In this document: piece after piece, positions 1-64,000 of the stretch | How the letters are laid out: each line of letters begins with the position of its first letter | How positions within the stretch are numbered: the first letter of the stretch is position 1 | Source of the DNA: Adhaeribacter radiodurans | GTDB taxonomy: Bacteria > Bacteroidota > Bacteroidia > Cytophagales > Hymenobacteraceae | Reading direction: 5' to 3' | Length of the DNA stretch: 64,000 nt | NCBI RefSeq assembly: GCF_014075995.1 | Contig: NZ_CP055153.1 | Span: 6,448,001-6,512,000 of the forward strand | Notes under the pieces: generated by a model | The model's database searches: none | The model's input: only the letters and a program-made list of their open reading frames with translations | What the model was told of the DNA's origin: nothing | Program-made: the position numbers and the translations under genes

Positions 1-155
1 CGAGGCCGGAAAAAGTTAGGGTCGAGGCCCCGTTCTACCAAAGCCAACCGTTCGCGAGTACGGGAAGTGAAATACAAATAGCAAATACCGAAAATTGTGC
101 TGAAGAACAAAATGGCTACAATAACGATGAGCACTGGGCCGAACATGTTTTGCAT
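1..155 (-). CDS. DUF6249-like small membrane protein (5' part only)
   Basis: The gene starts with the ATG at 153-155 and runs leftward out of the window, so only about 51 residues are visible. It begins MQNMFGPVLIVIVAIL, giving one hydrophobic helix at about residues 6-28. A basic segment and the phrase RERLALVERGLDPNFF follow. That phrase is typical of the small DUF6249 membrane proteins that sit beside ECF sigma factors in Bacteroidota. It is divergent from the sigma gene at 481 and shares the 325-bp spacer with it. The family name is from recognition of the motif only; the C-terminus is not visible. Confidence 0.6.
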   Translation of the reverse strand, partial: MQNMFGPVLIVIVAILFFSTIFGICYLYFTSRTRERLALVERGLDPNFFRP

Positions 156-480
156 AATAAGTAAATTTTAAGTTTTATGTTCTTTGGACGCCTTGCAATA
201 ACAGCTGGTTACAGCTTATACAAAGTAAATTTAAAATTACAGTTATGTGTACTCACTTATCCGAAACTTTAAAAAACTCAGCAACTATCTATATCTGCAA
301 ACCAATAATCTTAAATTTATCTAGTCCTTCCAGAGGAAGCTTTTCGGCTATATAGCTTTTTCTGAAGGAACTTTAAAGAAACGCCGATTTTCTGTAACTT
401 GATTTTACTTATTACTTTTAGCTTAGAACTTACTACGTACTTGTAACCGCTTTTAAAATAGTGGCGTCTAACCCGCACAC
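156..480. other. Divergent intergenic region (325 bp)
   Basis: AT-rich spacer between the leftward DUF6249-like gene and the rightward ECF sigma gene. It contains the ECF-type promoter at 442-471 and, I infer, a promoter for the leftward gene that I cannot pinpoint. No further coding sequence is evident. Confidence 0.6.
442..471 (+). promoter_or_regulatory. ECF-type promoter of the sigma gene
   Basis: TGTAACC at 442-448 and CGTCTAA at 465-471 are separated by 16 nt. This is the classic -35/-10 layout of ECF sigma promoters. The -10 box ends only 9 nt before the ATG at 481, so the transcript should be leaderless or nearly so. The position directly upstream of an ECF sigma gene suggests autoregulation. 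A related TGTAACC lies upstream of the second ECF gene (24922). Confidence 0.6.
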
Positions 481-1059
481 ATGGAAACGCAGCCTGATTA
501 TTACTATGTTCAGCAAGTACTCTGCGGAAATACAGCGGGGTATACCGTTTTAGTAGAAAAGTACAAGCATTTGGCGACTACTCTTGCTTTTAAAATTACA
601 GGAAATAAGCAAGATGCCGAAGAAGTCGCTCAGGATGCTTTTGTGAAAGCTTTCCGAGCATTACCGGGTTTTAGAAGCGAGTCCAAATTTTCGACTTGGT
701 TGTACCGCATTGTTTATAATTCAGCAATTTCTAAAACCCGCCGCAAAATATCTTTTGCCGTTTCGCTGGAAGATGCCGACCTCACCGAAACAGAGTTGGA
801 ACAAGTAGGATTACAAATGCTAAACCTGCAAACGGCCGAGCAAAGCAAGTATATTGACCTAGCTTTGAGCCAACTGCCCGCCCACGAAAATCTGCTTTTA
901 ACCTTGTTCTATCTGCACGAAAAATCCGTGGAAGAAATTAAAGAAATTACCGGGTTATCAAAAGCAAACATTAAAGTAAAACTATTCCGCGGCAGGCAAA
1001 AAATGTATTTGTACCTGCAAGGAGTATTAAAGCACGAATGGAAGGAAATTATTAGATGA
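481..1059 (+). CDS. RNA polymerase sigma factor, ECF (sigma-70) family
   Basis: A 192-residue protein with the two-domain ECF layout. Region 2 covers about residues 25-85 (DAEEVAQDAFVKAFRALPGF, then STWLYRIVYN for -10 recognition and melting). Region 4 covers about 125-180, with a helix-turn-helix around SVEEIKEITGLSKANIKVKL. There is no region 1.1 or 3, as expected for ECF factors. The start is the ATG 9 nt after the -10 box of a matching ECF promoter. The stop overlaps the next gene's ATG (ATGA), so the two are translationally coupled and the next product is a likely anti-sigma or accessory membrane protein. The target regulon is unknown. Confidence 0.92.
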   Translation: METQPDYYYVQQVLCGNTAGYTVLVEKYKHLATTLAFKITGNKQDAEEVAQDAFVKAFRALPGFRSESKFSTWLYRIVYNSAISKTRRKISFAVSLEDADLTETELEQVGLQMLNLQTAEQSKYIDLALSQLPAHENLLLTLFYLHEKSVEEIKEITGLSKANIKVKLFRGRQKMYLYLQGVLKHEWKEIIR

Positions 1060-1463
1060 AAGAAAATATGGAAGTGCAACGCGATTTACTAACCCAACAG
1101 CTTTTAACGAAAGCCACGCCTTTACCTGACTTGAAAGCAGATTTTACCACAGAAGTTATGGCGCAAATTAAAGCGCAAACGTTGGCACAACGCGCAAAAA
1201 TATACGAGCCATTTCTTCCTGCTCAGGTTTGGCGGTGGATAGGTATTAGCTTAAGCAGTATTGTTTTACTCACGCTAAGTTTAAGCGTGTTGGCCTTTGG
1301 TCCTTCACCAAGTTTTACTTTAATTTCTTTCTTTCCACAGTTTCTACATAATATTGCTACTTATAACCATATGCCCTACCTACCAGAATTGTTCCTGGCG
1401 GGTATTATTTGTTTTTGTTGGCTCGTTTTGGATCATCTTTATGGGCGATTGCGGAATAACTAG
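1056..1463 (+). CDS. Small membrane protein, putative anti-sigma partner
   Basis: A 135-residue protein overlapping the sigma gene by 4 nt. The N-terminal ~60 residues are soluble and helical, rich in Q, K and L. Two hydrophobic segments follow: about residues 60-85 (GISLSSIVLLTLSLSVLAF) and about 110-130 (LFLAGIICFCWLVLDH). I see no zinc-finger (HxxxCxxC) anti-sigma motif. The inferred role is sequestering the upstream ECF factor at the inner membrane, based on the overlap and topology. Another possibility is a structural membrane partner with no sigma-binding function. Confidence 0.65.
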   Translation: MKENMEVQRDLLTQQLLTKATPLPDLKADFTTEVMAQIKAQTLAQRAKIYEPFLPAQVWRWIGISLSSIVLLTLSLSVLAFGPSPSFTLISFFPQFLHNIATYNHMPYLPELFLAGIICFCWLVLDHLYGRLRNN

Positions 1464-1855
1464 GAGCTTAACTGCTTTGCGGAGAATTATTCTTGTAAGT
1501 TCCGGGTTGCAGAGGAAGTTAAGGAGCAATAAATTTTAAAGGGATTTCAAATTCGACGATTTAGCTACAGCCAGCTCCTTTTTAGGGGAGCTGGCTGTAG
1601 CTAAATCGGCCTCGGCGTAATAAAGAAAATTAAATTTTATCTTAATTACATTTTAAGAGGAAGGGAGAGTAGGAAAGTTTTACGTACTGTTTTTACTAAA
1701 TTTAAAATTAAGCAAGGCGAAGGTTGTATTTAGCAAAGAGACACAAGTATCAAGCTATTAGCTATCAGAATTTTGTGAGATTAAATAGTTGACTATAAAC
1801 GCTACATAATAGCAATCTCGACATCAAGAATAGTAAATTAATTTTATTCAGTTAC
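1464..1855. other. Intergenic region with long perfect hairpin
   Basis: A 392-bp gap between converging genes. It holds the hairpin at 1558-1607 and otherwise AT-rich DNA. A 61-residue reading frame at 1354-1539 mostly overlaps the membrane-protein gene in another frame and looks non-coding. Confidence 0.5.
1558..1607. repeat. Perfect 21-bp inverted repeat (hairpin)
   Basis: Arms 1558-1578 and 1587-1607 are exactly complementary, with an 8-nt loop. It lies about 95 bp after the sigma/membrane-protein pair. No T-run follows on either side (GGCCTCGG on the right), so it is not a standard intrinsic terminator. It could stabilise the 3' end of the mRNA or be a remnant of a palindromic repeat. 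Confidence 0.7.
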
Positions 1856-2956
1856 TTAATTCATAATGTAATTCGAATACTCATCCGCAATTCTAGGGAC
1901 CGAAAAATCTTTCGCCCGGTTGATCAAAACTTCTGAATTGTGCGAGATGTTTAGAGTCTCTATAATTCCGGTAGCTAAAGCAACCGGATCTTCCGTTGGA
2001 ACTAATTTACCGTATTTGCCATCTTCTAATATTTCACTTGGTCCGCTAGGACAGTCAGTGGATACTACCGGAGTGCCAACGCCTAATGCTTCTACTATTA
2101 CATTGCCAAACCCTTCATATTTTGACGAAATAACAAATGCAGATGCTTTTTTTACATAATAAGAAGGATTATTAACAAATCCCGGCAGCAATACATGTCC
2201 TTGTAATGATAATTCTTCAATTAGTTCCTCCAATTCCTGGCGCAGAGAACCTTCTCCTAATATAACTAAAGACACATCCATCTTTTCTCTAACTAAGCTA
2301 AATGCTTTTAGTAAATTTGGCCAATCTTTCTGCGGGGTTAATCGTCCTACTCCAATAATAAACTTTCGATTATCAGATAAAAAATTATGAAGTAAAGTAT
2401 TAGGTATAATATCCTCTTGGGTTGGGCTATAAACAGGATTATAAATAACTTTCATTTTTTTCCGGTCCACACCCATCCGATACGAGAAATCGTCGGCTAC
2501 TCCCCCCGATACGGCTACAATCTTTTCCGGAATTTTGTAAAGTACTTTGGCTAAAGTAAGAAAGTAAGGGTTTTTGTACAAACTCGGATTATTAGGTTCA
2601 GCGGCGTTTTCAGCGGTTTGATTAGTGTGCAACGAAACTACTGGTTTGGTTTTGTTGAAGGTAAATAAACAGCAGAAAATGTTAATAATATTCAAGAATT
2701 CCCGTGCCGACAGAACAGCTTCTGGTTTCTCGCGGCGTAAATATTGAATAAAGCTTACAATACTGGTTAAAGCTCGGCCACTGCCCTCAAATACCTGCAC
2801 GTTAGGGGGTAATTGGCTGAGAAACTCACCTTCTTTTTTAGTAAGAAACACGTGTACATCTACGCCGCGCCCGGCATATTCCTGAATTAGGTTCACAAAT
2901 ATTTTTCCTATCCCGCCTAGTGCCAGCGTACCTGGGAAGAAACATATTTTTTTCAT
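1856..2956 (-). CDS. Glycosyltransferase family 4 (GT-B fold)
   Basis: A 366-residue cytoplasmic retaining glycosyltransferase. The N-terminal GT4 domain has a donor/acceptor loop GGIG at residues 14-17. The C-terminal Glycos_transf_1 domain starts near residue 195 (IGVGRLTPQKDW). It carries the hallmark E-x7-E pair at E281 and E289 within EGFGNVIVEALGVGTPVV, followed by CPSGPSEI. Length is normal for the family. It most likely adds a sugar to a lipid-linked or surface glycan; donor and acceptor cannot be told from sequence. It stands alone on the minus strand, not in an obvious polysaccharide cluster. Confidence 0.9.
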   Translation of the reverse strand: MKKICFFPGTLALGGIGKIFVNLIQEYAGRGVDVHVFLTKKEGEFLSQLPPNVQVFEGSGRALTSIVSFIQYLRREKPEAVLSAREFLNIINIFCCLFTFNKTKPVVSLHTNQTAENAAEPNNPSLYKNPYFLTLAKVLYKIPEKIVAVSGGVADDFSYRMGVDRKKMKVIYNPVYSPTQEDIIPNTLLHNFLSDNRKFIIGVGRLTPQKDWPNLLKAFSLVREKMDVSLVILGEGSLRQELEELIEELSLQGHVLLPGFVNNPSYYVKKASAFVISSKYEGFGNVIVEALGVGTPVVSTDCPSGPSEILEDGKYGKLVPTEDPVALATGIIETLNISHNSEVLINRAKDFSVPRIADEYSNYIMN

Positions 2957-3130
2957 TTTACTTGTCTTAAAGTGAAGTGGTACTAAATATAGTAAATAAT
3001 TTATATATATTGATATTTTAATTTAACGATACGCATTTTTATTGTTCCTGGTTTTGATAAGTAGGATAAATTGTAAAAAGATTAGGAGCTAACTTAAATT
3101 ATAGAATACTAATTCTCATGGTTTTAATCT

Positions 3131-3176
3131 AAGAAGAAGTTCCTGCCGGCTATGTAGGCAGGCGGAACATCTTCTT
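3131..3176 (-). terminator. Hairpin downstream of the Hint-domain gene
   Basis: An imperfect inverted repeat (AAGAAG-TTCC-TGCC against GGCAGG-GGAA-CTTCTT) with a central CCTGCC/GGCAGG stem. It lies 23 bp beyond the stop of the minus-strand gene ending at 3199. On the minus strand it is followed by a weak T-rich stretch, so termination is plausible but not certain. Confidence 0.45.
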
Positions 3177-3198
3177 GGATAGCTTTAAATAATCAGCC

Positions 3199-4194
3199 TT
3201 ATTTCTGCAATACCATTACGTCGTTCATCATGAAGGTGGTACCGGCGGCGGCTTCAATGTTATACACTTTTTGCACGCCACCCGCGTATTCGCCTTTGTT
3301 TAATACCGTAAATGGTTCGTATTTACCGGTTTTGCTGTTGTAGCACAATACTTCTTCGCCCAGGTTTATTTCGCCCATTTTGCGTTTCCCATCGCGGGTT
3401 TGCATCGGGTGGTTCGGGGTGGCTTCCAGCACTTTGCTGCTAAGGTTCACTTCTTTGCCCAGCTTGCTTGTTTTCTCCGAAGCGCTGGCTACCAGTAAAC
3501 GGGTAATGGCGTAGTTCTTTGCTTCGTGCGATACCAATTCTTTTACCAGTACCGTGGTCGACTTTTTGGTGGCCGGATCGATGGTTAAAACCTGGTCGCC
3601 GGCTTTTACTTCTTTCAGCAATTTTTGCTTACCATTGGCCATGGCTACCAACTGGTCGCCGGGGAAACAAATATCATTGCCGTAGGTAGCCGATTCCGCT
3701 TTTAAATCTTTGCCCTGGTTTAAAGCTTTGTACTGCTGAAACGCCAATTCTTTCGACAAAATATAAGACAGCTTCAGCACAAAGTTTTTTTCTTCTTTAT
3801 CAATGGCGTGAATGTCTTCGAAATAATTTTCCCACACCTTGCCATCGGTAGTGAAGTTAGGCAACAAAGCCTTGTATAATTTACCTTTTTCGTTGGTGTA
3901 AAATACCATGGTACCGAGTTCCTGCATGCCTTCTTTGCTTACTAGGCGGTACAAGTCCATGCGTTTTTTCAGGCCATCGTCGCCGGTAATAAAGTAAGGT
4001 TTGCGGCCTTCGTACCGGTCCAGGATATAAGCGTTTTCAATTTTAACGTAGGTATCGTTATCTAAATCTTTTACCGCAAAAGTTTTGGCTTTCTGGTATT
4101 CGGCCATGGTTAAAGGCCGCGACGTGCCGGTACTCTGGGCGTGCGCCACGTACATGTTACCAATGAGTGCAAACGATAAGAATATTTTACGCAT
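3199..4194 (-). CDS. Secreted protein with C-terminal Hint (intein/hedgehog-type) domain
   Basis: A 331-residue protein with a Sec signal peptide cleaved after AHA (residue 19). Residues 20-175 form a domain I do not recognise. The C-terminal domain has Hint hallmarks: the nucleophile Cys176 opening block A (CFPGDQLV), block B around TPNHPM with its Thr and His, and a final block F-like VYNIEAA. The chain ends NDVMVLQK. It lacks the C-terminal His-Asn and the following nucleophile that inteins need for splicing, so N-terminal cleavage or ester formation of the hedgehog kind is more likely than splicing. It is monocistronic. The role is unknown; self-processing at the cell surface is an inference. 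Confidence 0.8.
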   Translation of the reverse strand: MRKIFLSFALIGNMYVAHAQSTGTSRPLTMAEYQKAKTFAVKDLDNDTYVKIENAYILDRYEGRKPYFITGDDGLKKRMDLYRLVSKEGMQELGTMVFYTNEKGKLYKALLPNFTTDGKVWENYFEDIHAIDKEEKNFVLKLSYILSKELAFQQYKALNQGKDLKAESATYGNDICFPGDQLVAMANGKQKLLKEVKAGDQVLTIDPATKKSTTVLVKELVSHEAKNYAITRLLVASASEKTSKLGKEVNLSSKVLEATPNHPMQTRDGKRKMGEINLGEEVLCYNSKTGKYEPFTVLNKGEYAGGVQKVYNIEAAAGTTFMMNDVMVLQK

Positions 4195-4505
4195 AATTGT
4201 AAAGGTTAAAATGAAAGATTTTCTAAAAAATTAAGCCTAACCCGAAGCCATAATGCCTTTGTAAATTCTTAAAATAAGCTTGAAGCTGCGGGCGACTTTT
4301 GATATTGTTTTGTTTTTGTTTTAGGTAGTTTGCCCGTTTTCCGAGCGGTGTAAGTTTGGTAGTTTTATATCATCCACTTTGCTGGTGCCAGTTGGTTGCC
4401 ACTGCTTTTCGGACAACTAAATAGCTTCCTCTAATTGTAAAATTTTAAAAAAAAATAACCTAAGCTCCCCTTCTCCCGGAAGAGAAGGGGCTAGGAGTTG
4501 AGGTT
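4195..4505. other. Intergenic region with small GC-rich hairpin
   Basis: A 311-bp gap between two minus-strand genes. It holds an inverted repeat CCCCTTCTC/GAGAAGGGG at 4467-4490, just after the stop of the aminotransferase gene. The same type of hairpin lies between SusC and SusD at 14431-14454. No gene is seen. Confidence 0.5.
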
Positions 4506-5672
4506 TTAAGATATTTGGCGGAAGGCATCGGCGAACGCTTGCATTTCGTCCATGCGGCCAATGCTGATGCGGCACCATTCCTGGTTACTGAATTTCCAGT
4601 TACGTACGCCTACGCCACGTTTCATTAATTCGGCGACAAATTTTTCGCCGTCCATTTTCAGCGGGAACATCACAAAGTTGCTCGACGACGGAATGTATTC
4701 GTAGCCTTCTTTCTTCAGTACATCGTACAGGAAGTTCTTAGAAGCCATGGTTTTCTTTAAAGCATCCTGCAAAAAGGCTTTATCCTGGTAAGCGGCTAAA
4801 GCAGCTTGTACCGAAGGAGCCGAAATGCTCATACCACCAGCAGCATATTTGCTTAATTCTTTTACTACCTCGGGCTGGGCAATAATGTACCCTACACGCA
4901 AGCCGGCAAAGCCATATAATTTAGAGAAAGTGCGGGCAATAATTACGTTCTGGCCTTTTTTTACGCAATCCATCATCGAAGCGGCTTGCGGATCCGGTAA
5001 ATAATCAATGTAAGCCTCATCAATAAACACGGGCACTTTCTGCGATACGCGGCCGCAAAAAGCGCGGAGCTTAGCCGAATCTACTACGGTACCAGTGGGG
5101 TTATTGGGGTTACAGACGTACATGAGCGAGGTGCTGGCATCTACCCGCTTCTCCATGGCATCCAGGTCTAACTTATAGTCAGCGGTTAAAGGCACTTTGT
5201 TCCAGGTGGTATTAAAATCTTCGGCGTCGCGGGGCAAGCTGGCGTAAGTAGGATCGCCGGAAACAATATTAGAACCGCCTTTTTTGCTGTAATACATGGC
5301 AGCGGCTAACAACAAAGGGCCGGAACCGGCATCCATTAGAATGTTTTCTAGTTTTACACCTTCGTAATCCGCAATTTTTTGCGCCAGCTCCCGGGTATAT
5401 TTCATGGGGTATTGGTAGCTGGTGTTCAGAGCATCCATGGCGGCTTTTTTAGCCTTCTCAGAGGGTCCAAAAGGATTTTCGTTGGCATTCAGGCGCGCTT
5501 TCATTTCGGCCGGAGCGCTCAGAATAATACTTTCTTCCGTAACTTTCTTCTCGAGGGTACGGGCAACCGGCTTAGCTACCAGTTGATTGATTGAACCGGA
5601 AAAGAAAGTAAATCCTCCGGCTAAAAAAGCACTGGACTTTAGCCAGTTACGTCTGTTCATTGATTTTTCCAT
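4506..5672 (-). CDS. Tat-exported HisC-like PLP aminotransferase
   Basis: A 388-residue fold-type I aminotransferase of the histidinol-phosphate aminotransferase family. Visible are RLNANENPFGPS (substrate loop), NPNNPTGT (about 188-195), FIDEAY with the PLP-pyridine Asp218, and SKLYGFAGLRVGY with the PLP-binding Lys251. Biosynthetic HisC is cytoplasmic, but this one has a twin-arginine leader (NRRNWLK at residues 6-12, then a hydrophobic stretch), so it should be exported folded with its cofactor. It lies 63 bp downstream of the Tat-exported amine oxidase, probably in one transcript. I infer an amino-acid conversion role in the periplasm rather than histidine synthesis. No his genes are nearby. 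Confidence 0.88.
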   Translation of the reverse strand: MEKSMNRRNWLKSSAFLAGGFTFFSGSINQLVAKPVARTLEKKVTEESIILSAPAEMKARLNANENPFGPSEKAKKAAMDALNTSYQYPMKYTRELAQKIADYEGVKLENILMDAGSGPLLLAAAMYYSKKGGSNIVSGDPTYASLPRDAEDFNTTWNKVPLTADYKLDLDAMEKRVDASTSLMYVCNPNNPTGTVVDSAKLRAFCGRVSQKVPVFIDEAYIDYLPDPQAASMMDCVKKGQNVIIARTFSKLYGFAGLRVGYIIAQPEVVKELSKYAAGGMSISAPSVQAALAAYQDKAFLQDALKKTMASKNFLYDVLKKEGYEYIPSSSNFVMFPLKMDGEKFVAELMKRGVGVRNWKFSNQEWCRISIGRMDEMQAFADAFRQIS

Positions 5673-5735
5673 GAGAGTAAAAGTGCGTATAAGTGTAAAT
5701 TAAAGGTGAAAGTTTATTTTTGATAGAGAGGGATT

Positions 5736-7325
5736 TTAGCCTTTAGAAGTAACCGGGTATTGTACCCGTTGCTCCGCTAACCGCGAGTGAATAGAAGCTA
5801 CCACGCTGCGGGCCGATTCAAAAGCGCCGGCCATCCAGGCGGTTAAATAGGTGGTGTGTTCGCCGGCGAAATAGACGTTTTGATCGGGTTTGAGCAAGGC
5901 CGGATAAAGGGTTTTGCGGGCTTCGCTGTTGTACACGGCCCAGCCGCCCAGGTTGTATTTGGTTTTGTGCCAGCTCACCGAAAACGAAGTTTCGAACTCT
6001 TGCTTGTACTGCGGATGAATAAGGCTGCCCTTTTCCAGAGCCAGTTTTTCCCGGTCGGCCATGGATAAATCGCCGACCATTTTGGCTTTCTCATTAAAGT
6101 TATAATACCCCAGCAGAATACCTTTTTTGCTTAAGTAATCGTACGAGGGGTAAAAAATCTGGGTAAGCTCGTTGTTGGTGTGGGTAATGCCGCCGTAAAT
6201 CTGCTCGTCTTCCTCCCAGAAGCGGCGTTTAAATTGCAAGCCTATTTTACCCGTTTGGATATAAGGCACAAAATCAATGGCGCGGCTCACATCCGAAGCA
6301 AAGTTATGGTCGATGTTGCTGAGCACTGGCAACGGCAAAGTACAAATACAGATATCGCCGGTTAACTCGTGTTCGCCTTGTTTATCTTTATAAATAACTT
6401 TTACGCCGGTGGGTACATTTTGCACGGTTTTTACCTCGGCTCCTAGCTTTAGTGAACCTGCCACTTTTTTCTCCAGGGCTTTGGCGATATTATCCATGCC
6501 GCCTACCGCCTGGAACATGGTCATTTGCAGCTCATAGGTGTATTCGGCTACGTTGTAAAAATCGGGGTCTAGCAAACCCGACTGAATTATATCGGCCAGT
6601 TTATGCGGATCACCTACTTTCCCGGACTTTTCACCGGCACCCGGCGATTCCAGGTAACCGCGGCGCGCAGAAGCTTTGTATAACTTATCAATGTCCAGAC
6701 CGCCTTCGGCCCGTAAATATTCTAATACTTTAGCGGCGTCTTCTTTATTTAAGGCTAAATCCAGCTTGTCCTGGTCCAGGGCTTTGGCGAGCAGTTCGGT
6801 CATGTAGCCGCGCATGTCGTTGTGGATCTCGCGGGCGCGCACTTTTTTATTCGATAAAGCGCCTTTGCCTTCGCTAAAGTAATAGGTGCCTTCGTTTACG
6901 TTATTATATACTTCCAGCGGCACGCCCAGCTCTTTGCAATAATGCATGGTAAGCTGGTGGTGATGCGGAATCCGCGAAGGGCCAGCATTATAATACAGGC
7001 CATTGTCGAAGTTAGCGGTTTGCACCGGACCGTCTCCTTCCTGGTGGGTAGATCCTTTCCGGACACTAAATACCCGACCGCCAGCCCGGGTGCGGGCCTC
7101 CAGAATAGTAGTGCGGTAACCTAATTTATTTAACTCGTAAGCCGCCGTCATGCCGGCTAAACCACCCCCCAAAATCAGGACGTGTTTGCCTTTACCATCA
7201 CCGGATAAATCAAAAGCATGGGCTGGGGCACCGGGCAATAAGCCTAATGCCATCATGGCTGGGTAAGCACTTCCGGCGAGTAGCGCGCTCTTACTCAAAA
7301 AAGCTCTTCGGGATAGATGTTTCAA
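5736..7325 (-). CDS. Tat-exported flavin monoamine / L-amino-acid oxidase
   Basis: A 529-residue FAD amine oxidase. The Tat signal is SRRAFLSK (residues 5-12), with a hydrophobic stretch ending APAHA. The dinucleotide-binding motif is GGGLAG (53-58), with the ribose-binding Glu at about 76 (ILEARTRAGGRV). The C-terminal flavin motif is YFAGEHTTYLTAWMAGAFESA. The family oxidises amines or L-amino acids to imines, releasing hydrogen peroxide. The gene is first in a likely two-gene unit with the HisC-like aminotransferase and is divergent from the secreted RidA, whose family removes reactive imines. The substrate cannot be fixed from sequence. Confidence 0.9.
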   Translation of the reverse strand: MKHLSRRAFLSKSALLAGSAYPAMMALGLLPGAPAHAFDLSGDGKGKHVLILGGGLAGMTAAYELNKLGYRTTILEARTRAGGRVFSVRKGSTHQEGDGPVQTANFDNGLYYNAGPSRIPHHHQLTMHYCKELGVPLEVYNNVNEGTYYFSEGKGALSNKKVRAREIHNDMRGYMTELLAKALDQDKLDLALNKEDAAKVLEYLRAEGGLDIDKLYKASARRGYLESPGAGEKSGKVGDPHKLADIIQSGLLDPDFYNVAEYTYELQMTMFQAVGGMDNIAKALEKKVAGSLKLGAEVKTVQNVPTGVKVIYKDKQGEHELTGDICICTLPLPVLSNIDHNFASDVSRAIDFVPYIQTGKIGLQFKRRFWEEDEQIYGGITHTNNELTQIFYPSYDYLSKKGILLGYYNFNEKAKMVGDLSMADREKLALEKGSLIHPQYKQEFETSFSVSWHKTKYNLGGWAVYNSEARKTLYPALLKPDQNVYFAGEHTTYLTAWMAGAFESARSVVASIHSRLAEQRVQYPVTSKG

Positions 7326-7619
7326 ATTAATTCTATTTAAATTTTACTAAAACTCCATGTCTAAAGGTAAAAATTTTATAGTATATTGCCGAAAAAACAT
7401 GTGTCAATTTCAAAACACACCTAAAATTTACACTTGTTTCAATAAAAAACATCTATTTTTTATATAAGTGCCTTAAAATTTAAACTGTTTATAATAAAAC
7501 CACCTATTTTAACCAGCTTGTTGTTTAATTTAAATCGTACAATCTGTACCAGCCACTTAAAAAATGTTTCATTCTTTTACTTTTCTTATAAAATCGTTGC
7601 CTTTTAACCTGATTTATCC

Positions 7620-8084
7620 ATGAAAAAGTGTTTTTACCTATCCTGCGCTGTTGTTTTGTTATCGGCTACGGCCAGCTTCGAACAAACGGCCGGCACCCAG
7701 CCCGAAAAGAAAATTATTAAAACTGACCAGGCCCCTTTACCCGCTGGGCCTTACAGCCAAGGCGTTTTAGTAGATGGTTTTTTGTTTGTAGCGGGGCAAG
7801 TGGGCGTTAATCCGCAAACCCGCCAGTTAGCGTCGCAAAGTTTTGAAGCCGAAACTGACCAGGTGCTTAAAAATTTACAGGCGATATTAAAAGGGGCCGG
7901 CATGGATTTCCGGCATGTCGTAAAAGCTACTATTTACTTAAAAGACATGGGCCAATTTGCGAAAGTGAATGAGGTATATGGCAAGTACTTTACCGTAGAG
8001 CCGCCTGCCCGTGAAACAGTGCAAGTATCTAATTTGCCCAGCAACGCCAACTTAGAAATTTCGGTAATTGCCGCCATGCATTAA
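7620..8084 (+). CDS. Secreted RidA (YjgF/YER057c/UK114) family protein
   Basis: A 154-residue protein with an N-terminal Sec signal peptide (about residues 1-21, hydrophobic VVLLSATAS), then a complete RidA domain. Active-site features are PAGPYSQ (Tyr45), the conserved Arg131 in PPARETV, and LEISVIA with Glu146. RidA hydrolyses enamine and imine intermediates made by PLP enzymes and amine oxidases. Most RidA proteins are cytosolic, so the signal peptide is notable. It matches the exported oxidase and aminotransferase divergently encoded next door. A strong hairpin (8180-8237) ends the unit. Confidence 0.9.
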   Translation: MKKCFYLSCAVVLLSATASFEQTAGTQPEKKIIKTDQAPLPAGPYSQGVLVDGFLFVAGQVGVNPQTRQLASQSFEAETDQVLKNLQAILKGAGMDFRHVVKATIYLKDMGQFAKVNEVYGKYFTVEPPARETVQVSNLPSNANLEISVIAAMH

Positions 8085-8179
8085 TGTTTAGCCCATAGTC
8101 GACTGACGATAAACAATACTAGCTTAGTGGTATCGATCACTAGTTATTGCTAGTTACTTTAATTAAAAAACTCAGAAAG

Positions 8180-8237
8180 AAACCGGCCTGCTCTTCTTCC
8201 TTAACCTATTAGTTAAGAAGAAAAGCAGGCCGGTTTT
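8180..8237. terminator. Bidirectional intrinsic terminator
   Basis: A long hairpin with AAACCGGCCTGCT pairing to AGCAGGCCGGTTT, extended by CTTCTT/AAGAAG and TTAAC/GTTAA. It is flanked by an A-run on the left and a T-run on the right. It sits between the converging RidA and class V aminotransferase genes. Confidence 0.85.
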
Positions 8238-8280
8238 TAAATTTTAGTGGGGCAAGTTCCAATAAATGCGTTGCTATTAT

Positions 8281-9612
8281 TTATTTGCTGCTGGTGCGAT
8301 TAGCGGCAGTACCATTTTCTTTGGCAATGGCGTGAATGGTGTCTACTAATCGGTCTAAATCTTTGATGGGGGTATACACGTGTGGGGTAATGCGCACGCC
8401 GCTGATATTTTCCCAAACCGTAGCCGACGTATGAATACGCGCCCGCTTAAATAATTCGCTGGCAACTTGCCCGGGCTCCACGCCTTTTAAGGCGAAAGTA
8501 CATAAAGCTCCCGAAAATTCTGGTTTCAAGGAAGTTTGCGTAGAAAAGCCAGGCACGTTCATACATTTCTCTACCCAGTAATTTTTTAAAAAATGCAGCC
8601 GTTTTTGCTTGCGCTCGTTGCCAATTGTGTTGTGAAAATTGATGGCGTGCCCAATCGCCATTTCGGTTGGGAAAGAACGGGTGCCCAGTCGTTCGAACTT
8701 GCGGATATCGGGGCATTGCGGATCTTCGGGAGCCAGGAGCGGCCATAAATCTTTGATACGAGCTTGCTTTACGTACAACATGCCGGTGCCAAACGGCGAG
8801 CAAAGCCATTTGTGCAAGCTGGTGCCGTAGTAATCGCCTTCTAAATCCGGAATTTTGTAGTTGATATGCGCAAAAGAGTGTGCCCCATCGATTATTACTT
8901 GAATAGCCGGATTGTGTTTTTTAGCGGCCCGGCTAATCAAGGCCGCTGGTAAAATTTGCCCCGACCAGTTCATCAGGTGCGTAATCATTACGGCTTTGGT
9001 TTTGGGCGTAAATGCTGCACTAAACTTACTAACAATCAATTTATTATCCTCCATGGGCAAGTCCAGGGAGATAAATTTTAAAATTATGCCGTCGCGCTTT
9101 TCGCGTTGCTTCCAGGCGTTGATGACGTTGGGGTAATCTTGCTTGGTCAGTACCACTTCGTCGCCGCGTTGCAGGTTTATACCGAAAATAATAGTTTCCA
9201 GAGCTTCGCTGGCGTTGCGGTTAATGGCAATTTCTTCGGGCGAGCACCCGCCTAAATCCGCTAATTTCATCCGGACTGCTTCCCGACCTTCGTCTAAAGT
9301 ACGCCACATGTAATAGCTGGGGGCTTCGTTGCTCAGGCGGTTATACCGGTCGAGGGCATCCTGCACCACAATGGGCTGCGGACTTACGCCACCGTTGTTC
9401 AGGTTAATAATGTTGGGCGAAACTGAATAGGCTTGCTGAATAAAACTCCAGTAATCTTCGTCGCGGGTTACATCTTCGCCGGCAGCAACTTCCGGAATTA
9501 TTAAACCCATTTCGGTTTTCCGGGCCGCCAATGCCGGACTAACGCTCAGCAAACCAGCCAAACCGCCTATTTTTCGAACAAAGTTTCTTCTGGAATTTGA
9601 GTTATCCGGCAT
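8281..9612 (-). CDS. Tat-exported class V aminotransferase (isopenicillin-N epimerase-like)
   Basis: A 443-residue fold-type I PLP enzyme. The Tat leader is SRRNFVRK (residues 7-14), followed by a hydrophobic stretch to ALAARK. PLP contacts are IIDGAHSFAH (Asp242, His245) and the Schiff-base Lys268 in SLHKWL. The family includes cysteine desulfurases, kynureninase and isopenicillin-N epimerase-like enzymes. The DGAH and SLHKWL pattern fits the epimerase-like group. It is another exported PLP enzyme in this stretch, monocistronic and convergent with RidA. The substrate is unknown; an amino-acid epimerase, lyase or aminotransferase is possible. Confidence 0.87.
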   Translation of the reverse strand: MPDNSNSRRNFVRKIGGLAGLLSVSPALAARKTEMGLIIPEVAAGEDVTRDEDYWSFIQQAYSVSPNIINLNNGGVSPQPIVVQDALDRYNRLSNEAPSYYMWRTLDEGREAVRMKLADLGGCSPEEIAINRNASEALETIIFGINLQRGDEVVLTKQDYPNVINAWKQREKRDGIILKFISLDLPMEDNKLIVSKFSAAFTPKTKAVMITHLMNWSGQILPAALISRAAKKHNPAIQVIIDGAHSFAHINYKIPDLEGDYYGTSLHKWLCSPFGTGMLYVKQARIKDLWPLLAPEDPQCPDIRKFERLGTRSFPTEMAIGHAINFHNTIGNERKQKRLHFLKNYWVEKCMNVPGFSTQTSLKPEFSGALCTFALKGVEPGQVASELFKRARIHTSATVWENISGVRITPHVYTPIKDLDRLVDTIHAIAKENGTAANRTSSK

Positions 9613-9784
9613 GAGAGTTACTGGTTTTAAATGGTAAGTTTTATGTTTGAAAATTTATCTGTTTTATAATTCAACTACTCAAAGCTTTAGTTATACTTCT
9701 TCTTACATTAATATAAAAATAATTTGCTACAATAGCGACTAGTTATCTAATTAGAAGGAAAATCAACCACCCTCAACCTTTCCT

Positions 9785-10682
9785 TATCTAAGAAACTGTT
9801 TTAAAATAGATTAAACTCGTTTAAGCATGAGGGCTAGCATCGCTAAGTAGACCATCCTCTGACTATTACGACGGTTCTTTTCATAATCTTTATTCAGTCG
9901 TCTGGCAAACAGCAGCCAAGCAAAAGTTCTTTCTACGACCCATCGACGGGGCAAGGCTTTAAAGCCTTTCGTATTATCTGTTCGAAGCACTACTTGCCAG
10001 CACCAGCCCCATAGCTTTTTTACATAGGCCATTAAATCCTCTCCCCGGTAACCACCATCCACCCAAACCAATTTACTACGCCGACAGAGATGAGCTAGAT
10101 AAGGCACTCGCTTCCTATAGCGAAGCAATGGCATGGCTCCTTTCTTTTCCGAAACACTGGCAGCGCATACCCATACGGCTAACAGCAAGCCTTGGGTATC
10201 GGTAAGAACAAACCGTTTGCGGCCCTTGATTTGCTTACCCGCATCAAAGCCCCGGTGAGAACCCCCACAAGCCGTTGTTTTGATGCTTTGGGAATCTATA
10301 TTGCCCGCCGAGGGACAAGCTTGGCGCTGGGATTGGCACCGCAGCTTTTTTACAAAAACGCTATGAACCCACTCCCAGGTGCCATTCTGACTCCAGCCAT
10401 TAAAGTAACCATACGCCGTTTGCCAGCACAGTAAGTCATGGGGCATGCTCCGCCAACTACAACCCGTTTTTACTACATAAAAAATAGCGTTTATGACCTC
10501 TCTTAAATCGGCGGCTGGGCGACCTGCTTTCCTGATGGCTGAATCCGGTCCTTCCAATAACTTCTTTAACTTCTGCCAGCCATTCTGACTGATATCACTT
10601 GGATATCTCCGCCGTTTTTGCTTCTTTTGACTAGTACTCATTTCGGTTTTGATAAGTTGGTGGTTCAACTATTCTTAACCCT
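9785..10682 (-). mobile_element. IS5-type insertion sequence (ends tentative)
   Basis: The transposase gene is bounded by a short, imperfect inverted repeat: TAAGAAACTGTT at 9789-9800, and TAAGAATAGTT (reverse complement) at 10667-10677. I could not define a target duplication, so the ends are approximate. Size near 0.9 kb is right for a single-gene IS5-group element. One copy is seen in the window. Confidence 0.5.
9811..10641 (-). CDS. IS5 family transposase (DDE)
   Basis: About 276 residues from the ATG at 10639-10641; an in-frame TTG at 10668 would add nine. The N-terminus (RRYPSDISQNGWQKLKKLL) is the helix-turn-helix DUF4096-type domain of IS5-group transposases. The DDE_Tnp_1 core follows, with first Asp in NIDSQSIK, second Asp in VWVDGGYRGE, and Glu in WVVERTFAWL with the downstream R and K of the Y(2)R(3)E(6)K-type signature (NKDYEK). 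The frame is intact, so it may be active. It separates the class V aminotransferase from the permuted oxidase gene. Confidence 0.92.
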   Translation of the reverse strand: MSTSQKKQKRRRYPSDISQNGWQKLKKLLEGPDSAIRKAGRPAADLREVINAIFYVVKTGCSWRSMPHDLLCWQTAYGYFNGWSQNGTWEWVHSVFVKKLRCQSQRQACPSAGNIDSQSIKTTACGGSHRGFDAGKQIKGRKRFVLTDTQGLLLAVWVCAASVSEKKGAMPLLRYRKRVPYLAHLCRRSKLVWVDGGYRGEDLMAYVKKLWGWCWQVVLRTDNTKGFKALPRRWVVERTFAWLLFARRLNKDYEKNRRNSQRMVYLAMLALMLKRV

Positions 10683-11270
10683 TTTGAGTACTTTTTTATT
10701 CCCCTATTTTCCCCTAAGTACTTTTTAAAACACCTTCTTAGGAGGGGAGCTTTTTTTTCAGATGCCATTTACTAAGTGCCAGTTACCAATTTATTATCGT
10801 GGTAATTATCCTACCCCTCCAAAGGGGGACTTTTTTTCTGCTAACCGATGGATATACTCGAGTTGTTGATGGCTACTAAGTAAATTTAACAATGTTGCTG
10901 CGCAGCTAAATAGGTTCCTCCTGAATGACAACTTTGTATTTTGAAGTGGTTACTTCTAAAATTTTAAAAATTTAAATTTTACTTGCCAGCTATGCAACAA
11001 GTAGCTTAAGCCAGGTGCAAAGATTGGCGCTAAACTGTTTGAGCGATCAGCGAGTTTTTAGCGTCTTGACTTTTTTGGTTCTTTTTGTGTCAAGACAAAA
11101 AGAACAATTACGCAATCAATGAAACAACTTCAATTAGCAACCAATGTAACGACCGCAGCTATGCGAACGATAGTTTTTAAATTAATCTACCTTGTTCTGG
11201 TTCGAAAGTCACGGAAGTAACTTCCGCGCCATAGTGTATTAAAGCATCAGCCGCAGCTATGCAACAAATT
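10669..11270. other. Intergenic region rich in repeats (600 bp)
   Basis: No gene is seen. It contains a CCCCTCC-AAA-GGGGG motif near 10812-10829 that recurs in reverse near 63246, the ~110-bp hairpin element at 11010-11128, and three short repeats of the word AGCTATGC near 10989, 11158 and 11257. Confidence 0.6.
11010..11128 (+). repeat. ~110-bp structured hairpin element, copy 1
   Basis: A 9-bp stem, GGCGCTAAA (11026-11034) with TTTAGCGTC (11057-11065), closes a 22-nt loop containing GTTTGAGCG and GCGAGT. A 40-nt block follows directly (11066-11105) that is identical in copy 2. The block holds two mutually exclusive pairings: TTGAC with GTCAA, and GTTCTTTTTGT with ACAAAAAGAAC. Compared with copy 2 (27561-27680), four stem base pairs are changed on both sides. 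The function is unknown. Confidence 0.75.
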
Positions 11271-12395
11271 TTAACTCCGCATTCCCATCATGGCATTATT
11301 CAAAGCAGCAATAACCGTTTTGGTTTGTTCGGGATTAGGCGTGGTGTTCCAATTATTGCGGATGGCATTGCCGCCCAGCACCAACCCATCTTTCCGGGGA
11401 ATGATATACCCGTTGGGCGTACTTAAGCGGTAATTGATTTCGGGTTGCGGAATCAGGAAAGATAATTGACCTGAAATCGGCATTAAGTTTTGGTCGTTGA
11501 ATAAGGTTTTGGCACCTAAACCGGTGCAGTTTACAACGCAATCTTCCCACAAAGCATCTACTTCTTCCAGGGTTTTAAACTCCTGCACTTGAATTTTGCC
11601 GCCAAATTTTAAAAAATCATCGGTGAGCAGGCGCAGGTAGGCCGGAATGTTAAAAACCATATTGGGTTGGTTTACCACTTCTTTGGCCCGAAACGGATGT
11701 TCGCGGCGGGTTAGCTCGATGGGTTCTGGCAATTGCCCTTTAATGTGAAGCTTAGGTTCTTCTTTGTGCGTGCGGCCACCAATAATAAAATGATCAATCC
11801 AAGTCACTACATCGCCTAAGCCCAACAAATTTTGGTACGTCCGGAAAGAATAGGTGCAGGCTTGTTCCCACATAGCTTTAAATTCCGGGGTAACGTGCTC
11901 GTCTTCGCAGAGCAAATGCGCCGGCGACCAGGTGCCGGTTGCCATGCTGGACGTAATTTTCGGCCATAATTCTTTGGCGTAAATGGTAACGGTTTTGCCT
12001 TGTTCCTGCAGCAAACGGGCAGTAGTTAAACCCACAATGCCGCAGCCAATTACCGCAATTTCTTTTTTACCGGTAGCCGCGGCGTTGTTGGCGGCAATCT
12101 GCCCGGTTCCCCAGGACAGCGAGAAGCCGCTGCCGCCGTGCCCGTAATTATGCACAATGGTTTTGTTCCCCAGCATTTCTACGTCCAGCCGGGGGCCCAA
12201 AAGCCGGTAAGGCCGCAGCCCTACCGTTTCTTTTACGACCCGGTCCGGCGAAATCCGGACGCGCGGCAAGCGCCGGGAGCCCGCACTGGTGGCGCTGCCC
12301 CGGTAAAGATTATTGGCCGGAGCACAAGAACCAACCCCCATGGCCAAAGCCAGCCCGAATGCCCCGGATTTTAACAGGAAATCTCTTCTATCCAT
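11271..12395 (-). CDS. Circularly permuted DAO-family FAD oxidoreductase, Tat lipoprotein
   Basis: A 374-residue D-amino-acid-oxidase-family flavoprotein. It begins with a Tat motif (DRRDFLLK, residues 2-9) and a lipobox ending at Cys24 (GVGSC), so it should be a lipid-anchored exported enzyme. Residues about 45-105 (VGLRPYRLLGPRL, then VHNYGHGGSGFSLSWG) match the segment normally found at the C-terminus of D-amino-acid oxidase. The FAD-binding Rossmann start (AVIGCGIVGLTTARLL, GxGxxG at 117-122) follows it, and the protein ends in the IIPRKDGLVLGGNAIRNNW region. This order is a circular permutation. The gene lies 20 bp after a lipoprotein gene in the SusC/SusD operon. Confidence 0.88.
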   Translation of the reverse strand: MDRRDFLLKSGAFGLALAMGVGSCAPANNLYRGSATSAGSRRLPRVRISPDRVVKETVGLRPYRLLGPRLDVEMLGNKTIVHNYGHGGSGFSLSWGTGQIAANNAAATGKKEIAVIGCGIVGLTTARLLQEQGKTVTIYAKELWPKITSSMATGTWSPAHLLCEDEHVTPEFKAMWEQACTYSFRTYQNLLGLGDVVTWIDHFIIGGRTHKEEPKLHIKGQLPEPIELTRREHPFRAKEVVNQPNMVFNIPAYLRLLTDDFLKFGGKIQVQEFKTLEEVDALWEDCVVNCTGLGAKTLFNDQNLMPISGQLSFLIPQPEINYRLSTPNGYIIPRKDGLVLGGNAIRNNWNTTPNPEQTKTVIAALNNAMMGMRS

Positions 12396-12415
12396 ATTGG
12401 GTAGCGTTTTTTAAA

Positions 12416-12856
12416 TTATTTTACTACTACCCGACTTGTTTTGGTAAAAGCTTGTCCTTTGTGCGAACCCGACCATTCTAACACCAGAAATTTACCGGCC
12501 GTAGGAGCTGCTAATCCCAGTTCGGCCCAAGTTTTTTCCATACTTACCTGGCCGGCCGCATCGGTGGTTAGCTCGGTAATGGCCGCATTATTCAGCATTA
12601 CTTTTACGGCTAAACCGGTTACCGGTATGGTGTCGATGCCTACTTTATTATCCAGAATACCGCTTTTATCCAATTCGTAAATGGCCGTGGTTACTTTTAC
12701 CGGCTCGGTAGCTAAAAAGCTGGAACCAGATACGGTAACTAATACCGGCGATACTACCCGGTCCACTACTAGTTCGTCTTCTTTTTCGCAGCTTATTAAG
12801 AAAAAGCTCAGGGCAAAAAGCAGGGTATAGAATTTATTTAGATGATTTATTTTCAT
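12416..12856 (-). CDS. Small outer-membrane lipoprotein of the SusCD operon
   Basis: A 146-residue protein with a lipoprotein signal peptide (hydrophobic LLFALSFFLISC, lipobox Cys23) followed by acidic EKEDE, a typical surface-export signal in Bacteroidota. The rest looks all-beta, with short strands and a TTDAAGQVSMEKTW stretch like an immunoglobulin or transthyretin-type domain. It lies 46 bp after SusD and 20 bp before the permuted oxidase, so it is very likely part of the same transcript. It may bind substrate at the cell surface. No specific family was recognised. Confidence 0.75.
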   Translation of the reverse strand: MKINHLNKFYTLLFALSFFLISCEKEDELVVDRVVSPVLVTVSGSSFLATEPVKVTTAIYELDKSGILDNKVGIDTIPVTGLAVKVMLNNAAITELTTDAAGQVSMEKTWAELGLAAPTAGKFLVLEWSGSHKGQAFTKTSRVVVK

Positions 12857-12902
12857 GGTTGATACGCTTAGAATTTAAATTTTTTAATTTTTACCTGGCT
12901 GA

Positions 12903-14372
12903 CTACTCGACCCACCACATTTTGGTTTTTTTATCGTCGGCGCCGCCGTTTAAAGAAATGCCGGCATCTAACTGCGATTTGTTCAGTGAGTATTCGGTAG
13001 AAGGGTACTGCAAACGGGTAGGCAACACCCCATCGTTCAAGAAAATAGCCCGGGTATCGGGGTTAGGCATAACCGGGTAACCGGTGCGGCGGTATTCCGT
13101 CCAGGCTTCAATGCCTTGGCCAAATAAGGCAATCCACTTTTGAGTAAGAATATTTTCTTTGGTGGCCGGTCCGGCGGTTGCCAGGTAATCGGCAGGCATG
13201 GTTAAACCATACTGGCCAAAAGAGGCAGCAATGGCCTGTTCGTAATACATCTGGGCATCTCCGGTAATGTCGCCGTCAACGGCAGCTTCTGCCAGGGTAA
13301 ACAACAATTCGGAATAGCTCATCACAACGCTCGGCGTAGTAGTCTGCAAGAAGTAAGTGCCGATTTTAGCGCTGGTAGCCAGGTAAGTAGTGGCAATCGC
13401 GTCGGGTAAACCGTTCGGGATACCGATGTACTGGTTATTTACCGGCTGGCCGTAAACCGCTAAGCGGGGATCATTCAGGGCTTGCAGCTTATCTACCAAG
13501 GTTTTACTTAGGTTCCAGTCGGTACGGCTTTCCTGCACCATTACCTGGTTCCACTCGTTGTTGCTGGGTAAACCGTTGGCGTTTTTAAGTACCGCATAAT
13601 CGGCGTTGCTGGTGAAAACCGGGTATTTAGCCGGGTCGCCTAATATTTCGGCCATAATAGCCCGCGACTCGGCGGGTTTCTTGGCAGCTTGCCGGTTGGC
13701 TAGTTTTAAGCGCAGCGAGTTGGCAAACTTCTTCCACATGTCAATTTTGCCCCCGAACATAATATCGCCCGAAATAGCTGGTCCGTCTACGGTTAACTTT
13801 TCGTTGGCAATTTTTAAATCTTCGAGCAAACCCGCGTAAACTGCTTCCTGCGAATCGTATTTCGGCGTGTAAATAGGTGTTTCAGCGGTACCTTGTAATG
13901 CTTCGGTGTAAGGAATGGCGCCGTAAATATCGGTTAATAACGAAAATACCCAGGAACGCATTACCAAGGCAGCACCTTCGTAATTGGCATTTGGCGCGGT
14001 GCCTTCCGGGCCAGACTGAATGATAATCCGTTGAAAGTTTTGCAGGGCGTCGTTGTAAAAGCCTTTCCAGTTATTGGTGTAATAAGCGGGACTCATGTTG
14101 TAGTTATCGCCTTCGTCGGAGTAAATATTGCGAGCCAGGTATTGCACCCACAGCATGCCGCCATCCAGGTTTATACGCTCGAAACGCGCCCGGTGCCCCC
14201 AGTAACGGTCTACACTCGACTCAATGCCGTTGGGCAGCAATACCGCCGAACTTACCTCATTTGGTTTGTTCGGGCTCACATTCATCGCTTCAAAGTCTTT
14301 GGTACAGGCACTCGCCATAAAAGCTCCGGCAACTACGTACGAGGCTATTTTTATTTTAGAATATATTTTCAT
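12903..14372 (-). CDS. SusD/RagB-type nutrient-binding outer-membrane lipoprotein
   Basis: About 489 residues from the ATG at 14370-14372. The frame is open for 24 more residues upstream, but the lipoprotein signal (KIKIASYVVAGAFMASAC) begins right at this ATG. It resembles the SusD-like_2 group: helical TPR-rich core, a SRTDWNLSKTLVDKL region, and the C-terminal QKWIALFGQGIEAWTEYRRTGYP typical of the family. It caps the SusC pore and delivers ligand to it. SusC lies directly upstream, and a lipoprotein and an oxidase lie downstream. Because the neighbours are amino-acid oxidases, the ligand may be a peptide or amino acid rather than a glycan; this is an inference. Confidence 0.9.
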   Translation of the reverse strand: MKIYSKIKIASYVVAGAFMASACTKDFEAMNVSPNKPNEVSSAVLLPNGIESSVDRYWGHRARFERINLDGGMLWVQYLARNIYSDEGDNYNMSPAYYTNNWKGFYNDALQNFQRIIIQSGPEGTAPNANYEGAALVMRSWVFSLLTDIYGAIPYTEALQGTAETPIYTPKYDSQEAVYAGLLEDLKIANEKLTVDGPAISGDIMFGGKIDMWKKFANSLRLKLANRQAAKKPAESRAIMAEILGDPAKYPVFTSNADYAVLKNANGLPSNNEWNQVMVQESRTDWNLSKTLVDKLQALNDPRLAVYGQPVNNQYIGIPNGLPDAIATTYLATSAKIGTYFLQTTTPSVVMSYSELLFTLAEAAVDGDITGDAQMYYEQAIAASFGQYGLTMPADYLATAGPATKENILTQKWIALFGQGIEAWTEYRRTGYPVMPNPDTRAIFLNDGVLPTRLQYPSTEYSLNKSQLDAGISLNGGADDKKTKMWWVE

Positions 14373-14430
14373 CGGATAAGTCTTTTTAAAAATAATTAGA
14401 TTTTGATGGTAGCAACCCTCATCTCCTGGC

Positions 14431-14454
14431 CCCTTCTCCTGCAAAGGAGAAGGG
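14431..14454. repeat. Intercistronic hairpin between SusC and SusD
   Basis: CCCTTCTCC at 14431-14439 pairs with GGAGAAGGG at 14446-14454 across a 6-nt loop, in the 135-bp spacer between SusC and SusD. It could attenuate transcription or stabilise mRNA to set the SusC:SusD ratio. A near-identical hairpin lies at 4467-4490. Confidence 0.55.
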
Positions 14455-14507
14455 AGTTGTACAGTTTTTTTAAATTTTTGTGTGTTTAGGAGATGTTTCG
14501 CTTTGTT

Positions 14508-17500
14508 TTAGAATTTCACGTCCAGGCTCATCCCGAAGCTGCGGCTGTTAGGCAACTGACCATAAGTAAAGCCTTGGGCATTACCGCCTTGTGAATCTAC
14601 TTCCGGATCAATGTGCGGCGTATTCTTGAACAAAATAGCCAGGTTACGACCTACAAACGAGATACGGGCCGATTGCGCTCTGATGGATTTAGTCAGGAAT
14701 GCCGGCAGTTGGTAACCTAAGCTTACTTCGCGTAATTTCACGTAGCTGGCATCAAAAATGGCAGATTCGTGGTAGGTACGTGGGTTGTTGTAGCTGTAGA
14801 AAAGTTTGGCATCGGCAATAACATCGTTGGGCACGTAAACCGGGGCATCGGCGGTTCCTACGTTTTTCACGCCTTTCCCAATTACGCCTTCTTCGCGACC
14901 TACGGCCGTTTCGGCGTATTGGCCGGTCCAGCGGGCAGTACCGGTTCCTTCGTCGTAAATATCACCGCCTTTTCTTACATCAATTAAAGCGCTTAGCGTA
15001 ACACCTTTAAAAGAGAACGAGTTAGAAAGACCACCAATCCAATCTGGCTGAATGTTGCCCAGCACTTGCTGGCCCGGCGCTACTAATGGCGTACCACGTT
15101 CTTTGTCGTAAACAATCTGGCCATCGGGAGAGCGTAAAAACGCGGTGCCGTAGAAAGTACCGTAAGGCTGACCAACCCGAGCTTCGGTAGAAAGTCCGCG
15201 GGTGGTGTAAAGCGTGTAAGTGGTTAAACCTTCGGCCAGTTCTACTACTTCGCTGCGGTTACGGGCGTAATTTACCGAAACATCCCACTGGAAGCCATTA
15301 GCTAATTGCACCGGTGTACCGGTTAACATTAATTCTACCCCTTTGTTGGTAACCTCACCGGCGTTTAAGAAACGGCGGTTGTAACCCGTAGCTTTTGAAA
15401 TTTCTACTCCTAAAATCTGATCTTTGGTGCTTTTGGTATAATACGTTGCGTCTAAGCCAATTTTGCCATTTAAGAAACGAATATCCGCGCCTACTTCCTG
15501 ACCAGTCGTAATTTCGGGCTTCAGGCCGGCGTTGTTAATATCAGTGCTTTCGCCGAAGCTCGGGATAGCGCCGTTCCAGGGCGATTTAGCATCGTATAAC
15601 TGGTACAACTGATACGGATCGGCATCGTTACCTACCTGGGCCCAGCTGGCTCTAACTTTGGCAAACGATAAAGCTTTGCTGCTGATACCTAATAAATCTG
15701 TTACTACTGCGCTCACCGATACCGATGGATAGAAGAAAGAATTTTGGTTGATAGGTAAAGTACTGGACCAATCGTTGCGGCCGGTTACATCCAGGAATAA
15801 CGAGTTCCGGAAACCAAATTGCGCGGCGGCAAACAAACTTTGCACGTTAAATTCCTGCGTTTCGCTGGCGTTGGTGTTGGGGCTAGCGTTGTTGTTTAAA
15901 GTATACAGCTTGTCGATTACCAATTGTTCTACCTGGGCGTAGTTGCGTTTGTAGTAGTTTTTGCGGTAAATATCACCGGCCTGGCCGCTAAAAGAGAAAT
16001 CCGGTCCGAAATCCTGCTTGTAGGTCAAGATCATGTCGTGGTTGGTTTCCTGGCTCCGCAAAATTTCTTCGTTAAACTGGCCGGCCCGGAAGTTACCGCC
16101 CGAAATACGCTCGAAGCGGGTAATGTTGGTGCGGGTATCGCTCCAGTAGTCGGTACCGCTTCTCACCATTAAGCTAAATTTATCGTTGAAAGTGTAGGCT
16201 AAGGACATGTTGCCGCGTAAACGGTCTTTGTCGTTGGCGTTAGTTAAATATTCCTGCTCGTAAAATGGATTCACGAAGAAGGTATGCTGCCAGTTCGGCG
16301 GCAAATTATCGCCGGGCATTTGGTTATGCACGCCCACGTAATCGCGCCAGTTTTTCAACTGATCCCAGGAAACCGACCGGTGCGCCCAGATAAAATCCTG
16401 ACTGGATTGGTAAGCCCGGTTATCAGAACCTGATTTAATATATTCGGCGCTTACCGTAGCCTTTAACTTAGAAGTAAGGTTATAAGAAGAGCTGATATCG
16501 ATGTTGTTTCTTTTAAAATCGTTGTTGAACATAATACCGGTTTGGTCCAGGCGGCCCAGCGAAAGCCGGAAGCTGCCTTTTTCGTTGCCGCCGGTAAGCG
16601 CAATGGTATTAAAGAAGGTATGGCCGGTTTCCCAGTATTCTTCCCAGTTGTCCGGGTGCGGGGTTAAAGGTGCTACATCGTCGCCGGTCCACCATTGGCG
16701 CACTAAACGACCATCCATGGGAGCGCCCCAGCTTTCGTCGGTACCTTCGGTGCCGTTAAGCGGCGCGTTTGGTCCGTAAGCCGCGCGGTATTGCTGTATT
16801 TCCACCGGGTCGGTTATAGAACCACTGCGACCATTGTTAAACCAGGTGCGGTAGCCGTTGCCGCCGCCGTATGTATTTTGGAAATTTGGTTTTACCAGAG
16901 GGCGCTCAAATGTAGCGCTAGAGCTTATTTCTACGCCAATACCTTTGGTGCCAGCACCGTTTTTAGTAGTAATTAAAATTACTCCGTTGGCCGCCCGCGA
17001 ACCGTACAAAGCCGCCGCATTCGGGCCTTTTAAGATCGACATAGAAGCAATGTTTTCGGGGTTTACTTCCGAAATGCCACCGCCGTAGCGGTTAGAATTA
17101 GATTGTTGAATAGGCACGCCATCTACTACCACCAGCGGCTGGTTATTTCGGCTTACCGAACCCATACCCCGGATTACAATATTCGAACTGCTACCCGGCC
17201 CGCCGTTGCTGTTTACCTGTACCCCGGCCACCCGGCCCGACAAGTTATTAACCACGTTGGTAGATTTTACCTCGGTTAGCTTTTCGCCGCTTACTTCCTG
17301 AATGGTATAACCCAGAGCTTTTTTCTCTCTTTCGATACCAAAGGCGGTTACTACTACTTCGCCTAATTGAGTAGCATCGGTAACCAGGCTTACGTTAATG
17401 CTGGTTTTGCCACCCACGGCAATTTCCTGAGAAGTGTACCCAATAAAGGAAAACACTAAGGTGCTGGTTGGCGGGCATTCTAAAGAATACATTCCTTCTG

Positions 17501-17663
17501 CGTTACTAACGGTTCCGGTGGTAGTGCCTTTTACCAACACGGTTACACCCGGTAAGGGTAAATCAGCATCTAGTATTTTTCCGGTGACTTTAATGGGCTG
17601 CTGCGCCAGTACCGGCGACAGGGCTAGGGTAACAAGGGCATACAAGAGTAGTAATCGCTTCAT
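14508..17663 (-). CDS. SusC/RagA-type TonB-dependent outer-membrane transporter
   Basis: About 1051 residues from the ATG at 17661-17663, which opens a Sec signal peptide (MKRLLLLYALVTLALSPVLAQ). An upstream in-frame ATG at 17771 would add 36 non-signal residues. Domains in order: carboxypeptidase-D regulatory-like domain (about 25-100; VTGKILDADLPLPGVTVLVKGT), TonB plug (about 115-220; the SusC signature VNNLSGRVAGVQVN and SSNIVIRGMGS), then a beta-barrel to the C-terminus (ending FGMSLDVKF). It imports large substrates across the outer membrane using TonB energy, with SusD as lid. It heads a four-gene operon with SusD, a lipoprotein and the permuted oxidase. Confidence 0.93.
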   Translation of the reverse strand: MKRLLLLYALVTLALSPVLAQQPIKVTGKILDADLPLPGVTVLVKGTTTGTVSNAEGMYSLECPPTSTLVFSFIGYTSQEIAVGGKTSINVSLVTDATQLGEVVVTAFGIEREKKALGYTIQEVSGEKLTEVKSTNVVNNLSGRVAGVQVNSNGGPGSSSNIVIRGMGSVSRNNQPLVVVDGVPIQQSNSNRYGGGISEVNPENIASMSILKGPNAAALYGSRAANGVILITTKNGAGTKGIGVEISSSATFERPLVKPNFQNTYGGGNGYRTWFNNGRSGSITDPVEIQQYRAAYGPNAPLNGTEGTDESWGAPMDGRLVRQWWTGDDVAPLTPHPDNWEEYWETGHTFFNTIALTGGNEKGSFRLSLGRLDQTGIMFNNDFKRNNIDISSSYNLTSKLKATVSAEYIKSGSDNRAYQSSQDFIWAHRSVSWDQLKNWRDYVGVHNQMPGDNLPPNWQHTFFVNPFYEQEYLTNANDKDRLRGNMSLAYTFNDKFSLMVRSGTDYWSDTRTNITRFERISGGNFRAGQFNEEILRSQETNHDMILTYKQDFGPDFSFSGQAGDIYRKNYYKRNYAQVEQLVIDKLYTLNNNASPNTNASETQEFNVQSLFAAAQFGFRNSLFLDVTGRNDWSSTLPINQNSFFYPSVSVSAVVTDLLGISSKALSFAKVRASWAQVGNDADPYQLYQLYDAKSPWNGAIPSFGESTDINNAGLKPEITTGQEVGADIRFLNGKIGLDATYYTKSTKDQILGVEISKATGYNRRFLNAGEVTNKGVELMLTGTPVQLANGFQWDVSVNYARNRSEVVELAEGLTTYTLYTTRGLSTEARVGQPYGTFYGTAFLRSPDGQIVYDKERGTPLVAPGQQVLGNIQPDWIGGLSNSFSFKGVTLSALIDVRKGGDIYDEGTGTARWTGQYAETAVGREEGVIGKGVKNVGTADAPVYVPNDVIADAKLFYSYNNPRTYHESAIFDASYVKLREVSLGYQLPAFLTKSIRAQSARISFVGRNLAILFKNTPHIDPEVDSQGGNAQGFTYGQLPNSRSFGMSLDVKF

Positions 17664-18871
17664 AAATCTTAATTTTAATGATGGGTGTTGTTTTTGTGTA
17701 GACAAGTAATTAACAGCAATGCGTAAACCGCACTCCTTTCCAGCGAAAGGCTTTAAAACATAGGTCGGCATCCGGGTTATGGCGTATTACAATGGGCAAA
17801 AATTATCTGGCTCCCGACAAAAGCTGCCTGAGAATAGGAAATAACCGGAAACGTGGCGCGTAAAAATCAGGATTGAATCAACTCCGGATAACAGAATTGT
17901 TCAAAACAGCTCGAAACTGTTGGTACAGGACAAGAACCCAATTAACCTTCAGGTTAACAGTTCTTAATAGTAAATATTAGCAGCTTTTTACAGGTTTTAT
18001 TTTACAAAACAACCCAGGAATTTCACCAATTTAGTTAATAAATCTAAAATTTACTTTGGTACCAGATCCTTGATTGCTTTGGGTTTTAGAAAGCTACTGC
18101 TTTATGTTTTTACTGCTGGCTCGCCGGCCAGCATTCGGTTTGTACTTGTCTCTCCATAATTTTTCTCCCAGAAATAAAACTTTATTTAATTTTTAAAAAA
18201 ATCTGCCATAAACCATTCGGGTATAAAAAGCATTAACGTTGGCCAGACACAAAAGCTTTTCAGAGTTCTTAATAGTTAAACAAATGTTTTATTGTTAATT
18301 ATTGATTTGATACTATGCATAGTTACAAATAATTAATTAAAGTGAAAATATCATTGAAAAATTTACAAATCATCCAACTAACAGCTATAATTTTCTGACT
18401 TTAAAGTTCTTCGTTCATTATATTTCAGAAAACCCTTTAAAATCCAGCCCATTTTTTAAAATAATTCAAAAATATTCAACATTTTAAATTTTATAATATC
18501 ATAAATTCGCATTAAAATTTGATGCCACTTATCTAATTTTAAATGTTTATTTATAAATATGACACAAATTTTAAAGTGTATTTGGTAAAATACATAAGTT
18601 TATTAAATAATTAAATTAAAATATAAACGATTACTTACTAATTTTTACTTATAAGTATTAATGTCCTATCAAATAATAAGACACTTCATTTTTTTAGCTT
18701 TTTACTGGTGTTTACCTAAACTTAACTTGGGGGTAATATTTGGCTAATACTTGCTTTGTAGTTTTAAATATTGAGAAATACACTTGTTACGGTATTCTGT
18801 TTGATCTCCTTTAAATCAAGCTTGTAACGTTAGGGCTGTTTCTTAACCAAAATTTAAAAATCGGAAGTACT
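17664..18871. other. Long AT-rich intergenic region (1.2 kb)
   Basis: It lies between the divergent SusC and phosphoesterase units and must hold both promoters. A palindrome TTAACCTTCAGGTTAA lies at about 17942-17957, 280 bp upstream of SusC, and could be an operator. The word AGTTCTTAATAGT is present near 17959 and again, nearly exactly, near 18262. I found no convincing gene. Confidence 0.5.
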
Positions 18872-18985
18872 ATGAAAGCACTCACGCGTTTGTTCCGGCA
18901 ATTAGTAGATCAGTTTGTCTTATATCGGCTGCATTCTTTTTATTCGGCGTTAAAGTCCGATCAAACCGGTCAACCAACTACCTAA
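18872..18985 (+). CDS. Possible 37-residue basic peptide
   Basis: An ATG-initiated frame that ends 18 nt before the phosphoesterase start. It encodes a short basic, amphipathic peptide (begins MKALTRLFRQLVDQF). Position just upstream in the same direction is suggestive of a leader or small operon gene. There is no ribosome-binding site and no recognised family, so it may be chance. Confidence 0.35.
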   Translation: MKALTRLFRQLVDQFVLYRLHSFYSALKSDQTGQPTT

Positions 18986-19003
18986 GGCTTTTACCCGATT
19001 ATT

Positions 19004-19861
19004 ATGGGCGTAAAAAAAAGAAAAGTGGAGGTGGTGGTTATTTCGGATGTGCATTTAGGCACTTACGGCTGCCACGCCAAAGAACTTCTGCGCTACCTGA
19101 AAAGCATTAAACCCAAAAAAATTATTCTGAACGGCGATATTATTGATATCTGGCAGTTTAGTAAAAGTTACTGGCCCAAAGCGCACATGCAGGTAGTAAA
19201 ATACCTGACCGGTTTAATCGCCAAAGGTGTGAAAGTGCAGTACATTACCGGTAACCACGACGAAATGCTGCGCAAGTTTGTGGGGTTTAAAATGGGTTCG
19301 TTTACCATCCAGAACAAATTATTACTCGAGCTTGACGGCCGCCAGGCCTGGATTTTCCACGGCGACGTGTTCGACGTTACTATGCAGCACTCCCGCTGGC
19401 TCGCCAAACTGGGTGCCGTAGGCTACGATTTATTGATTTTGATAAACCGCTTTGTTAACTTTTTTTCGGTTAAACTCAACGGCAACAAAATATCCCTATC
19501 CCGTAGCATTAAAAACCGGGTGAAAAGCGCCGTTGCTTTTATTAATAACTTCGAAGAAACTGCCGCCAATATCGCCATTGATAATGGCTACGATTACGTG
19601 GTTTGCGGCCATATTCACCATCCCGAAATAAAGCGAATCAGCACAGATATTGGCTCCGTTACTTACCTCAACTCCGGCGATTGGATTGAAAACTTAACCG
19701 CCCTGGAATACTACGGCGGTCAATGGCATTTGTACCGTTACCACGACGATGCCACCCTAGCCTACCAGGAAGAAGAACTCCCCGACACAGCATCGGAAGT
19801 ATTAAACTACCCGGAGCTCATGCAAAACTTAATGCAGGAATTTAAATTAAAAGGCGCTTGA
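19004..19861 (+). CDS. LpxH-like metallophosphoesterase (UDP-2,3-diacylglucosamine diphosphatase-like)
   Basis: A 285-residue calcineurin-fold phosphoesterase. The metal ligands are all present: ISDVHLGT (Asp15, His17), NGDIID (Asp45), TGNHDE (Asn84, His85), HGDVFD (His119) and the C-terminal CGHIHHPE. The motif spacing fits the LpxH/YbbF-like group that hydrolyses UDP-diacylglucosamine in lipid A synthesis. It is longer than E. coli LpxH by about 45 residues, so another sugar-nucleotide or lipid substrate is possible. The stop overlaps the TTG start of the glycosyltransferase that follows (TTGA), showing tight coupling. Confidence 0.87.
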   Translation: MGVKKRKVEVVVISDVHLGTYGCHAKELLRYLKSIKPKKIILNGDIIDIWQFSKSYWPKAHMQVVKYLTGLIAKGVKVQYITGNHDEMLRKFVGFKMGSFTIQNKLLLELDGRQAWIFHGDVFDVTMQHSRWLAKLGAVGYDLLILINRFVNFFSVKLNGNKISLSRSIKNRVKSAVAFINNFEETAANIAIDNGYDYVVCGHIHHPEIKRISTDIGSVTYLNSGDWIENLTALEYYGGQWHLYRYHDDATLAYQEEELPDTASEVLNYPELMQNLMQEFKLKGA

Positions 19862-20868
19862 AAATATTATACGCCGTACAGGGCACCGGAAACGGTCATT
19901 TAAGCCGGGCACGGGATATTATCCCTATTTTACAACAGCGCGGCGAAGTAGATATTCTGGTAAGCGGCTGCCAGGCCGATATATCCTTGCCTTATCCGGT
20001 ACAGCATCAGTTTAGCGGTTTAAGTTTTATTTTCGGTAAGAAAGGCGGGGTTGATTTTGTAAAAACCTTTGGCAAGCTAAACTCCCGGGCATTTTACCAG
20101 CAAATGCGGCAGTTGCCCATTGAGGCGTATGATTTAGTGCTGAACGATTTTGAGCCGGTCTCGGCCTGGGCTTGTTACTTTAAAAAGAAGCCTTGCGTGG
20201 CCTTAAGTCACCAAAGCGCCGTTTTGGCACCGCAAGCCCCACAACCCAAAAAAGAAGATGTGTTCGGTAAGTTTATTTTAAAAAATTACGCGCCGGCCAC
20301 GCACCACTACGGCTTTCACTTCGACCGTTTTGGCGATAATATTTTTACCCCGGTTATCCGCTCCCAAATTCGGGAACTCACTCCCGATAACCAGGGCCAC
20401 ATTACCGTTTACCTGCCCGCCTACGACGACTGGAAGCTGATTGACCAGTTAAAAAATTTTAAAAATACGGATTGGCAGGTGTTCTCGAAGCATAACAAAA
20501 CGCCTTTCCGGCACAAAAACATTCAGGTAAACCCGATTCAAAACGAAGCCTTTGTGAAAAGTATGGCTACCAGTGCGGGCGTGTTGTGCGGCGCTGGTTT
20601 CGAAACTCCCGCCGAAGCCTTGTACCTGGGGAAAAAATTACTGGCCATTCCCATGAAAAGTCAGTACGAACAACAATGCAACGCGGCCGCTTTAAAACAA
20701 ATGGGCGTACCGGTTATTCCATCGCTTAAAACCAAACACTTGCCGGTTATTCAGGAGTGGCTCGAAAACGGCGCGGTGATACCGGTAAATTACCCGAACG
20801 AAACCGAACAAATTATTGATCAGATTTTACAGGAACACGCCGCGGATAAGTACCAGTCGGTAGTTTAG
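19858..20868 (+). CDS. GT-B glycosyltransferase, family 28/MurG-like
   Basis: A 336-residue protein starting at a TTG that overlaps the previous stop (TTGA). The N-terminus MKILYAVQGTGNGHLSRA has the Gly-rich nucleotide/acceptor loop of MurG- and MGDG-synthase-like enzymes. The C-terminal half has the donor-site pattern AGVLCGAGFETPAEALYLGKKLLAIP, with the GFET-AEAL motif. No signal or membrane segment is present, so it acts at the inner face of the membrane or in the cytosol. Coupling to an LpxH-like hydrolase suggests a shared lipid or glycolipid pathway. The sugar and acceptor are unknown. Confidence 0.82.
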   Translation: MKILYAVQGTGNGHLSRARDIIPILQQRGEVDILVSGCQADISLPYPVQHQFSGLSFIFGKKGGVDFVKTFGKLNSRAFYQQMRQLPIEAYDLVLNDFEPVSAWACYFKKKPCVALSHQSAVLAPQAPQPKKEDVFGKFILKNYAPATHHYGFHFDRFGDNIFTPVIRSQIRELTPDNQGHITVYLPAYDDWKLIDQLKNFKNTDWQVFSKHNKTPFRHKNIQVNPIQNEAFVKSMATSAGVLCGAGFETPAEALYLGKKLLAIPMKSQYEQQCNAAALKQMGVPVIPSLKTKHLPVIQEWLENGAVIPVNYPNETEQIIDQILQEHAADKYQSVV

Positions 20869-20928
20869 TATTTCAGAAACGAATGGTTCAAGAGTTAAGC
20901 ACAGCGTCACTTGGACCGATAGACAAAA

Positions 20929-20946
20929 GCCAGTCTCCGCACTGGC
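20929..20946. repeat. Short palindromic repeat (GCCAGTC type)
   Basis: GCCAGTCTCCGCACTGGC, an imperfect palindrome 60 bp after the glycosyltransferase stop. The same type occurs at 57535-57552, 62888-62905 and 63358-63375. In the 62888 copy, as here, a CGTCACT or similar GCACT-containing word precedes it. Confidence 0.6.
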
Positions 20947-20970
20947 GAGATAAATTTACAACTAATTGTT

Positions 20971-21039
20971 GGTGCGAACTTGCAGCTCGTATCACTAAAA
21001 TACCAATAATAATTATGGTACGAGCTGCAAGCTCGCACC
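20971..21039. repeat. 21-bp inverted repeat before the GH1 gene
   Basis: Arms 20971-20991 and 21019-21039 are complementary with one mismatch, starting GGTGCGA and ending TCGCACC, around a 27-nt AT-rich loop. It lies in the 240-bp spacer before the beta-glucosidase. It could form a strong hairpin in the mRNA, or be a REP-like element. Confidence 0.65.
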
Positions 21040-21123
21040 AGCGAAGAGGAGTCCAAGCTCAGCAAAAATTTAAAAAAATGGAAACGCTGGAAGCTTACTT
21101 CCGGCGTTTTGAGTAATAACCAG

Positions 21124-22518
21124 ATGCAGCAAACTTTTTTAAAAAATACTACTGCCGATAAGGCCCAAACCAGCGAGCAACCATTAACCCGGGCGGCTTT
21201 TGGCGAAACGTTTCAGTGGGGCGTTTCTACGGCGGCGCACCAGATTGAGGGCGCCCATACCGCCGACGGCAAAGGTCCTTCTATCTGGGATACTTTTTCG
21301 GGCATTAAAGGTAAAATTCAATCGGGCCACCACGCCAATCATTCCTGCGACTTTTACAACCGCTACGGCGAAGATATTTGCCTCCTGGATCAGATGAATA
21401 TCCCAAACTTCCGGTTTTCGCTGGCCTGGTCGCGCATTTTCCCGCAGGGCTACGGCAAGGCCAACCAAAAAGGCATTGATTACTACAACCGTTTAATTGA
21501 CGGCTGCCTGGAACGCAACATTGAGCCTTGGGTAACTTTATACCACTGGGATTTACCACAAGCCCTCGAACACCGCGGCGGCTGGACCAACCGCGACATA
21601 GTAGCTTGGTTTCAGGAATACGCCCATTTGTGCGCCAGCCAATTCGGCGACCGTATTAAATACTGGATGGTGCTGAACGAACCCATGGTTTTTGTGGGCG
21701 CCGGTTATTTTTTAGGTGTACACGCTCCCGGTCGGCGCGGCATTAAATCTTTTTTAGCGGCTACCCACCACGCTGCCCTTTGCCAGGCCGAAGGCGGCCG
21801 GATTTTAAAAAATGCTTTGCCGCACGCCGAAATTGGCACCACGTATTCTTGCTCTCATCTGGAACCTTATCGCCCAACGCTTATCCGTGACCACGGCGCT
21901 ACTCGCCGGGTAGATGCGATTCTCAACCGCTTGTTTATCGAACCAGGCCTGGGTCTGGGCTATCCCATCGCCGACGTACCTTACCTCCGCCGCATCCAAG
22001 AATTTATGAAGCCAGGCGATGAAGCTTTGCTGCCCTTTGACTTTGACTTTATTGGTATCCAGAACTACACCCGCGAAATGGTGAAATACGCTTTTTTCAC
22101 GCCTTTTATCCAAGCCGCTTTGGTGCCGCCTAAAAAACGCGGGGTAGCTTCTACGGTCATGAACTGGGAAGTGTACCCGCCCTCGATCTACCACATTCTG
22201 CACAAGTACAACAAGTACCCGCAAATCAAAAAATTAATCATTACCGAAAACGGCGCCGCTTTCCCGGACCAGGTTGTTAACGGCGAAGTAAACGATACGC
22301 AACGGTTACATTATATTCAGGAACACTTAATGCAAGTACTTAAGGCCAGGCAAGAAGGCGTGAAAGTAGACGGCTATTTCGTGTGGTCGTTCACGGATAA
22401 TTTTGAATGGGCTGAAGGCTACCACCCCCGCTTTGGTTTAGTCTACGTCGATTTCGAAACGCAGCAACGTATTGTAAAAGCTTCGGGTAAGTGGTATACG
22501 GAGTTTTTAAACGATTAA
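21124..22518 (+). CDS. Beta-glucosidase, glycoside hydrolase family 1
   Basis: About 464 residues from the ATG at 21124; a TTG at 21109 would add five. In the numbering from the TTG, the (beta/alpha)8 barrel shows the N-terminal signature FQWGVSTAAHQIEGA, TLYHWDLPQAL, the acid/base Glu191 in LNEPMVF, and the nucleophile Glu380 in IITENGAA. The aglycone/glycone-binding WSFTDNFEWAEGY is near the end. There is no signal peptide, so it acts in the cytoplasm on beta-glucosides or related disaccharides. Length is typical of GH1. It follows a repeat-filled spacer and appears to be transcribed on its own. Confidence 0.93.
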   Translation: MQQTFLKNTTADKAQTSEQPLTRAAFGETFQWGVSTAAHQIEGAHTADGKGPSIWDTFSGIKGKIQSGHHANHSCDFYNRYGEDICLLDQMNIPNFRFSLAWSRIFPQGYGKANQKGIDYYNRLIDGCLERNIEPWVTLYHWDLPQALEHRGGWTNRDIVAWFQEYAHLCASQFGDRIKYWMVLNEPMVFVGAGYFLGVHAPGRRGIKSFLAATHHAALCQAEGGRILKNALPHAEIGTTYSCSHLEPYRPTLIRDHGATRRVDAILNRLFIEPGLGLGYPIADVPYLRRIQEFMKPGDEALLPFDFDFIGIQNYTREMVKYAFFTPFIQAALVPPKKRGVASTVMNWEVYPPSIYHILHKYNKYPQIKKLIITENGAAFPDQVVNGEVNDTQRLHYIQEHLMQVLKARQEGVKVDGYFVWSFTDNFEWAEGYHPRFGLVYVDFETQQRIVKASGKWYTEFLND

Positions 22519-22625
22519 ACCTTTCCTGATTTTTAAAAGAAGAAAAGCTTTTTTGTGCTCATGTAGAAAGTTTTAATCCCGCTGGTGTAGTGCTATTAAT
22601 TACCTTTCAAATTTTGTTTGTCAGC

Positions 22626-23831
22626 CTAGCGTTTCCCATTAAGTAGGGCCCCTAGCCAAGTATGGCGTACGCCGTATTGATAGGTGAGCCATAAAATAAT
22701 ACTGCTTGGTCCAAAAATAAACCCGAGTTTTAGAAGCCAATGCCAGGCGTAAGGAGCCACCAAAATTTGAAAAAAGACCACCACCGGTAAATGAATTAAA
22801 TAACCCCAATAAGCCGAATCAGATAAATACCGGATAAGCGGTTTTGGTTCGGAGAAGTAAACCATCATGTAGCCAATAAACGCGAGGGCAGTAGTCATAG
22901 AGGCAAAAGCATATACGGTATTAAGAACCGCTAAAATAATTTGAGCTACGGCGGCGTTTGGCTCCGCATAAAGTAAATTAATAGTTATTAAGGCTCCAAT
23001 TAAGGCAACGCTCCAGCCTAGGTTAACAAGCCGGAACTTCCGAAAATTATTTAATAAGCCTGGCTGCCGATGCAGAAACCAACCCAAAGTAAAATAAAGC
23101 CCGTAAACTGTGAAAGAAGCCCACCGCGGCACTATTCCGGAGGCCGAGGTATCTACCCCAAACCAGTCGGTCATGCCCAGCATGGGGCCAATCATTAGTA
23201 TTCCTAATGCTAAACTGCCCCACCAGTTTTGCAGGCATTTTGCTAACAGGCGGTCAAAAAATAAACGAATCCGGTGAGCAGGGTCAATCCAATTTTCCAT
23301 TATAGGTCGCACCAGAACCACCAACAAACAAAACAAGATTAAAAAATAAAGAAACCACAAATGCATTAAAGGAAAACCCTGCTCCCAAACCATAAAACCA
23401 GGCAGTTTCGCGATTGCTTCTGGTCGGCTCAGCTGCGTAACCCGTTGGATTCCCCATACCCACAACGACCAATTAAGACCGTAAAGTAACGGCCAGAATA
23501 ATAGAAAAGGTAATAAGAGCCGCTTGGACCGGTTGCGAATAAAAGCCGTCTCGCCCTTGCGGTGGTACAATAAATGGACAAAAAATCCCGACAGTAGAAA
23601 AAAGGTTTGCATGCGAAAAACGTGCGAAACGTAGAACAAAATATCTAGTACAATGCTGCTCTGGCTATCTTGGGTGGCCCAGTCGTTGTTTACGTAAGTA
23701 ACAAGCGATTCAATGCCGTGATGAAAGATTCCGATGAGCAAGGCAAACGTGCGGGTAGCATCTAAGCCATGAAAACGTTCGGTTTGGGTGGCTGATTTTA
23801 AGGTTGGTTGAAACGAACTAAGGGTAGGCAT
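22626..23831 (-). CDS. Acyltransferase family 3 membrane protein (OpgC-like)
   Basis: A 401-residue integral membrane protein with about ten hydrophobic segments. The N-terminal RFHGLDATRTFALLIGIFHHGIES resembles the first helix of acyltransferase-3 proteins, which includes a catalytic His. A conserved RNRSKRLLLPFLLFWPLLYG loop follows. Such enzymes acylate or succinylate surface glycans or lipids, and the OpgC subgroup modifies periplasmic glucans. It is transcribed toward GH1 (convergent), so no functional link is evident. It is next to a LytTR regulator on the same strand 131 bp upstream, possibly co-transcribed. Confidence 0.85.
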   Translation of the reverse strand: MPTLSSFQPTLKSATQTERFHGLDATRTFALLIGIFHHGIESLVTYVNNDWATQDSQSSIVLDILFYVSHVFRMQTFFLLSGFFVHLLYHRKGETAFIRNRSKRLLLPFLLFWPLLYGLNWSLWVWGIQRVTQLSRPEAIAKLPGFMVWEQGFPLMHLWFLYFLILFCLLVVLVRPIMENWIDPAHRIRLFFDRLLAKCLQNWWGSLALGILMIGPMLGMTDWFGVDTSASGIVPRWASFTVYGLYFTLGWFLHRQPGLLNNFRKFRLVNLGWSVALIGALITINLLYAEPNAAVAQIILAVLNTVYAFASMTTALAFIGYMMVYFSEPKPLIRYLSDSAYWGYLIHLPVVVFFQILVAPYAWHWLLKLGFIFGPSSIILWLTYQYGVRHTWLGALLNGKR

Positions 23832-23962
23832 AAGGGAATAGATTTTTCGGGAAAACTAATTTTGATTCAAAAATAGGCTTGTTTACCCGTATCTACAGTG
23901 CCTTAATATTGCTTTACCGGCGAACTGTAGCGCTTTTCTCCTTGAATGGCATTAGTGAGCAG

Positions 23963-24772
23963 TTATTGAAACCAATCTTTAAACGCAGGAGCCTTGGTAC
24001 GGCTTACCTGAATTGTATCCGGGAAGAAATCTAAGTCCTGCACCAGTAAAATTAATTTACCATTCTCGATTCGTTTAAATCCGTTAATTATTTGGCGACT
24101 GATAATAAACTGCCGGTTAGGCCGGAAAAACATTTCGGCGGGCAGGGTAGCCTCCATTTTATCCAAGGATTTTTCCAGCAGGTATTTTTTTAGTTTTGTA
24201 ACCAGCACAGTATAGTCCCCATCCACGTAAAGTCCTTGAATCTCGGAGAAGGCAACTAAAACATTTTCACGACCCGATTTTACCCATATTCCTCCCTGGC
24301 GCACTTTTTTCTCATCGGCGCGTAACTGTTCCGTGCGCTGCCACTCCTGGAAATAATGGTAGCCCACATAAAAGCCGTTAATTACCAGAAACCAGATGAT
24401 AAAAATAAAAATATCGTTCTGGTAAAAACTAAGCGGTACAGGCTTCTCCCGCAGTAAAGCATTGAGTATTTCGGTCGTAACAATTATCAAAAGCAAGCCT
24501 ATTACTGTACTGGCCAATACCTGTAACAATATCCGTTTAACAAGCCCCTGAGCATAAGGCACCCGTTTATCTAACCAGAAAATAAAACTGCGTATGCTCC
24601 ACCAGGCGGCGTAGCCTTGCAAAGTATCCACGGTAAAGGTTTGTACCAAAAACCAGTTAAGCTGAATGTTGGTGTAAGTTAAATAGTAATTGTAAGCGTT
24701 GACAAAAGGAATCAGCAATAAAAACAGCCGGACATCAGGGGTAGAGTGCATCTTCTTAATGTCCGTAACCAT
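23963..24772 (-). CDS. LytTR-family transcriptional regulator with membrane domain
   Basis: A 269-residue protein with four hydrophobic segments in the first ~140 residues (starting LFLLLIPFVNAYNYYL, ending IFIIWFLVINGFYVGYHYF). A short linker and a C-terminal LytTR DNA-binding domain follow (about 170-265; IWVKSGRENVLVAFSEIQGLYVDGDYTVLVT, PAEMFFRPNRQFIISRQIINGF). There is no receiver or kinase domain, so the membrane part may itself sense a signal. It is divergent from the ECF operon at 24985, and the acyltransferase may be its target. The signal is unknown. Confidence 0.87.
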   Translation of the reverse strand: MVTDIKKMHSTPDVRLFLLLIPFVNAYNYYLTYTNIQLNWFLVQTFTVDTLQGYAAWWSIRSFIFWLDKRVPYAQGLVKRILLQVLASTVIGLLLIIVTTEILNALLREKPVPLSFYQNDIFIFIIWFLVINGFYVGYHYFQEWQRTEQLRADEKKVRQGGIWVKSGRENVLVAFSEIQGLYVDGDYTVLVTKLKKYLLEKSLDKMEATLPAEMFFRPNRQFIISRQIINGFKRIENGKLILLVQDLDFFPDTIQVSRTKAPAFKDWFQ

Positions 24773-24921
24773 AGTTATTTTTCTTACTTAAAAGAAGTAA
24801 TTGAGCATTGTTAATTAATTGATAATTAAAGATAAACTTTTTCTAGTTACTAGACAGGATGCTCCTTTTTTATAGTTTATCAAAGTCTCCTGAAAAATTT
24901 TAAATTTATTTGCCAAAAGGT

Positions 24922-24950
24922 TGTAACCATTCACTAAACCTGTAGTTTCC
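24922..24950 (+). promoter_or_regulatory. Possible ECF promoter for the second sigma operon
   Basis: TGTAACC at 24922-24928, identical to the -35 of the first ECF promoter. About 15 nt on lies AGTTTCC (24944-24950), a weak match to CGTCTAA. It is 35 bp before the start at 24985. The -35 is convincing, the -10 is not. Confidence 0.35.
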
Positions 24951-24984
24951 CTTCCTGAATCTGAAAAACAAAACGCTGTTTCGC

Positions 24985-25545
24985 TTGGACGCACTTGCCG
25001 ATAATGCTTTAATGCTGAAAGTTAAATCCGGAGACGTAGATCGGCTGGGATTGCTGTTCGACCGGTACCACCGGGTGCTGTACAGCTTTTTCTACCGGTT
25101 TACGTCGAGCAAAATGGTGAGCGAAGATTTGGTACAGAACGTATTTATGCGCATCCTCAAGTACAAACACACGTTTACCGGCGACGGTAAATTTACCACC
25201 TGGATGTACCACTTAGCCCGCAACGTATACGCCGACCATTACCGCCGAGACAGTCGATTGGGTTTTTCGGATGATTTTACAACCGTGGAAAACAGTTTGC
25301 ACAACTCATACAATATAGAAGAGCAAACCAAGAAAGACGAAGAAATACAACTGTTACAAAAAGCCCTGAACCAGCTGAGTCACGATAAAAAAGAAGTGTT
25401 GATTTTGAGCCGGTACCAGGATTTAAAATACAAAGAAATTGCCGATATACTGTGCTGCTCCGAGGCGGCAGTAAAAGTAAAAGTATTTCGGGCGATGCAG
25501 AATTTAAAAAATATTTATACTCAATTAGAGCGGCAAGAAATATGA
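24985..25545 (+). CDS. RNA polymerase sigma factor, ECF family
   Basis: A 186-residue ECF factor. Region 2 (about 20-85) reads LLFDRYHRVLYSFFYRF, then EDLVQNVFMRILKYKHTF and FTTWMYHLARNVYADHYRR. Region 4 (about 125-180) carries a helix-turn-helix in KYKEIADILCCSEAAVKVKVFRAM. The start shown is a TTG, because family members usually have residues before LMLKVKSGD; an ATG at 25012 is the alternative. Its stop overlaps the next ATG (ATGA), coupling it to the anti-sigma/HEAT protein, and DUF4097 proteins follow. This operon type is common in Bacteroidota envelope-stress loci. The trigger is not known. Confidence 0.92.
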   Translation: MDALADNALMLKVKSGDVDRLGLLFDRYHRVLYSFFYRFTSSKMVSEDLVQNVFMRILKYKHTFTGDGKFTTWMYHLARNVYADHYRRDSRLGFSDDFTTVENSLHNSYNIEEQTKKDEEIQLLQKALNQLSHDKKEVLILSRYQDLKYKEIADILCCSEAAVKVKVFRAMQNLKNIYTQLERQEI

Positions 25546-26348
25546 TGGATGAGAAGTACATAGATTTAGTAACCGGTCACCTGGAAGGCACCTTAACCTT
25601 ACAGCAAGAAGCCGAACTACAGGATTACCTGGAACAAGGTAACATTAAGGCCACGGAAATACAGGAATTTAAAAATTTGTATTGTCAGATGGGCGACATA
25701 CCGGCACCGGCCCCCAGTGCTTTCATGAAAGCGGATTTTCAGGAAATGCTGACGGATTATAAAAAAGAAAACCCCTATCGCGTACCTAAAAGCAGTTTTT
25801 TCAAAAGTTGGTTAGCGCAGTGGAGCGTACCGCAGGTATTCGGGCAAATGGTTTTCGGCGTTATTGTGCTGGCCATTGGCGTAGGCATCGGCTTCCGGCT
25901 GACACCCGCGAAAACGTACGAAAAAGAACTAAGTCACTTAACCGGCGAAGTACAAACCATGCGCGAAGTGATGATGCTTGCTTTACTCAAGCAATCATCA
26001 GCCACAGAACGCCTGAAAGCGGTGAACTTAACCGGCGATCTGGAAACGGCCGATGCGAAAGTAGTCCGGGCTTTGCTGCAAACCTTAAATAACGACCCGA
26101 ACGTAAACGTGCGCCTGGCTACCATCGAGGCTTTGTACCAACACGCCAGCAACCCCGCGGTGCGCGAAGGTTTAATTGCCGCTATCAGTCAGCAGGATTC
26201 GCCGCTGGTTCAAATTGCGCTCGCCGATATTATGCTGAGCTTACAGGAGAAAAAATCGGTGGGTGAACTCCAAAAACTCTTGCGCAAAAAAGACTTAAAT
26301 CAGGCCGTACAGGCCAAAGTAAAACAAACCATCAACGTACTTATCTAA
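25542..26348 (+). CDS. Membrane-anchored anti-sigma-like protein with HEAT repeats
   Basis: 268 residues from the ATG overlapping the sigma stop. The N-terminal ~95 residues (MMDEKYIDLVTGHLEGTLTLQQEAELQDYLEQ) are like anti-sigma zinc-finger domains but without Cys or His ligands. A single membrane helix follows at about 105-125 (MVFGVIVLAIGVGIGF). The outer part has a short coiled-coil and HEAT-type helical repeats (NVNVRLATIEALYQHASNPAVREGLIAAI; SPLVQIALADIMLSLQEKKSVGELQKLL). I infer that it binds the sigma factor inside and senses through the HEAT repeats outside. The gap to the next gene is 12 bp, so this is one operon. Confidence 0.8.
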   Translation: MMDEKYIDLVTGHLEGTLTLQQEAELQDYLEQGNIKATEIQEFKNLYCQMGDIPAPAPSAFMKADFQEMLTDYKKENPYRVPKSSFFKSWLAQWSVPQVFGQMVFGVIVLAIGVGIGFRLTPAKTYEKELSHLTGEVQTMREVMMLALLKQSSATERLKAVNLTGDLETADAKVVRALLQTLNNDPNVNVRLATIEALYQHASNPAVREGLIAAISQQDSPLVQIALADIMLSLQEKKSVGELQKLLRKKDLNQAVQAKVKQTINVLI

Positions 26349-26360
26349 TCCATCAATCTT

Positions 26361-27227
26361 ATGAAAAAGATGTTACTTAGCCTGGCGGTACTAACGTACA
26401 GCGGGCTAACCGGGAATTCCTTTGCCCAGAAATTAACCGAAAACATTACGCGCAGCGTCAGCTATAACACCCCTACTGGTACGCACGTGCTCTACGTACA
26501 AAATATTCAGGGCGATGTAAAAGTAGAAGGTTACAACGGCGACAAAGTAGAGCTTACCGCCGAAAAAACCATTACGGCCAAAACCCAGGCCGACGCCGAA
26601 AAAGGCATGCGCGAAGTGCAGTTAAAAACCGAAGCCTCTGGCGATACCGTGTACGTTTACCTCGAAGCGCCTTTTATATACCGTCGCAAAGGCCGCATGC
26701 GCAGTATGAACATCGACCGCGACGAGGATAATTATAATTTTGCTTTTGATATTACTGTAAAAGTACCCCGGAAAACTAACCTGGAAGTATCCACAGTGAA
26801 CGATGGCGAGGTTACGGTGGCCAACACGCAAGGCGCCGTAAAAGCCAACAATGTTAACGGCCCCATTAAAATTAACAACATTGAAGGCACCACCAAAGCC
26901 AATACCGTGAACGGCGACGTAGACGTAATCTACACTAAAAACCCCACCGGTGATTCTGATTTCCGGACTATTAACGGGAAACTGAATGTGGTGTTTAAAC
27001 CTAACTTATCCGCGGATTTTACTTTTAAAACCATGCACGGCGAGTTCTACAGCGATTTCGATGACCTGAAAACTTTACCGGCGCAAACCATTCAAAACAC
27101 CAAAAACAAAGGCACCGGCACCATATACAAAGTAGATAACCGCCAGACCATGCGTCTCAGCAAAGGCGGCCCCACCTTCAGCTTCGAAACCCTCAATGGC
27201 AACGTGTACGTGCGGCAGGGGAAGTGA
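26361..27227 (+). CDS. DUF4097-type exported beta-repeat protein
   Basis: A 288-residue protein with a Sec signal (MKKMLLSLAVLTYSGLTGNSFAQ). The mature part is built of short beta-strand units around NG turns (VEVSTVNDGEVTV, VNGPIKINNIEGTTKANTVNGDVDV, FETLNGNVYV), the pattern of DUF4097 beta-helix or adhesin-like proteins. It is third in the ECF operon after a 12-bp gap. DUF4097 proteins are common partners of ECF/anti-sigma pairs, and the family function is not established. It is periplasmic or surface-exposed by its signal. A second paralogue lies at 27763. Confidence 0.88.
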   Translation: MKKMLLSLAVLTYSGLTGNSFAQKLTENITRSVSYNTPTGTHVLYVQNIQGDVKVEGYNGDKVELTAEKTITAKTQADAEKGMREVQLKTEASGDTVYVYLEAPFIYRRKGRMRSMNIDRDEDNYNFAFDITVKVPRKTNLEVSTVNDGEVTVANTQGAVKANNVNGPIKINNIEGTTKANTVNGDVDVIYTKNPTGDSDFRTINGKLNVVFKPNLSADFTFKTMHGEFYSDFDDLKTLPAQTIQNTKNKGTGTIYKVDNRQTMRLSKGGPTFSFETLNGNVYVRQGK

Positions 27228-27309
27228 GCGCGAGTTTACAGGTTAAAGGTTGCAAGTTGCAAGTTGAAAAGTTATAAGGTTGAGAAGTTAAAAATTTAAA
27301 AATCCTAAT

Positions 27310-27475
27310 GCCGCGAGCGTCCTCGCTCGTGGCTGCCATCTGGGAGGCCTCTGGCCGGGCGAATTGGAAAGCTTTTGATTCAGGAATTACATATAAAGCT
27401 AAAAACGGAAACACAATCATTCTACAACCGACCAGAGGCCGGACGATAATCATCACGAGCGAGGACGCTCACGAT
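27310..27475. repeat. Palindromic repeat element (MITE-like), copy 1
   Basis: About 165 bp. Outer arms CGAGCG-TCCT-CGCTCG (left) and CGAGCG-AGGA-CGCTC (right) are each a palindrome and are also complementary to each other. Inner arms GGCCTCTGGCC and CCAGAGGCC form a second layer. The middle is AT-rich and variable. It is inverted relative to copy 2 (42671-42816). The shape is that of a non-autonomous palindromic element. Confidence 0.75.
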
Positions 27476-27560
27476 ATTAGAATAGGAAGCAAAGCAAGAA
27501 AACGAAAAAATTAAAATTAAGAACAAATAACACTTAGTCGCTATAGAACAAACAACCTTA

Positions 27561-27680
27561 GCTAGGTGCAGAACTCGACGATTTTGTGTTTGAGCGGAGC
27601 GAGTTTAAAATCGTCTTGACTTTTTTGGTTCTTTTTGTGTCAAGACAAAAAGAACAAATACTTCGGCAATGAAACAAGGC
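27561..27680 (+). repeat. ~110-bp structured hairpin element, copy 2
   Basis: Stem GACGATTTT (27577-27585) with AAAATCGTC (27607-27615), a perfect 9 bp, closing a 21-nt loop with GTTTGAGCG and GCGAGT. It is followed by the same 40-nt block as copy 1. The loop and block are conserved while the stem sequence differs, with pairing kept. A further CTTCGG/CCGAAG pair flanks a downstream segment at about 27661-27706. Confidence 0.75.
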
Positions 27681-27762
27681 AGTTAAAAATCAACTGCATA
27701 CCGAAGCTATGCTAACAGAACTTAAACTTATTTAGATTAACAAAATTTAACTCACCCAAGTC

Positions 27763-28596
27763 ATGAAACGATTACTTTATATTTTATTATTTGCCGGGAT
27801 TATTATAATTCCTTCCAAGCCCGTGGTAGCTCAAAATGAAAACAAGAATTTAACGGTAGCTTTATCTAAACCAAGCCAGCCAGGCAACTTAAAAGTAGAA
27901 CTAATGAATGGTTCTATTAAAGTAACGGCTCATTCTGGTAAAGATGTAATCATTGGCTATTCCGGACGGGGCGATGATAACGACAGCAAAAGAGACCGGC
28001 AAAACGACGCGGCTGCTAATGGTCTGCGCCGGATCCCGAATAATAGCTTTGGCTTGGAGGCTAGCGAAGAAAATAACCGGGTAGTGGTACGTACCAATTC
28101 CTTCAATAAAGAAATGGACTTGAATATTAAAGTGCCCCGCGATTTTTCGGTAAAACTTAGTACTCTGAACGGCGGTAAAATAATTGTGGAAGGCGTAAAT
28201 GGTGAAATGGAAATAAGTAACCTCAACGATGATATTAGACTCACCGATGTTTCTGGTTCCGTAGTAGCTAATACTTTAAACGGCGACCTGCAAGTAAGTT
28301 TAAGAAAAATTAACCCCAACGTACCCATGGCGTTTAGCACCATGAATGGGAAAATAGACGTTGCTTTACCCGCTAATGCTAAGTTTGCCACCAAAATGAA
28401 AGCCGATAATGGCGAAATCTACAGCGATTTTGAGATGAATTTCAACAAAGATGGTAAAGAAAAAGACCTGGTGAAAGTAAGTGGCGGCAAAAGTATAAAA
28501 CTGGATAAATGGCTTTATGGTTCGGTAAACGGCGGTGGTCCGGAGTTTATGTTCAAGAACTTTAACGGCAATATCTACATCCGGAAAATCAAATAA
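27763..28596 (+). CDS. DUF4097-type exported beta-repeat protein (second paralogue)
   Basis: A 277-residue protein with a Sec signal (MKRLLYILLFAGIIIIPSKPVVAQ). Like its upstream paralogue, it is made of short beta units with NG turns (VELMNGSIKVTAHSG, VSGSVVANTLNGDLQVSL, FSTMNGKIDVALP, FMFKNFNGNIYIRK). It shares the C-terminal pattern F-x-x-x-N-G-N-x-Y-x-R with the first. A 535-bp repeat-rich spacer separates the two, so it may be outside the first operon or be a tandem duplicate pushed apart by repeat insertion. The function is unknown. Confidence 0.86.
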   Translation: MKRLLYILLFAGIIIIPSKPVVAQNENKNLTVALSKPSQPGNLKVELMNGSIKVTAHSGKDVIIGYSGRGDDNDSKRDRQNDAAANGLRRIPNNSFGLEASEENNRVVVRTNSFNKEMDLNIKVPRDFSVKLSTLNGGKIIVEGVNGEMEISNLNDDIRLTDVSGSVVANTLNGDLQVSLRKINPNVPMAFSTMNGKIDVALPANAKFATKMKADNGEIYSDFEMNFNKDGKEKDLVKVSGGKSIKLDKWLYGSVNGGGPEFMFKNFNGNIYIRKIK

Positions 28597-28817
28597 CCAG
28601 AGGTATAGAAAAAAGAATACATTACAATTTCCTCAATATTAGGAGAGGTATTTCTTGTGTCAGGCACATCTGCCTGATACTTTTTTACGTATCGTTATCT
28701 TCTAAAACTCGGGCAATTGTTTTTGTTTTAAGTTGATGGTACAGTGTACATCTTCCAGCTAGGGGCGTTTCTTTGTTATCAATTATTTTTCAGGGAGTGA
28801 ATGACTGGTATCCTCTT

Positions 28818-29315
28818 TTAATTAGAGAAAATTAATAACTCTTGATTTTGCCCGGGAGCGGTTCTCTTTGCAATAAATTGTAACCCTAATTTTTCGAGTA
28901 AATGCCGCGAAGCCTGGTTATTGGGAGTAGTAATTCCATAAACAGTTGTAAGACCTAACTGCGTTTTGCCGTATTCTAAAACAGCTTTGGCCGCTTCGTA
29001 AGTATAACCTTTTCCTTCAAACTCCGGTAGTACGGCAAAGCCAATATCCACCGAATCAAGGTAGTCTCTTTTAATAAAACCACATATACCAATGGGCAGG
29101 TGAGAGGCCTTTTCTACCATCTTGTATAACCCATATCCTTTATCGGTATAGTTTTTAATCAGCGAATTTTTAATGTAGTTTTCTGCATCTTGTTCGGTTT
29201 TAATTCCTCTGTCTCCAATGTACTCCTTCCAGTGAGGGCTATTCAGCAGGTTAAAGAAAAATTTTTTGTCATTTAAATCGGCCAGTTCAATCCTTAACCT
29301 TTCTGTTTGCAGCAT
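28818..29315 (-). CDS. GNAT N-acetyltransferase (RimJ/RimL-like)
   Basis: A 165-residue protein with the RimJ/RimL-type start LQTERLRIELADLNDKKFFFNLL. The acetyl-CoA-binding motif A is VLPEFEGKGYTYEAAKAVLEYG (Q/R-x-x-G-x-G/A replaced by EGKGYTYEA). The C-terminal motif LGLTTVYGITTPNNQASRHLLEKLGL is diagnostic, followed by the usual F. It transfers acetyl groups to protein N-termini or small amines; the acceptor is unknown. It is a single gene, close to other minus-strand accessory genes. Confidence 0.87.
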   Translation of the reverse strand: MLQTERLRIELADLNDKKFFFNLLNSPHWKEYIGDRGIKTEQDAENYIKNSLIKNYTDKGYGLYKMVEKASHLPIGICGFIKRDYLDSVDIGFAVLPEFEGKGYTYEAAKAVLEYGKTQLGLTTVYGITTPNNQASRHLLEKLGLQFIAKRTAPGQNQELLIFSN

Positions 29316-29449
29316 TAAATTACTTGTCTAAAAGATTTGTTAACCCGATATACTTTAATTGGTGTAGAATTTATTTAAAAGGCAGTTCCGACTAGCATAT
29401 TTATTCTGAATAGCTCTTTTACCATTCGTAACCTTTTGGCCTCGTCCGA

Positions 29450-30040
29450 TTATTTTTCATTCGCAGTATGTTTCATTATTATTTCAATACGTTTGTCCGG
29501 AATCAACCACATAAAAGCAACTAAAACGTAAATACTACCTGCAATCCAGGAACCGAAATAAGTGGAGCAAATGGCGGTGAAATAAAGAACCGGAGATATT
29601 TTGCCTTTTATATCTTTTCCGATTGCTTTAGTCAGAATAAATTCCGGATCGTGGTTTTGGATAATCCGGTTTTGAAGCAGCCAGTACGCTATTGACGACA
29701 TAAATAAAACCACCCCGTAAAAGGCCATGGGTATTGGAGCAAAATGATTCTCTCCAATCCAGCCGGTTACAAACGGGATCAGCGATAACCAGAAAAGTAA
29801 GTGCAGGTTCGCCCACAAAATATCGCCAGTTACATGTTTTACGGTATACAGCATATGATGATGGTTGTTCCAGTAAATAGCCACGTAGATAAAGCTTAAG
29901 ATATAACTAATAACAACCGGAATTAGGGGCTCTAAAGCCCGCAGATCTTGCCCGTGTGGAACCTTAATTTCTAAAACCATAATGGTAATAATTATGGCTA
30001 GTACACCATCACTAAATGCTTCTAATCGTCCTTTATGCAT
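29450..30040 (-). CDS. TMEM175-family (DUF1211) potassium-channel-like membrane protein
   Basis: A 196-residue membrane protein. It begins with the family signature RLEAFSDGVLAIIITIMVLE (an R-x3-FSDGV-x-AI motif that lines the pore). Five or six hydrophobic segments follow, with WNNHHHMLYTVKHVTG as the conserved loop. Bacterial TMEM175 homologues form potassium-selective channels lacking the TVGYG filter. Length fits the single-repeat bacterial form, which assembles as a tetramer. It is standalone here. Confidence 0.9.
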   Translation of the reverse strand: MHKGRLEAFSDGVLAIIITIMVLEIKVPHGQDLRALEPLIPVVISYILSFIYVAIYWNNHHHMLYTVKHVTGDILWANLHLLFWLSLIPFVTGWIGENHFAPIPMAFYGVVLFMSSIAYWLLQNRIIQNHDPEFILTKAIGKDIKGKISPVLYFTAICSTYFGSWIAGSIYVLVAFMWLIPDKRIEIIMKHTANEK

Positions 30041-30253
30041 TAGGTAAGTTTATATTATGTAAATGTAGCCTATAAGTTAAAATTATTGTAGAGGCTTAGT
30101 TTTTTTATGGTTTTAAGCTTTATTCTTCAGGCATTCTTATAAAGAATTAATATTCGAATTACTTTTTTTTGAAAAGTGTACTCAAAAGTACTTTTAAAGT
30201 AATCTTTCTTTTGCGTAATCTTTTCTGTTTCAAGAACTAAGCTGGTATGCGTT

Positions 30254-30697
30254 TTATTCTGATTGTTGTGCGCTGATTATTTGGAGGGTTTTATTGTCTT
30301 TTGCGCCACTAAAGAACTTATCTAAAACTGATTGGAAAACGGGATTAGGATTAGGTACAACTGAAAATAAGGTCATGCACGATTTTAGCTTTAAATCGTC
30401 CGGGCTGCCGAAAATCTTATTGGCATTGTTCTCTTGCAGTTGAAGTAATTCGTTACAAATAAGTATTAAGCGGCTACCTAAAACAGGGTGCTTTAAATAA
30501 TCTTCGGCTTCGTTAAGGTCTTTAATAGCGTAAAACCTCGAAATTTGGCTAAACCCTAATCCTTGTATCTGCGGAAAGATATACCACATCCAATGGCTCC
30601 GCTTTCTGCCATTCTTCACATCCGTTAAAGCAATGGCGTAATCGGCTTCTTGGGCATCCAGAAATCTTTTTAAGTTGTTTTCTTTTGTCATTATCAA
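30254..30697 (-). CDS. DUF1810-family protein
   Basis: A 147-residue soluble protein with the DUF1810 signature (SHWMWYIFPQIQGLGFSQISRFYAI at residues 35-60) and RLILICNELLQL. Met3 or Met1 may be the start. The family is widespread in bacteria with no established function; the calpastatin name sometimes used for it is not supported by the sequence. It is single, with no operon partner. Confidence 0.87.
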   Translation of the reverse strand: MIMTKENNLKRFLDAQEADYAIALTDVKNGRKRSHWMWYIFPQIQGLGFSQISRFYAIKDLNEAEDYLKHPVLGSRLILICNELLQLQENNANKIFGSPDDLKLKSCMTLFSVVPNPNPVFQSVLDKFFSGAKDNKTLQIISAQQSE

Positions 30698-31036
30698 TTA
30701 AAGTAGCTTTAGGAAAATAAGTACTATGTAACTTGTATAAATGAATACTTACCAGGCATGCAATCAGGTTCGTTTCGGTACTAGCAAATACAATTTTTAG
30801 TAAATTTTAAGAGTGTCTTCGCAAAGTTTATGGTTGCTAAATAATTTACTAATGCTTTATAGCGAAAAAGCAGCTTCCCAAGTTTATCAAGGCTAACATT
30901 TGGATTTCAGAATAATAAAAATTCGTATGGAAACTCTTCACTCCAAGCACAATATAAATTTAATGAAAACAATAATTGGAATACTGAATGTTTAATGTTT
31001 ACTTTGAATCACAAAGTCCTTTTATCGCTTAATCTC

Positions 31037-31675
31037 ATGAAAAATCCCGAGCAACATTTAGAAACCCTGTCCGAAATACGCTCGTTAATGGAGCGCTCCT
31101 CGCGGTTTATTTCGCTGAGTGGCTTATCCGGAGTGTTCGCCGGTATTTTTGCTTTATTAGGTGCTTTTGCCGTTTACTGGAAATTTGATTTTAATTTAAG
31201 TGCTGCTACCACCTACGCACGCACGGAGCGAGACACGCTCCTGGGTGTCTCAAGTTTAGATGTGTTCCTGGTTTCGGTAGCAGTATTCGTTTTAATAGCT
31301 TCCACCTCTGTAGGCATATTTTTAACTACCCGGCAGGCCCGTCGAAAAAATTTACCTATTTGGGATGCTTCTGCCAAAAGGGTCTTCTGGAACTTACTTA
31401 TTCCTTTAGCTACCGGTGGAATTTTTTGTTTAATTATGCTCAAACACGGCATGGTAGGTTTACTGGCTCCGGCTACCTTACTGTTTTACGGCTTAGCGTT
31501 ATTGAATGCCAGCAAATATACGTACTCTGATTTACGCCAATTAGCCCTGTGTGAACTAATTTTAGGTTTATTAGCAACTTGGTTTATCGGGTATGGATTG
31601 TTATTTTGGGCCGTTGGGTTTGGGATACTGCATATTATTTACGGTATCTTGCTGTACAATAAATACGAACGATGA
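31037..31675 (+). CDS. Membrane protein paired with a winged-helix regulator
   Basis: 212 residues from the ATG at 31037; the frame is open for 14 more residues upstream but the N-terminal helix region begins here (MKNPEQHLETLSEIRSLMERSSRF). It has five or six hydrophobic segments, the first around SLSGLSGVFAGIFALLGAFAVYW and the last around LLFWAVGFGILHIIYGILL. It overlaps the next ATG by 4 nt (ATGA), a two-gene cassette often seen in Bacteroidota in which a small winged-helix protein follows a membrane protein. I do not recognise a family; a sensor or anti-regulator role is an inference. Confidence 0.8.
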   Translation: MKNPEQHLETLSEIRSLMERSSRFISLSGLSGVFAGIFALLGAFAVYWKFDFNLSAATTYARTERDTLLGVSSLDVFLVSVAVFVLIASTSVGIFLTTRQARRKNLPIWDASAKRVFWNLLIPLATGGIFCLIMLKHGMVGLLAPATLLFYGLALLNASKYTYSDLRQLALCELILGLLATWFIGYGLLFWAVGFGILHIIYGILLYNKYER

Positions 31676-31971
31676 TCGCCTTTAACAAATTAAATAAAGC
31701 TTTTGATAGCCGGATTCGGTTAGGGGTAATGTCGGTATTGCTGGTAAACGATTGGGTAGATTTTGCTACCTTAAAAGAAACGCTGCAACTCACGGATGGC
31801 AACCTGGCCAGCCATATTACAGCCCTCGAAAAATTAAATTACCTGCAGGTACGCAAGCAATTCGTAGGCAAAAAGCCTAATACATCTTACGCCGTAACTC
31901 AAGCAGGCCGCAAAGCTTTTAACGACCATTTAAATGCCCTCGAACAATTAATTAAAACGCGGGAAGGATAA
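31672..31971 (+). CDS. Winged-helix (HTH_34/MarR-like) transcriptional regulator
   Basis: A 99-residue single-domain DNA-binding protein: FDSRIRLGVMSVLLVNDWVDFATLKETLQLTDGNLASHITALEKLNYLQVRKQFVGKKPNTSYAVTQAGRKAF. The pattern L-x-x-T-x-G-N-L-x-x-H-I-x-x-L-E is the recognition helix, and the wing is KKPNTSYAVT. This is the HTH_34 group of small winged-helix proteins. It overlaps the membrane-protein stop (ATGA), so it is co-translated with it. It probably controls that operon or a permease elsewhere. The ligand is unknown. Confidence 0.9.
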   Translation: MIAFNKLNKAFDSRIRLGVMSVLLVNDWVDFATLKETLQLTDGNLASHITALEKLNYLQVRKQFVGKKPNTSYAVTQAGRKAFNDHLNALEQLIKTREG

Positions 31972-32320
31972 AGTAATAAATAAGAGCATTATAAGAATTT
32001 CTTAATTTTTAATAGATAAAGAAGTGGAAAACAGGTGCAGAATTTACTAAAAACTATTCTGATTAATGTTAGTATTTGCTCCTGGTTGTATGACCAATGA
32101 AACACAATACAGCTATATAAATTATGAAGTTTTGTCTTATTACAATCTGGCGGCGGAGTATTCTTTATAAGTAAAATAGCTAGCTCTATTTTTTTTGTTT
32201 ATGAACTTTGTAATTCAAAGTACTTTAAAATAAATAAAATTATTATTCTCCAATGTTTGAAAATGGCTCAATCCGCAGAAGCTAAAAAACAAAAAGTAAC
32301 TTTTTTAATAACCAATAATC
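31972..32320. other. AT-rich spacer before the radical SAM gene (349 bp)
   Basis: No gene seen. A 39-codon ATG frame at about 32262 overlaps the radical SAM start in another frame and was rejected. The spacer must carry the promoter for the GTG-started radical SAM gene. Confidence 0.4.
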
Positions 32321-33757
32321 GTGAAAGTAAAATTTATCTTACCCGCTCTTACCGAAGCCAAAAGCCCTTACTGGCGACCTATTAAATATTCCCTCTTTCC
32401 GCCGCTTGGATTGGCTACCCTGGCTGCTTACCTCTCGCCAGACGATGAGGCAGTGTTAGAAGACGAACACGTAGAAGAATTAAAACTGAATGATACGCCT
32501 GATTTGGTGGTGATTCAAGTTTATATTACTAATGCGTACCGGGCCTATCAAATTGCCGATCACTACCGGAGCCGAGGAACGTACGTTGCCTTGGGAGGAT
32601 TACACGTAACATCTTTACCCGACGAAGCTGCCCCACATGCTGATAGTATATTTTTAGGCCCCGGCGAAGAAACCTTTCCGCAGTTTTTACAAGATTTACG
32701 CCGAAAGCACCCCCAAAAGCGTTATTTTTCTCCCGTCCGGACATTAACTGGCATTCCGCCGGTGCGCCGCGATTTAATAAAGCGAAATTACTATCTCGTT
32801 CCTAATTCTATTGTGGTAACCCGCGGTTGCCCACACCACTGCGATTTCTGTTACAAAGATGCTTTTTTTCAGAGCGGTAAAGGATTTTACGTGCAACAGG
32901 TAGATGCGGCACTCGCCGAGATTGATCGCTTGCCGGGGCGCCACCTTTATTTTCTCGACGATCATCTATTGGGCAACCAGAAATTTGCCGCTGCATTATT
33001 TGCCGGTATGCGGGGCATGAATCGGGTTTTTCAAGGAGCATCTACCGTAGATGCCATTTTGCGGGGCAACTTAATTGAACAGGCCGCCGATGCCGGGCTC
33101 CGCAGCGTGTTTATTGGGTTCGAAACGCTAAGTCCTAAAAATTTAAGAATCAGCAATAAAAAGCAAAACCTAAACCGCGATTACCACGCGGCCATTCAGC
33201 GGCTGCACGACTTAGGCATTATGATTAACGGCAGCTTTGTTTTTGGGCTCGACAACGACGAACCAGACGTTTTTGCGCAAACAGTAAACTGGGCGGTGCA
33301 GGAGGGTATTACCACCGCTACTTTTCACATTCTCACGCCATACCCTGGCACCAAGCTTTTTCAGGATATGAATGCCGCTAAACGTATTCTTACCCATAAC
33401 TGGGATTTGTACGACACCCGCCACGTGGTATACCAAACCACTAAAATTTCTGCCGAAGCCCTAAAACAAGGCTACAACTGGGCTTATGATAATTTCTACT
33501 CCTGGCCTAATATTCTGAAAGGCAGCCTAACGCACGATTCTCTCAAACACCAATTAAAACATTTTGCCTATGCCGGAGGCTGGAAAAAATTTGAATCGCT
33601 CTGGAATTTTGTAATTAAATCGCGTAATCTTAATGCGATGCTGCCTCTGCTGGAAAGTATTTTATCTAAAGTAAACCGAAAGGAAAAGCTTCAACCAGAA
33701 CCCATCTTACCTGCTTCTTTACCCGAACTACCGGTTCTTACTGCCTTTAGCGAATAG
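32321..33757 (+). CDS. B12-binding-domain radical SAM protein
   Basis: A 478-residue enzyme starting at GTG. The N-terminal ~145 residues form the cobalamin-binding-like domain (ALTEAKSPYWRPIKYSLFPPLGLATLAAYL, LGGLHVTSLPDEA). The classical DxHxxG His is not evident, so B12 may not bind in the usual way. The radical SAM core carries the Cys170-x3-Cys174-x2-Cys177 cluster motif in TRGCPHHCDFCYKD. The domain continues to about residue 370 (FHILTPYPGTKLFQDM). Such proteins methylate unactivated carbons or rearrange rings in lipids and natural products. It is a single gene, so no pathway is indicated. Confidence 0.9.
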   Translation: MKVKFILPALTEAKSPYWRPIKYSLFPPLGLATLAAYLSPDDEAVLEDEHVEELKLNDTPDLVVIQVYITNAYRAYQIADHYRSRGTYVALGGLHVTSLPDEAAPHADSIFLGPGEETFPQFLQDLRRKHPQKRYFSPVRTLTGIPPVRRDLIKRNYYLVPNSIVVTRGCPHHCDFCYKDAFFQSGKGFYVQQVDAALAEIDRLPGRHLYFLDDHLLGNQKFAAALFAGMRGMNRVFQGASTVDAILRGNLIEQAADAGLRSVFIGFETLSPKNLRISNKKQNLNRDYHAAIQRLHDLGIMINGSFVFGLDNDEPDVFAQTVNWAVQEGITTATFHILTPYPGTKLFQDMNAAKRILTHNWDLYDTRHVVYQTTKISAEALKQGYNWAYDNFYSWPNILKGSLTHDSLKHQLKHFAYAGGWKKFESLWNFVIKSRNLNAMLPLLESILSKVNRKEKLQPEPILPASLPELPVLTAFSE

Positions 33758-33884
33758 CCTTTTATAGGAATAAACGAATGCCCCGCCCCCTTTAAGAGCA
33801 GGAATTATTAAAATCAAAATAGAGAAAAAGAGCTCAAATCTTTAACGTAGGTTTCTTTAGACTCAAACCAGTGCGGTTATTAGG

Positions 33885-34325
33885 TTATTCTAATATCCGG
33901 CGGAGATAATTTATCTGGCCTAAGTGGTAAGAAAGATGAGCGGCTAAATGAATCAGGAAAAAACCAGTAGTCATGGGGTAACCTAAGGTTTCTTCTAGGT
34001 AAATTTCTTCGAGTTGCGTTTTTTCTAATTGCTGCAACGCTAAAACAACTACTTGTTTTGTTTCATCGATTTGTTGCAGTAGTTGTTCTTTCGGCACATT
34101 TTTTAAATTAAATTCTGCCTCCCGGTCACGGGTGTAATCATAGCCTCCCAGGTTCTTACCAATATAGGTTTTCAGGTTTCCTACCAGGTGCAGGCCTAAA
34201 TTACCGGCGGTGTTCTTTACCTGGCCCGTTATTTTCCAGAGGTTTTCTTCCGTCTGAAAAGATTCAATTTCAATTTTTAATCGGTTTATATCCCGTTCGT
34301 AAATAGTTATTAATTCCGAAACCAT
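33885..34325 (-). CDS. DinB-family protein
   Basis: A 146-residue four-helix-bundle protein of the DinB/YfiT superfamily. The metal-binding His positions appear in GLHLVGNLKTYIG and in LIHLAAHLSYHLGQINYLRRIL at the C-terminus. These proteins are thiol-dependent metalloenzymes (for example bacillithiol transferases), or stress proteins of unknown function. The subgroup is DUF1572-like by its N-terminal ERDINRLKIEIESF. It is a standalone gene, divergent from the GH5 gene. Confidence 0.87.
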   Translation of the reverse strand: MVSELITIYERDINRLKIEIESFQTEENLWKITGQVKNTAGNLGLHLVGNLKTYIGKNLGGYDYTRDREAEFNLKNVPKEQLLQQIDETKQVVVLALQQLEKTQLEEIYLEETLGYPMTTGFFLIHLAAHLSYHLGQINYLRRILE

Positions 34326-34603
34326 GGCCTGTGTTCTTAAAGTTAGCTTGACTTTGCTCGAGTACTATTTTGCCTTCTAATGTCTAAATATCTTTCTTTT
34401 ATTTTACTATTTCCCAGGTAGTATTATTCCGGTGGCTTTTTTTGAATAAAATTCTTTAGTGGTACGGCGGGTAATAATTCTGCTTGAGAAGGACATGTAT
34501 AATTTTAATATTCGTTCTTGCTAATTTATAAGTATTAGAGTTAAATGTGTATCTTCCAGACTAGATCAGAACTCCTGCTTAATATTTAAACAAAGAAGAG
34601 AAG

Positions 34604-35770
34604 ATGCAAAACGAATTACCAAATGGCCGTCGCGATTTTATAAAAAAAACCGGCATGCTTACGGCTGGTCTGGGCTTGGTTGGCAGCAGCGCTTTTGCCA
34701 ACTTAGAGGTAAACGCCAAAAAAAAGAACAAACTTCCGAAGTGGAAAGGATTTAACCTGCTCGATTTCTTTTCGCCGGATCCCACTCGCACCCGTCAGTC
34801 AACCCCCGAAGAATACTTTAAGTGGATGTCGGATTGGGGCTTTGATTTTGTGCGTTTGCCAATGGCGTATCCGTATTATCTAAATTTTGACCGTAGCCGT
34901 AATATTACTCCCGATGAGGTTTATAAGATAGACGAAAGGCAAGTAGATAAAATTGATAGCCTGGTGCAGATGGCGCATAAATACAAAATGCACGTAAGTT
35001 TAAACCTACACCGCGCTCCGGGTTACTGCGTGAATGCCGGATTTAACGAGCCTTACAATTTATGGACCGATCAGCAAGCCTTAGATGCATTTTGTTTTCA
35101 CTGGAAAATGTGGGCCAACCGATACAAAAATGTGTCTAATAAAAAAATAAGCTTCGATTTGCTTAACGAACCCAGCATGCGCGAAGACATGAACGACCAA
35201 CATTCGAAACGCAGCGCGGTACCCGGCGAAGCTTACCGGAAGTTAGCCAAAGCTGCTTCTGAAGCCATTCGGGGAGAAAATAAAAAGCACCTGGTTATAG
35301 CCGATGGTAACAATACCGGTACCACCGTTATCCCCGAAATTACTGATTTGGACATTGGGCAGAGTTGCCGGGGTTATAATCCGGGTATTATTTCGCACTA
35401 CAAAGCCCCTTGGGCAAACAAAGATCCCGAAAATTTACCGGAACCAAAATGGCCCGGCCAGGTGGGCGATAAATATTTAAGCCGGGCTTTGTTAGAAGAA
35501 TTTTATAAGCCTTGGATTGATTTAGTAAATAGCGGCGTTGGCGTACATTGCGGCGAATGCGGTTCCTGGAACAAAACGCCGCACGACGTGTTCCTGGCCT
35601 GGTTCGGCGATGTATTAGGTATTTTGTCGGAAAATGGAATTGGCTTTGCTGTTTGGGAGTTTAGCGGTGATTTTGGCGTGTTAAATTCCGGCCGGACCGA
35701 TGTAGCTTACGAAGATTGGTACGGCCAAAAACTCGACCGCAAAATGCTGAACTTATTAAGTAAAGTGTAG
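34604..35770 (+). CDS. Tat-exported glycoside hydrolase family 5 (endoglucanase-like)
   Basis: A 388-residue protein. The Tat signal (GRRDFIKK at residues 8-15, then GMLTAGLGLVGSSAFA) sends it to the periplasm or surface. The GH5 barrel shows FDFVRLPMAYPYY, MHVSLNLHRAPGY, the acid/base Glu189 in LLNEPSM, and the nucleophile Glu318 in VHCGECGSWN, followed by AVWEFSGDFGVL. It probably cleaves beta-1,4- or beta-1,3-linked glucans or mannans; the substrate cannot be read from sequence. No polysaccharide-utilisation genes are next to it. The gene ends at a bidirectional hairpin. Confidence 0.92.
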   Translation: MQNELPNGRRDFIKKTGMLTAGLGLVGSSAFANLEVNAKKKNKLPKWKGFNLLDFFSPDPTRTRQSTPEEYFKWMSDWGFDFVRLPMAYPYYLNFDRSRNITPDEVYKIDERQVDKIDSLVQMAHKYKMHVSLNLHRAPGYCVNAGFNEPYNLWTDQQALDAFCFHWKMWANRYKNVSNKKISFDLLNEPSMREDMNDQHSKRSAVPGEAYRKLAKAASEAIRGENKKHLVIADGNNTGTTVIPEITDLDIGQSCRGYNPGIISHYKAPWANKDPENLPEPKWPGQVGDKYLSRALLEEFYKPWIDLVNSGVGVHCGECGSWNKTPHDVFLAWFGDVLGILSENGIGFAVWEFSGDFGVLNSGRTDVAYEDWYGQKLDRKMLNLLSKV

Positions 35771-35930
35771 CGGCTGGATTCTTGATCTATAATCTATAAG
35801 CTAATTTGTAAAAGCTTTATAATTCTTTAATTAACGGGGTAAACAAGGCCCGCTAGCTACGAGCCAAACTGGTTACTTTTCAAGCCGCATCAGCACCGCT
35901 GAAGGGATTTTTTAATAAAGAAATTAGAAA

Positions 35931-35987
35931 AAGTGTCTGCTGCCTATTCAAGATGGTACCTGTGTTATCTTCAGGCAGCAGACACTT
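35931..35987. terminator. Bidirectional terminator between GH5 and AhpD-like genes
   Basis: AAGTGTCTGCTGCCT at 35931-35945 pairs perfectly with AGGCAGCAGACACTT at 35973-35987. An A-run precedes and TTGTTTA follows. It separates convergent genes. Confidence 0.75.
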
Positions 35988-36000
35988 GTTTAGCAAGCTT

Positions 36001-36441
36001 TTATTTAAGAATAGGTAATCGGGTGCTGATAGCAATTCTATTCCAGGCGTTTATAGTTACAATAGCCATTATAAGTTGAGCTAGGTATTCGGGGCTAAAT
36101 AGTTTCTCGGCGGTTTTGTACGTTTCTTCGGTTACGCCTTTCTGGTGAATTAAAGTTACTTCTTCAGTTAGGGCGAGAATAGCTTTTTCTTCGTCGGTAA
36201 ACAGGTCGGTTTCTTTCCAGGCATTTAGTAAATAAATCCGTTGTTCGGTTTCGCCTAGTTTCCGGGCGTCTTTGGTGTGCATATCCAGGCAAAAAGCGCA
36301 GCCGTTCATCTGCGAAGCTCTAATTTTTATTAATTCTTTATGTTTATTGTTTAACTGGGTTGTTTGCAAATAGCTTTCTAACCCAAGCATCGCTTTATAG
36401 GCTTGGGGTTGAGCAGCCTGAATGTTAATTCTGGTTTCCAT
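36001..36441 (-). CDS. Carboxymuconolactone decarboxylase / AhpD-like protein
   Basis: 146 residues from the ATG at 36439-36441; the frame extends 16 residues further upstream but without family features. The AhpD signature is MNGCAFCLDMHTKDA, with the Cys48-x2-Cys51 redox pair and His55. These helical proteins act as thiol peroxidase partners or alkylhydroperoxidase-like enzymes. A Crp/Fnr regulator lies 240 bp upstream on the same strand, a pairing often seen in Bacteroidota, and may control it. The role in oxidative stress is an inference. Confidence 0.9.
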   Translation of the reverse strand: METRINIQAAQPQAYKAMLGLESYLQTTQLNNKHKELIKIRASQMNGCAFCLDMHTKDARKLGETEQRIYLLNAWKETDLFTDEEKAILALTEEVTLIHQKGVTEETYKTAEKLFSPEYLAQLIMAIVTINAWNRIAISTRLPILK

Positions 36442-36682
36442 GAGTTTACTTTTATAATGAATACAAACTACTGATGGATAATAAGTCATTGTACTCAGAA
36501 GAAAACCCGTTTTACGAGTAACTAGCTGCCGCCCTAAGTTTTAAATTTTGCTGCCTTTGCCGGCAAAAACAAACAGTAAATAATTAAAAAAGGAGCGAAG
36601 ATAGCAGCAGGGTTTTCCATAACTTGACTACCTTATCCCCAACAAAGCTCGGAAACTTACCTCTGAAAAAACTTAAACTGGT

Positions 36683-37258
36683 TTAAGAACGTTTTTTCTT
36701 GCGGAGCTCACTTAAGTATTCGGGGGTAAAACCCAGGAAAGAGGCTAATAAATATTGCGGAATGCGCTGAATAAATTCAGGATAGGCAGTAATGAACTGC
36801 TCGTATAGCTCTTCGCGAGAAAAGTGGTATAAATATTTTATTCTTAACTGACTGGCGGCATACGCTCGCTGGTAAATCAGGCGAAAATACTTTTCTAATG
36901 GTGGAAATTGCAGAAATAATTGCTCTTGTGCCGACAAGCTAATAGCCAATACTTCGGTTTTTTCTACGGCCTGGATGTAAAAGTTAGAAACTTGTTGATT
37001 CTGAAAAGCCATATAATCGGTTAACCACCAGTTTTCAAGCGCAAACTGAATGGTTTGTTCTACTCCCTTTTCATTTACAAAAAACAGGCGCAAACAACCT
37101 TTCACTACAAAATAATGGGAAGTACAAATACTACCTTCCCGAAGTAAATTTTCTTTTTTAAGTAAGCTAATAGGCTGAAAAAAAGATAAGATACCGGGAA
37201 TATTAGCTTCCTTAATTTCTACAAACCGGGCAAAGTGCTTAATTAACTGCTCTGACAT
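36683..37258 (-). CDS. Crp/Fnr-family transcriptional regulator
   Basis: A 191-residue protein. The N-terminal cyclic-nucleotide-binding-type beta-roll (about 20-130; LLKKENLLREGSICTSHYFVVKGCLRLFFVNEKGVEQTIQFALE) lacks a clear cAMP-binding R-x-A-x-V motif, so it may not bind cAMP. The C-terminal helix-turn-helix is around IPQYLLASFLGFTPEYLSELRKKK. It is a short form as found in Bacteroidota. It lies between the AhpD-like gene and the TolC gene and probably acts on the former. Confidence 0.88.
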   Translation of the reverse strand: MSEQLIKHFARFVEIKEANIPGILSFFQPISLLKKENLLREGSICTSHYFVVKGCLRLFFVNEKGVEQTIQFALENWWLTDYMAFQNQQVSNFYIQAVEKTEVLAISLSAQEQLFLQFPPLEKYFRLIYQRAYAASQLRIKYLYHFSREELYEQFITAYPEFIQRIPQYLLASFLGFTPEYLSELRKKKRS

Positions 37259-37634
37259 TTTAAGGTTAGAAATAAAAGGCTGCTTGTTTATTTTTTCTAA
37301 AATTTTGATTAGTATACCAAACTTTCAAATCTGACCAGAACAAGGTAATAATCGAATCAATTAGAAACAGAAATTTGCCCCACATTTTAGCAACTGTTTT
37401 ACTGCACTCACGAGATTATACTACCGCAATGAAGTAAAACTAGTCGCAACGAGCAACCAACAGCCAAACGAAAACTGCTAGCCACGAAGCAAAACTTAAA
37501 ACTTTATATTTGCATTAGCACCGCTGTATGAAGGCTTAAAAGCCTTCACGTAAATAGTTGATACCATTTATCATAAAAAAGCCGGACTGTTTACGAAGAA
37601 CCAGCCGGGCTTTAATTTGAATGGAATGCTATAC
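37259..37634. other. Intergenic region after TolC (376 bp)
   Basis: It contains the TolC terminator (37575-37613) and otherwise AT-rich DNA with a short palindrome AAGGCTTAAAAGCCTT at about 37530-37545. No gene is seen. Confidence 0.5.
37575..37613 (-). terminator. Intrinsic terminator of the TolC gene
   Basis: Read on the minus strand, AAAGCCCGGCTG pairs with CAGTCCGGCTTT around a 15-nt segment, followed by a T-run. It is 20 bp after the TolC stop and separates TolC from the Crp/Fnr gene. Confidence 0.8.
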
Positions 37635-39101
37635 TTATTTAGCCGTAGATTCCTGCAAATAAAAATCTAACAGCCGCTGCCGGAACAAATAATCATACTT
37701 GGCTTGCACCTGGTTACTGAGCGCTTTGTCGTAGTTGGTTTTGGCCAGGTTTAAATCTACGTAGTGTACGCTGCCACTTTCAAAACGCTTTTGAGCCGCA
37801 TCGTAAGCTATTTTAGAAGCAGTAACCTGGCGGGTGGAGGTTTGGAACCGGGCTTGGGCAGCTTCGAGGTTACTATGGGCCAATTCTATGCTCTGACGTA
37901 ATTGTAGCCTTACGTTTTCGGCGGCGTATTCGGCCGTTTTTTCAGCAATAAGCGCGTTGCTCAAACGAGTTCGGTTCTGCCAGCTATTTAAAATCGGGAA
38001 ACTCAGGTAAAAACCAATGCTTTTGCGCATGTTAAATTTTAACTGGTCGAAATAATGAAAACTTTCTACGTTACCGTTAGGATTAGTTTGCGTTTGAATA
38101 ATGGGGGTGCGCGTGCCATTGATTAATACAAAATCGGTTTGCGAAGGAACCTCCCGGGTTGTAGTTCCCGTACCATCGGCCACAAACCGCGAGGTAGGCA
38201 CGGCGCTGGAGTAATTGCTGCCCATGTAACCGCTCATTCCTAAAACAGGCAGTAAGCTGGCGCGTGCTGCTCGCACTCCTTGGTGAGCACTTCTCACCCG
38301 TAAATCAGCACCTATAATGCCCGGCTGTATTTTTTCAGCAATAGCAATTAACTCATCCGAAGATTTATTGTACGGGTTAGTAGCGGGTACTTCGGTGGCC
38401 AGAGGCTGAATAGTAAAATCAGTGGTAGCGGGTAAATTTAACAACTGCAATAAAGCTAAACGGGCGGTTTTTAAATTAGTAGCAGCGGTTACCTCTTGCA
38501 ATTCATCCTGGGTGGCCTGTACTTCTAAATCAGCAAGAGTAGAAGTAGCCAATGCACCGGCATCTACTAAATGTTTGGAGCGCTCTACCTGTAAATTAGT
38601 ATTTTTTAACTGGTTTTCGGAAATAATTAAAAGCTCCTGGCTAAACAGTACCTGTAAATAGGCCAGAGTCACATTTAAGGCCACTGTCTGGCGGGTTTGT
38701 TCTAACTCATATTGACTGGCTTTTAAACCTAACTTGCTTTGCTGCAAGCGATATTGTAACTGGCCGCCATTAAACAAAGTAAGGTCGGCAGATAAGCCAA
38801 AGTTATTCGATTGAATTTGATCAGTGGTGGGTTGGTTTGTAAACGGATCGATGGACCGGCCCGTGTTGTACGAGTGAGAGCCATTGAACTGGCTGGTAGG
38901 TAAAAAAGCTGCTTTGGTTTGCGCATTAACTACCCGGCTAGACTGCAAATTCAACTCGCTTTGCTTTACCAGAATATTTTGCGAAATGGCCTGATTAATA
39001 CAAGAATCCAATGACCATACGCGGGGAGTTTGCTGAGCAGCCAATTTAGCGGAAGAAAAGAGCAATAAAAAAGCCAGGATAAAAGTTAATGTTTTAAACA
39101 T
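37635..39101 (-). CDS. TolC-family outer-membrane efflux protein
   Basis: A 488-residue protein with a Sec signal (LTFILAFLLLFSSAKLAAQ). Two OEP repeats follow, each with long alpha-hairpins (LDSCINQAISQNILVKQSELNLQSSRVVNAQTK; later VRLQLRQSIELAHSNLEAAQARFQ) and GSVHYVDLNLAKTNYDKA. It forms a trimeric outer-membrane channel for tripartite efflux or export with a periplasmic adaptor and an inner-membrane pump. Its upstream region has the same motif layout as the permease block at 56 kb. It and the MacB-type permeases are therefore probably one system, but no adaptor or ATPase is seen here. Confidence 0.92.
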   Translation of the reverse strand: MFKTLTFILAFLLLFSSAKLAAQQTPRVWSLDSCINQAISQNILVKQSELNLQSSRVVNAQTKAAFLPTSQFNGSHSYNTGRSIDPFTNQPTTDQIQSNNFGLSADLTLFNGGQLQYRLQQSKLGLKASQYELEQTRQTVALNVTLAYLQVLFSQELLIISENQLKNTNLQVERSKHLVDAGALATSTLADLEVQATQDELQEVTAATNLKTARLALLQLLNLPATTDFTIQPLATEVPATNPYNKSSDELIAIAEKIQPGIIGADLRVRSAHQGVRAARASLLPVLGMSGYMGSNYSSAVPTSRFVADGTGTTTREVPSQTDFVLINGTRTPIIQTQTNPNGNVESFHYFDQLKFNMRKSIGFYLSFPILNSWQNRTRLSNALIAEKTAEYAAENVRLQLRQSIELAHSNLEAAQARFQTSTRQVTASKIAYDAAQKRFESGSVHYVDLNLAKTNYDKALSNQVQAKYDYLFRQRLLDFYLQESTAK

Positions 39102-39210
39102 AATAATCAGATTATAGCGGTTTGCTTTCTAATTCTATTCAAAGAGTAAATCGCTCGGTTTACCGGATATAGGTAGAATTACTTCCCGCAGGAAGAGGTA
39201 TACAATAAAA

Positions 39211-39294
39211 TGCCATTTTATTAAATATCTGATTTATAGCAGATTATATTAACATGGATTAAGGAAAAAGATAGAATTGTCCGGTTCCGATACA
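39211..39294 (-). promoter_or_regulatory. Upstream control module of TolC
   Basis: On the minus strand, a 17-bp motif TGTATCGGAACCGGACA (39278-39294) is followed after exactly 62 nt by TGGCATTTT, whose TGGCA is at 39211-39215. The permease block at 56 kb has the same motif and the same distance. The TGGCA box resembles a sigma-54 -24 element, but a proper -12 GC is missing. I interpret the 17-bp motif as a binding site for an activator. Confidence 0.6.
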
Positions 39295-39413
39295 AGTAAT
39301 TGTTCGCTTTTATAACACTTATACCCGACTGTCTAAACATTATTCTATAGAGAGTTAAGGTAAATTATTGGCTTTAATTTCTTGAAATACCTAGCGGTGT
39401 TTGCTTTTTTCTT

Positions 39414-39602
39414 TGGAGACTTGAAAAGGCTCCAAATGACGGTGCTGATGCAGTTCAACGGCCTACGTTTGCCTCATGGCCGGCGGGCCTCGTTTGGCTA
39501 TAGAGGGCGGTTTAGCGAACCTTGGCTCACTCCGTTGCGTCATGCTACTGCGTAGCACCGGAACGCTAAAAGGCCCTCTATAGCCAAACTGGTGTCATTA
39601 CA
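39414..39602 (-). repeat. ~190-bp structured repeat, copy 1
   Basis: It lies in reverse orientation to copy 2. Outer stem TTTGGCTATAGAGGGC (39493-39508) pairs perfectly with 39573-39588. An inner stem TTTAGCG (39511-39517) pairs with CGCTAAA (39564-39570). An apical hairpin TGCTAC/GTAGCA sits at 39543-39557. It starts GGAGACTTGAAAAGGCTCC at the other side, and ends CTGGTGTC. Confidence 0.8.
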
Positions 39603-39828
39603 TGGTAGCAAAGTCTTTCTTGTTTTTATTGACTTGTTATATTTACTATGTAGCTATTACTAATTTTCTAAAGTTCGTGACTTGAATTAGGGTACTATTT
39701 TATATCACTCCTGCCTCTCCTAAAATAGGAGGGGAGCCTGCAGTACTTTCTGAATGTAAAACCCTAGTATTTTATAAAATAATTGAATGAATTAATCAGT
39801 AGTAGCAATATCAGGTGCTACTAGTAAA

Positions 39829-40025
39829 GATACCAGTTTGGCTGTGGAGGGCCTTTAGCGTTCCGGTGCGGCGCAGCAGCATGGCGCAGTGCAACGAGCC
39901 AAGGTTCGCTAAACCGCCCTCCACAGCCAAACGAGGCCTGCAGGCCACGAGGCAAACGTAGGCCGTTGAACTGTATCAGCACCGTCATTTGGAGACTTGA
40001 AAAGGCTCCAGGGAAAAGCCCTTTA
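39829..40025 (+). repeat. ~190-bp structured repeat, copy 2
   Basis: Outer stem TTTGGCTGTGGAGGGC (39837-39852) with GCCCTCCACAGCCAAA (39916-39931), 16 bp perfect. Inner stem TTTAGCG (39854-39860) with CGCTAAA (39907-39913). Relative to copy 1, two outer-stem pairs change from G-C to A-T on both strands. Confidence 0.8.
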
Positions 40026-40099
40026 TTCAACTTTATATAGCCAAGAGTTTATACACTTTAGTATTAATTATAAGCCAAAACCAAGTAAGTACAGATCAT

Positions 40100-40134
40100 A
40101 AAAAAGCCAGACCTGTTTTGCAGACCCGGCTTTT
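40100..40134 (-). terminator. Intrinsic terminator after the last permease
   Basis: On the minus strand, AAAAGCCGGGTCTG pairs with CAGGTCTGGCTTTT around CAAAA (with G-U pairs), followed by a T-run. It lies about 50 bp after the stop at 40183 and ends the permease series before TolC. Confidence 0.8.
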
Positions 40135-40182
40135 GTTAAACCAAATTTTGCTACTTTAAAATTTACTATTTATTATAAATCT

Positions 40183-42615
40183 TTATTCGCTGCGTAGGGC
40201 TTTTATTGGGTTACTGCCCGCTGCTTTTAAGGCGTGAAACGAAACGGTAATTAAAGCAATAATAACTGCCAGCACCATAGCCAGGGCAAATGTCCACCAC
40301 GTAATAGGTGTACGATAAGCAAAATCCTGGAGCCACTTATGCATGCCGTACCAGGCAATAGGCCAGGCCAGAATATTTGCTACCAATACCAGTTTCAGGA
40401 AATCTTTGGAAAGCAGCGATACAATTCCGGCAACCGAAGCGCCTAATACTTTGCGGATGCCAATTTCTTTGGTGCGCTGTTCAATGGCGAAAGAAGCTAA
40501 ACCAAACAAGCCAAGGCAGGCAATTAAAATAGCAATACCGGAGAAAAGGGTAAATAGGGTTCCTAGACGTTGCTCGGTTTCGTACAAGCGGCCAAATTTT
40601 TCGTCCAGAAATGTATATTCAAACGGCCGGTGCGGTAAAAATTGTTGCCACGTTTTCTCAATGTGCGCTAAGCCTTCAGGCAATTGATTGCCCTTAATTT
40701 TAAAAGAAAGATCGTTATAACCATCGCCTTGCGACATGATGAAAACTAGGGGTTTTATCTTTTCGTGCATCGATTCAAAATGAAAATCTTGGAGCACGCC
40801 TACCAGCTTACCTTTGCGATTACCGTATTCAACGTTCCGGCCCAACGCGTCCTGCGGATGGGTAAAGCCCAGCATTTTCATTCCGGCTTCGTTCAAAATA
40901 AAAGCCATAGAATCGTCGGTAGGATAGGTACGGGGATCAAAATTACGGCCGGCTATTAATTTTATCCGGTAAGTATCAATGAACTGATCGTCGATGCCCA
41001 AATATTGAAAAGAAACCGGCGAGGGAGCCAGTGAATCTTCTTTCTGAATCCGGAGCGTACCCATGGAATTTAACAAACGATCAGAAGGCACGCCAATAGA
41101 CCGCCCCACCTGAGTTACCACGCCATTGGATAACACCTCGTTTCGGAAAGCACTGTACCGTTCGTTAAGTTCGCTGGTGTAATTTATGGTAACAATATGT
41201 TCTTTATCGAAGCCTAAAGTAATATTTCGGCAATAGCTTAATTGCTTGTACACAATAGCTGTACTCACCAATAACACCACCGAAATAGCAAATTGCAGCA
41301 CTACCAGCGTTTTGCGCAGCGACACCGAATTGCGCCCTACGGTTAAGGTGCCTTTTAATACTTTAACCGGCTGAAACGAAGATAAAAACAGGGCAGGGTA
41401 GGAGCCCGCGAACAAACCTACCAGCAAGGCCAGCCCGAACATAATTACTATCATTAGCCAACCATTGCCGAAAGTAAAGCTTAGTTCTTTGTCTAAAAAC
41501 CGGTTTAGGAACGGCAAGGTTAGCCGGGTAAGTACCAACGCAATTATCACCGCCAGAAAGGCAAACAGCAACGATTCGCTTAAAAACTGCCGGATTAAAT
41601 TGGGCTGGGTAGCACCCATTACTTTGCGCAAACCAATTTCTTTCGCCCGCAAAGAAGAACGGGCCGTTGATAAATTCATGAAATTAATACAGGCAATAAG
41701 CAAAATAAACAACGCTACTGCCGAAAATAAATACACGTTGGTAATATTGCCATTCGGCTCCAATTCTGAATCCAGGTGCGATCGCAAATGAATATCGGTA
41801 AGTTTCTGGAGAAACAGTTTGGTCCACGACGAAGGCTTTACTTGTCCATCACTTTCTTCGGTCATGTGGCGGTCGATAAAAGCCGGAAACTGAGCCTGCA
41901 TGTTTTCTATGGGGTACTCTTTTGGTAACAGTAAATAAGTATTAAAGGAGTTATTGCCCCAATTGGTGAGTAAGTTTTGCTTGCCGTAAATAGTGCTGTC
42001 TTCCAGAGTATTAAATGATACCAGAAAATCGGGGTGCATGTGAGAGTTGGCGGGAAAGGATTCGTAAACGCCGGTTACTTTCACGTTAAACTGGTTGTTC
42101 ATGCGCAGCACCTGACCTATCGGGTTTTTCTCCGGAAAGTACTTTTGAGCCATTTTCTCGGTGAGCATAATAGAATACGGCTCCTGCAAAGCTTTCTCCG
42201 GGCTGCCCTGCTGAACCGGGACAGAGAAAATTTTAAAAAAAGATGGCTCCGCGAAGAAAACTTCCCGCTCGTTAAACGAGTGTTCTTTATCCAGAGCCAG
42301 CAGAGTATTGGTTTGCAGGGTACGCGCTACTTGTTCGATATCCGGAAAATCATTTTTGAGCAAAGGGCCGAAAGGCGGCGCCACATTGGCTAAATGCAAA
42401 CTTACGTTACCATCCGGATCGGAAAAATTGCGGGTAACGCGATAAATACGGTCGGCATTTTTATGGTAAGTATCGTAGCTTAGTTCCTGCCGGATATACA
42501 AGGCAATGAGCAAACAACAGGTAAGCCCTACTACCAGACCAAACAAGTTAATAAAAGTAAATACACGGTGCCGTCGCATATTGCGCCAGGCAATTTTTAA
42601 ATAATTCCGGAGCAT
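40183..42615 (-). CDS. MacB/FtsX-type ABC transporter permease (array member 1)
   Basis: An 810-residue inner-membrane protein with a duplicated layout: TM helix (about 18-40), MacB_PCD periplasmic domain, three-helix FtsX domain with ARSSLRAKEIGLRKVMGA (about 315-335), then a second TM/periplasmic/FtsX unit with EQRTKEIGIRKVLGAS (about 705). It ends NPIKALRSE. Such permeases pair with a MacB-type ATPase, none of which is seen here. By shared phrases (LANVAPPF, SDRLLNS) its closest relative in the array is member 6 (53706-56123), not its neighbours, which suggests duplication followed by insertion or rearrangement. Confidence 0.9.
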   Translation of the reverse strand: MLRNYLKIAWRNMRRHRVFTFINLFGLVVGLTCCLLIALYIRQELSYDTYHKNADRIYRVTRNFSDPDGNVSLHLANVAPPFGPLLKNDFPDIEQVARTLQTNTLLALDKEHSFNEREVFFAEPSFFKIFSVPVQQGSPEKALQEPYSIMLTEKMAQKYFPEKNPIGQVLRMNNQFNVKVTGVYESFPANSHMHPDFLVSFNTLEDSTIYGKQNLLTNWGNNSFNTYLLLPKEYPIENMQAQFPAFIDRHMTEESDGQVKPSSWTKLFLQKLTDIHLRSHLDSELEPNGNITNVYLFSAVALFILLIACINFMNLSTARSSLRAKEIGLRKVMGATQPNLIRQFLSESLLFAFLAVIIALVLTRLTLPFLNRFLDKELSFTFGNGWLMIVIMFGLALLVGLFAGSYPALFLSSFQPVKVLKGTLTVGRNSVSLRKTLVVLQFAISVVLLVSTAIVYKQLSYCRNITLGFDKEHIVTINYTSELNERYSAFRNEVLSNGVVTQVGRSIGVPSDRLLNSMGTLRIQKEDSLAPSPVSFQYLGIDDQFIDTYRIKLIAGRNFDPRTYPTDDSMAFILNEAGMKMLGFTHPQDALGRNVEYGNRKGKLVGVLQDFHFESMHEKIKPLVFIMSQGDGYNDLSFKIKGNQLPEGLAHIEKTWQQFLPHRPFEYTFLDEKFGRLYETEQRLGTLFTLFSGIAILIACLGLFGLASFAIEQRTKEIGIRKVLGASVAGIVSLLSKDFLKLVLVANILAWPIAWYGMHKWLQDFAYRTPITWWTFALAMVLAVIIALITVSFHALKAAGSNPIKALRSE

Positions 42616-42860
42616 ACTTATTGGGGTTAGTGGTTTTTAGGTATATGGAATCTGTTTCTATCTCCATTACTATCGCGAGCGTCCTCGCTCGTGATGCCTA
42701 TCGTCCGGCCTCTGGCCGATGGTAGCTTTATATTACTTTGCTTTTAATTTTAGTTCTCCGGTTCGCCCGGCCAGAGGCCTACCAGATAGTAGACACGAGC
42801 GAAGACGCTCGCGCCAGAAGTTATAATTTGTTACCGGATAAGGAATTTACGCTTAAGTAT
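42616..42860. other. Spacer holding a palindromic element (245 bp)
   Basis: Between the pentapeptide-like gene and permease member 1. Most of it is the palindromic element at 42671-42816, so member 1 may have no promoter of its own other than what lies in or after this element. Confidence 0.5.
42671..42816. repeat. Palindromic repeat element (MITE-like), copy 2
   Basis: About 145 bp, inverted relative to copy 1 (27310-27475). It has the same nested palindromes: GCGAGCG-TCCT-CGCTCG outer left, CGAGCG-AAGA-CGCTCG outer right, and GGCCTCTGGCC / GGCCAGAGGCC inner. The AT-rich centre differs. Confidence 0.75.
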
Positions 42861-43667
42861 TTACTTATTTTTTTCTCCCGATACTACCTCACTGAATTTG
42901 CGGCCGCCCAGTTGGGTGTATTTAAAATCTTTGGTTCCGTTAAAGGCAATGCCTTGTAGTTTTACATCGTCGGAGAAATCGGCGTATTTAAAGTTTGCTA
43001 AACCGTTAAATTGGGCCTTTTCAAAATTGGTGTTACCCGTAAACTTAGCGTATTTAAAATCCGCATCCTCGGTAAATACTGCCTGACTAAAATTAGTGCC
43101 TGCCGGGAAATGCACGTATTTAAATACGGCACCATCGTTAAACTTTACTTTACTAAAATCCGGAGCCTGCTCAAACTTGGTGTATTTAAAGAAAGCTTCG
43201 TCTTTAAATTGACTGCTGGCAAATGAAATTCCCTCTTTAAACTGGCTATATTTAAAAGTAGCTTCCTGCTCAAAAGTACAGTTCTCAAAGCGTACCGCTT
43301 TATCAAAATTGGTATTATAAATTTCGTTTTTCTTGTCGTTATTATTAAAGTACATGATGCCTTGGTCCGGATTATAATAAGCCAGTACTTTGCCCGTAAA
43401 GGTGCAGTTCGAGAATGTTAGCGGAGCGGTAACGGTGCTGATGTATTCTTTCGTGGAGCGGTCATTGTCCTCATCTGCAAATTTTTTCAATTTTTTGTTG
43501 GCCAGTTGAGTCAGGTCGAGGTTACCGGTTATTTCGGCGTTTTTGTAAGTTACGGCCTCACCGCGGTTTACCTGTGCCAAAATATCGGCAGCGGCTACTT
43601 TTGTTTGGGCTACTACCCGGCCCGAAACAATAATAATGATTAAGAGAACAGACACTAAACTTTTCAT
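42861..43667 (-). CDS. Secreted pentapeptide-like protein with exact 11-residue repeats
   Basis: 268 residues from the ATG at 43665-43667; the upstream eight in-frame residues are not signal-like. Sec signal MKSLVSVLLIIIIVSGRVVAQ. After a linker, about 12 units of 11 residues begin near FENCTFEQEAT. Phe is at unit positions 1 and 6, and FKY opens every second unit (a 22-residue super-repeat). This is longer than the 5-residue period of ordinary pentapeptide proteins, but a related right-handed beta-helix is expected. It sits inside the permease operon, 89 bp after member 2. The role is unknown. Confidence 0.87.
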   Translation of the reverse strand: MKSLVSVLLIIIIVSGRVVAQTKVAAADILAQVNRGEAVTYKNAEITGNLDLTQLANKKLKKFADEDNDRSTKEYISTVTAPLTFSNCTFTGKVLAYYNPDQGIMYFNNNDKKNEIYNTNFDKAVRFENCTFEQEATFKYSQFKEGISFASSQFKDEAFFKYTKFEQAPDFSKVKFNDGAVFKYVHFPAGTNFSQAVFTEDADFKYAKFTGNTNFEKAQFNGLANFKYADFSDDVKLQGIAFNGTKDFKYTQLGGRKFSEVVSGEKNK

Positions 43668-43756
43668 GGCTTTACTATTTATAAATAACAAGATGAGGTT
43701 GCTGTAAAGGGTAACCGTACCTTCCGGAAAAGGTAACAGGGTATAAGCATTTATTT

Positions 43757-46153
43757 TTACTCATTTCGTAAGGCTTTTACCGGGTTATCTAAAGCTGTTT
43801 TTATTGCCTGAAAGCTAATGGTTAATAAGGCTATTAGTAAGGCTCCCAAACCAGCGGCAATAAAAGTCCACCAGCTAAGCGTAATCCGGTAAGGATAATT
43901 TTCCAGCCAACGGTGCATGACCCACCAGGCTAGTGGCCAGGCAATCAGGTTTGCTAATATTACTAACCGGCAGAAATCCCGGGAAAGCAGCGCCACAATA
44001 GAGGAAGCCGAGGCACCCAGCACTTTGCGGATGCCAATTTCTTTGGTGCGGGTTTCGGCCATGTAGGTAACCAGACCAAATAAACCCAGAGCCGCAATAA
44101 AAATAGCGAAGCCCGTAAAGGCAGCAAACATTTTGGCGAGCCGGTCTTCGGCTTTATAAAGCGCATTAAAAGAATCGTTGAGGAAAGTGTATTCGAAAGG
44201 TTTCTCGGGTTGGTATTTTTGAAAAGTTGCCCCAATAGCCGCTACTTTTTGAGGAATGTCAGATTTTGGGTCAAGGCGAATGAACAGGCACCCACCCGCC
44301 ATAGTAGCCGTATCTTTTACCACCGACAAGTACAGCGGCTCTACTTCTTTATGGAGCGGGCTATAATTAAAATCTTTTAAAACGCCCACAATCTCGTTGG
44401 AAGTACCCAGTTTTAGAACCTGCCCGATAGGCTGTTCTTCTATCTGGAGCTTTTTAACGGCCGCTTCGTTAATGATAATGGTATTTCCCGTACCAATTCG
44501 CGTTTTATCTTCCGGCTGAATTTTCCAGGCTAAATCCAACGTGTTCAGGAAGCTTTCATCTACCTGCAGAAAGTTGAGCATCACATCCTGGTTGGTGGTA
44601 GGCGATTTAGTAAAAAATAGGGTGTAACCTTCGAAAAGCGTACTGGAGGCAGCTGCCACTTGTTGCACTCCCGTTTGCCGCCGGATCTCATTTTTTACAG
44701 CTCCGGCGTGGCGACCTGTAGTAGCATCGAGGGGCACAACTAATACTTGTTCTTTATAGAAACCAAGTTTTCGGTTTCGTACAAAATTTAATTGCTGTTG
44801 CACTACCAGGCTGCCAATAATCAAACCCACCGAAACCGCAAACTGAAACACCGTAAACGCGCGCCGTACCCAGGCACCACCCTGGTTAATTCCTAATTTT
44901 CCTTTCAGCACGGCTACCGGCGAAAACCGCGACAGCAGCAAGGCCGGATAACTTCCTGCCAGTAAAGCGCAAACTACTAATAAACTGAGTAAAGTAAGTG
45001 AAGCAACCGGACTGTATAAAAAATTAGCATCAATGCGCAAACCTAACAAATTATAAAATGCCGGCTGCAGTGCTTGCACCAACATCAGAGCCAAACCAAA
45101 AGCCAATAAACAGGTCAGGATGGATTCACCGTAAAACTGCACGGCTAGTTCGGAACGGCTCGCGCCCATTACTTTTCTAACACCCACTTCTTTGGCCCGT
45201 TTAGTAGCCTGAGCTGTGGTTAGGCTCATGTAATTGAGTATGGCCAGTAACATAATGGACAGCGCAATGCCTAGAGAAATATATATCGGCAGCACTTCGG
45301 AAGAACGACCAAAAGTGTTTTGCAGGTGCGCGCCCAGCAGCGGCACTATTGTATATTGTTCTTCCTTATTGTAACTATTTGTTTTCTGTAGCAACTTTAA
45401 AATAGACTTTTCTACTTTAGCCTGGCTAGTGGAGGCATTAAGTAAAAAATAGGTTACGTAGGAGCCGGAGCCTAAGTGATTCTGGAGGTAAGGAATACCA
45501 TCATCGTCGGAAATAAAACTGTTTTCTCCTTTTTCTACCTGAGCCAGACTGGAGAAAGAGCCGACAAAATCAAAATCAAGGGTGGAGTTGGATGGAGGAT
45601 TTTGGGCTAGTCCGGTTATTTCAAATGTATGCTTATTGTCGTAAGTAAGTGTTTTACCAATAGGGTTTGCGTCGCCGAAGTACTTATGCGCCATTCTATC
45701 AGAAATAACTACCGTACCGGGGCGCGATAACACTGTCCGAGCATTACCTTGCTTCAGGACAAAGGAGAAAACCGTAAATAACGAGCTATCCGCAAAAATA
45801 AATTTATCTTCGAAGAACCGGTGCTGCGGATCAGCTTTTACTACTATTCGGCGGGCTTCCCGCAGCCGCACTACTCCTTGCACTTCGGGTACGGCCCGCT
45901 GCACGGCGGGGCCAAACGGCGCCGACATACCCATCATCTGCAGCATATTACCCCCGTAATTTATTTTAGCTACTACTCGATAAATGCGTTCGGCCTGGGT
46001 ATGGAACCGATCGTAGGTAAGCTCGTGAGCCACAAAAAGCAGAATGAGGATGCTAACGGCCAAGCCGGAAGCCAAACCCGCTAAATTAGTAAAACCGTAA
46101 ATTTTGTGGCGCCATAAGTTACGCCAAGCAATGATTAAGTGATTCCGGAGCAT
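43757..46153 (-). CDS. MacB/FtsX-type ABC transporter permease (array member 2)
   Basis: A 798-residue protein of the duplicated MacB_PCD-FtsX type. First unit: TM LAGLASGLAVSILILLFVAHEL (about 24-45), periplasmic domain, FtsX with AKEVGVRKVMGAS. Second unit: TM around FTVFQFAVSVGLIIGSLVVQ, then ETRTKEIGIRKVLGASASSIVALLSRDF. It ends NPVKALRNE. It follows member 3 by 43 bp and precedes the 11-residue-repeat gene, so it belongs to the multi-gene unit starting at 56123. A frame at 43963-44235 lies inside it and is a shadow. Confidence 0.9.
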   Translation of the reverse strand: MLRNHLIIAWRNLWRHKIYGFTNLAGLASGLAVSILILLFVAHELTYDRFHTQAERIYRVVAKINYGGNMLQMMGMSAPFGPAVQRAVPEVQGVVRLREARRIVVKADPQHRFFEDKFIFADSSLFTVFSFVLKQGNARTVLSRPGTVVISDRMAHKYFGDANPIGKTLTYDNKHTFEITGLAQNPPSNSTLDFDFVGSFSSLAQVEKGENSFISDDDGIPYLQNHLGSGSYVTYFLLNASTSQAKVEKSILKLLQKTNSYNKEEQYTIVPLLGAHLQNTFGRSSEVLPIYISLGIALSIMLLAILNYMSLTTAQATKRAKEVGVRKVMGASRSELAVQFYGESILTCLLAFGLALMLVQALQPAFYNLLGLRIDANFLYSPVASLTLLSLLVVCALLAGSYPALLLSRFSPVAVLKGKLGINQGGAWVRRAFTVFQFAVSVGLIIGSLVVQQQLNFVRNRKLGFYKEQVLVVPLDATTGRHAGAVKNEIRRQTGVQQVAAASSTLFEGYTLFFTKSPTTNQDVMLNFLQVDESFLNTLDLAWKIQPEDKTRIGTGNTIIINEAAVKKLQIEEQPIGQVLKLGTSNEIVGVLKDFNYSPLHKEVEPLYLSVVKDTATMAGGCLFIRLDPKSDIPQKVAAIGATFQKYQPEKPFEYTFLNDSFNALYKAEDRLAKMFAAFTGFAIFIAALGLFGLVTYMAETRTKEIGIRKVLGASASSIVALLSRDFCRLVILANLIAWPLAWWVMHRWLENYPYRITLSWWTFIAAGLGALLIALLTISFQAIKTALDNPVKALRNE

Positions 46154-46196
46154 AACTGCATTTATTAAAGTTATATCTTATTTACCAGCGCTGTAC

Positions 46197-48608
46197 TCAT
46201 TCACTGCGTAAGGCATTTACCGGATTGGCAACGGCCGCTTTAATGGCCTGGAAACTCACGGTAAGTAATGCAATTAGCAAAGCTCCCATACCGGCCAGCC
46301 CGAATACCCACCAGTTAATATCAATGCGGTAAGCAAAATTCTGTAACCATTTATTCATGCCGTACCAGGCAATGGGACAGGCAATAACAATGGCAATTAG
46401 TATCAACTTAGTAAAATCGCGGGAGAGCAAAAGCATAATTTGGGGTACCGAAGCGCCCAGTACTTTGCGGATGCCGATTTCTTTGGTGCGTTGCTGCGCC
46501 GCAAAAGCAACCAGCCCCAGTAAGCCCAGGCAGGCAATAAAAATGGCTAAGCCAGAAAAAATAGTAAATACCTGGCTCATTTTGTGTTCTTTCGCAATCA
46601 TTTTACCAAAAGACTCATCCAGAAAGTGGTAGGTAAAAGGATATTCCGGGGCCATGGTTCGCCAGGTTTTTTCCAGGTCGGCTAAAGTGGCAGAAATATT
46701 CGTAGGACGGATGCGCACGGTCATCCAGGTAAAGGCTGCCGGGTACACGTGCATTACCAAAGGCTCTATTTTTTGCTGAATGGTTTTAAAATGAAAATCT
46801 TTTACCACCCCCACTACTTTTCCGTTTTTAACCTGATTAGGCGCTTCCCATTCGTCCCAGAAGATTTCTTTTCCTATAACTTGTTCAGGGGTGCCCAGAT
46901 TAAATTCTTTTACGGCAGTTTCGTTCAGAATAAAACCTTGTTTTTCGTCGGTTTTAAACTTCCGGGAGAAAGGCCGGCCGGCTACCATTTGCATATTTAG
47001 CACGGGCAGGTAGTCGTAATCTACCGCAAACATATTAATGTACCGGTCGTTCTTGTCGCCTCTGAGCCGAATGGTTTCTCCGGCGGCTACCCCGCCTGGT
47101 TCGCCGTAAGAGGCGGTGGCGGCCAATACATTCGGGTTCCGGAGAAGTTCGGTTTTAAATTGTTCGTAAGCCTGTTGCATTCGGGTGCCTTCCATTCTAA
47201 AAACCAGGGTTTGCTCTTTATTAAAACCTAAATCTTTATTTTGGAGGTAGTTTAGCTGGCGGTACACAATAGCGGTAGCGGCAATCAGCACTACAGAGAT
47301 TACAAACTGAATAACCACCAATCCTTGCCGCAACGAAGAAAGCCGATAGCCATTTGCCGTTGTATTGCTTTTAAGTACCGTAATCGGCCGGAAAGAAGAC
47401 AAGAAGAAAGCCGGGTACAAACCAGCCAATACGCCCACCGGGATACTTAGTACCAGCAAACCAACTATTACGGGTAAGTCTTTACTAAAATGCAAGTGTA
47501 AAAATTCGCCGGATAACGCATTGAAAAAAGGTAAAACCAATTTTACTAACGGAATAGCCAGCACGAAAGCAAGCAAAGTCATTAAAATGGATTCGCCGAG
47601 GTACTGACCGATAAGCTGGCTTTTTTGCGCCCCGATAACTTTGCGTACACCTACTTCTTTGGCCCGCTTCAGGGAACGAGCCGTAGATAAGTTCATAAAA
47701 TTAAAGCAGGCAATAACCAGAATAAATACCGCGATAATAGCAAAGGCATACACGTAATTAATGTTGCCACGGTTGGGCTGGTCGTACTCCAGGTGCGCCG
47801 AACGCAGGTAAATATGCTTTACCGGTTGCAGGTGAAAAACGTATTGGGTGTTTTCGGAGCGGGTGAGCGGGTCTACTACTTTCTGGGTAAAATCGGCCAG
47901 TTTTGCTTCAAATTCCTGCCGGGAAGTGTTATTTTTTAGCCGTATATAAGTATAAAACTGCTGCCAGGTCCAATCCTGTAACCGCTCCTGAAAAAGCGAA
48001 CGAGCCAGGGAGAAAGAGGCAATAAAATCGGCTTTTAAATGCGTGGGAGTAGTCGGTTTCGCCAATACCCCCGTTACAGTTAGTTTCGCCTCTTTATCCA
48101 GCGAGATAGTTTTGCCCACCGGGTTTTCTGAACCAAAGTATTTTTGGGCCGTCGCTTCCGAAAGAAGTACACTATTAGGAGTGTGTAAGGCTGTTCGGGC
48201 ATCGCCGTACCGCAAGCGTAAGTTTAAAATTTGTAAAATTGAAGAATCGGCCAGGTAAAAGTTGTCTTCGTAAAATCGGTTTTGCTCGTACTCTACCAGG
48301 GAACCCGGCATAATTATCAGGCGGGCAGCCTGCTCCACTTCCGGTAAATTTTTTAGTAAAGTAGGGGCCAGCATAGGAGTAGTAAAGGCAAGTAACTTTT
48401 CCCGCTCTACGTTTTTATCTTCGGCTACTATCCGGTAAATATCATTGGCGTGTTGATGGTGCGTATCGTAGCCCAAGGATGTGCGCACGTACAAGAAAAT
48501 TAGTAGGCAACAGGCCATACCAATGGCGAGCCCGGCAATATTCAGGAAGGAATAAAACTTATGACGGAATAAATTCCGGAAAGCTAATTTGAGGTAATGG
48601 GTAATCAT
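46197..48608 (-). CDS. MacB/FtsX-type ABC transporter permease (array member 3)
   Basis: An 803-residue protein. N-terminal TM IAGLAIGMACCLLIFLYVRTSL (about 24-45), two periplasmic MacB_PCD domains and two FtsX domains (ARSLKRAKEVGVRKVIGA; AAQQRTKEIGIRKVLGASVPQIMLLLSRDF). Ends NPVNALRSE. It lies between members 4 and 2 with spacings of 46 and 43 bp, too short for separate promoters, so co-transcription is likely. The periplasmic domains differ strongly from those of neighbours while the FtsX regions are close, which suggests diverged cargo or partner recognition. Confidence 0.9.
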   Translation of the reverse strand: MITHYLKLAFRNLFRHKFYSFLNIAGLAIGMACCLLIFLYVRTSLGYDTHHQHANDIYRIVAEDKNVEREKLLAFTTPMLAPTLLKNLPEVEQAARLIIMPGSLVEYEQNRFYEDNFYLADSSILQILNLRLRYGDARTALHTPNSVLLSEATAQKYFGSENPVGKTISLDKEAKLTVTGVLAKPTTPTHLKADFIASFSLARSLFQERLQDWTWQQFYTYIRLKNNTSRQEFEAKLADFTQKVVDPLTRSENTQYVFHLQPVKHIYLRSAHLEYDQPNRGNINYVYAFAIIAVFILVIACFNFMNLSTARSLKRAKEVGVRKVIGAQKSQLIGQYLGESILMTLLAFVLAIPLVKLVLPFFNALSGEFLHLHFSKDLPVIVGLLVLSIPVGVLAGLYPAFFLSSFRPITVLKSNTTANGYRLSSLRQGLVVIQFVISVVLIAATAIVYRQLNYLQNKDLGFNKEQTLVFRMEGTRMQQAYEQFKTELLRNPNVLAATASYGEPGGVAAGETIRLRGDKNDRYINMFAVDYDYLPVLNMQMVAGRPFSRKFKTDEKQGFILNETAVKEFNLGTPEQVIGKEIFWDEWEAPNQVKNGKVVGVVKDFHFKTIQQKIEPLVMHVYPAAFTWMTVRIRPTNISATLADLEKTWRTMAPEYPFTYHFLDESFGKMIAKEHKMSQVFTIFSGLAIFIACLGLLGLVAFAAQQRTKEIGIRKVLGASVPQIMLLLSRDFTKLILIAIVIACPIAWYGMNKWLQNFAYRIDINWWVFGLAGMGALLIALLTVSFQAIKAAVANPVNALRSE

Positions 48609-48654
48609 ATTTATCTGAGATTAAAACCAACATAACTTAACTAAGCACTTGCCT

Positions 48655-51108
48655 TTACTCATTCCGGAGCGCATCTACCGGGTTGGCCAGGGCAGCTTTT
48701 ATGGCTTGGAAACTAACCGTTACTAAGGCAAGGAGTAAAGCCGCTACTCCGGCCAATACAAATATCCACCAGTTCATTTCGATGCGGTAAACAAAATCTT
48801 GCAGCCAGCGGTGCATGCCGTACCACACAATCGGCCAGGCTAGGATATTCGCCAGTACTACCAACTTTATAAAATCCTGCGACAGCATAGCGGCAATGCT
48901 ATTTACCGAAGCTCCCAGAATTTTGCGGATGCCAATTTCTTTCGTGCGGGTATTAATGGTAAACATTACCAAGCCTAATAAACCCAAACAACTAATAAGA
49001 ACCGATAAGCCAGTGGCCCAGCTTAAAAGCCGTGCAGTGCGCCGTTCGGTTTGGTAAAAATTAGCTACTGTTTCGTCTACAAAACGGTATCCAAAATCTT
49101 CGCAGGGGTATATCTGGTGATAAGCTTTCTGGATTTCGCGGATGGCTTGCTGCCAATTATCGGCGCCGGAAATATTAGGCTTTAACCTGACGTGAAATAT
49201 ATCGCCGTTATTACCGCCCAAAATAAGCGGCGTTATAGATGCATGCATGGATTGCTCATGAAAATCCTGCATTACACCCACAATAGGTACTTTCTTTTCT
49301 CCAAAGAGGAGAGGCTGACCAATAGCCTCTTCCGGATTTTGAAAGCCCAGTAATTTGGCATAGGTAGCATTAATCAGAAATTCTTTGATGCTATCACTGG
49401 CCAGGATGTTTCGGCCGGCCAGTAATTTTATTTTATAAACATGAATGTAATTAGGATCGCCCCAGCGTATTTGCACCGGGTCTTTTATTTCGGGTTTTGG
49501 AGCAAAGGATATGTTCGTGAAAGCGGGGCCTTCTTCAATCGGAGCCAGAAAACCGGTACTCGCCAAGTCTACGGCAGATATAGCGTTTATTTCGTTTAGT
49601 AATTGTTGCCGGTGGGTAGTTACTGTATCACGGGGCAACGAGAAAGTAATAATGCCTTCTTTGTTAAAACCTAACTCGGTGTGTAAAGAATAATTAATTT
49701 GTTTGCTTACAATTAAAGTAGCCACTACAAAAATTTGCGCTATGGCAAACTGCGACACAGTTAAGGTTTTTCTAATCCAGACTTGTTTGGTCTCGTTGCC
49801 GCTGGTGAGGGATTGCGCCTTTAAAACTTTTATAGGTTGATAGCCCGATAAAACAAAGGCTGGGTACAAGCCGGACAGAAAGCTTACCAATAAAGTGAGC
49901 AGGAATAAAAACAAAAACACATGCGGCTGCCGCAGCGATTGTACCTGTAAACCTTCCGGAATAAAATCGGCAAATAAGGTAAGTAGGGCAGGCGCCAAGG
50001 AAAAAGAAATAAGAGCGGCTACGGAAGTTAATAAAAAGGTTTCTCCTAAAAACTGAATTATTAGTTGTTTGCGGGAACTACCCATGGTTTTTCGAATACC
50101 GATTTCTTTGGCGCGCCGAGCAGCATTAGCGGTAGTAAGGTTAATAAAGTTGATACAAGCCAGCAATAACAAAAATGCAGCCACCGCGAACAAACTGTAC
50201 AGAACAGATTTAGGTATTATTCTTTGATTAAAACCCGAATAATCTTTGTTAAAATGAAGGTCGCTTAAAAGTTGCAGCTTAAAGCGCATGCTGTTGCCTT
50301 TATCTTTATTGGCGTCTTTATTATATTTTTTAAAAAGGGCAACTAATTGATTCTCTACGTTAGCAGCCTGGTTATTTGGGGCCAGTTTTACGTACACTTG
50401 AGAATAAGCCATCCAATCGTTCCATACCTGCATCATAAAATTATCCTGCAAGTGGGTTTGAGCAATGGTAGCAAACGAGATGAATTCTACAGCCTCGAAA
50501 GAGGTGGTTTCGTTTAAATCCTGCACAATGCCCGAAACGGTAGCGGTAAAATCTTCATTATATTTTATTTCTTTACCCAGAATGTCCGGCAGGTTTTCTG
50601 AAGGAAAATATTGTCTGGCTCGGCTTTCGGTGAGGACTACTGTAAATGGATTTTTAAGCGCGTTATTAGGCGAACCGGCTAACCATTGAAAAGGCAATAA
50701 TGAAAAATACTGAGAATTAGTAAATATAATACCGGCTTGCTTTTTTAAAATTACTGGTTCGGTTGTTTTTTCTCTTTGGATGCTCACTTTGGCCGTAGCA
50801 TCGCCCTGAAACTGCATGAGCGGTACGGTTACTTCTACACCGGAAACTTCCTGTTGAATGGCGTTGCTTAAGGGAGCCGGTACGGCCGCGCTGTGGCCTT
50901 CGTTGCCGTTAAATTTTAGGTCCATTACCACCCGGTAAACCTGGTCAGAATTAGACACGAATTTGTCGTAGCTAAACTCGTAATGCACAATTAAGAAAAT
51001 AATCAGAGAAGCACTAATGCCAATAGATAAGCCTAAAACATTTATGGCTGTAAAAGCTTTATTGCGAATAAATATTCTAAAGGCCATTCTTAAATAGTTC
51101 TGAATCAT
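48655..51108 (-). CDS. MacB/FtsX-type ABC transporter permease (array member 4)
   Basis: The longest member at 817 residues. TM1 is VLGLSIGISASLIIFLIVHYEF (about 24-45). The first FtsX has AANAARRAKEIGIRKTMGSSRKQLIIQFL, the second NTRTKEIGIRKILGASVNSIAAMLSQDF. It ends NPVDALRNE. It resembles member 5 in its first periplasmic domain (VPAPLSNAIQQEV, LSDLHFNKDYSGFN), hinting at a local tandem duplication. A 128-bp spacer separates it from member 5 upstream. Confidence 0.9.
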   Translation of the reverse strand: MIQNYLRMAFRIFIRNKAFTAINVLGLSIGISASLIIFLIVHYEFSYDKFVSNSDQVYRVVMDLKFNGNEGHSAAVPAPLSNAIQQEVSGVEVTVPLMQFQGDATAKVSIQREKTTEPVILKKQAGIIFTNSQYFSLLPFQWLAGSPNNALKNPFTVVLTESRARQYFPSENLPDILGKEIKYNEDFTATVSGIVQDLNETTSFEAVEFISFATIAQTHLQDNFMMQVWNDWMAYSQVYVKLAPNNQAANVENQLVALFKKYNKDANKDKGNSMRFKLQLLSDLHFNKDYSGFNQRIIPKSVLYSLFAVAAFLLLLACINFINLTTANAARRAKEIGIRKTMGSSRKQLIIQFLGETFLLTSVAALISFSLAPALLTLFADFIPEGLQVQSLRQPHVFLFLFLLTLLVSFLSGLYPAFVLSGYQPIKVLKAQSLTSGNETKQVWIRKTLTVSQFAIAQIFVVATLIVSKQINYSLHTELGFNKEGIITFSLPRDTVTTHRQQLLNEINAISAVDLASTGFLAPIEEGPAFTNISFAPKPEIKDPVQIRWGDPNYIHVYKIKLLAGRNILASDSIKEFLINATYAKLLGFQNPEEAIGQPLLFGEKKVPIVGVMQDFHEQSMHASITPLILGGNNGDIFHVRLKPNISGADNWQQAIREIQKAYHQIYPCEDFGYRFVDETVANFYQTERRTARLLSWATGLSVLISCLGLLGLVMFTINTRTKEIGIRKILGASVNSIAAMLSQDFIKLVVLANILAWPIVWYGMHRWLQDFVYRIEMNWWIFVLAGVAALLLALVTVSFQAIKAALANPVDALRNE

Positions 51109-51236
51109 AGAAGTAGATTTAGAAGATTTCTAGTGCTATTGTTCAATGCCGGGTAATGAGCCAATGGTACTCAATCACTCTGCACCCCGGCTTACTAATT
51201 CTTCTTACCTAAATTTGATATTTTTTAGAGCTAATA

Positions 51237-53651
51237 TTATTCGGTTCTTAAGCTTTTTACCGGGTTCGCTACGGCGGCTTTAATAGCCTGGAAACTTACG
51301 GTAACTAAAGCAATAAGCAGAGCGCCCACACCGGCAATAGCAAACATCCACCAGCCAATGGGCGTGCGGTATTCAAAATCCTGCAGCCAGCTTTGCATTA
51401 CCCACCAGGCCAGCGGCCAGGCCAGCACGTTAGCCAGTAAAACCAGTTTCAGGAAATCGCGGGAAAGCAGCGATACGATGTTGGGCAGCGAAGCACCCAG
51501 TACTTTGCGGATACCGATTTCTTTGGTTTTCTGCACCGCCACAAACGATACCAACCCATAAAGCCCTAAGCAGCCAATGAAAATGGCAATGCCGGCAAAA
51601 ATTTTAAATAATTGCGCCAGCTTAGTTTCGCCTTCGTAGAACTCCGCTAAACGCTCATCCAGAAAATTAGCCTCGTACACGTACTCCGGAAAAGTTTCGT
51701 TCCAAATTTGCTCCACGGTATGTAGGGTCTCTTTCATATCCGCATTGGTAGATTTTAATTTTAAACCTACCTGCCGGTAGCTGCTTTTATTCGCGAGTAT
51801 GGCGGTGGGTGCAATGGGGTCGCGCAGCGATACATTGTGAAAATCCTGCACTACCCCAACTACCGGATAATTGCGATCGTTGATGCGTATAGTCTGACCA
51901 ATGGCATCCTGGGCGTGCTTCACGCCGACCTGTCGGAGTAATTTCTCGTTTACTACCACTTCGCGGGCGGTATCGCTAGGGAAATAAGCCCGCCCGGCCA
52001 CTAACCGCAATTGGAAAGTAGAAAAATAATCGACATCGCCGGCTTTTAAGTTAACCGGAAACTGCGCGTCTTCAGTGGCTTTGCCGAACCGGAAATTAGT
52101 CATGGAGTTACTGCCCGACGAAGGCGCCGCGAAATGCAAACTTACTTTTTGCACTGCCGATAAAGCCTGGAACCGGTTTTTTAACGTTTGCAGTTTTAGT
52201 TGGCTCAGGCTATCCTGGGGTACGGTTACCAGCAAGATGGCTTCTTTGTTAAAACCTAAATCCTTTTGGCGCACATAGTCCATTTGCGTAATGGCAATAA
52301 GCGTGGCGATAATCAGAACCTGAGAAATGGAAAACTGCATCACCACCAAAGCTTTGCGCAACGAAATACCACCCACGGTTTGCAGCGTCATTTTACTTTT
52401 TAAAGCCTGTACCGGCTGAAAACCCGATAAAATTAAGGCCGGATAAAAACCTGAAAGTACGGTAACCAGCAAAATCAGGAAGAACAGAAAACCAATTACT
52501 TCCAGCGAAAAAGGCAGCTGGAAATCCTCCGGAAGGTTAGAGATAGATCGAATAAACGGCAGCACCGCCATTACCAGTAATACCGCCACCGAAACCGCCA
52601 GTACCACAATCACGAACGTTTCGCCGAGAAACTGCACCATTAAATGACCCCGGTTACTGCCCAGTACTTTGCGGATACCGGTTTCTTTGGCCCGGCCAAT
52701 GGCTTGCGCCGTAGCCAGGTTCACGAAATTAATGCAGGCAATTACCAAAATAAAAGCACCAATAAGTACCAGCGACAAAACCGTGGCTTTGCTGATGCTG
52801 CGGTACGTCATGGACGGGTAGCGCGTATTAAAATGCAAATCCGATAAAGCCTGCAGTTTGTAGGTGTGGTTACGATCGTCGGGATTGTGTTTTTTTAAAA
52901 AAGACATTAATGACCGATCAAATTGTGCTTGCGATACTTTGGGCGGCAGCGCCAGGTAGCATTGCGTGCTGCTCCAAACACTGCCCCAATTGGTAAATTC
53001 ACTCGCCTCCAGAAAATGGCGAATAGTTGGAAAAGAAACGGCTATTTGTAATGGAAAATCGGTATTATCCGGCAGGTCTTCTAAAATGCCGTTTACCTGC
53101 AGCAATTGTTTGTTATCGAGCTTAATAAACTTGCCTAAGGCTTTTTGCCAGGTGCCGAAATACTTTTCGGCAGTAGAGCGGGTTAAGGCTACGGTATTGG
53201 GTTCTACTAAAAATTTCTTAGGGTCACCGGCCAGCCATGGGTAATCAAAAATTTGAAAAAACTCGGGTTCTGTGAATAAAAGGCTGGTTTCTTCTCTAAA
53301 CTTTTTGGTAATAGCACCGTGCTCATCTAAAACCGTGATTTGCGAATTATAGGCTTGGAAAGTAGTAGTTACTTTTTCTAGTTGCGGAAAGTCGGTTTTT
53401 AAGGCGGGCACAAACGGAAACGGCACCCCTACTTGGTAATCTTTACCGGCTTCGTGGGTAAACTCGTTTACCACCCGATATGTACGGTCGTATTTTTTAT
53501 GAAACGTATCGAAGCTTAGCTCAAACCTTACAATTAAAAATATAAGCAAAGCCACCGCTACGCCCACCGACAAGCCAGCAATGTTTAGCAGCGAAAAAGC
53601 TTTGTGCCGCAGCAAATTCCGGAAAGCAATTTTAAAGTAGTTGAGTAGCAT
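51237..53651 (-). CDS. MacB/FtsX-type ABC transporter permease (array member 5)
   Basis: An 804-residue protein. TM1 IAGLSVGVAVALLIFLIVRFEL. FtsX motifs AQAIGRAKETGIRKVLGSNRGHLMVQFL and VQKTKEIGIRKVLGASLPNIVSLLSRDF. Ends NPVKSLRTE. Member 6 precedes it by 54 bp. The first periplasmic domain is like member 4 (LSDLHFNTRYPSMT). All eight TM helices and both periplasmic domains are intact. Confidence 0.9.
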   Translation of the reverse strand: MLLNYFKIAFRNLLRHKAFSLLNIAGLSVGVAVALLIFLIVRFELSFDTFHKKYDRTYRVVNEFTHEAGKDYQVGVPFPFVPALKTDFPQLEKVTTTFQAYNSQITVLDEHGAITKKFREETSLLFTEPEFFQIFDYPWLAGDPKKFLVEPNTVALTRSTAEKYFGTWQKALGKFIKLDNKQLLQVNGILEDLPDNTDFPLQIAVSFPTIRHFLEASEFTNWGSVWSSTQCYLALPPKVSQAQFDRSLMSFLKKHNPDDRNHTYKLQALSDLHFNTRYPSMTYRSISKATVLSLVLIGAFILVIACINFVNLATAQAIGRAKETGIRKVLGSNRGHLMVQFLGETFVIVVLAVSVAVLLVMAVLPFIRSISNLPEDFQLPFSLEVIGFLFFLILLVTVLSGFYPALILSGFQPVQALKSKMTLQTVGGISLRKALVVMQFSISQVLIIATLIAITQMDYVRQKDLGFNKEAILLVTVPQDSLSQLKLQTLKNRFQALSAVQKVSLHFAAPSSGSNSMTNFRFGKATEDAQFPVNLKAGDVDYFSTFQLRLVAGRAYFPSDTAREVVVNEKLLRQVGVKHAQDAIGQTIRINDRNYPVVGVVQDFHNVSLRDPIAPTAILANKSSYRQVGLKLKSTNADMKETLHTVEQIWNETFPEYVYEANFLDERLAEFYEGETKLAQLFKIFAGIAIFIGCLGLYGLVSFVAVQKTKEIGIRKVLGASLPNIVSLLSRDFLKLVLLANVLAWPLAWWVMQSWLQDFEYRTPIGWWMFAIAGVGALLIALVTVSFQAIKAAVANPVKSLRTE

Positions 53652-53705
53652 AGTTTTAATCGATAGTTCAGGGTCAATAGACCATAATTTTTTAAATAAT
53701 TTAAA

Positions 53706-56123
53706 TTACTCGTTCCGTAGCGCCTCTACCGGGTTTGCCACAGCGGCTTTTATCGCCTGGAAGCTTATTGTAAGCAGGGCAATAGTTAAAGCCAGCAGCG
53801 TTGCCCACCCAAACGTAGACCACGATAAGGGCGTGCGATAAGCAAAATCCTGGAGCCAGCGGTGCATGCCGTACCAGGCAATGGGCCAGGCCAACAGGTT
53901 CGCCAATAACACTAATTTTAAAAAATCACGTGAGAGCAAAGCCACAATACTGCCAATGGAAGCGCCCAGCACCTTGCGAATGCCAATTTCTTTGGAGCGC
54001 TGCTCCGTAGCAAAAGTGGCCAAACCAAACAAGCCTAAGCAGGCAATTAAAATAGCCATGCCGGCAAACAGCGTAAACAAAAGTCCCTGCCGCTGTTCGG
54101 CTGCATAGAGCTGGCCAAATTTCTGGTCCAGAAAAGCGTACTCAAACGGATAGTCCGGGAGAAACTGTTTCCAGGTTTTTTCCAGCTGAGTTATTCCATA
54201 TTGTAAATCCGCGCCCGCTAACTTTACCGATAAATGCCGGAATTCGGACGTAGGCGGAATCATGAACAAAATAGGTTTGATCTTTTGGTGCATCGATTCG
54301 AAGTGGAAATCCGATAATACTCCCACAATCTTAGCCCGACGGTCGCCGTAATCAATGGTGCTTCCAATGGCTTGCTGAGGCGTTTTAAAGCCCAATGCTT
54401 TTACTCCGGCTTCGTTCAGCAGAAAAGCCTTGTTGCTATCAGTGGGATACGCTTCAGAAAAGTTACGGCCCGCTAAAACCTTAATTTTATAGGTCGGCAC
54501 GAAATAAGGATCGATGCCCAGAAATTCAAATGATAGCGAAGATTCCTTGTACGATCCACCTGATTCAATGCCCATCTCGCCCAATGAATTTAGTAAACGT
54601 TCGGAAGGCGCTTCTATGGAACGGGCCACCTGCGCGACGGCATTAGTAGCTAATAATTCATTCCGGAAAGCCTGGTAACGCGCGGATAAAAGCGGCATGT
54701 AAGGCAGCGTAACGATGTAATCTTTGTTTAAGCCCAAAGATTTATTTTGCAGGTAGCCTAATTGTTTGTACACCACGGCCGTGCTCACCACCAATACTAT
54801 CGTAATCGCGAATTGCAGTACTACCAGCGCTTTTCGCAACGATACGGTACGGTTTATCTGGATAATTTTGCCTTTTAAAACTTTTGCTGGCTGAAACGAA
54901 GACAAATACAAAGCCGGATACGAACCCGCTACCAAGCCAACCAGCAAGGCTAAACCCAGCACTACCAAAGCCGTTAGCCAACCATTTACCGGACTATAAG
55001 TTAGCTCTTTACCAATCAAATGATTCATCAGCGGCAAAGCCAGATCGGTGAACACTACGGCCAGTAGTACCGCAATCAATACAAACAACAGCGATTCGCT
55101 TAAAAACTGCACAATTAACTTGCCCTGGCTGGCGCCCATTACTTTGCGTACTCCTATTTCTTTCGCCCGCACTGACGAACGAGCGGTAGATAAATTCATG
55201 AAATTAATGCATGCAATGAGTAAAATAAACAAAGCAATTACCCCAAATAAATACACCTGCTTGCTATCGCCGTTGGCTTCCAGTTCGGTATCCAGGTGGG
55301 AATGTAAATGAATATCGGTAAGCTTTTGCAGAAACAGGTTGTTGTACGAAGAAGGCCGGGTATTCTGGTATTCAATGTGCCGGTCGAGGAATGCCGGCAG
55401 TTGCACGCTGATGTGGGCTACGTTGTATTTTGGTGGTACCAGCAGGTAAGTGGTAAACCGATTGATGCTAAAGTTAGCCAGGTTTTTCCGGCCAAAAAGC
55501 GTACTATCCTGCAGGGTGCTAAACGAAACCAGAAAGCTCGGGTGGAAATGGGAGTTTACCGGAAAGTCCTGGAATACGCCGCTTACTTTTAAAGTTACTT
55601 TGTTATCCAAGCGCACCAATTGGCCAATGGGGTTTTGCTTCGGGAAATACTTCGCTACTAATTTTTCGGTGAGCAGGATGGTGTTTGGTTCGCTTAGGGC
55701 CGTTTGCGCATTGCCACTATGGAGCAGAACGGTAAAAATTTTAAAAAAAGAAGGCTCCGCAAAAAATACATTCTCTTCGGTAAAGAATTTCTGCGGACTA
55801 ACAGCTATTACGGCCTTGTGCTGCAACAAACGGGTAGCTTCTTCTATCGCCGGAAAATCGTTTTGAAGCAAAGGGGCAAAAGGCGGAGCAATATTCGCTA
55901 ACTGTACTCCGGGCAATCCGTCTTCGCCGTTAAAGTAGCGACCTACCCGGTAAATACGGTCGGCATGGGCGTGATACTTATCGTAACTTAACTCCTGCAA
56001 AATAAACAAGGCAATCAGCAGGCAACATGCTAAACCCACGGCCAGGCCAAAGATGTTGATGAACGAAAACAACTTGTGCCGCAGCAAATTCCGGATCGCA
56101 ATTTTGAAGTAGTTGAGTAGCAT
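53706..56123 (-). CDS. MacB/FtsX-type ABC transporter permease (array member 6, first of the block)
   Basis: An 805-residue protein and the 5'-most gene of the block from 56123 to 42861. TM1 IFGLAVGLACCLLIALFILQEL; FtsX motifs ARSSVRAKEIGVRKVMGASQGKLIVQFL and EQRSKEIGIRKVLGASIGSIVALLSRDF; ends NPVEALRNE. Its closest sibling is member 1 (shared LANIAPPFAPLL, LVSFSTLQDSTLFGRKN, SERLLNSLG). The upstream 155 bp contain the shared control module (56171-56277), which probably drives the whole block. Confidence 0.91.
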   Translation of the reverse strand: MLLNYFKIAIRNLLRHKLFSFINIFGLAVGLACCLLIALFILQELSYDKYHAHADRIYRVGRYFNGEDGLPGVQLANIAPPFAPLLQNDFPAIEEATRLLQHKAVIAVSPQKFFTEENVFFAEPSFFKIFTVLLHSGNAQTALSEPNTILLTEKLVAKYFPKQNPIGQLVRLDNKVTLKVSGVFQDFPVNSHFHPSFLVSFSTLQDSTLFGRKNLANFSINRFTTYLLVPPKYNVAHISVQLPAFLDRHIEYQNTRPSSYNNLFLQKLTDIHLHSHLDTELEANGDSKQVYLFGVIALFILLIACINFMNLSTARSSVRAKEIGVRKVMGASQGKLIVQFLSESLLFVLIAVLLAVVFTDLALPLMNHLIGKELTYSPVNGWLTALVVLGLALLVGLVAGSYPALYLSSFQPAKVLKGKIIQINRTVSLRKALVVLQFAITIVLVVSTAVVYKQLGYLQNKSLGLNKDYIVTLPYMPLLSARYQAFRNELLATNAVAQVARSIEAPSERLLNSLGEMGIESGGSYKESSLSFEFLGIDPYFVPTYKIKVLAGRNFSEAYPTDSNKAFLLNEAGVKALGFKTPQQAIGSTIDYGDRRAKIVGVLSDFHFESMHQKIKPILFMIPPTSEFRHLSVKLAGADLQYGITQLEKTWKQFLPDYPFEYAFLDQKFGQLYAAEQRQGLLFTLFAGMAILIACLGLFGLATFATEQRSKEIGIRKVLGASIGSIVALLSRDFLKLVLLANLLAWPIAWYGMHRWLQDFAYRTPLSWSTFGWATLLALTIALLTISFQAIKAAVANPVEALRNE

Positions 56124-56531
56124 GGCCGAAGCGATTTAATGTACCGGTACAAAATAACGCGTAAGAAAAATGCCACGATTGTAAACTGCTAAATTATAAT
56201 AAGTTATATAGGTAAAAGCCAGGGTTGAATTTAAAAATGTCCGGTTTTGATACAATAAATTGTCCGGTTCCGGAACAGAGGTTAGAACTAATTTAATCAA
56301 GCGCTTAAATCAAATGCAAGTGAGCAGAAGTTGACACCATTCTGCTTTCGTCCTAAAAGTTTTTAACCTGATATGATACAGCTAATTTGTTTAAAAAGAA
56401 GTTTTTAAATTAGTTTATGGGTAAATTATATTAACTACAAATTGCGCATTTACTACTATATTGGAGGGATAAACTAACAGTTTCTATATACATTCTAGCT
56501 ACCTGCTATCTTAAAAGGGCTTTATACATTA
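56124..56531. other. Divergent spacer with control module (408 bp)
   Basis: Between permease member 6 (leftward) and the low-GC gene at 56532 (rightward). It holds the motif module at 56171-56277. The rest is AT-rich, without genes. Confidence 0.6.
56171..56277 (-). promoter_or_regulatory. Upstream control module of the permease block
   Basis: On the minus strand there are two 17-bp motifs, TGTTCCGGAACCGGACA (56261-56277) and TGTATCAAAACCGGACA (56238-56254). Their starts are 23 bp apart, close to two helical turns. Exactly 62 nt after the second comes TGGCATTTTT, with TGGCA at 56171-56175. Motif, distance and TGGCATTTT box are as in the TolC module (39211-39294). The -24-like TGGCA suggests sigma-54, but the -12 position has AC instead of GC. 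Confidence 0.62.
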
Positions 56532-57332
56532 ATGGGACAAACGAGTCGAAGAATTAATACACATAGAAAAGCTAAGGAGATAATTAATAGTTTTTACGAT
56601 AACAATTCCCATTGCTTAATTATACACTATTCTTGTGAAAGTTTTTACGACATTAAAGACGGTAAAACTCCAAGAATTACTTCTATTGCGGTTAGATATT
56701 TAAGTACAGCTCAAACGAAGTCATTTTCAATTCACAAAGTAGCAGAATTAAGAAAGATTGCACTTGACCAAGTAAATGAAAGCTACGACCAACTTGAAAA
56801 AGAAATGTTGAAAGACTTTTATGATTTTGTAAAGGAGCATAAAGATTACAAGTGGATTCATTGGAATATGCGGGATATAAACTATGGATTTGAAGCCCTT
56901 CAATACAGAGCATCTGTTTTAGGAACAAAACCATTTGAAATTAAGGATGAAAATAAATTTGATCTTGCCAGACTTTTAATTGACAAATATGGAAAAGGCT
57001 ATTCGAGCCATCCTAGACTTCCTTCAATATTAGAAATGAATAAGATATCACCCAAACATTGGCTAAATGGAGCCAATGAAGCGAAATCTTTTGAGAACAA
57101 AGAATATGTTCGACTACATCAATCGACCTTGGCTAAGGTGGACGTTATCGAAAATATTTTGAAATTAACAGCAGAAGAAAGTTTAAAAACAAAATCTAAA
57201 TGGAGAGACATCTATGGACTTAGCCCACAGGGCATTTTCGAACTTACTAAAGACCATTGGATTTATAGCATGATACTATTTCTGATTTCAGCATTGTTAG
57301 GGGCTTACTTAGGAAAGCTATTTGGAAACTAA
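56532..57332 (+). CDS. Low-GC protein of unknown function with C-terminal membrane anchor
   Basis: A 266-residue protein on the strand opposite to the permeases. It is clearly more AT-rich than its neighbours, so it was probably acquired. Residues about 29-110 (CLIIHYSCESFYDIKDGKTPRITSIAVRYL) and 115-135 (WIHWNMRDINYGFEALQYR), then NKEYVRLHQSTLAKVDVIENIL, recall the order of the DEDD (DnaQ-like) exonuclease motifs. The first acidic pair reads S-C-E rather than D-x-E, so catalysis is doubtful. A hydrophobic helix ends the chain (YSMILFLISALLGAYLGKL). Similar hypothetical proteins seem familiar to me, but I cannot name the family or role. Confidence 0.7.
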   Translation: MGQTSRRINTHRKAKEIINSFYDNNSHCLIIHYSCESFYDIKDGKTPRITSIAVRYLSTAQTKSFSIHKVAELRKIALDQVNESYDQLEKEMLKDFYDFVKEHKDYKWIHWNMRDINYGFEALQYRASVLGTKPFEIKDENKFDLARLLIDKYGKGYSSHPRLPSILEMNKISPKHWLNGANEAKSFENKEYVRLHQSTLAKVDVIENILKLTAEESLKTKSKWRDIYGLSPQGIFELTKDHWIYSMILFLISALLGAYLGKLFGN

Positions 57333-57485
57333 ACCACAAGCCCGAAATAGTGAGTAACTAACGCAGTATTTACTTCAGGCTAGCTTATATAAAAACCTGA
57401 AACTAATTTCCACTACAAAGCTTTAAAAACTCCGTCAATTAGTGCCAGATATCAGTGTAGCGTCACTGATGCTTCATGAACAAGA

Positions 57486-57552
57486 GGAAGTCTCCAGACT
57501 TCCAAACCTACAACTTTCATGTGATTTGTATATCGCCAGTCGGGAGACTGGC
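57486..57552. repeat. Pair of GCCAGTC-type palindromes
   Basis: GGAAGTCTCCAGACTTCC at 57486-57503 and GCCAGTCGGGAGACTGGC at 57535-57552. The arms differ (GGAAGTC and GCCAGTC) but stay self-complementary. The following CAAGTCTCACTTTGCTAAGACTTGCGCC is matched after 63375 by a nearly identical segment. Confidence 0.65.
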
Positions 57553-57663
57553 TTTTGTTATTAAGGCACAAGTCTCACTTTGCTAAGACTTGCGCCAGGG
57601 CAAGGTAATGCCAGGGTAATTTTAAAATTTCAAATTATCATCAAACAGTAGCCACTCGCAATT

Positions 57664-57856
57664 GATACCAGTTTGGCTGTGGAGGGCCTTCTAAGGTTCC
57701 GGTTCTGCGCAGCAGAATTCCGACGTTAGGAGGAAAGGAAGCTTAGACCGCCCGAAAGAGCCAAACGAGGCCCGCCGGCCATGAGGCAAACTCAGCCCGA
57801 TCAAATAAGATAGCACCTGAGCATGGAGGCTTGAAAAGACTCCAAAGAAAAGTCTT
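57664..57856 (+). repeat. ~190-bp structured repeat, copy 3
   Basis: It starts GATACCAGTTTGGCTGTGG like copy 2. The inner stem here is TCTAAG paired with CTTAGA, in place of TTTAGCG/CGCTAAA. The apical hairpin is TTCTGC-GCA-GCAGAA. The outer stem has an internal loop. It is of the same subtype as copy 4 and inverted to it, and the two flank permeases 7 and 8. Confidence 0.78.
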
Positions 57857-57892
57857 CGCTGACGGATCCCTCCTTACTCAAAATTTAAAAAT

Positions 57893-60322
57893 TTATTCAT
57901 TCCGCAAAGCCTTCACCGGCCTGGTAAACGCCGCCCGAATGGATTGATAGCTAATGGTAAGCACTGCGATACAAACGGCTAGTATGCCGGCCACTACAAA
58001 TACATCCCAGGTAATCGCAACGCGGTACTCGTAATCCTGCAACCATTGTTGCATCCCGTACCAGGCAATGGGCACCGCAATAACCAGGGCCGTTAGTACT
58101 AATTTTAAAAAATTTGAGGTGAGCAACCGGAAAATGTTAAACGTAGACGCCCCTAGTACCAACCGGATACTGATTTCTTTGCTGCGTTGCTCCACCATAT
58201 AAGCCGACAAAGCAAACAAACCGAGGCAGGCCACAATAATAGCCAGTACCGCAAAACTGCTGAAGATCTGGCCCATACGCTGCACCTCTTCGTGCATGCG
58301 GGCATACGATTCGTCGAGGAAGCTAAAACGCAGGGGTTGGTGCGGCGCTACGGTTTTCCAGGCGCCGGTGACGGATTGCACCAGGTTCGCCATTTGGGCG
58401 GTATTTACTTTAACCGCCACTACCGACGGACTATTGCCTAGAACCAGGCAAAGGGGGGCAATGTCTTGCTTAAACGTTTCGTAATGGAAATCCTGAACTA
58501 CCCCGATAATGGTCCAGGTTTGGCCGCCGTTGGTAATGCGCTGACCAATGGGCTGCGCAAAATTAAATTTTTGCACCATCGCCTGGTTTACAACTACTGC
58601 CTGAGAGTCGGAGGCCAGATCGCGGGAGAAATCCCGGCCTGCGGCTATTTGCATGCCCAGGGTTCTTACGTAATCCTGATCCACTTCCCAGATTTGGCCA
58701 TTTACAGAGCTTTCTTCGGTAACTTTTCCTTCTTTCCAGAAAGAGTTGCCGTTACGTTTGGTGTCTTTTACGGGCAAATAATCGCTGATGCTCACACTTT
58801 TTACTTCGGGTAAGCGCAGGAGCTCCGTTTTTAAAGTTTTTACTTTATCGCCTAACGTATGGGCACCTTGCAGTAAAATTACCTGGTCTTTGTTAAAACC
58901 AATTTCCTTGTGCAGGATGTAATTCATTTGCCGGTAAATAATAAAAGTACCGACGATTAAAACAATGGAAGTAGTAAACTGAAAAACCACTAGCAAACTG
59001 CGGGTACCGGAACTTTTACTACCCCGGCTGACAGCCCCTTTTAATACGCTAACCGGTTGAAAAGCCGACAAGTAAAAAGCCGGATACAAGCCCGCTACTA
59101 CCCCCACCACTACGGCAGCCGATAACAATGTAGGCAGCAGCCACCAGGCCCGCCACGGAATCACTAACGTTTTAGCGGCTAATTGATTAAAGTACGGCAG
59201 TAAGAGCCAAGCCAGGAAAAGCCCCACGGCAAAAGAAATAACGCTGTATAACAGCGATTCGGTTAAGAACTGTTTGATTAAGCTGCTCCGGTAAGAACCC
59301 AGTACTTTGCGCAATCCTACTTCTTTGGCCCGGTTCGCCGACTTAGCCGTAGACAGATTGATGAAGTTAATGCAGGCAATGATTAAAATAAAACCAGCAA
59401 TAGCGCCAAACAAATACACAAACCGAATATCGCCGTACTTCGACCAGGCATCCCGGATGCCGTTGGAACGCAGGTGAATATCCGGGAGGGGTTGCAGCTT
59501 AAAAGTACTGTTTTTTACAATATTCGCCGCCTCCACGTTGCCAGCCGCTACCATTTGGGGCATCATATTTTTCTCAATTACCGAGATTAACTTTTTCGTT
59601 AACTGCGGGGCATCAACGCCCGGCCGCAGTAAAATATAAGTTAGATAATTAGTGTTTTGCCAATTTGATTGTTCGCCGGGGTAAAAATCCTGCCCGGTTA
59701 ACGTAAGTAAAAAATCGTACTGCAGGTGCGAGGTAGTGGGCATGTCGGCCATAACGCCGCCTATCTTGTAAGGCTTGGCAGTGTTGTCGTTAATGATTAA
59801 CGTTTTGCCAACCGGGTTTTCGTTCGGAAAAAATTGATCGGCTTTTGCTTTAGAAATAACAATGGTGTTGGGTTCCGCGAGCGCCCGTTTACGGTCGCCG
59901 TACACCATAGGTAGTTGCAGTATATCTACCAATTCCTGATCGACAAAGGCAACGTGATCTTCGTAGGAGTTTTCCAGCTTATCGCTGCGCCGGATCTGGG
60001 CGTTGCCCGCCCCGAACAGCTCGCTGGCAATTAAGCGACCTGATTTTTGAATTTCCGGAAAGTCGGCTTTTAACGCTTTGGCAAAAGGCGCCTGAAAATG
60101 CACGCTTTTGATAATCTCGCCTTTATAGTTAAAATCGATAGCTACCCGGTAAACGCGCTCCGCATCTGGTACGTGCCGGTCGTAGCTCAGCTCGTCGCGG
60201 ATGTACAAAGAAATTAAAAAACAAGCCGCAATGCCCAGCGCAAACCCGCCCACTTTAATGGCCGCATACATCTTTTGCTTGGTTAAAGAGCGCCAGGCAA
60301 TTTTAAAATAGTTTTTCAGCAT
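57893..60322 (-). CDS. MacB/FtsX-type ABC transporter permease (array member 7, divergent)
   Basis: An 809-residue protein. TM1 VGGFALGIAACFLISLYIRDEL. First FtsX AKSANRAKEVGLRKVLGSYRSSLIKQFL. The second FtsX is the most divergent in the array (EQRSKEISIRLVLGASTFNIFRLLTSNF, ending RPVKALRNE in place of NPVxALRxE). It follows member 8 by 36 bp, so the two are co-transcribed as a pair. The pair is bracketed by inverted ~190-bp repeats and lacks the motif module of the main block. Confidence 0.9.
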   Translation of the reverse strand: MLKNYFKIAWRSLTKQKMYAAIKVGGFALGIAACFLISLYIRDELSYDRHVPDAERVYRVAIDFNYKGEIIKSVHFQAPFAKALKADFPEIQKSGRLIASELFGAGNAQIRRSDKLENSYEDHVAFVDQELVDILQLPMVYGDRKRALAEPNTIVISKAKADQFFPNENPVGKTLIINDNTAKPYKIGGVMADMPTTSHLQYDFLLTLTGQDFYPGEQSNWQNTNYLTYILLRPGVDAPQLTKKLISVIEKNMMPQMVAAGNVEAANIVKNSTFKLQPLPDIHLRSNGIRDAWSKYGDIRFVYLFGAIAGFILIIACINFINLSTAKSANRAKEVGLRKVLGSYRSSLIKQFLTESLLYSVISFAVGLFLAWLLLPYFNQLAAKTLVIPWRAWWLLPTLLSAAVVVGVVAGLYPAFYLSAFQPVSVLKGAVSRGSKSSGTRSLLVVFQFTTSIVLIVGTFIIYRQMNYILHKEIGFNKDQVILLQGAHTLGDKVKTLKTELLRLPEVKSVSISDYLPVKDTKRNGNSFWKEGKVTEESSVNGQIWEVDQDYVRTLGMQIAAGRDFSRDLASDSQAVVVNQAMVQKFNFAQPIGQRITNGGQTWTIIGVVQDFHYETFKQDIAPLCLVLGNSPSVVAVKVNTAQMANLVQSVTGAWKTVAPHQPLRFSFLDESYARMHEEVQRMGQIFSSFAVLAIIVACLGLFALSAYMVEQRSKEISIRLVLGASTFNIFRLLTSNFLKLVLTALVIAVPIAWYGMQQWLQDYEYRVAITWDVFVVAGILAVCIAVLTISYQSIRAAFTRPVKALRNE

Positions 60323-60358
60323 AGCCGTAAATACAAAAATTTAAAAAAACAGAATTTC

Positions 60359-62755
60359 TTACTCGTCGCGCAGCGCGTTAACCGGGTTGGCCACGGCTAC
60401 TTTTAAGGCCTGTAAACTGACTGTTGCAATGGCAATGAGTAAGGCAACAATGCCAGCCACAATAAAAATAAAGGCGCTGAGTTCTACGCGGTAGGTAAAA
60501 TCCTGCAACCATTGGTGCATGGCCCACCAGGCTAAAGGCCAGGCTAATACATTAGCCAACAATACCAATTTTAAAAAATCCTGAGAAAGTAAGGTTACCA
60601 ACCCGCCCACCGAAGCGCCGAGCACTTTGCGAATGCCAATTTCTTTGCGGCGCTGTTCTGTGGAGTATAAAGCCAGACCAAATAAACCCAGGCAAGCAAT
60701 AAAAATGGCGAGTACGGCAAAAACGGTAAGAATTTGCGCTTGCTTTTGCTCGCTCTTGTATAATTGGTCGAACGATTCGTCGAGGAAAGTGTATTGAAAC
60801 GGATAACTGGCCGCTAGTTGCTTATACACGGTTTCGATGGCGGCCAAAGCTGGTTTAGGATTACCGGGAGCCAACCGGATAGCTACCAGCCGGTGGTCGC
60901 GGCGCATGGTTATTACCAAAGGCTCAATGGCTTCTTTCAGCGACGAGAAATGATAATCTTGTACTACGCCAATTACTTTTCGCCGGCGTGGCACTTGTTG
61001 TTCGGCCCAATGGCTGGGGTCTACTAACTCTTTCCCGAGCGCTTCCTGAGGCGTCCAGCCTAAGTTTTTAACGGCGGTTTCGTTCAGTAATATGGCGGCT
61101 ACCGAATCGGTGGCAAAAGATTTAGAGAAATTGCGACCCGCTACCAGTTTAATGCCGAGCGTAGGCAGGTAATTTACATCAGAGAAAGCCGTCCGGAAAC
61201 TCCAGGTTTCGTTGGGTTTATCGGTTACGGCAAATACGTATTTATCGTGGAAACCGCCCGGTTCGCCCGACATAACCGAAACTGCTTGTACGCCCGGCAG
61301 TTGTTTTACCCGGTTCATAAAAGCCTGTCGGTGGTCGTGAATCTCGCTATTATCCAACGGAATTCTAATAATGTGCTCTTTACTAAATCCTAAATTTTTG
61401 TGTTGTACGTAGTCCATCTGCCGGAAAATAACCGCAGTACCAATCATCAGGAAAATAGAAAGGCTGAATTGCGCTACTACCAAAGCTTTGCGTAACACCG
61501 GATGGCCCGCACTGGAAGCTAGCCGGCCTTTTAAAACTTTCACCGGCTGAAAAGAAGACAAAAAGAAAGCCGGATAGCTGCCCGCAAGCAAACCAACCAC
61601 CAGCGTAATGCCCACTAAAAACGCGTATAATCCCGGACTGGTAAAAGGAATAACCAGGTGCTTTTCGGTGAAGGCATTAAAGTAAGGTAAGATTAAGATG
61701 ATTAAACCAAACGATAAGGCCACCGCAATAAACGTGAGCAAGGTAGATTCGCTTAAAAACTGGCCGATCAGGTGTTGTTTATAGGCGCCCAGCACTTTGC
61801 GTACGCCTACTTCTCTGGCCCGGCCAGCCGAACGGGCCGAAGCCAGGTTCATGAAATTAATGCAAGCAATGAGCAAAATAAATACGGCAATGGCCGAAAA
61901 GATGTACACGTTGCTTTTATTGCCTTGCTCCGCAAAATCAAACTGGGTATTGGTATCCAGGTGAATGGCCAGGAGGGGCTGTAAATCCAGGGTCATGCGT
62001 TGTCCTTCTTTTTTGGCTTCGGCGCCCTGGTGTTTCTCCATAAAAGCGGGGAATTGCGCCATTAAATTTTGGAGATTCGTTTGCTCGGCCAGCAGCACGT
62101 AGGTAAACATCGCATTGTTATTCCACCTTTGGAACCAGTCTTGTCCTTCGTAGTCTTTAATGGAAAAGATAAAATCAAATTTCAGGTGGGAGTTTTCCGG
62201 CACGTTGGCCATTACGCCGCTCACTTTGCACGTTTGGGTTTTATCTAAGGTCAGGAGCTTGCCTACCGGGTTTTCGGAGCCGAAATACTTCTGGGCCATG
62301 GCTTCGCTGATAACTACGTTATTCGGGTCGGCGAGTACTTGCCGCGGATCGCCTTGCACTAACGGAAAAGTAAATACTTCCAGAAAATTAGGATCCGTGA
62401 TAAATACCCGGTCTTCTTTAAACGTTTTATCCTGATACGAAAACAAAGCGTTAGTCGACATAACCCGCACCGCTGCTTTTACATCGCCGGGAAAATCGTT
62501 GCGCAGCGCGGGCGCATACGGCCCGGATACGTACGGTATTTTTGCTTTGTCGCCGTTGATGCTGGCCACGCGCAACACCCGGTAAATTCTGTCGCCTTGC
62601 GCGTGAAAACGGTCGTAGCTGAGTTCGTTCTTTACAAATAAGAATATCAGCAAACAGCAGGTAATTCCCAGCGTTAGCCCTACTATGTTAATGGCAGTAT
62701 AAAACTTCTGCCGCAGTAAATTCCGGTAAGCGAGTTTTAAGTAGTTGGAAAGCAT
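60359..62755 (-). CDS. MacB/FtsX-type ABC transporter permease (array member 8)
   Basis: A 798-residue protein. TM1 IVGLTLGITCCLLIFLFVKNEL; FtsX motifs ARSAGRAREVGVRKVLGAYKQHLIGQFL and EQRRKEIGIRKVLGASVGGLVTLLSQDF; ends NPVNALRDE. It is first of the two-gene unit with member 7. Upstream lies a 727-bp repeat-filled spacer; no 17-bp control motif was found in it, so this unit is probably regulated differently from the main block. Confidence 0.9.
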   Translation of the reverse strand: MLSNYLKLAYRNLLRQKFYTAINIVGLTLGITCCLLIFLFVKNELSYDRFHAQGDRIYRVLRVASINGDKAKIPYVSGPYAPALRNDFPGDVKAAVRVMSTNALFSYQDKTFKEDRVFITDPNFLEVFTFPLVQGDPRQVLADPNNVVISEAMAQKYFGSENPVGKLLTLDKTQTCKVSGVMANVPENSHLKFDFIFSIKDYEGQDWFQRWNNNAMFTYVLLAEQTNLQNLMAQFPAFMEKHQGAEAKKEGQRMTLDLQPLLAIHLDTNTQFDFAEQGNKSNVYIFSAIAVFILLIACINFMNLASARSAGRAREVGVRKVLGAYKQHLIGQFLSESTLLTFIAVALSFGLIILILPYFNAFTEKHLVIPFTSPGLYAFLVGITLVVGLLAGSYPAFFLSSFQPVKVLKGRLASSAGHPVLRKALVVAQFSLSIFLMIGTAVIFRQMDYVQHKNLGFSKEHIIRIPLDNSEIHDHRQAFMNRVKQLPGVQAVSVMSGEPGGFHDKYVFAVTDKPNETWSFRTAFSDVNYLPTLGIKLVAGRNFSKSFATDSVAAILLNETAVKNLGWTPQEALGKELVDPSHWAEQQVPRRRKVIGVVQDYHFSSLKEAIEPLVITMRRDHRLVAIRLAPGNPKPALAAIETVYKQLAASYPFQYTFLDESFDQLYKSEQKQAQILTVFAVLAIFIACLGLFGLALYSTEQRRKEIGIRKVLGASVGGLVTLLSQDFLKLVLLANVLAWPLAWWAMHQWLQDFTYRVELSAFIFIVAGIVALLIAIATVSLQALKVAVANPVNALRDE

Positions 62756-62887
62756 GAGATGGATGATTAATTATTAATTTTTAAATTTTTTCATTTTCGA
62801 AGCTTTTCTAGTCTCTTCTTTGCCTTAAGCTGGCATTAAACTAGCGCCCGTGTTTAGCGTAGCGGCACTGGTGACTTTTTAACAAGA

Positions 62888-62905
62888 GCCAGTCTCCGGA
62901 CTGGC
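62888..62905. repeat. GCCAGTC-type palindrome, left half-element
   Basis: GCCAGTCTCCGGACTGGC. The flank to its left (GTAGCG, ACAAGAG) matches the left part of the element at 57447-57597; the matching right part lies at 63358-63420. Confidence 0.6.
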
Positions 62906-62940
62906 ATATCTGCCTATATCATTCCTTTCTGTTTGTCATT

Positions 62941-63124
62941 GGAGCCGGTTCCCGTCTCCAGGCTCAAGTGCAATCTGGCTTGAATCGGCTGCGTTTGCCT
63001 CGTGGCCGGCGGGCCTCGTTTAGCTCTCTCGGGCTGTCTAAGCTTCCTTTCCTCGACTCCGTCTTCGGAATTTTGCTGCGCAAAACCGGAACCTTAGAAG
63101 GCCCTCTAGAGCCAAACTGGTGTC
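62941..63124 (-). repeat. ~190-bp structured repeat, copy 4
   Basis: In the reverse orientation it has the same landmarks as copy 3: TCTAAG/CTTAGA inner stem and an apical hairpin TTTTGC-GCA-GCAAAA. The apical stem differs from copy 3 at one pair on both sides (C-G to T-A). It lies inside an apparent split of the GCCAGTC-type element. Confidence 0.78.
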
Positions 63125-63357
63125 TTTGCTCTTAGCTGCTGCCTACCGGATAGTTGCCTTTTCTATGTTTTACTTTTTCCTGGCGCTGGGATTTGCTGAA
63201 CCTTTGCCTTACTATCAGTTATTGTCCTTTTAATCAGCTATAGAAAGTCCCCCTTTGGAGGGGGTAGGGGCAGGATATGTATTATCAGATCAAAAATTAC
63301 ACTCCTTCCTTTAACTACTAAATTTCCGCTTAACGGTTCCTCATGTTATCTGCTTTT

Positions 63358-63375
63358 GCCAGTCCGGAGACTGGC
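63358..63375. repeat. GCCAGTC-type palindrome, right half-element
   Basis: GCCAGTCCGGAGACTGGC, followed by a segment (CAGTCTCGTAGCGCTAAGACTT) like that following 57552. With 62888-62905 it seems to be one element split by about 450 bp. Confidence 0.6.
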
Positions 63376-63482
63376 ATTTGTCTTTAACCACCAGTCTCGT
63401 AGCGCTAAGACTTGCGCTGGTTATGTTCATCGTCCGATACTTATTTTAATTTTTGTTAATCAAACAACGGATAACTAATTGC

Positions 63483-64000
63483 TTACTCGCTTCGCAAAGA
63501 ATTTACCGGGTTGGCTACGGCGCTGCGCACGGCCTGGAAACTCACGGTTAAAAGCGCAATGCCCAAGGTGGCTACACCGGCCAGGGCAAAAATCCACCAA
63601 CCTAAATCAGCGCGGAAAGCAAAGTTTTGCAACCATTTACTCATCGCCCACCAAGCCAGCGGCCAGGCTAGCACATTGGCCAGAACTACTAGTTTTAGAA
63701 AATCCTTAGAAAGTAAGGCTACAATGTTAACTACCGAGGCACCCAGTACTTTGCGCACGCCAATTTCTTTGGTGCGTTGCTCAGCGGTAAAAAGCGCTAA
63801 GCCAAATAAACCTAAGCACGAAATAAAAATGGCTAAACCCGCAAAGCAATTAATCAGGGTGCCAATGGTCATTTCGCTTTTGTATTGTTCTTCAAAAACT
63901 TCGTCGAGGAACTTGTATTCAAACGGGTAGCCTGGATTATACTTACGGGTAACTTTTTCTAAATTTGTTAAGGCTTCTTTGGTTTTGCCGGGTTCCGTGC
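63483..64000 (-). CDS. MacB/FtsX-type ABC transporter permease (array member 9, C-terminal part)
   Basis: The reading frame is open from the stop at 63483 to the window end, giving about 172 residues. The first visible ones (TEPGKTKEALTNLEKVTRKYNPGYPFEYKFLDEVFEE) belong to the end of the second periplasmic domain. The Met at 63872 is internal, not the start. The C-terminal FtsX domain is complete: EQRTKEIGVRKVLGASVVNIVALLSKDF to NPVNSLRSE. The array therefore continues beyond the window, where the ATPase and adaptor may lie. Confidence 0.9.
   Translation of the reverse strand, partial: TEPGKTKEALTNLEKVTRKYNPGYPFEYKFLDEVFEEQYKSEMTIGTLINCFAGLAIFISCLGLFGLALFTAEQRTKEIGVRKVLGASVVNIVALLSKDFLKLVVLANVLAWPLAWWAMSKWLQNFAFRADLGWWIFALAGVATLGIALLTVSFQAVRSAVANPVNSLRSE

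Follow-up and report, generated by a model that had tools for sequence, protein, structure and literature searches.

Sigma-54 promoters of the pspA, glnHp2, and nifH type carry tandem enhancer sites together with an IHF bend. Among exporters, YbbAP has one permease per ATPase, and a duplicated permease without a neighboring ATPase is the defining trait of the ADOP family. The promoters described here resemble the pspA, glnHp2, and nifH type in having paired upstream activator sites (UAS1 and UAS2), an IHF-like element between these sites and a TGGCA box, and an NtrC-type AAA+ response regulator. In contrast to that type, the -12 GC is lost, the IHF-like element is mirror-symmetric, the sites lie at unusually short distances (51-54 or 62-64 bp) and in strict phase, and the target is a putative exporter regulon. 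From sequence comparison we think, with a probability of roughly 0.8, that one regulator together with sigma-54 jointly induces this regulon, in which one motor probably serves many permeases.

The window, that is, the whole 64-kb stretch of Adhaeribacter radiodurans DNA that we analyzed, contains two of these promoters, and their features are listed in Table 1. The sequence-only reading had placed the same motif at 39 and 56 kb, exactly 62 bases from a box, and the two loci match this base for base; the box TGGCATTTT lies at 39215..39207 and 56175..56167. That reading gave the strand for the site at 39278-39294 only, and the motif sites at 56 kb are, like this one, all on the minus strand. 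It was right in placing a second motif 23 bp upstream at 56 kb (start to start), but this is not a feature of the 56-kb promoter only, because the TolC promoter has TGTTATAAAAGCGAACA as well. The -12 GC is indeed missing at both loci, as it had stated, when positions 12-15 are counted from the T of TGGCA. Its 'five-permease block' does contain five permeases but is incomplete, since a pentapeptide-repeat gene and a sixth permease come next on the same strand. Mismatch-free matches to TGTNYCNRAACCGGACA in the window were confined to the TGTATCGGAACCGGACA, TGTATCAAAACCGGACA, and TGTTCCGGAACCGGACA sites; when up to 3 mismatches were allowed, 8 matches were found versus 3.4 expected, and none of 100 shuffles reached 8. 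Compared with WATCARNNNNTTR, the IHF-like element of the TolC promoter has no mismatch in its right half and 3 in its left half.

Table 1. Features of the two promoters, the genes of the window, and the regulator locus (window positions unless marked C2, which are genome positions)
Feature	Position	Strand	Remark
UAS2, TolC promoter, TGTTATAAAAGCGAACA	39301-39317	-	23 bp upstream of UAS1
UAS1, TolC promoter, TGTATCGGAACCGGACA	39278-39294	-	
IHF-like mirror element, TolC promoter, TAATCTGCTATAAATCAGATATTTA	39222..39246	-	
-24/-12 region, TolC promoter, TGGCATTTTATTGTA	39201..39215	-	TGGCA present; TGTA replaces TTGC at 12-15
TolC-family outer-membrane efflux protein, 488 aa	37635..39101	-	PF02321, two stretches
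UAS2, permease operon, TGTTCCGGAACCGGACA	56261-56277	-	
UAS1, permease operon, TGTATCAAAACCGGACA	56238-56254	-	
IHF-like element, permease operon, TAACTTATTATAATTTAGCAGTTTA	56182..56206	-	degenerate; 3 mismatches in left half, 2 in right
-24/-12 region, permease operon, TGGCATTTTTCTTAC	56161..56175	-	TTAC in place of TTGC
Duplicated MacB_PCD/FtsX permease D1, 805 aa	53706..56123	-	first gene of operon
Duplicated permease D2, 804 aa	51237..53651	-	
Duplicated permease D3, 817 aa	48655..51108	-	
Duplicated permease D4, 803 aa	46197..48608	-	
Duplicated permease D5, 798 aa	43757..46153	-	
Pentapeptide-repeat protein, 276 aa	42861..43691	-	within permease operon
Duplicated permease D6, 810 aa	40183..42615	-	last gene of run
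Permease F, 3' part	63483..64000	-	motif promoter beyond window, C2:6513948-6514033
Duplicated permease E1	60359..62755	-	0.7 kb downstream of motif-headed permease F
Duplicated permease E2	57893..60322	-	37 bp behind E1
NtrC-type response regulator	C2:6766904-6768283		255 kb outside window
Histidine kinase of regulator	C2:6768273-6769634		

A search of the 6.9-Mb genome for the 17-bp motif together with ATGCCA at N48-68 gave 8 promoters, versus 0 with the reversed control. The search itself required TGGCAT, so that its presence in all eight promoters is no independent proof. All eight stand in front of, and point at, six permease operons, the TolC gene, and the gene of an HlyD-type adaptor, and two 17-bp sites are found at each of them. 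The sequence-only reading had suggested looking for such hits upstream of ATPase, adaptor, and sigma-54 activator genes. The eighth site is of this kind: it heads an operon in which an ABC ATPase gene comes after that of the HlyD-type adaptor, and this operon lies back to back with the genes of an NtrC-type sigma-54 activator and of its kinase.

The motif alone was rejected as a definition of the regulon, because with up to 1 mismatch it gave 19 matches across the genome versus 6 for the reversed pattern. Nine of the 19 belong to the regulon promoters, 3 are possible members, and 7 lie inside genes or away from gene starts. The possible extra members are a DUF4097 gene (with TGGTAT at 64 bp), a DUF4440 gene, and an SH3-domain gene. 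Twenty of the 22 duplicated 'orphan' permeases sit in operons that are headed by the motif and have no local ATPase. No motif was found directly upstream of E1, and neither E1 nor E2 has its own site; these two permeases behind permease F are probably regulon members too.

The activator has receiver, AAA+, and Fis-type HTH domains (PF00072, PF00158, and PF02954, all above cut-off), and the genome has one rpoN gene. When activator orthologues were defined by at least 70% identity, 49 of 150 genomes of the family had both the motif and the orthologue, 0 had the motif only, 7 had the orthologue only, and 94 had neither (Fisher 2e-32, a value inflated because the promoters share ancestry). Among the 7 genomes with the orthologue only, five have the sites and a TGGCA not followed by T, one has the sites and CGGCAC, and one has none. 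The earlier proposal that one activator controls both TolC and the permeases is thus well supported by the sequence, through the activator adjoining the eighth site and through this co-occurrence. The loop of the activator is GSFTDA, versus GAFTGA, and FTDA or YTDA is found in 77 of 80 relatives. We rejected the idea that the FTDA loop is tied to the lost -12 GC, because relatives with the same loop (for example, L086, L094, L102, L106, L116, and L137) have boxes ending in TTGC. At a paralogous activator locus (C2:1660-1666 kb), related 16-bp sites and TGGCATT boxes are present.

We then have to consider what drives the permeases. They might be co-induced but energized by other ATPases or by none, for example as envelope sensors or as lipid or lipoprotein movers. 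In agreement with such a view, most permease genes lie at a distance from those of the ATPase, adaptor, and channel, 60 PF00005 (ABC_tran) matches occur in the genome, so that other ATPases could serve, and the predicted structure of D1 (model m2a14107d35aa) has as its nearest solved fold E. coli YbbP (TM 0.44-0.45, E 2e-19), which has its own ATPase, YbbA. Against it, the operon of sister species contains one or two such permeases immediately after this ATPase, and in a tree several ATPase-adjoining permeases of other species cluster with orphan permeases of the genome studied here. Moreover, the predicted ATPase-contact segment is 70% identical among 22 permeases, versus 31% in the periplasmic parts. 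In the genome studied here, the adaptor-ATPase operon retains only a permease remnant of 124 aa, and the partner permease is therefore presumably encoded elsewhere. We thus consider it unlikely that other motors, or none, serve these permeases. No ABC ATPase was found within the permease clusters. Because of the co-regulation, this absence of an ATPase beside the permeases, and the permease relatives adjoining the ATPase in sister species, it is a reasonable inference that TolC and the permeases form one export system, as the sequence-only reading had suggested. A hub-and-spoke exporter, in which a single ATPase-adaptor-TolC set under one sigma-54 regulon energizes about twenty interchangeable, scattered duplicated permeases, each with its own cargo-facing domain, is a tentative picture to which we would give slightly less than even odds.

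The promoter layout was compared across 67 promoters of related genomes, whose first genes encode a permease in 43, HlyD in 13, TolC in 5, and another protein in 6. The distance from UAS1 to the box is 51-54 in 23 promoters and 62-64 in 44, a phasing count that leaves out the joint matches L141, L197, and L204 with spacers of 48, 49, and 67 (L197 does precede a permease). The distance between UAS2 and UAS1 is 22/23 in 47 and 33/34 in 20. That is, the spacing classes differ by one helical turn. Some promoters have a weak UAS2, with best scores of -2.4 (L163) and 0.6 (L151).

An IHF-like mirror element precedes the box in this set. WATCARNNNNTTR with up to 1 mismatch lies at one fixed place in 36 of the 67 promoters, and its mirror copy likewise in 36, versus a shuffled maximum of 3. 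The element is degenerate in the genome studied here, where a search for the whole element with up to 2 mismatches recovered no more than 4 of the 8 promoters, along with 3 places elsewhere, versus 1 match in the control. Two models detected a single HU/IHF-type gene in the genome, and as a side point to the hub-and-spoke picture, its product may bend the mirror-symmetric site as a homodimer.

If the box were not a sigma-54 promoter, the activator would use the main sigma factor and TGGCAT would belong to another element. The canonical TTGC at 12-15 occurs in 0 of the 67 promoters (TTTC 22, TTAT 16, TTAC 12, TTCC 7, TGTA 4, rest 6), and the departure of the activator loop from GAFTGA points the same way. 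Because TTGC is absent from this set, sigma-54 use rests on TGGCA, which the search required, on TT at 12-13, and on the relatives. TT at 12-13 (100% and 90%) keeps the sigma-54 spacing, and passages of PMC4641369 place GAFTDA and GSFTGA among natural variants compatible with activation. Relatives with the FTDA loop have TTGC-ending boxes before TolC, HlyD, and permease genes. In Bacteroidales relatives, TolC or permease genes are preceded by TGGCAY-N5-TTGC/TTGA with paired 17-bp sites at a distance of 53-56 bp, and the canonical TTGC in the same layout supports sigma-54 use here. At 52 more distant loci, 17 boxes were found near the activator, 12 of them with canonical TTGC; the sites were inspected at 9 of the 17. 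Ten of the 17 boxes stand before a TolC, HlyD, permease, or ATPase gene, 4 before a gene of small heat-shock protein-like type as judged from the first residues, and 3 are unclassified. A looser box matched in 51 of 395 genomes of the class, and 17 genomes had a control match. Single matches are therefore not trusted, and only the genomes with paired or multiple sites look real. We regard dependence on the main sigma factor as quite improbable.

That the motif is a mere by-product of duplication, copied with the permease genes and without a common function, can hardly be right: the permeases are paralogues in clusters, but unrelated TolC and HlyD genes carry the same sites, the inter-element spacers differ between promoters so that likeness is confined to the elements, the spacings shift by whole turns, and the motif goes with one activator gene from genome to genome and was kept at HlyD in two congeners in which the activator had moved away.

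Joint induction by one regulator with sigma-54 may proceed as follows. When activated, the NtrC-type response regulator would bind the tandem UAS pair, and the DNA between the UAS and the box would be bent at the IHF-like element. The bound hexamer would then remodel the sigma-54 RNA polymerase poised at the TGGCAT box; the -12 half of this box appears to have drifted from TTGC to TTNC or TTAT. Six operons with 20 ATPase-less duplicated permeases, the TolC channel, and the operon of the HlyD/DarC-like adaptor and DarD-like ATPase would thereby be switched on together. The products probably form tripartite pumps, with one motor, adaptor, and channel for many alternative permeases. From the likeness to DarBCD and MacAB, the inducing signal is most likely envelope or peptide stress.

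For Bacteroidia, a genome-scale prediction reports an enrichment of COG0577 permease genes under sigma-54 promoters (PMC12316311, 2025, in the passages concerned). Unlike in those passages, the activator, the sites, the regulon, and the link to the adaptor and ATPase are named here. A full-text search of open-licence papers found no published account of this regulon. In Bacteroidota genomes, duplicated FtsX-type permeases that lack a neighboring ATPase gene number in the dozens. The common promoter would assign to such orphans one particular ATPase, adaptor, channel, kinase, and activator, and would open the question of their motor and inducer to a direct test. If the hub-and-spoke picture is true, it identifies the motor of the orphan permeases so abundant in these genomes. 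The promoters also form a clean natural set of predicted sigma-54 promoters, with activator sites displaced in steps of whole helical turns and with a -12 GC that is lost in one lineage and retained in its relatives.

Compared with the known exporters, the system resembles E. coli YbbAP in that the ATPase is separate and YbbP is the nearest fold to the modeled permease; to our knowledge, YbbP has no TolC partner and YbbAP no regulon of this kind. Like MacAB-TolC, it has an adaptor, an FtsX-type permease, and a TolC-type channel, but MacB has its ATPase in the same chain, whereas the permeases here have none. With the ADOP family (TIGR03434) it shares the duplicated MacB_PCD-FtsX layout, a large paralogous set, and the lack of an adjoining ATPase gene, and the two permeases scanned scored 292.8 and 320.3 bits, both below the cut-off of 622.3; unlike in that family, a common promoter ties the ATPase and adaptor to the permeases. 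The separate adaptor, ATPase, and duplicated permease also recall the DarBCD darobactin exporter, whose NCBIfam models are the best or second-best ones, with scores all below cut-off (NF038008, NF038010, and NF038007: 159.5/700, 191/450, and 299.1/375 bits). Unlike in DarBCD, the permeases here are multiplied and scattered.

The same 17-bp motif, 62 bases from a TGGCA box, had been reported before TolC (39 kb) and a five-permease block (56 kb) in the sequence-only reading. The sequences, coordinates and distance were correct at both loci, and all of these motif sites lie on the minus strand. A second site had been credited to the 56-kb promoter alone; the 39-kb promoter also has one (39301-39317), likewise at a spacing of 23 bp. 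When the whole genome (6,935,613 bases, the window being C2:6448001-6512000) was searched for the motif with ATGCCA at N48-68, we obtained eight matches, against none for the reversed control. All eight are oriented toward their gene, and each of these promoters has a second TGT-N11-ACA/G site. As that reading had anticipated, the matches precede permeases, TolC and an HlyD-ATPase operon, and the hub formed by this operon also holds a sigma-54-type activator.

Motif promoters from the joint motif-box search, and genes of the hub outside the window
Feature	Position in genome	Orientation	Length
Motif promoters before permease operons	104.4, 125.8, 131.6, 6504.2, 6513.9, 6519.3 kb		
Motif promoter before TolC	6487.2 kb		
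Motif promoter before HlyD adaptor	6766.7 kb		
ABC ATPase	hub, 6764-6770 kb	same strand as adaptor	230 aa
HlyD-type adaptor	hub, 6764-6770 kb	same strand as ATPase	420 aa
Response regulator, sigma-54 AAA+ and Fis-type HTH domains	hub, 6764-6770 kb	divergent from adaptor/ATPase	459 aa
Histidine kinase	hub, 6764-6770 kb	divergent from adaptor/ATPase, with response regulator	453 aa

The nearest named relatives of the activator are from Adhaeribacter (81% identity). The best NCBIfam models for the adaptor and the ATPase were DarC and DarD, both under cut-off. The genome has a single rpoN gene and seven full-length sigma-54-type activators (a count that omits three weaker matches), three of the seven adjoining ABC exporter genes. 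We infer that the promoters would depend on sigma-54, judging by TGGCA, by the spacing of the TT, by the class of activator and by relatives with canonical boxes.

We then compared 150 genomes of the family, in counts that ignore phylogeny. An activator orthologue (at least 70% identity, a cut-off chosen after a gap down to 65% was seen) occurred in 56 and the joint motif in 49, all 49 of which have the orthologue. The motif was found in 0 of the 94 family genomes without an orthologue; the reversed control pattern matched in three genomes of the set. Of the seven that carry the orthologue but lack the strict motif, five contain a form in which a base other than T follows TGGCA, a sixth contains CGGCAC (the same locus as L061), and the last shows no motif. 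Two congeners (G003, G009) carry the activator-kinase pair at another place, where the surrounding 8-9 kb show no site, and their HlyD still has its sites. Because HlyD kept them after the activator moved, the predicted sites appear to serve the exporter genes.

At a distance of 5 kb from the hub, a DUF4097 gene (L034:3379-4422; genome C2:6758379-6759422), with TGTACCATAACCGAACA at 64 bp from TGGTAT, is likely a weak regulon member. A paralogous set (L035, C2:1660190-1666553), made up of an ATPase, a permease, an activator with GAFTDA and a kinase, carries TGGCATT boxes together with related 16-bp sites on either side, and is probably a sister regulon with altered specificity. One family of strongly inverted, dispersed intergenic repeats, about 140-200 bp long, is present at 39407-40017, 57663-57852 and 62989-63136 of the window; more members of it, 71-86% identical, lie at other loci, several adjoining exporter or activator genes (L035, L036, L048, L030). 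An ORF at 9811-10668 of the window resembles, from its sequence, an IS5-type transposase.

From 77 loci, 8 of them own and 69 in related genomes, we obtained 70 distinct promoters; three with spacers of 48, 49 and 67 were dropped and 67 kept. Their first downstream gene was a permease in 43, HlyD in 13, TolC in 5 and another gene in 6. The spacing from the proximal site (UAS1) to the box was 51-54 in 23 and 62-64 in 44, and none of the 67 had 55-61, the search detecting spacers of about 47-67 only. The distal site (UAS2), taken as the best-scoring second site within 17-45 bp, lay 22/23 from UAS1 in 47/67 and 33/34 in 20/67, a few of these UAS2 being low-scoring. The spacing classes are one helical turn apart at both intervals.

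A third conserved element, centred at -19, lies between UAS1 and the box in the 67 promoters (A -30, 96%; T -23, 96%; A -15, 99%; T -8, 99%). The IHF consensus WATCARNNNNTTR, as given by PMC8899819, is matched by the right half of this element with at most one mismatch in 36/67, and a mirror copy of the consensus by the left half in 36/67 (shuffled maximum 3). The element is much weaker in the own genome (4/8 promoters at two mismatches or fewer). Two HU/IHF-type domain models hit one and the same gene; a single such protein would form a homodimer, which could account for the mirror symmetry.

The GC reported as missing at -12 was indeed absent: positions 12-15 from the T of TGGCA read TTTC in 22, TTAT in 16, TTAC in 12, TTCC in 7, TGTA in 4 and others in 6, with TTGC in 0 of the 67 promoters. 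Searching 52 more distant activator loci (L086-L137) for TGGCA[CT]-N5-TT.. before genes gave 17 boxes: TTGC 12, TTGA 3, TTGG 1 and TTAC 1. Ten had their genes domain-scanned (TolC-type 4, duplicated permease 3, HlyD-type 2, ABC ATPase 1). Six of nine boxes inspected (L094, L102, L106, L115, L116, L137; Bacteroidales) have, at a distance of 53-56 bp, a pair of 17-bp TGTC-type sites spaced 21-22 bp. On this comparison the predicted promoter layout predates the family, and the loss of GC in this lineage is derived. In Bacteroides-type genomes (L114, L124, L130, L134), TGGCAY-N5-TTGC boxes precede a gene that is small heat-shock-like from its first residues.

The genome has 55 MacB_PCD matches. 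We count 22 duplicated permeases, each about 785-823 aa long, in clusters at 89-137 kb and 6488-6519 kb; this set excludes three longer permeases (852-904 aa) and the one next to the paralogous activator. Twenty belong to same-strand runs behind a motif promoter, in which neighbouring genes are at most 246 bp apart; the remaining two (E1, E2) come 0.7 kb behind permease F. No ABC ATPase match was found in either cluster. The permeases match the ADOP and DarB NCBIfam models under cut-off. Across the 22, pairwise identity averaged 0.31 in either periplasmic part and 0.70 in segment 700-735, with the two FtsX parts in between at 0.46 and 0.62. When permease D1 was modelled (pLDDT 82.7), the predicted fold came closest to E. 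coli YbbP, followed by MacB and LolE.

In a FastTree tree of 49 permeases, with groupings taken without support values, own-genome permeases with no ATPase gene beside them group with permeases directly behind the ATPase in other species (B1/B2 with L061; E2 with L076; A1/B3 with L076; A6 with L251/L064/L063; A5 with L066/L063/L251/L061), and the nearest congeners' hub permeases form a separate clade. The own hub keeps only a 124-aa C-terminal permease remnant, most like the latter (71.8%). The permeases probably share one ATPase. In one genus of the family (L245, L247, L249) a permease stands opposite the activator, followed by other genes; behind such a permease lie an S41 peptidase and a DUF4932 protein in L247, and a transglutaminase-type protein in L243.

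We found no published description of this predicted exporter regulon in the open-licence literature. In Bacteroidia, COG0577 permeases are reported to be enriched under predicted sigma-54 promoters (PMC12316311). That account, the accessible text of which gives no activator, sites or regulon, terms the enrichment first evidence.
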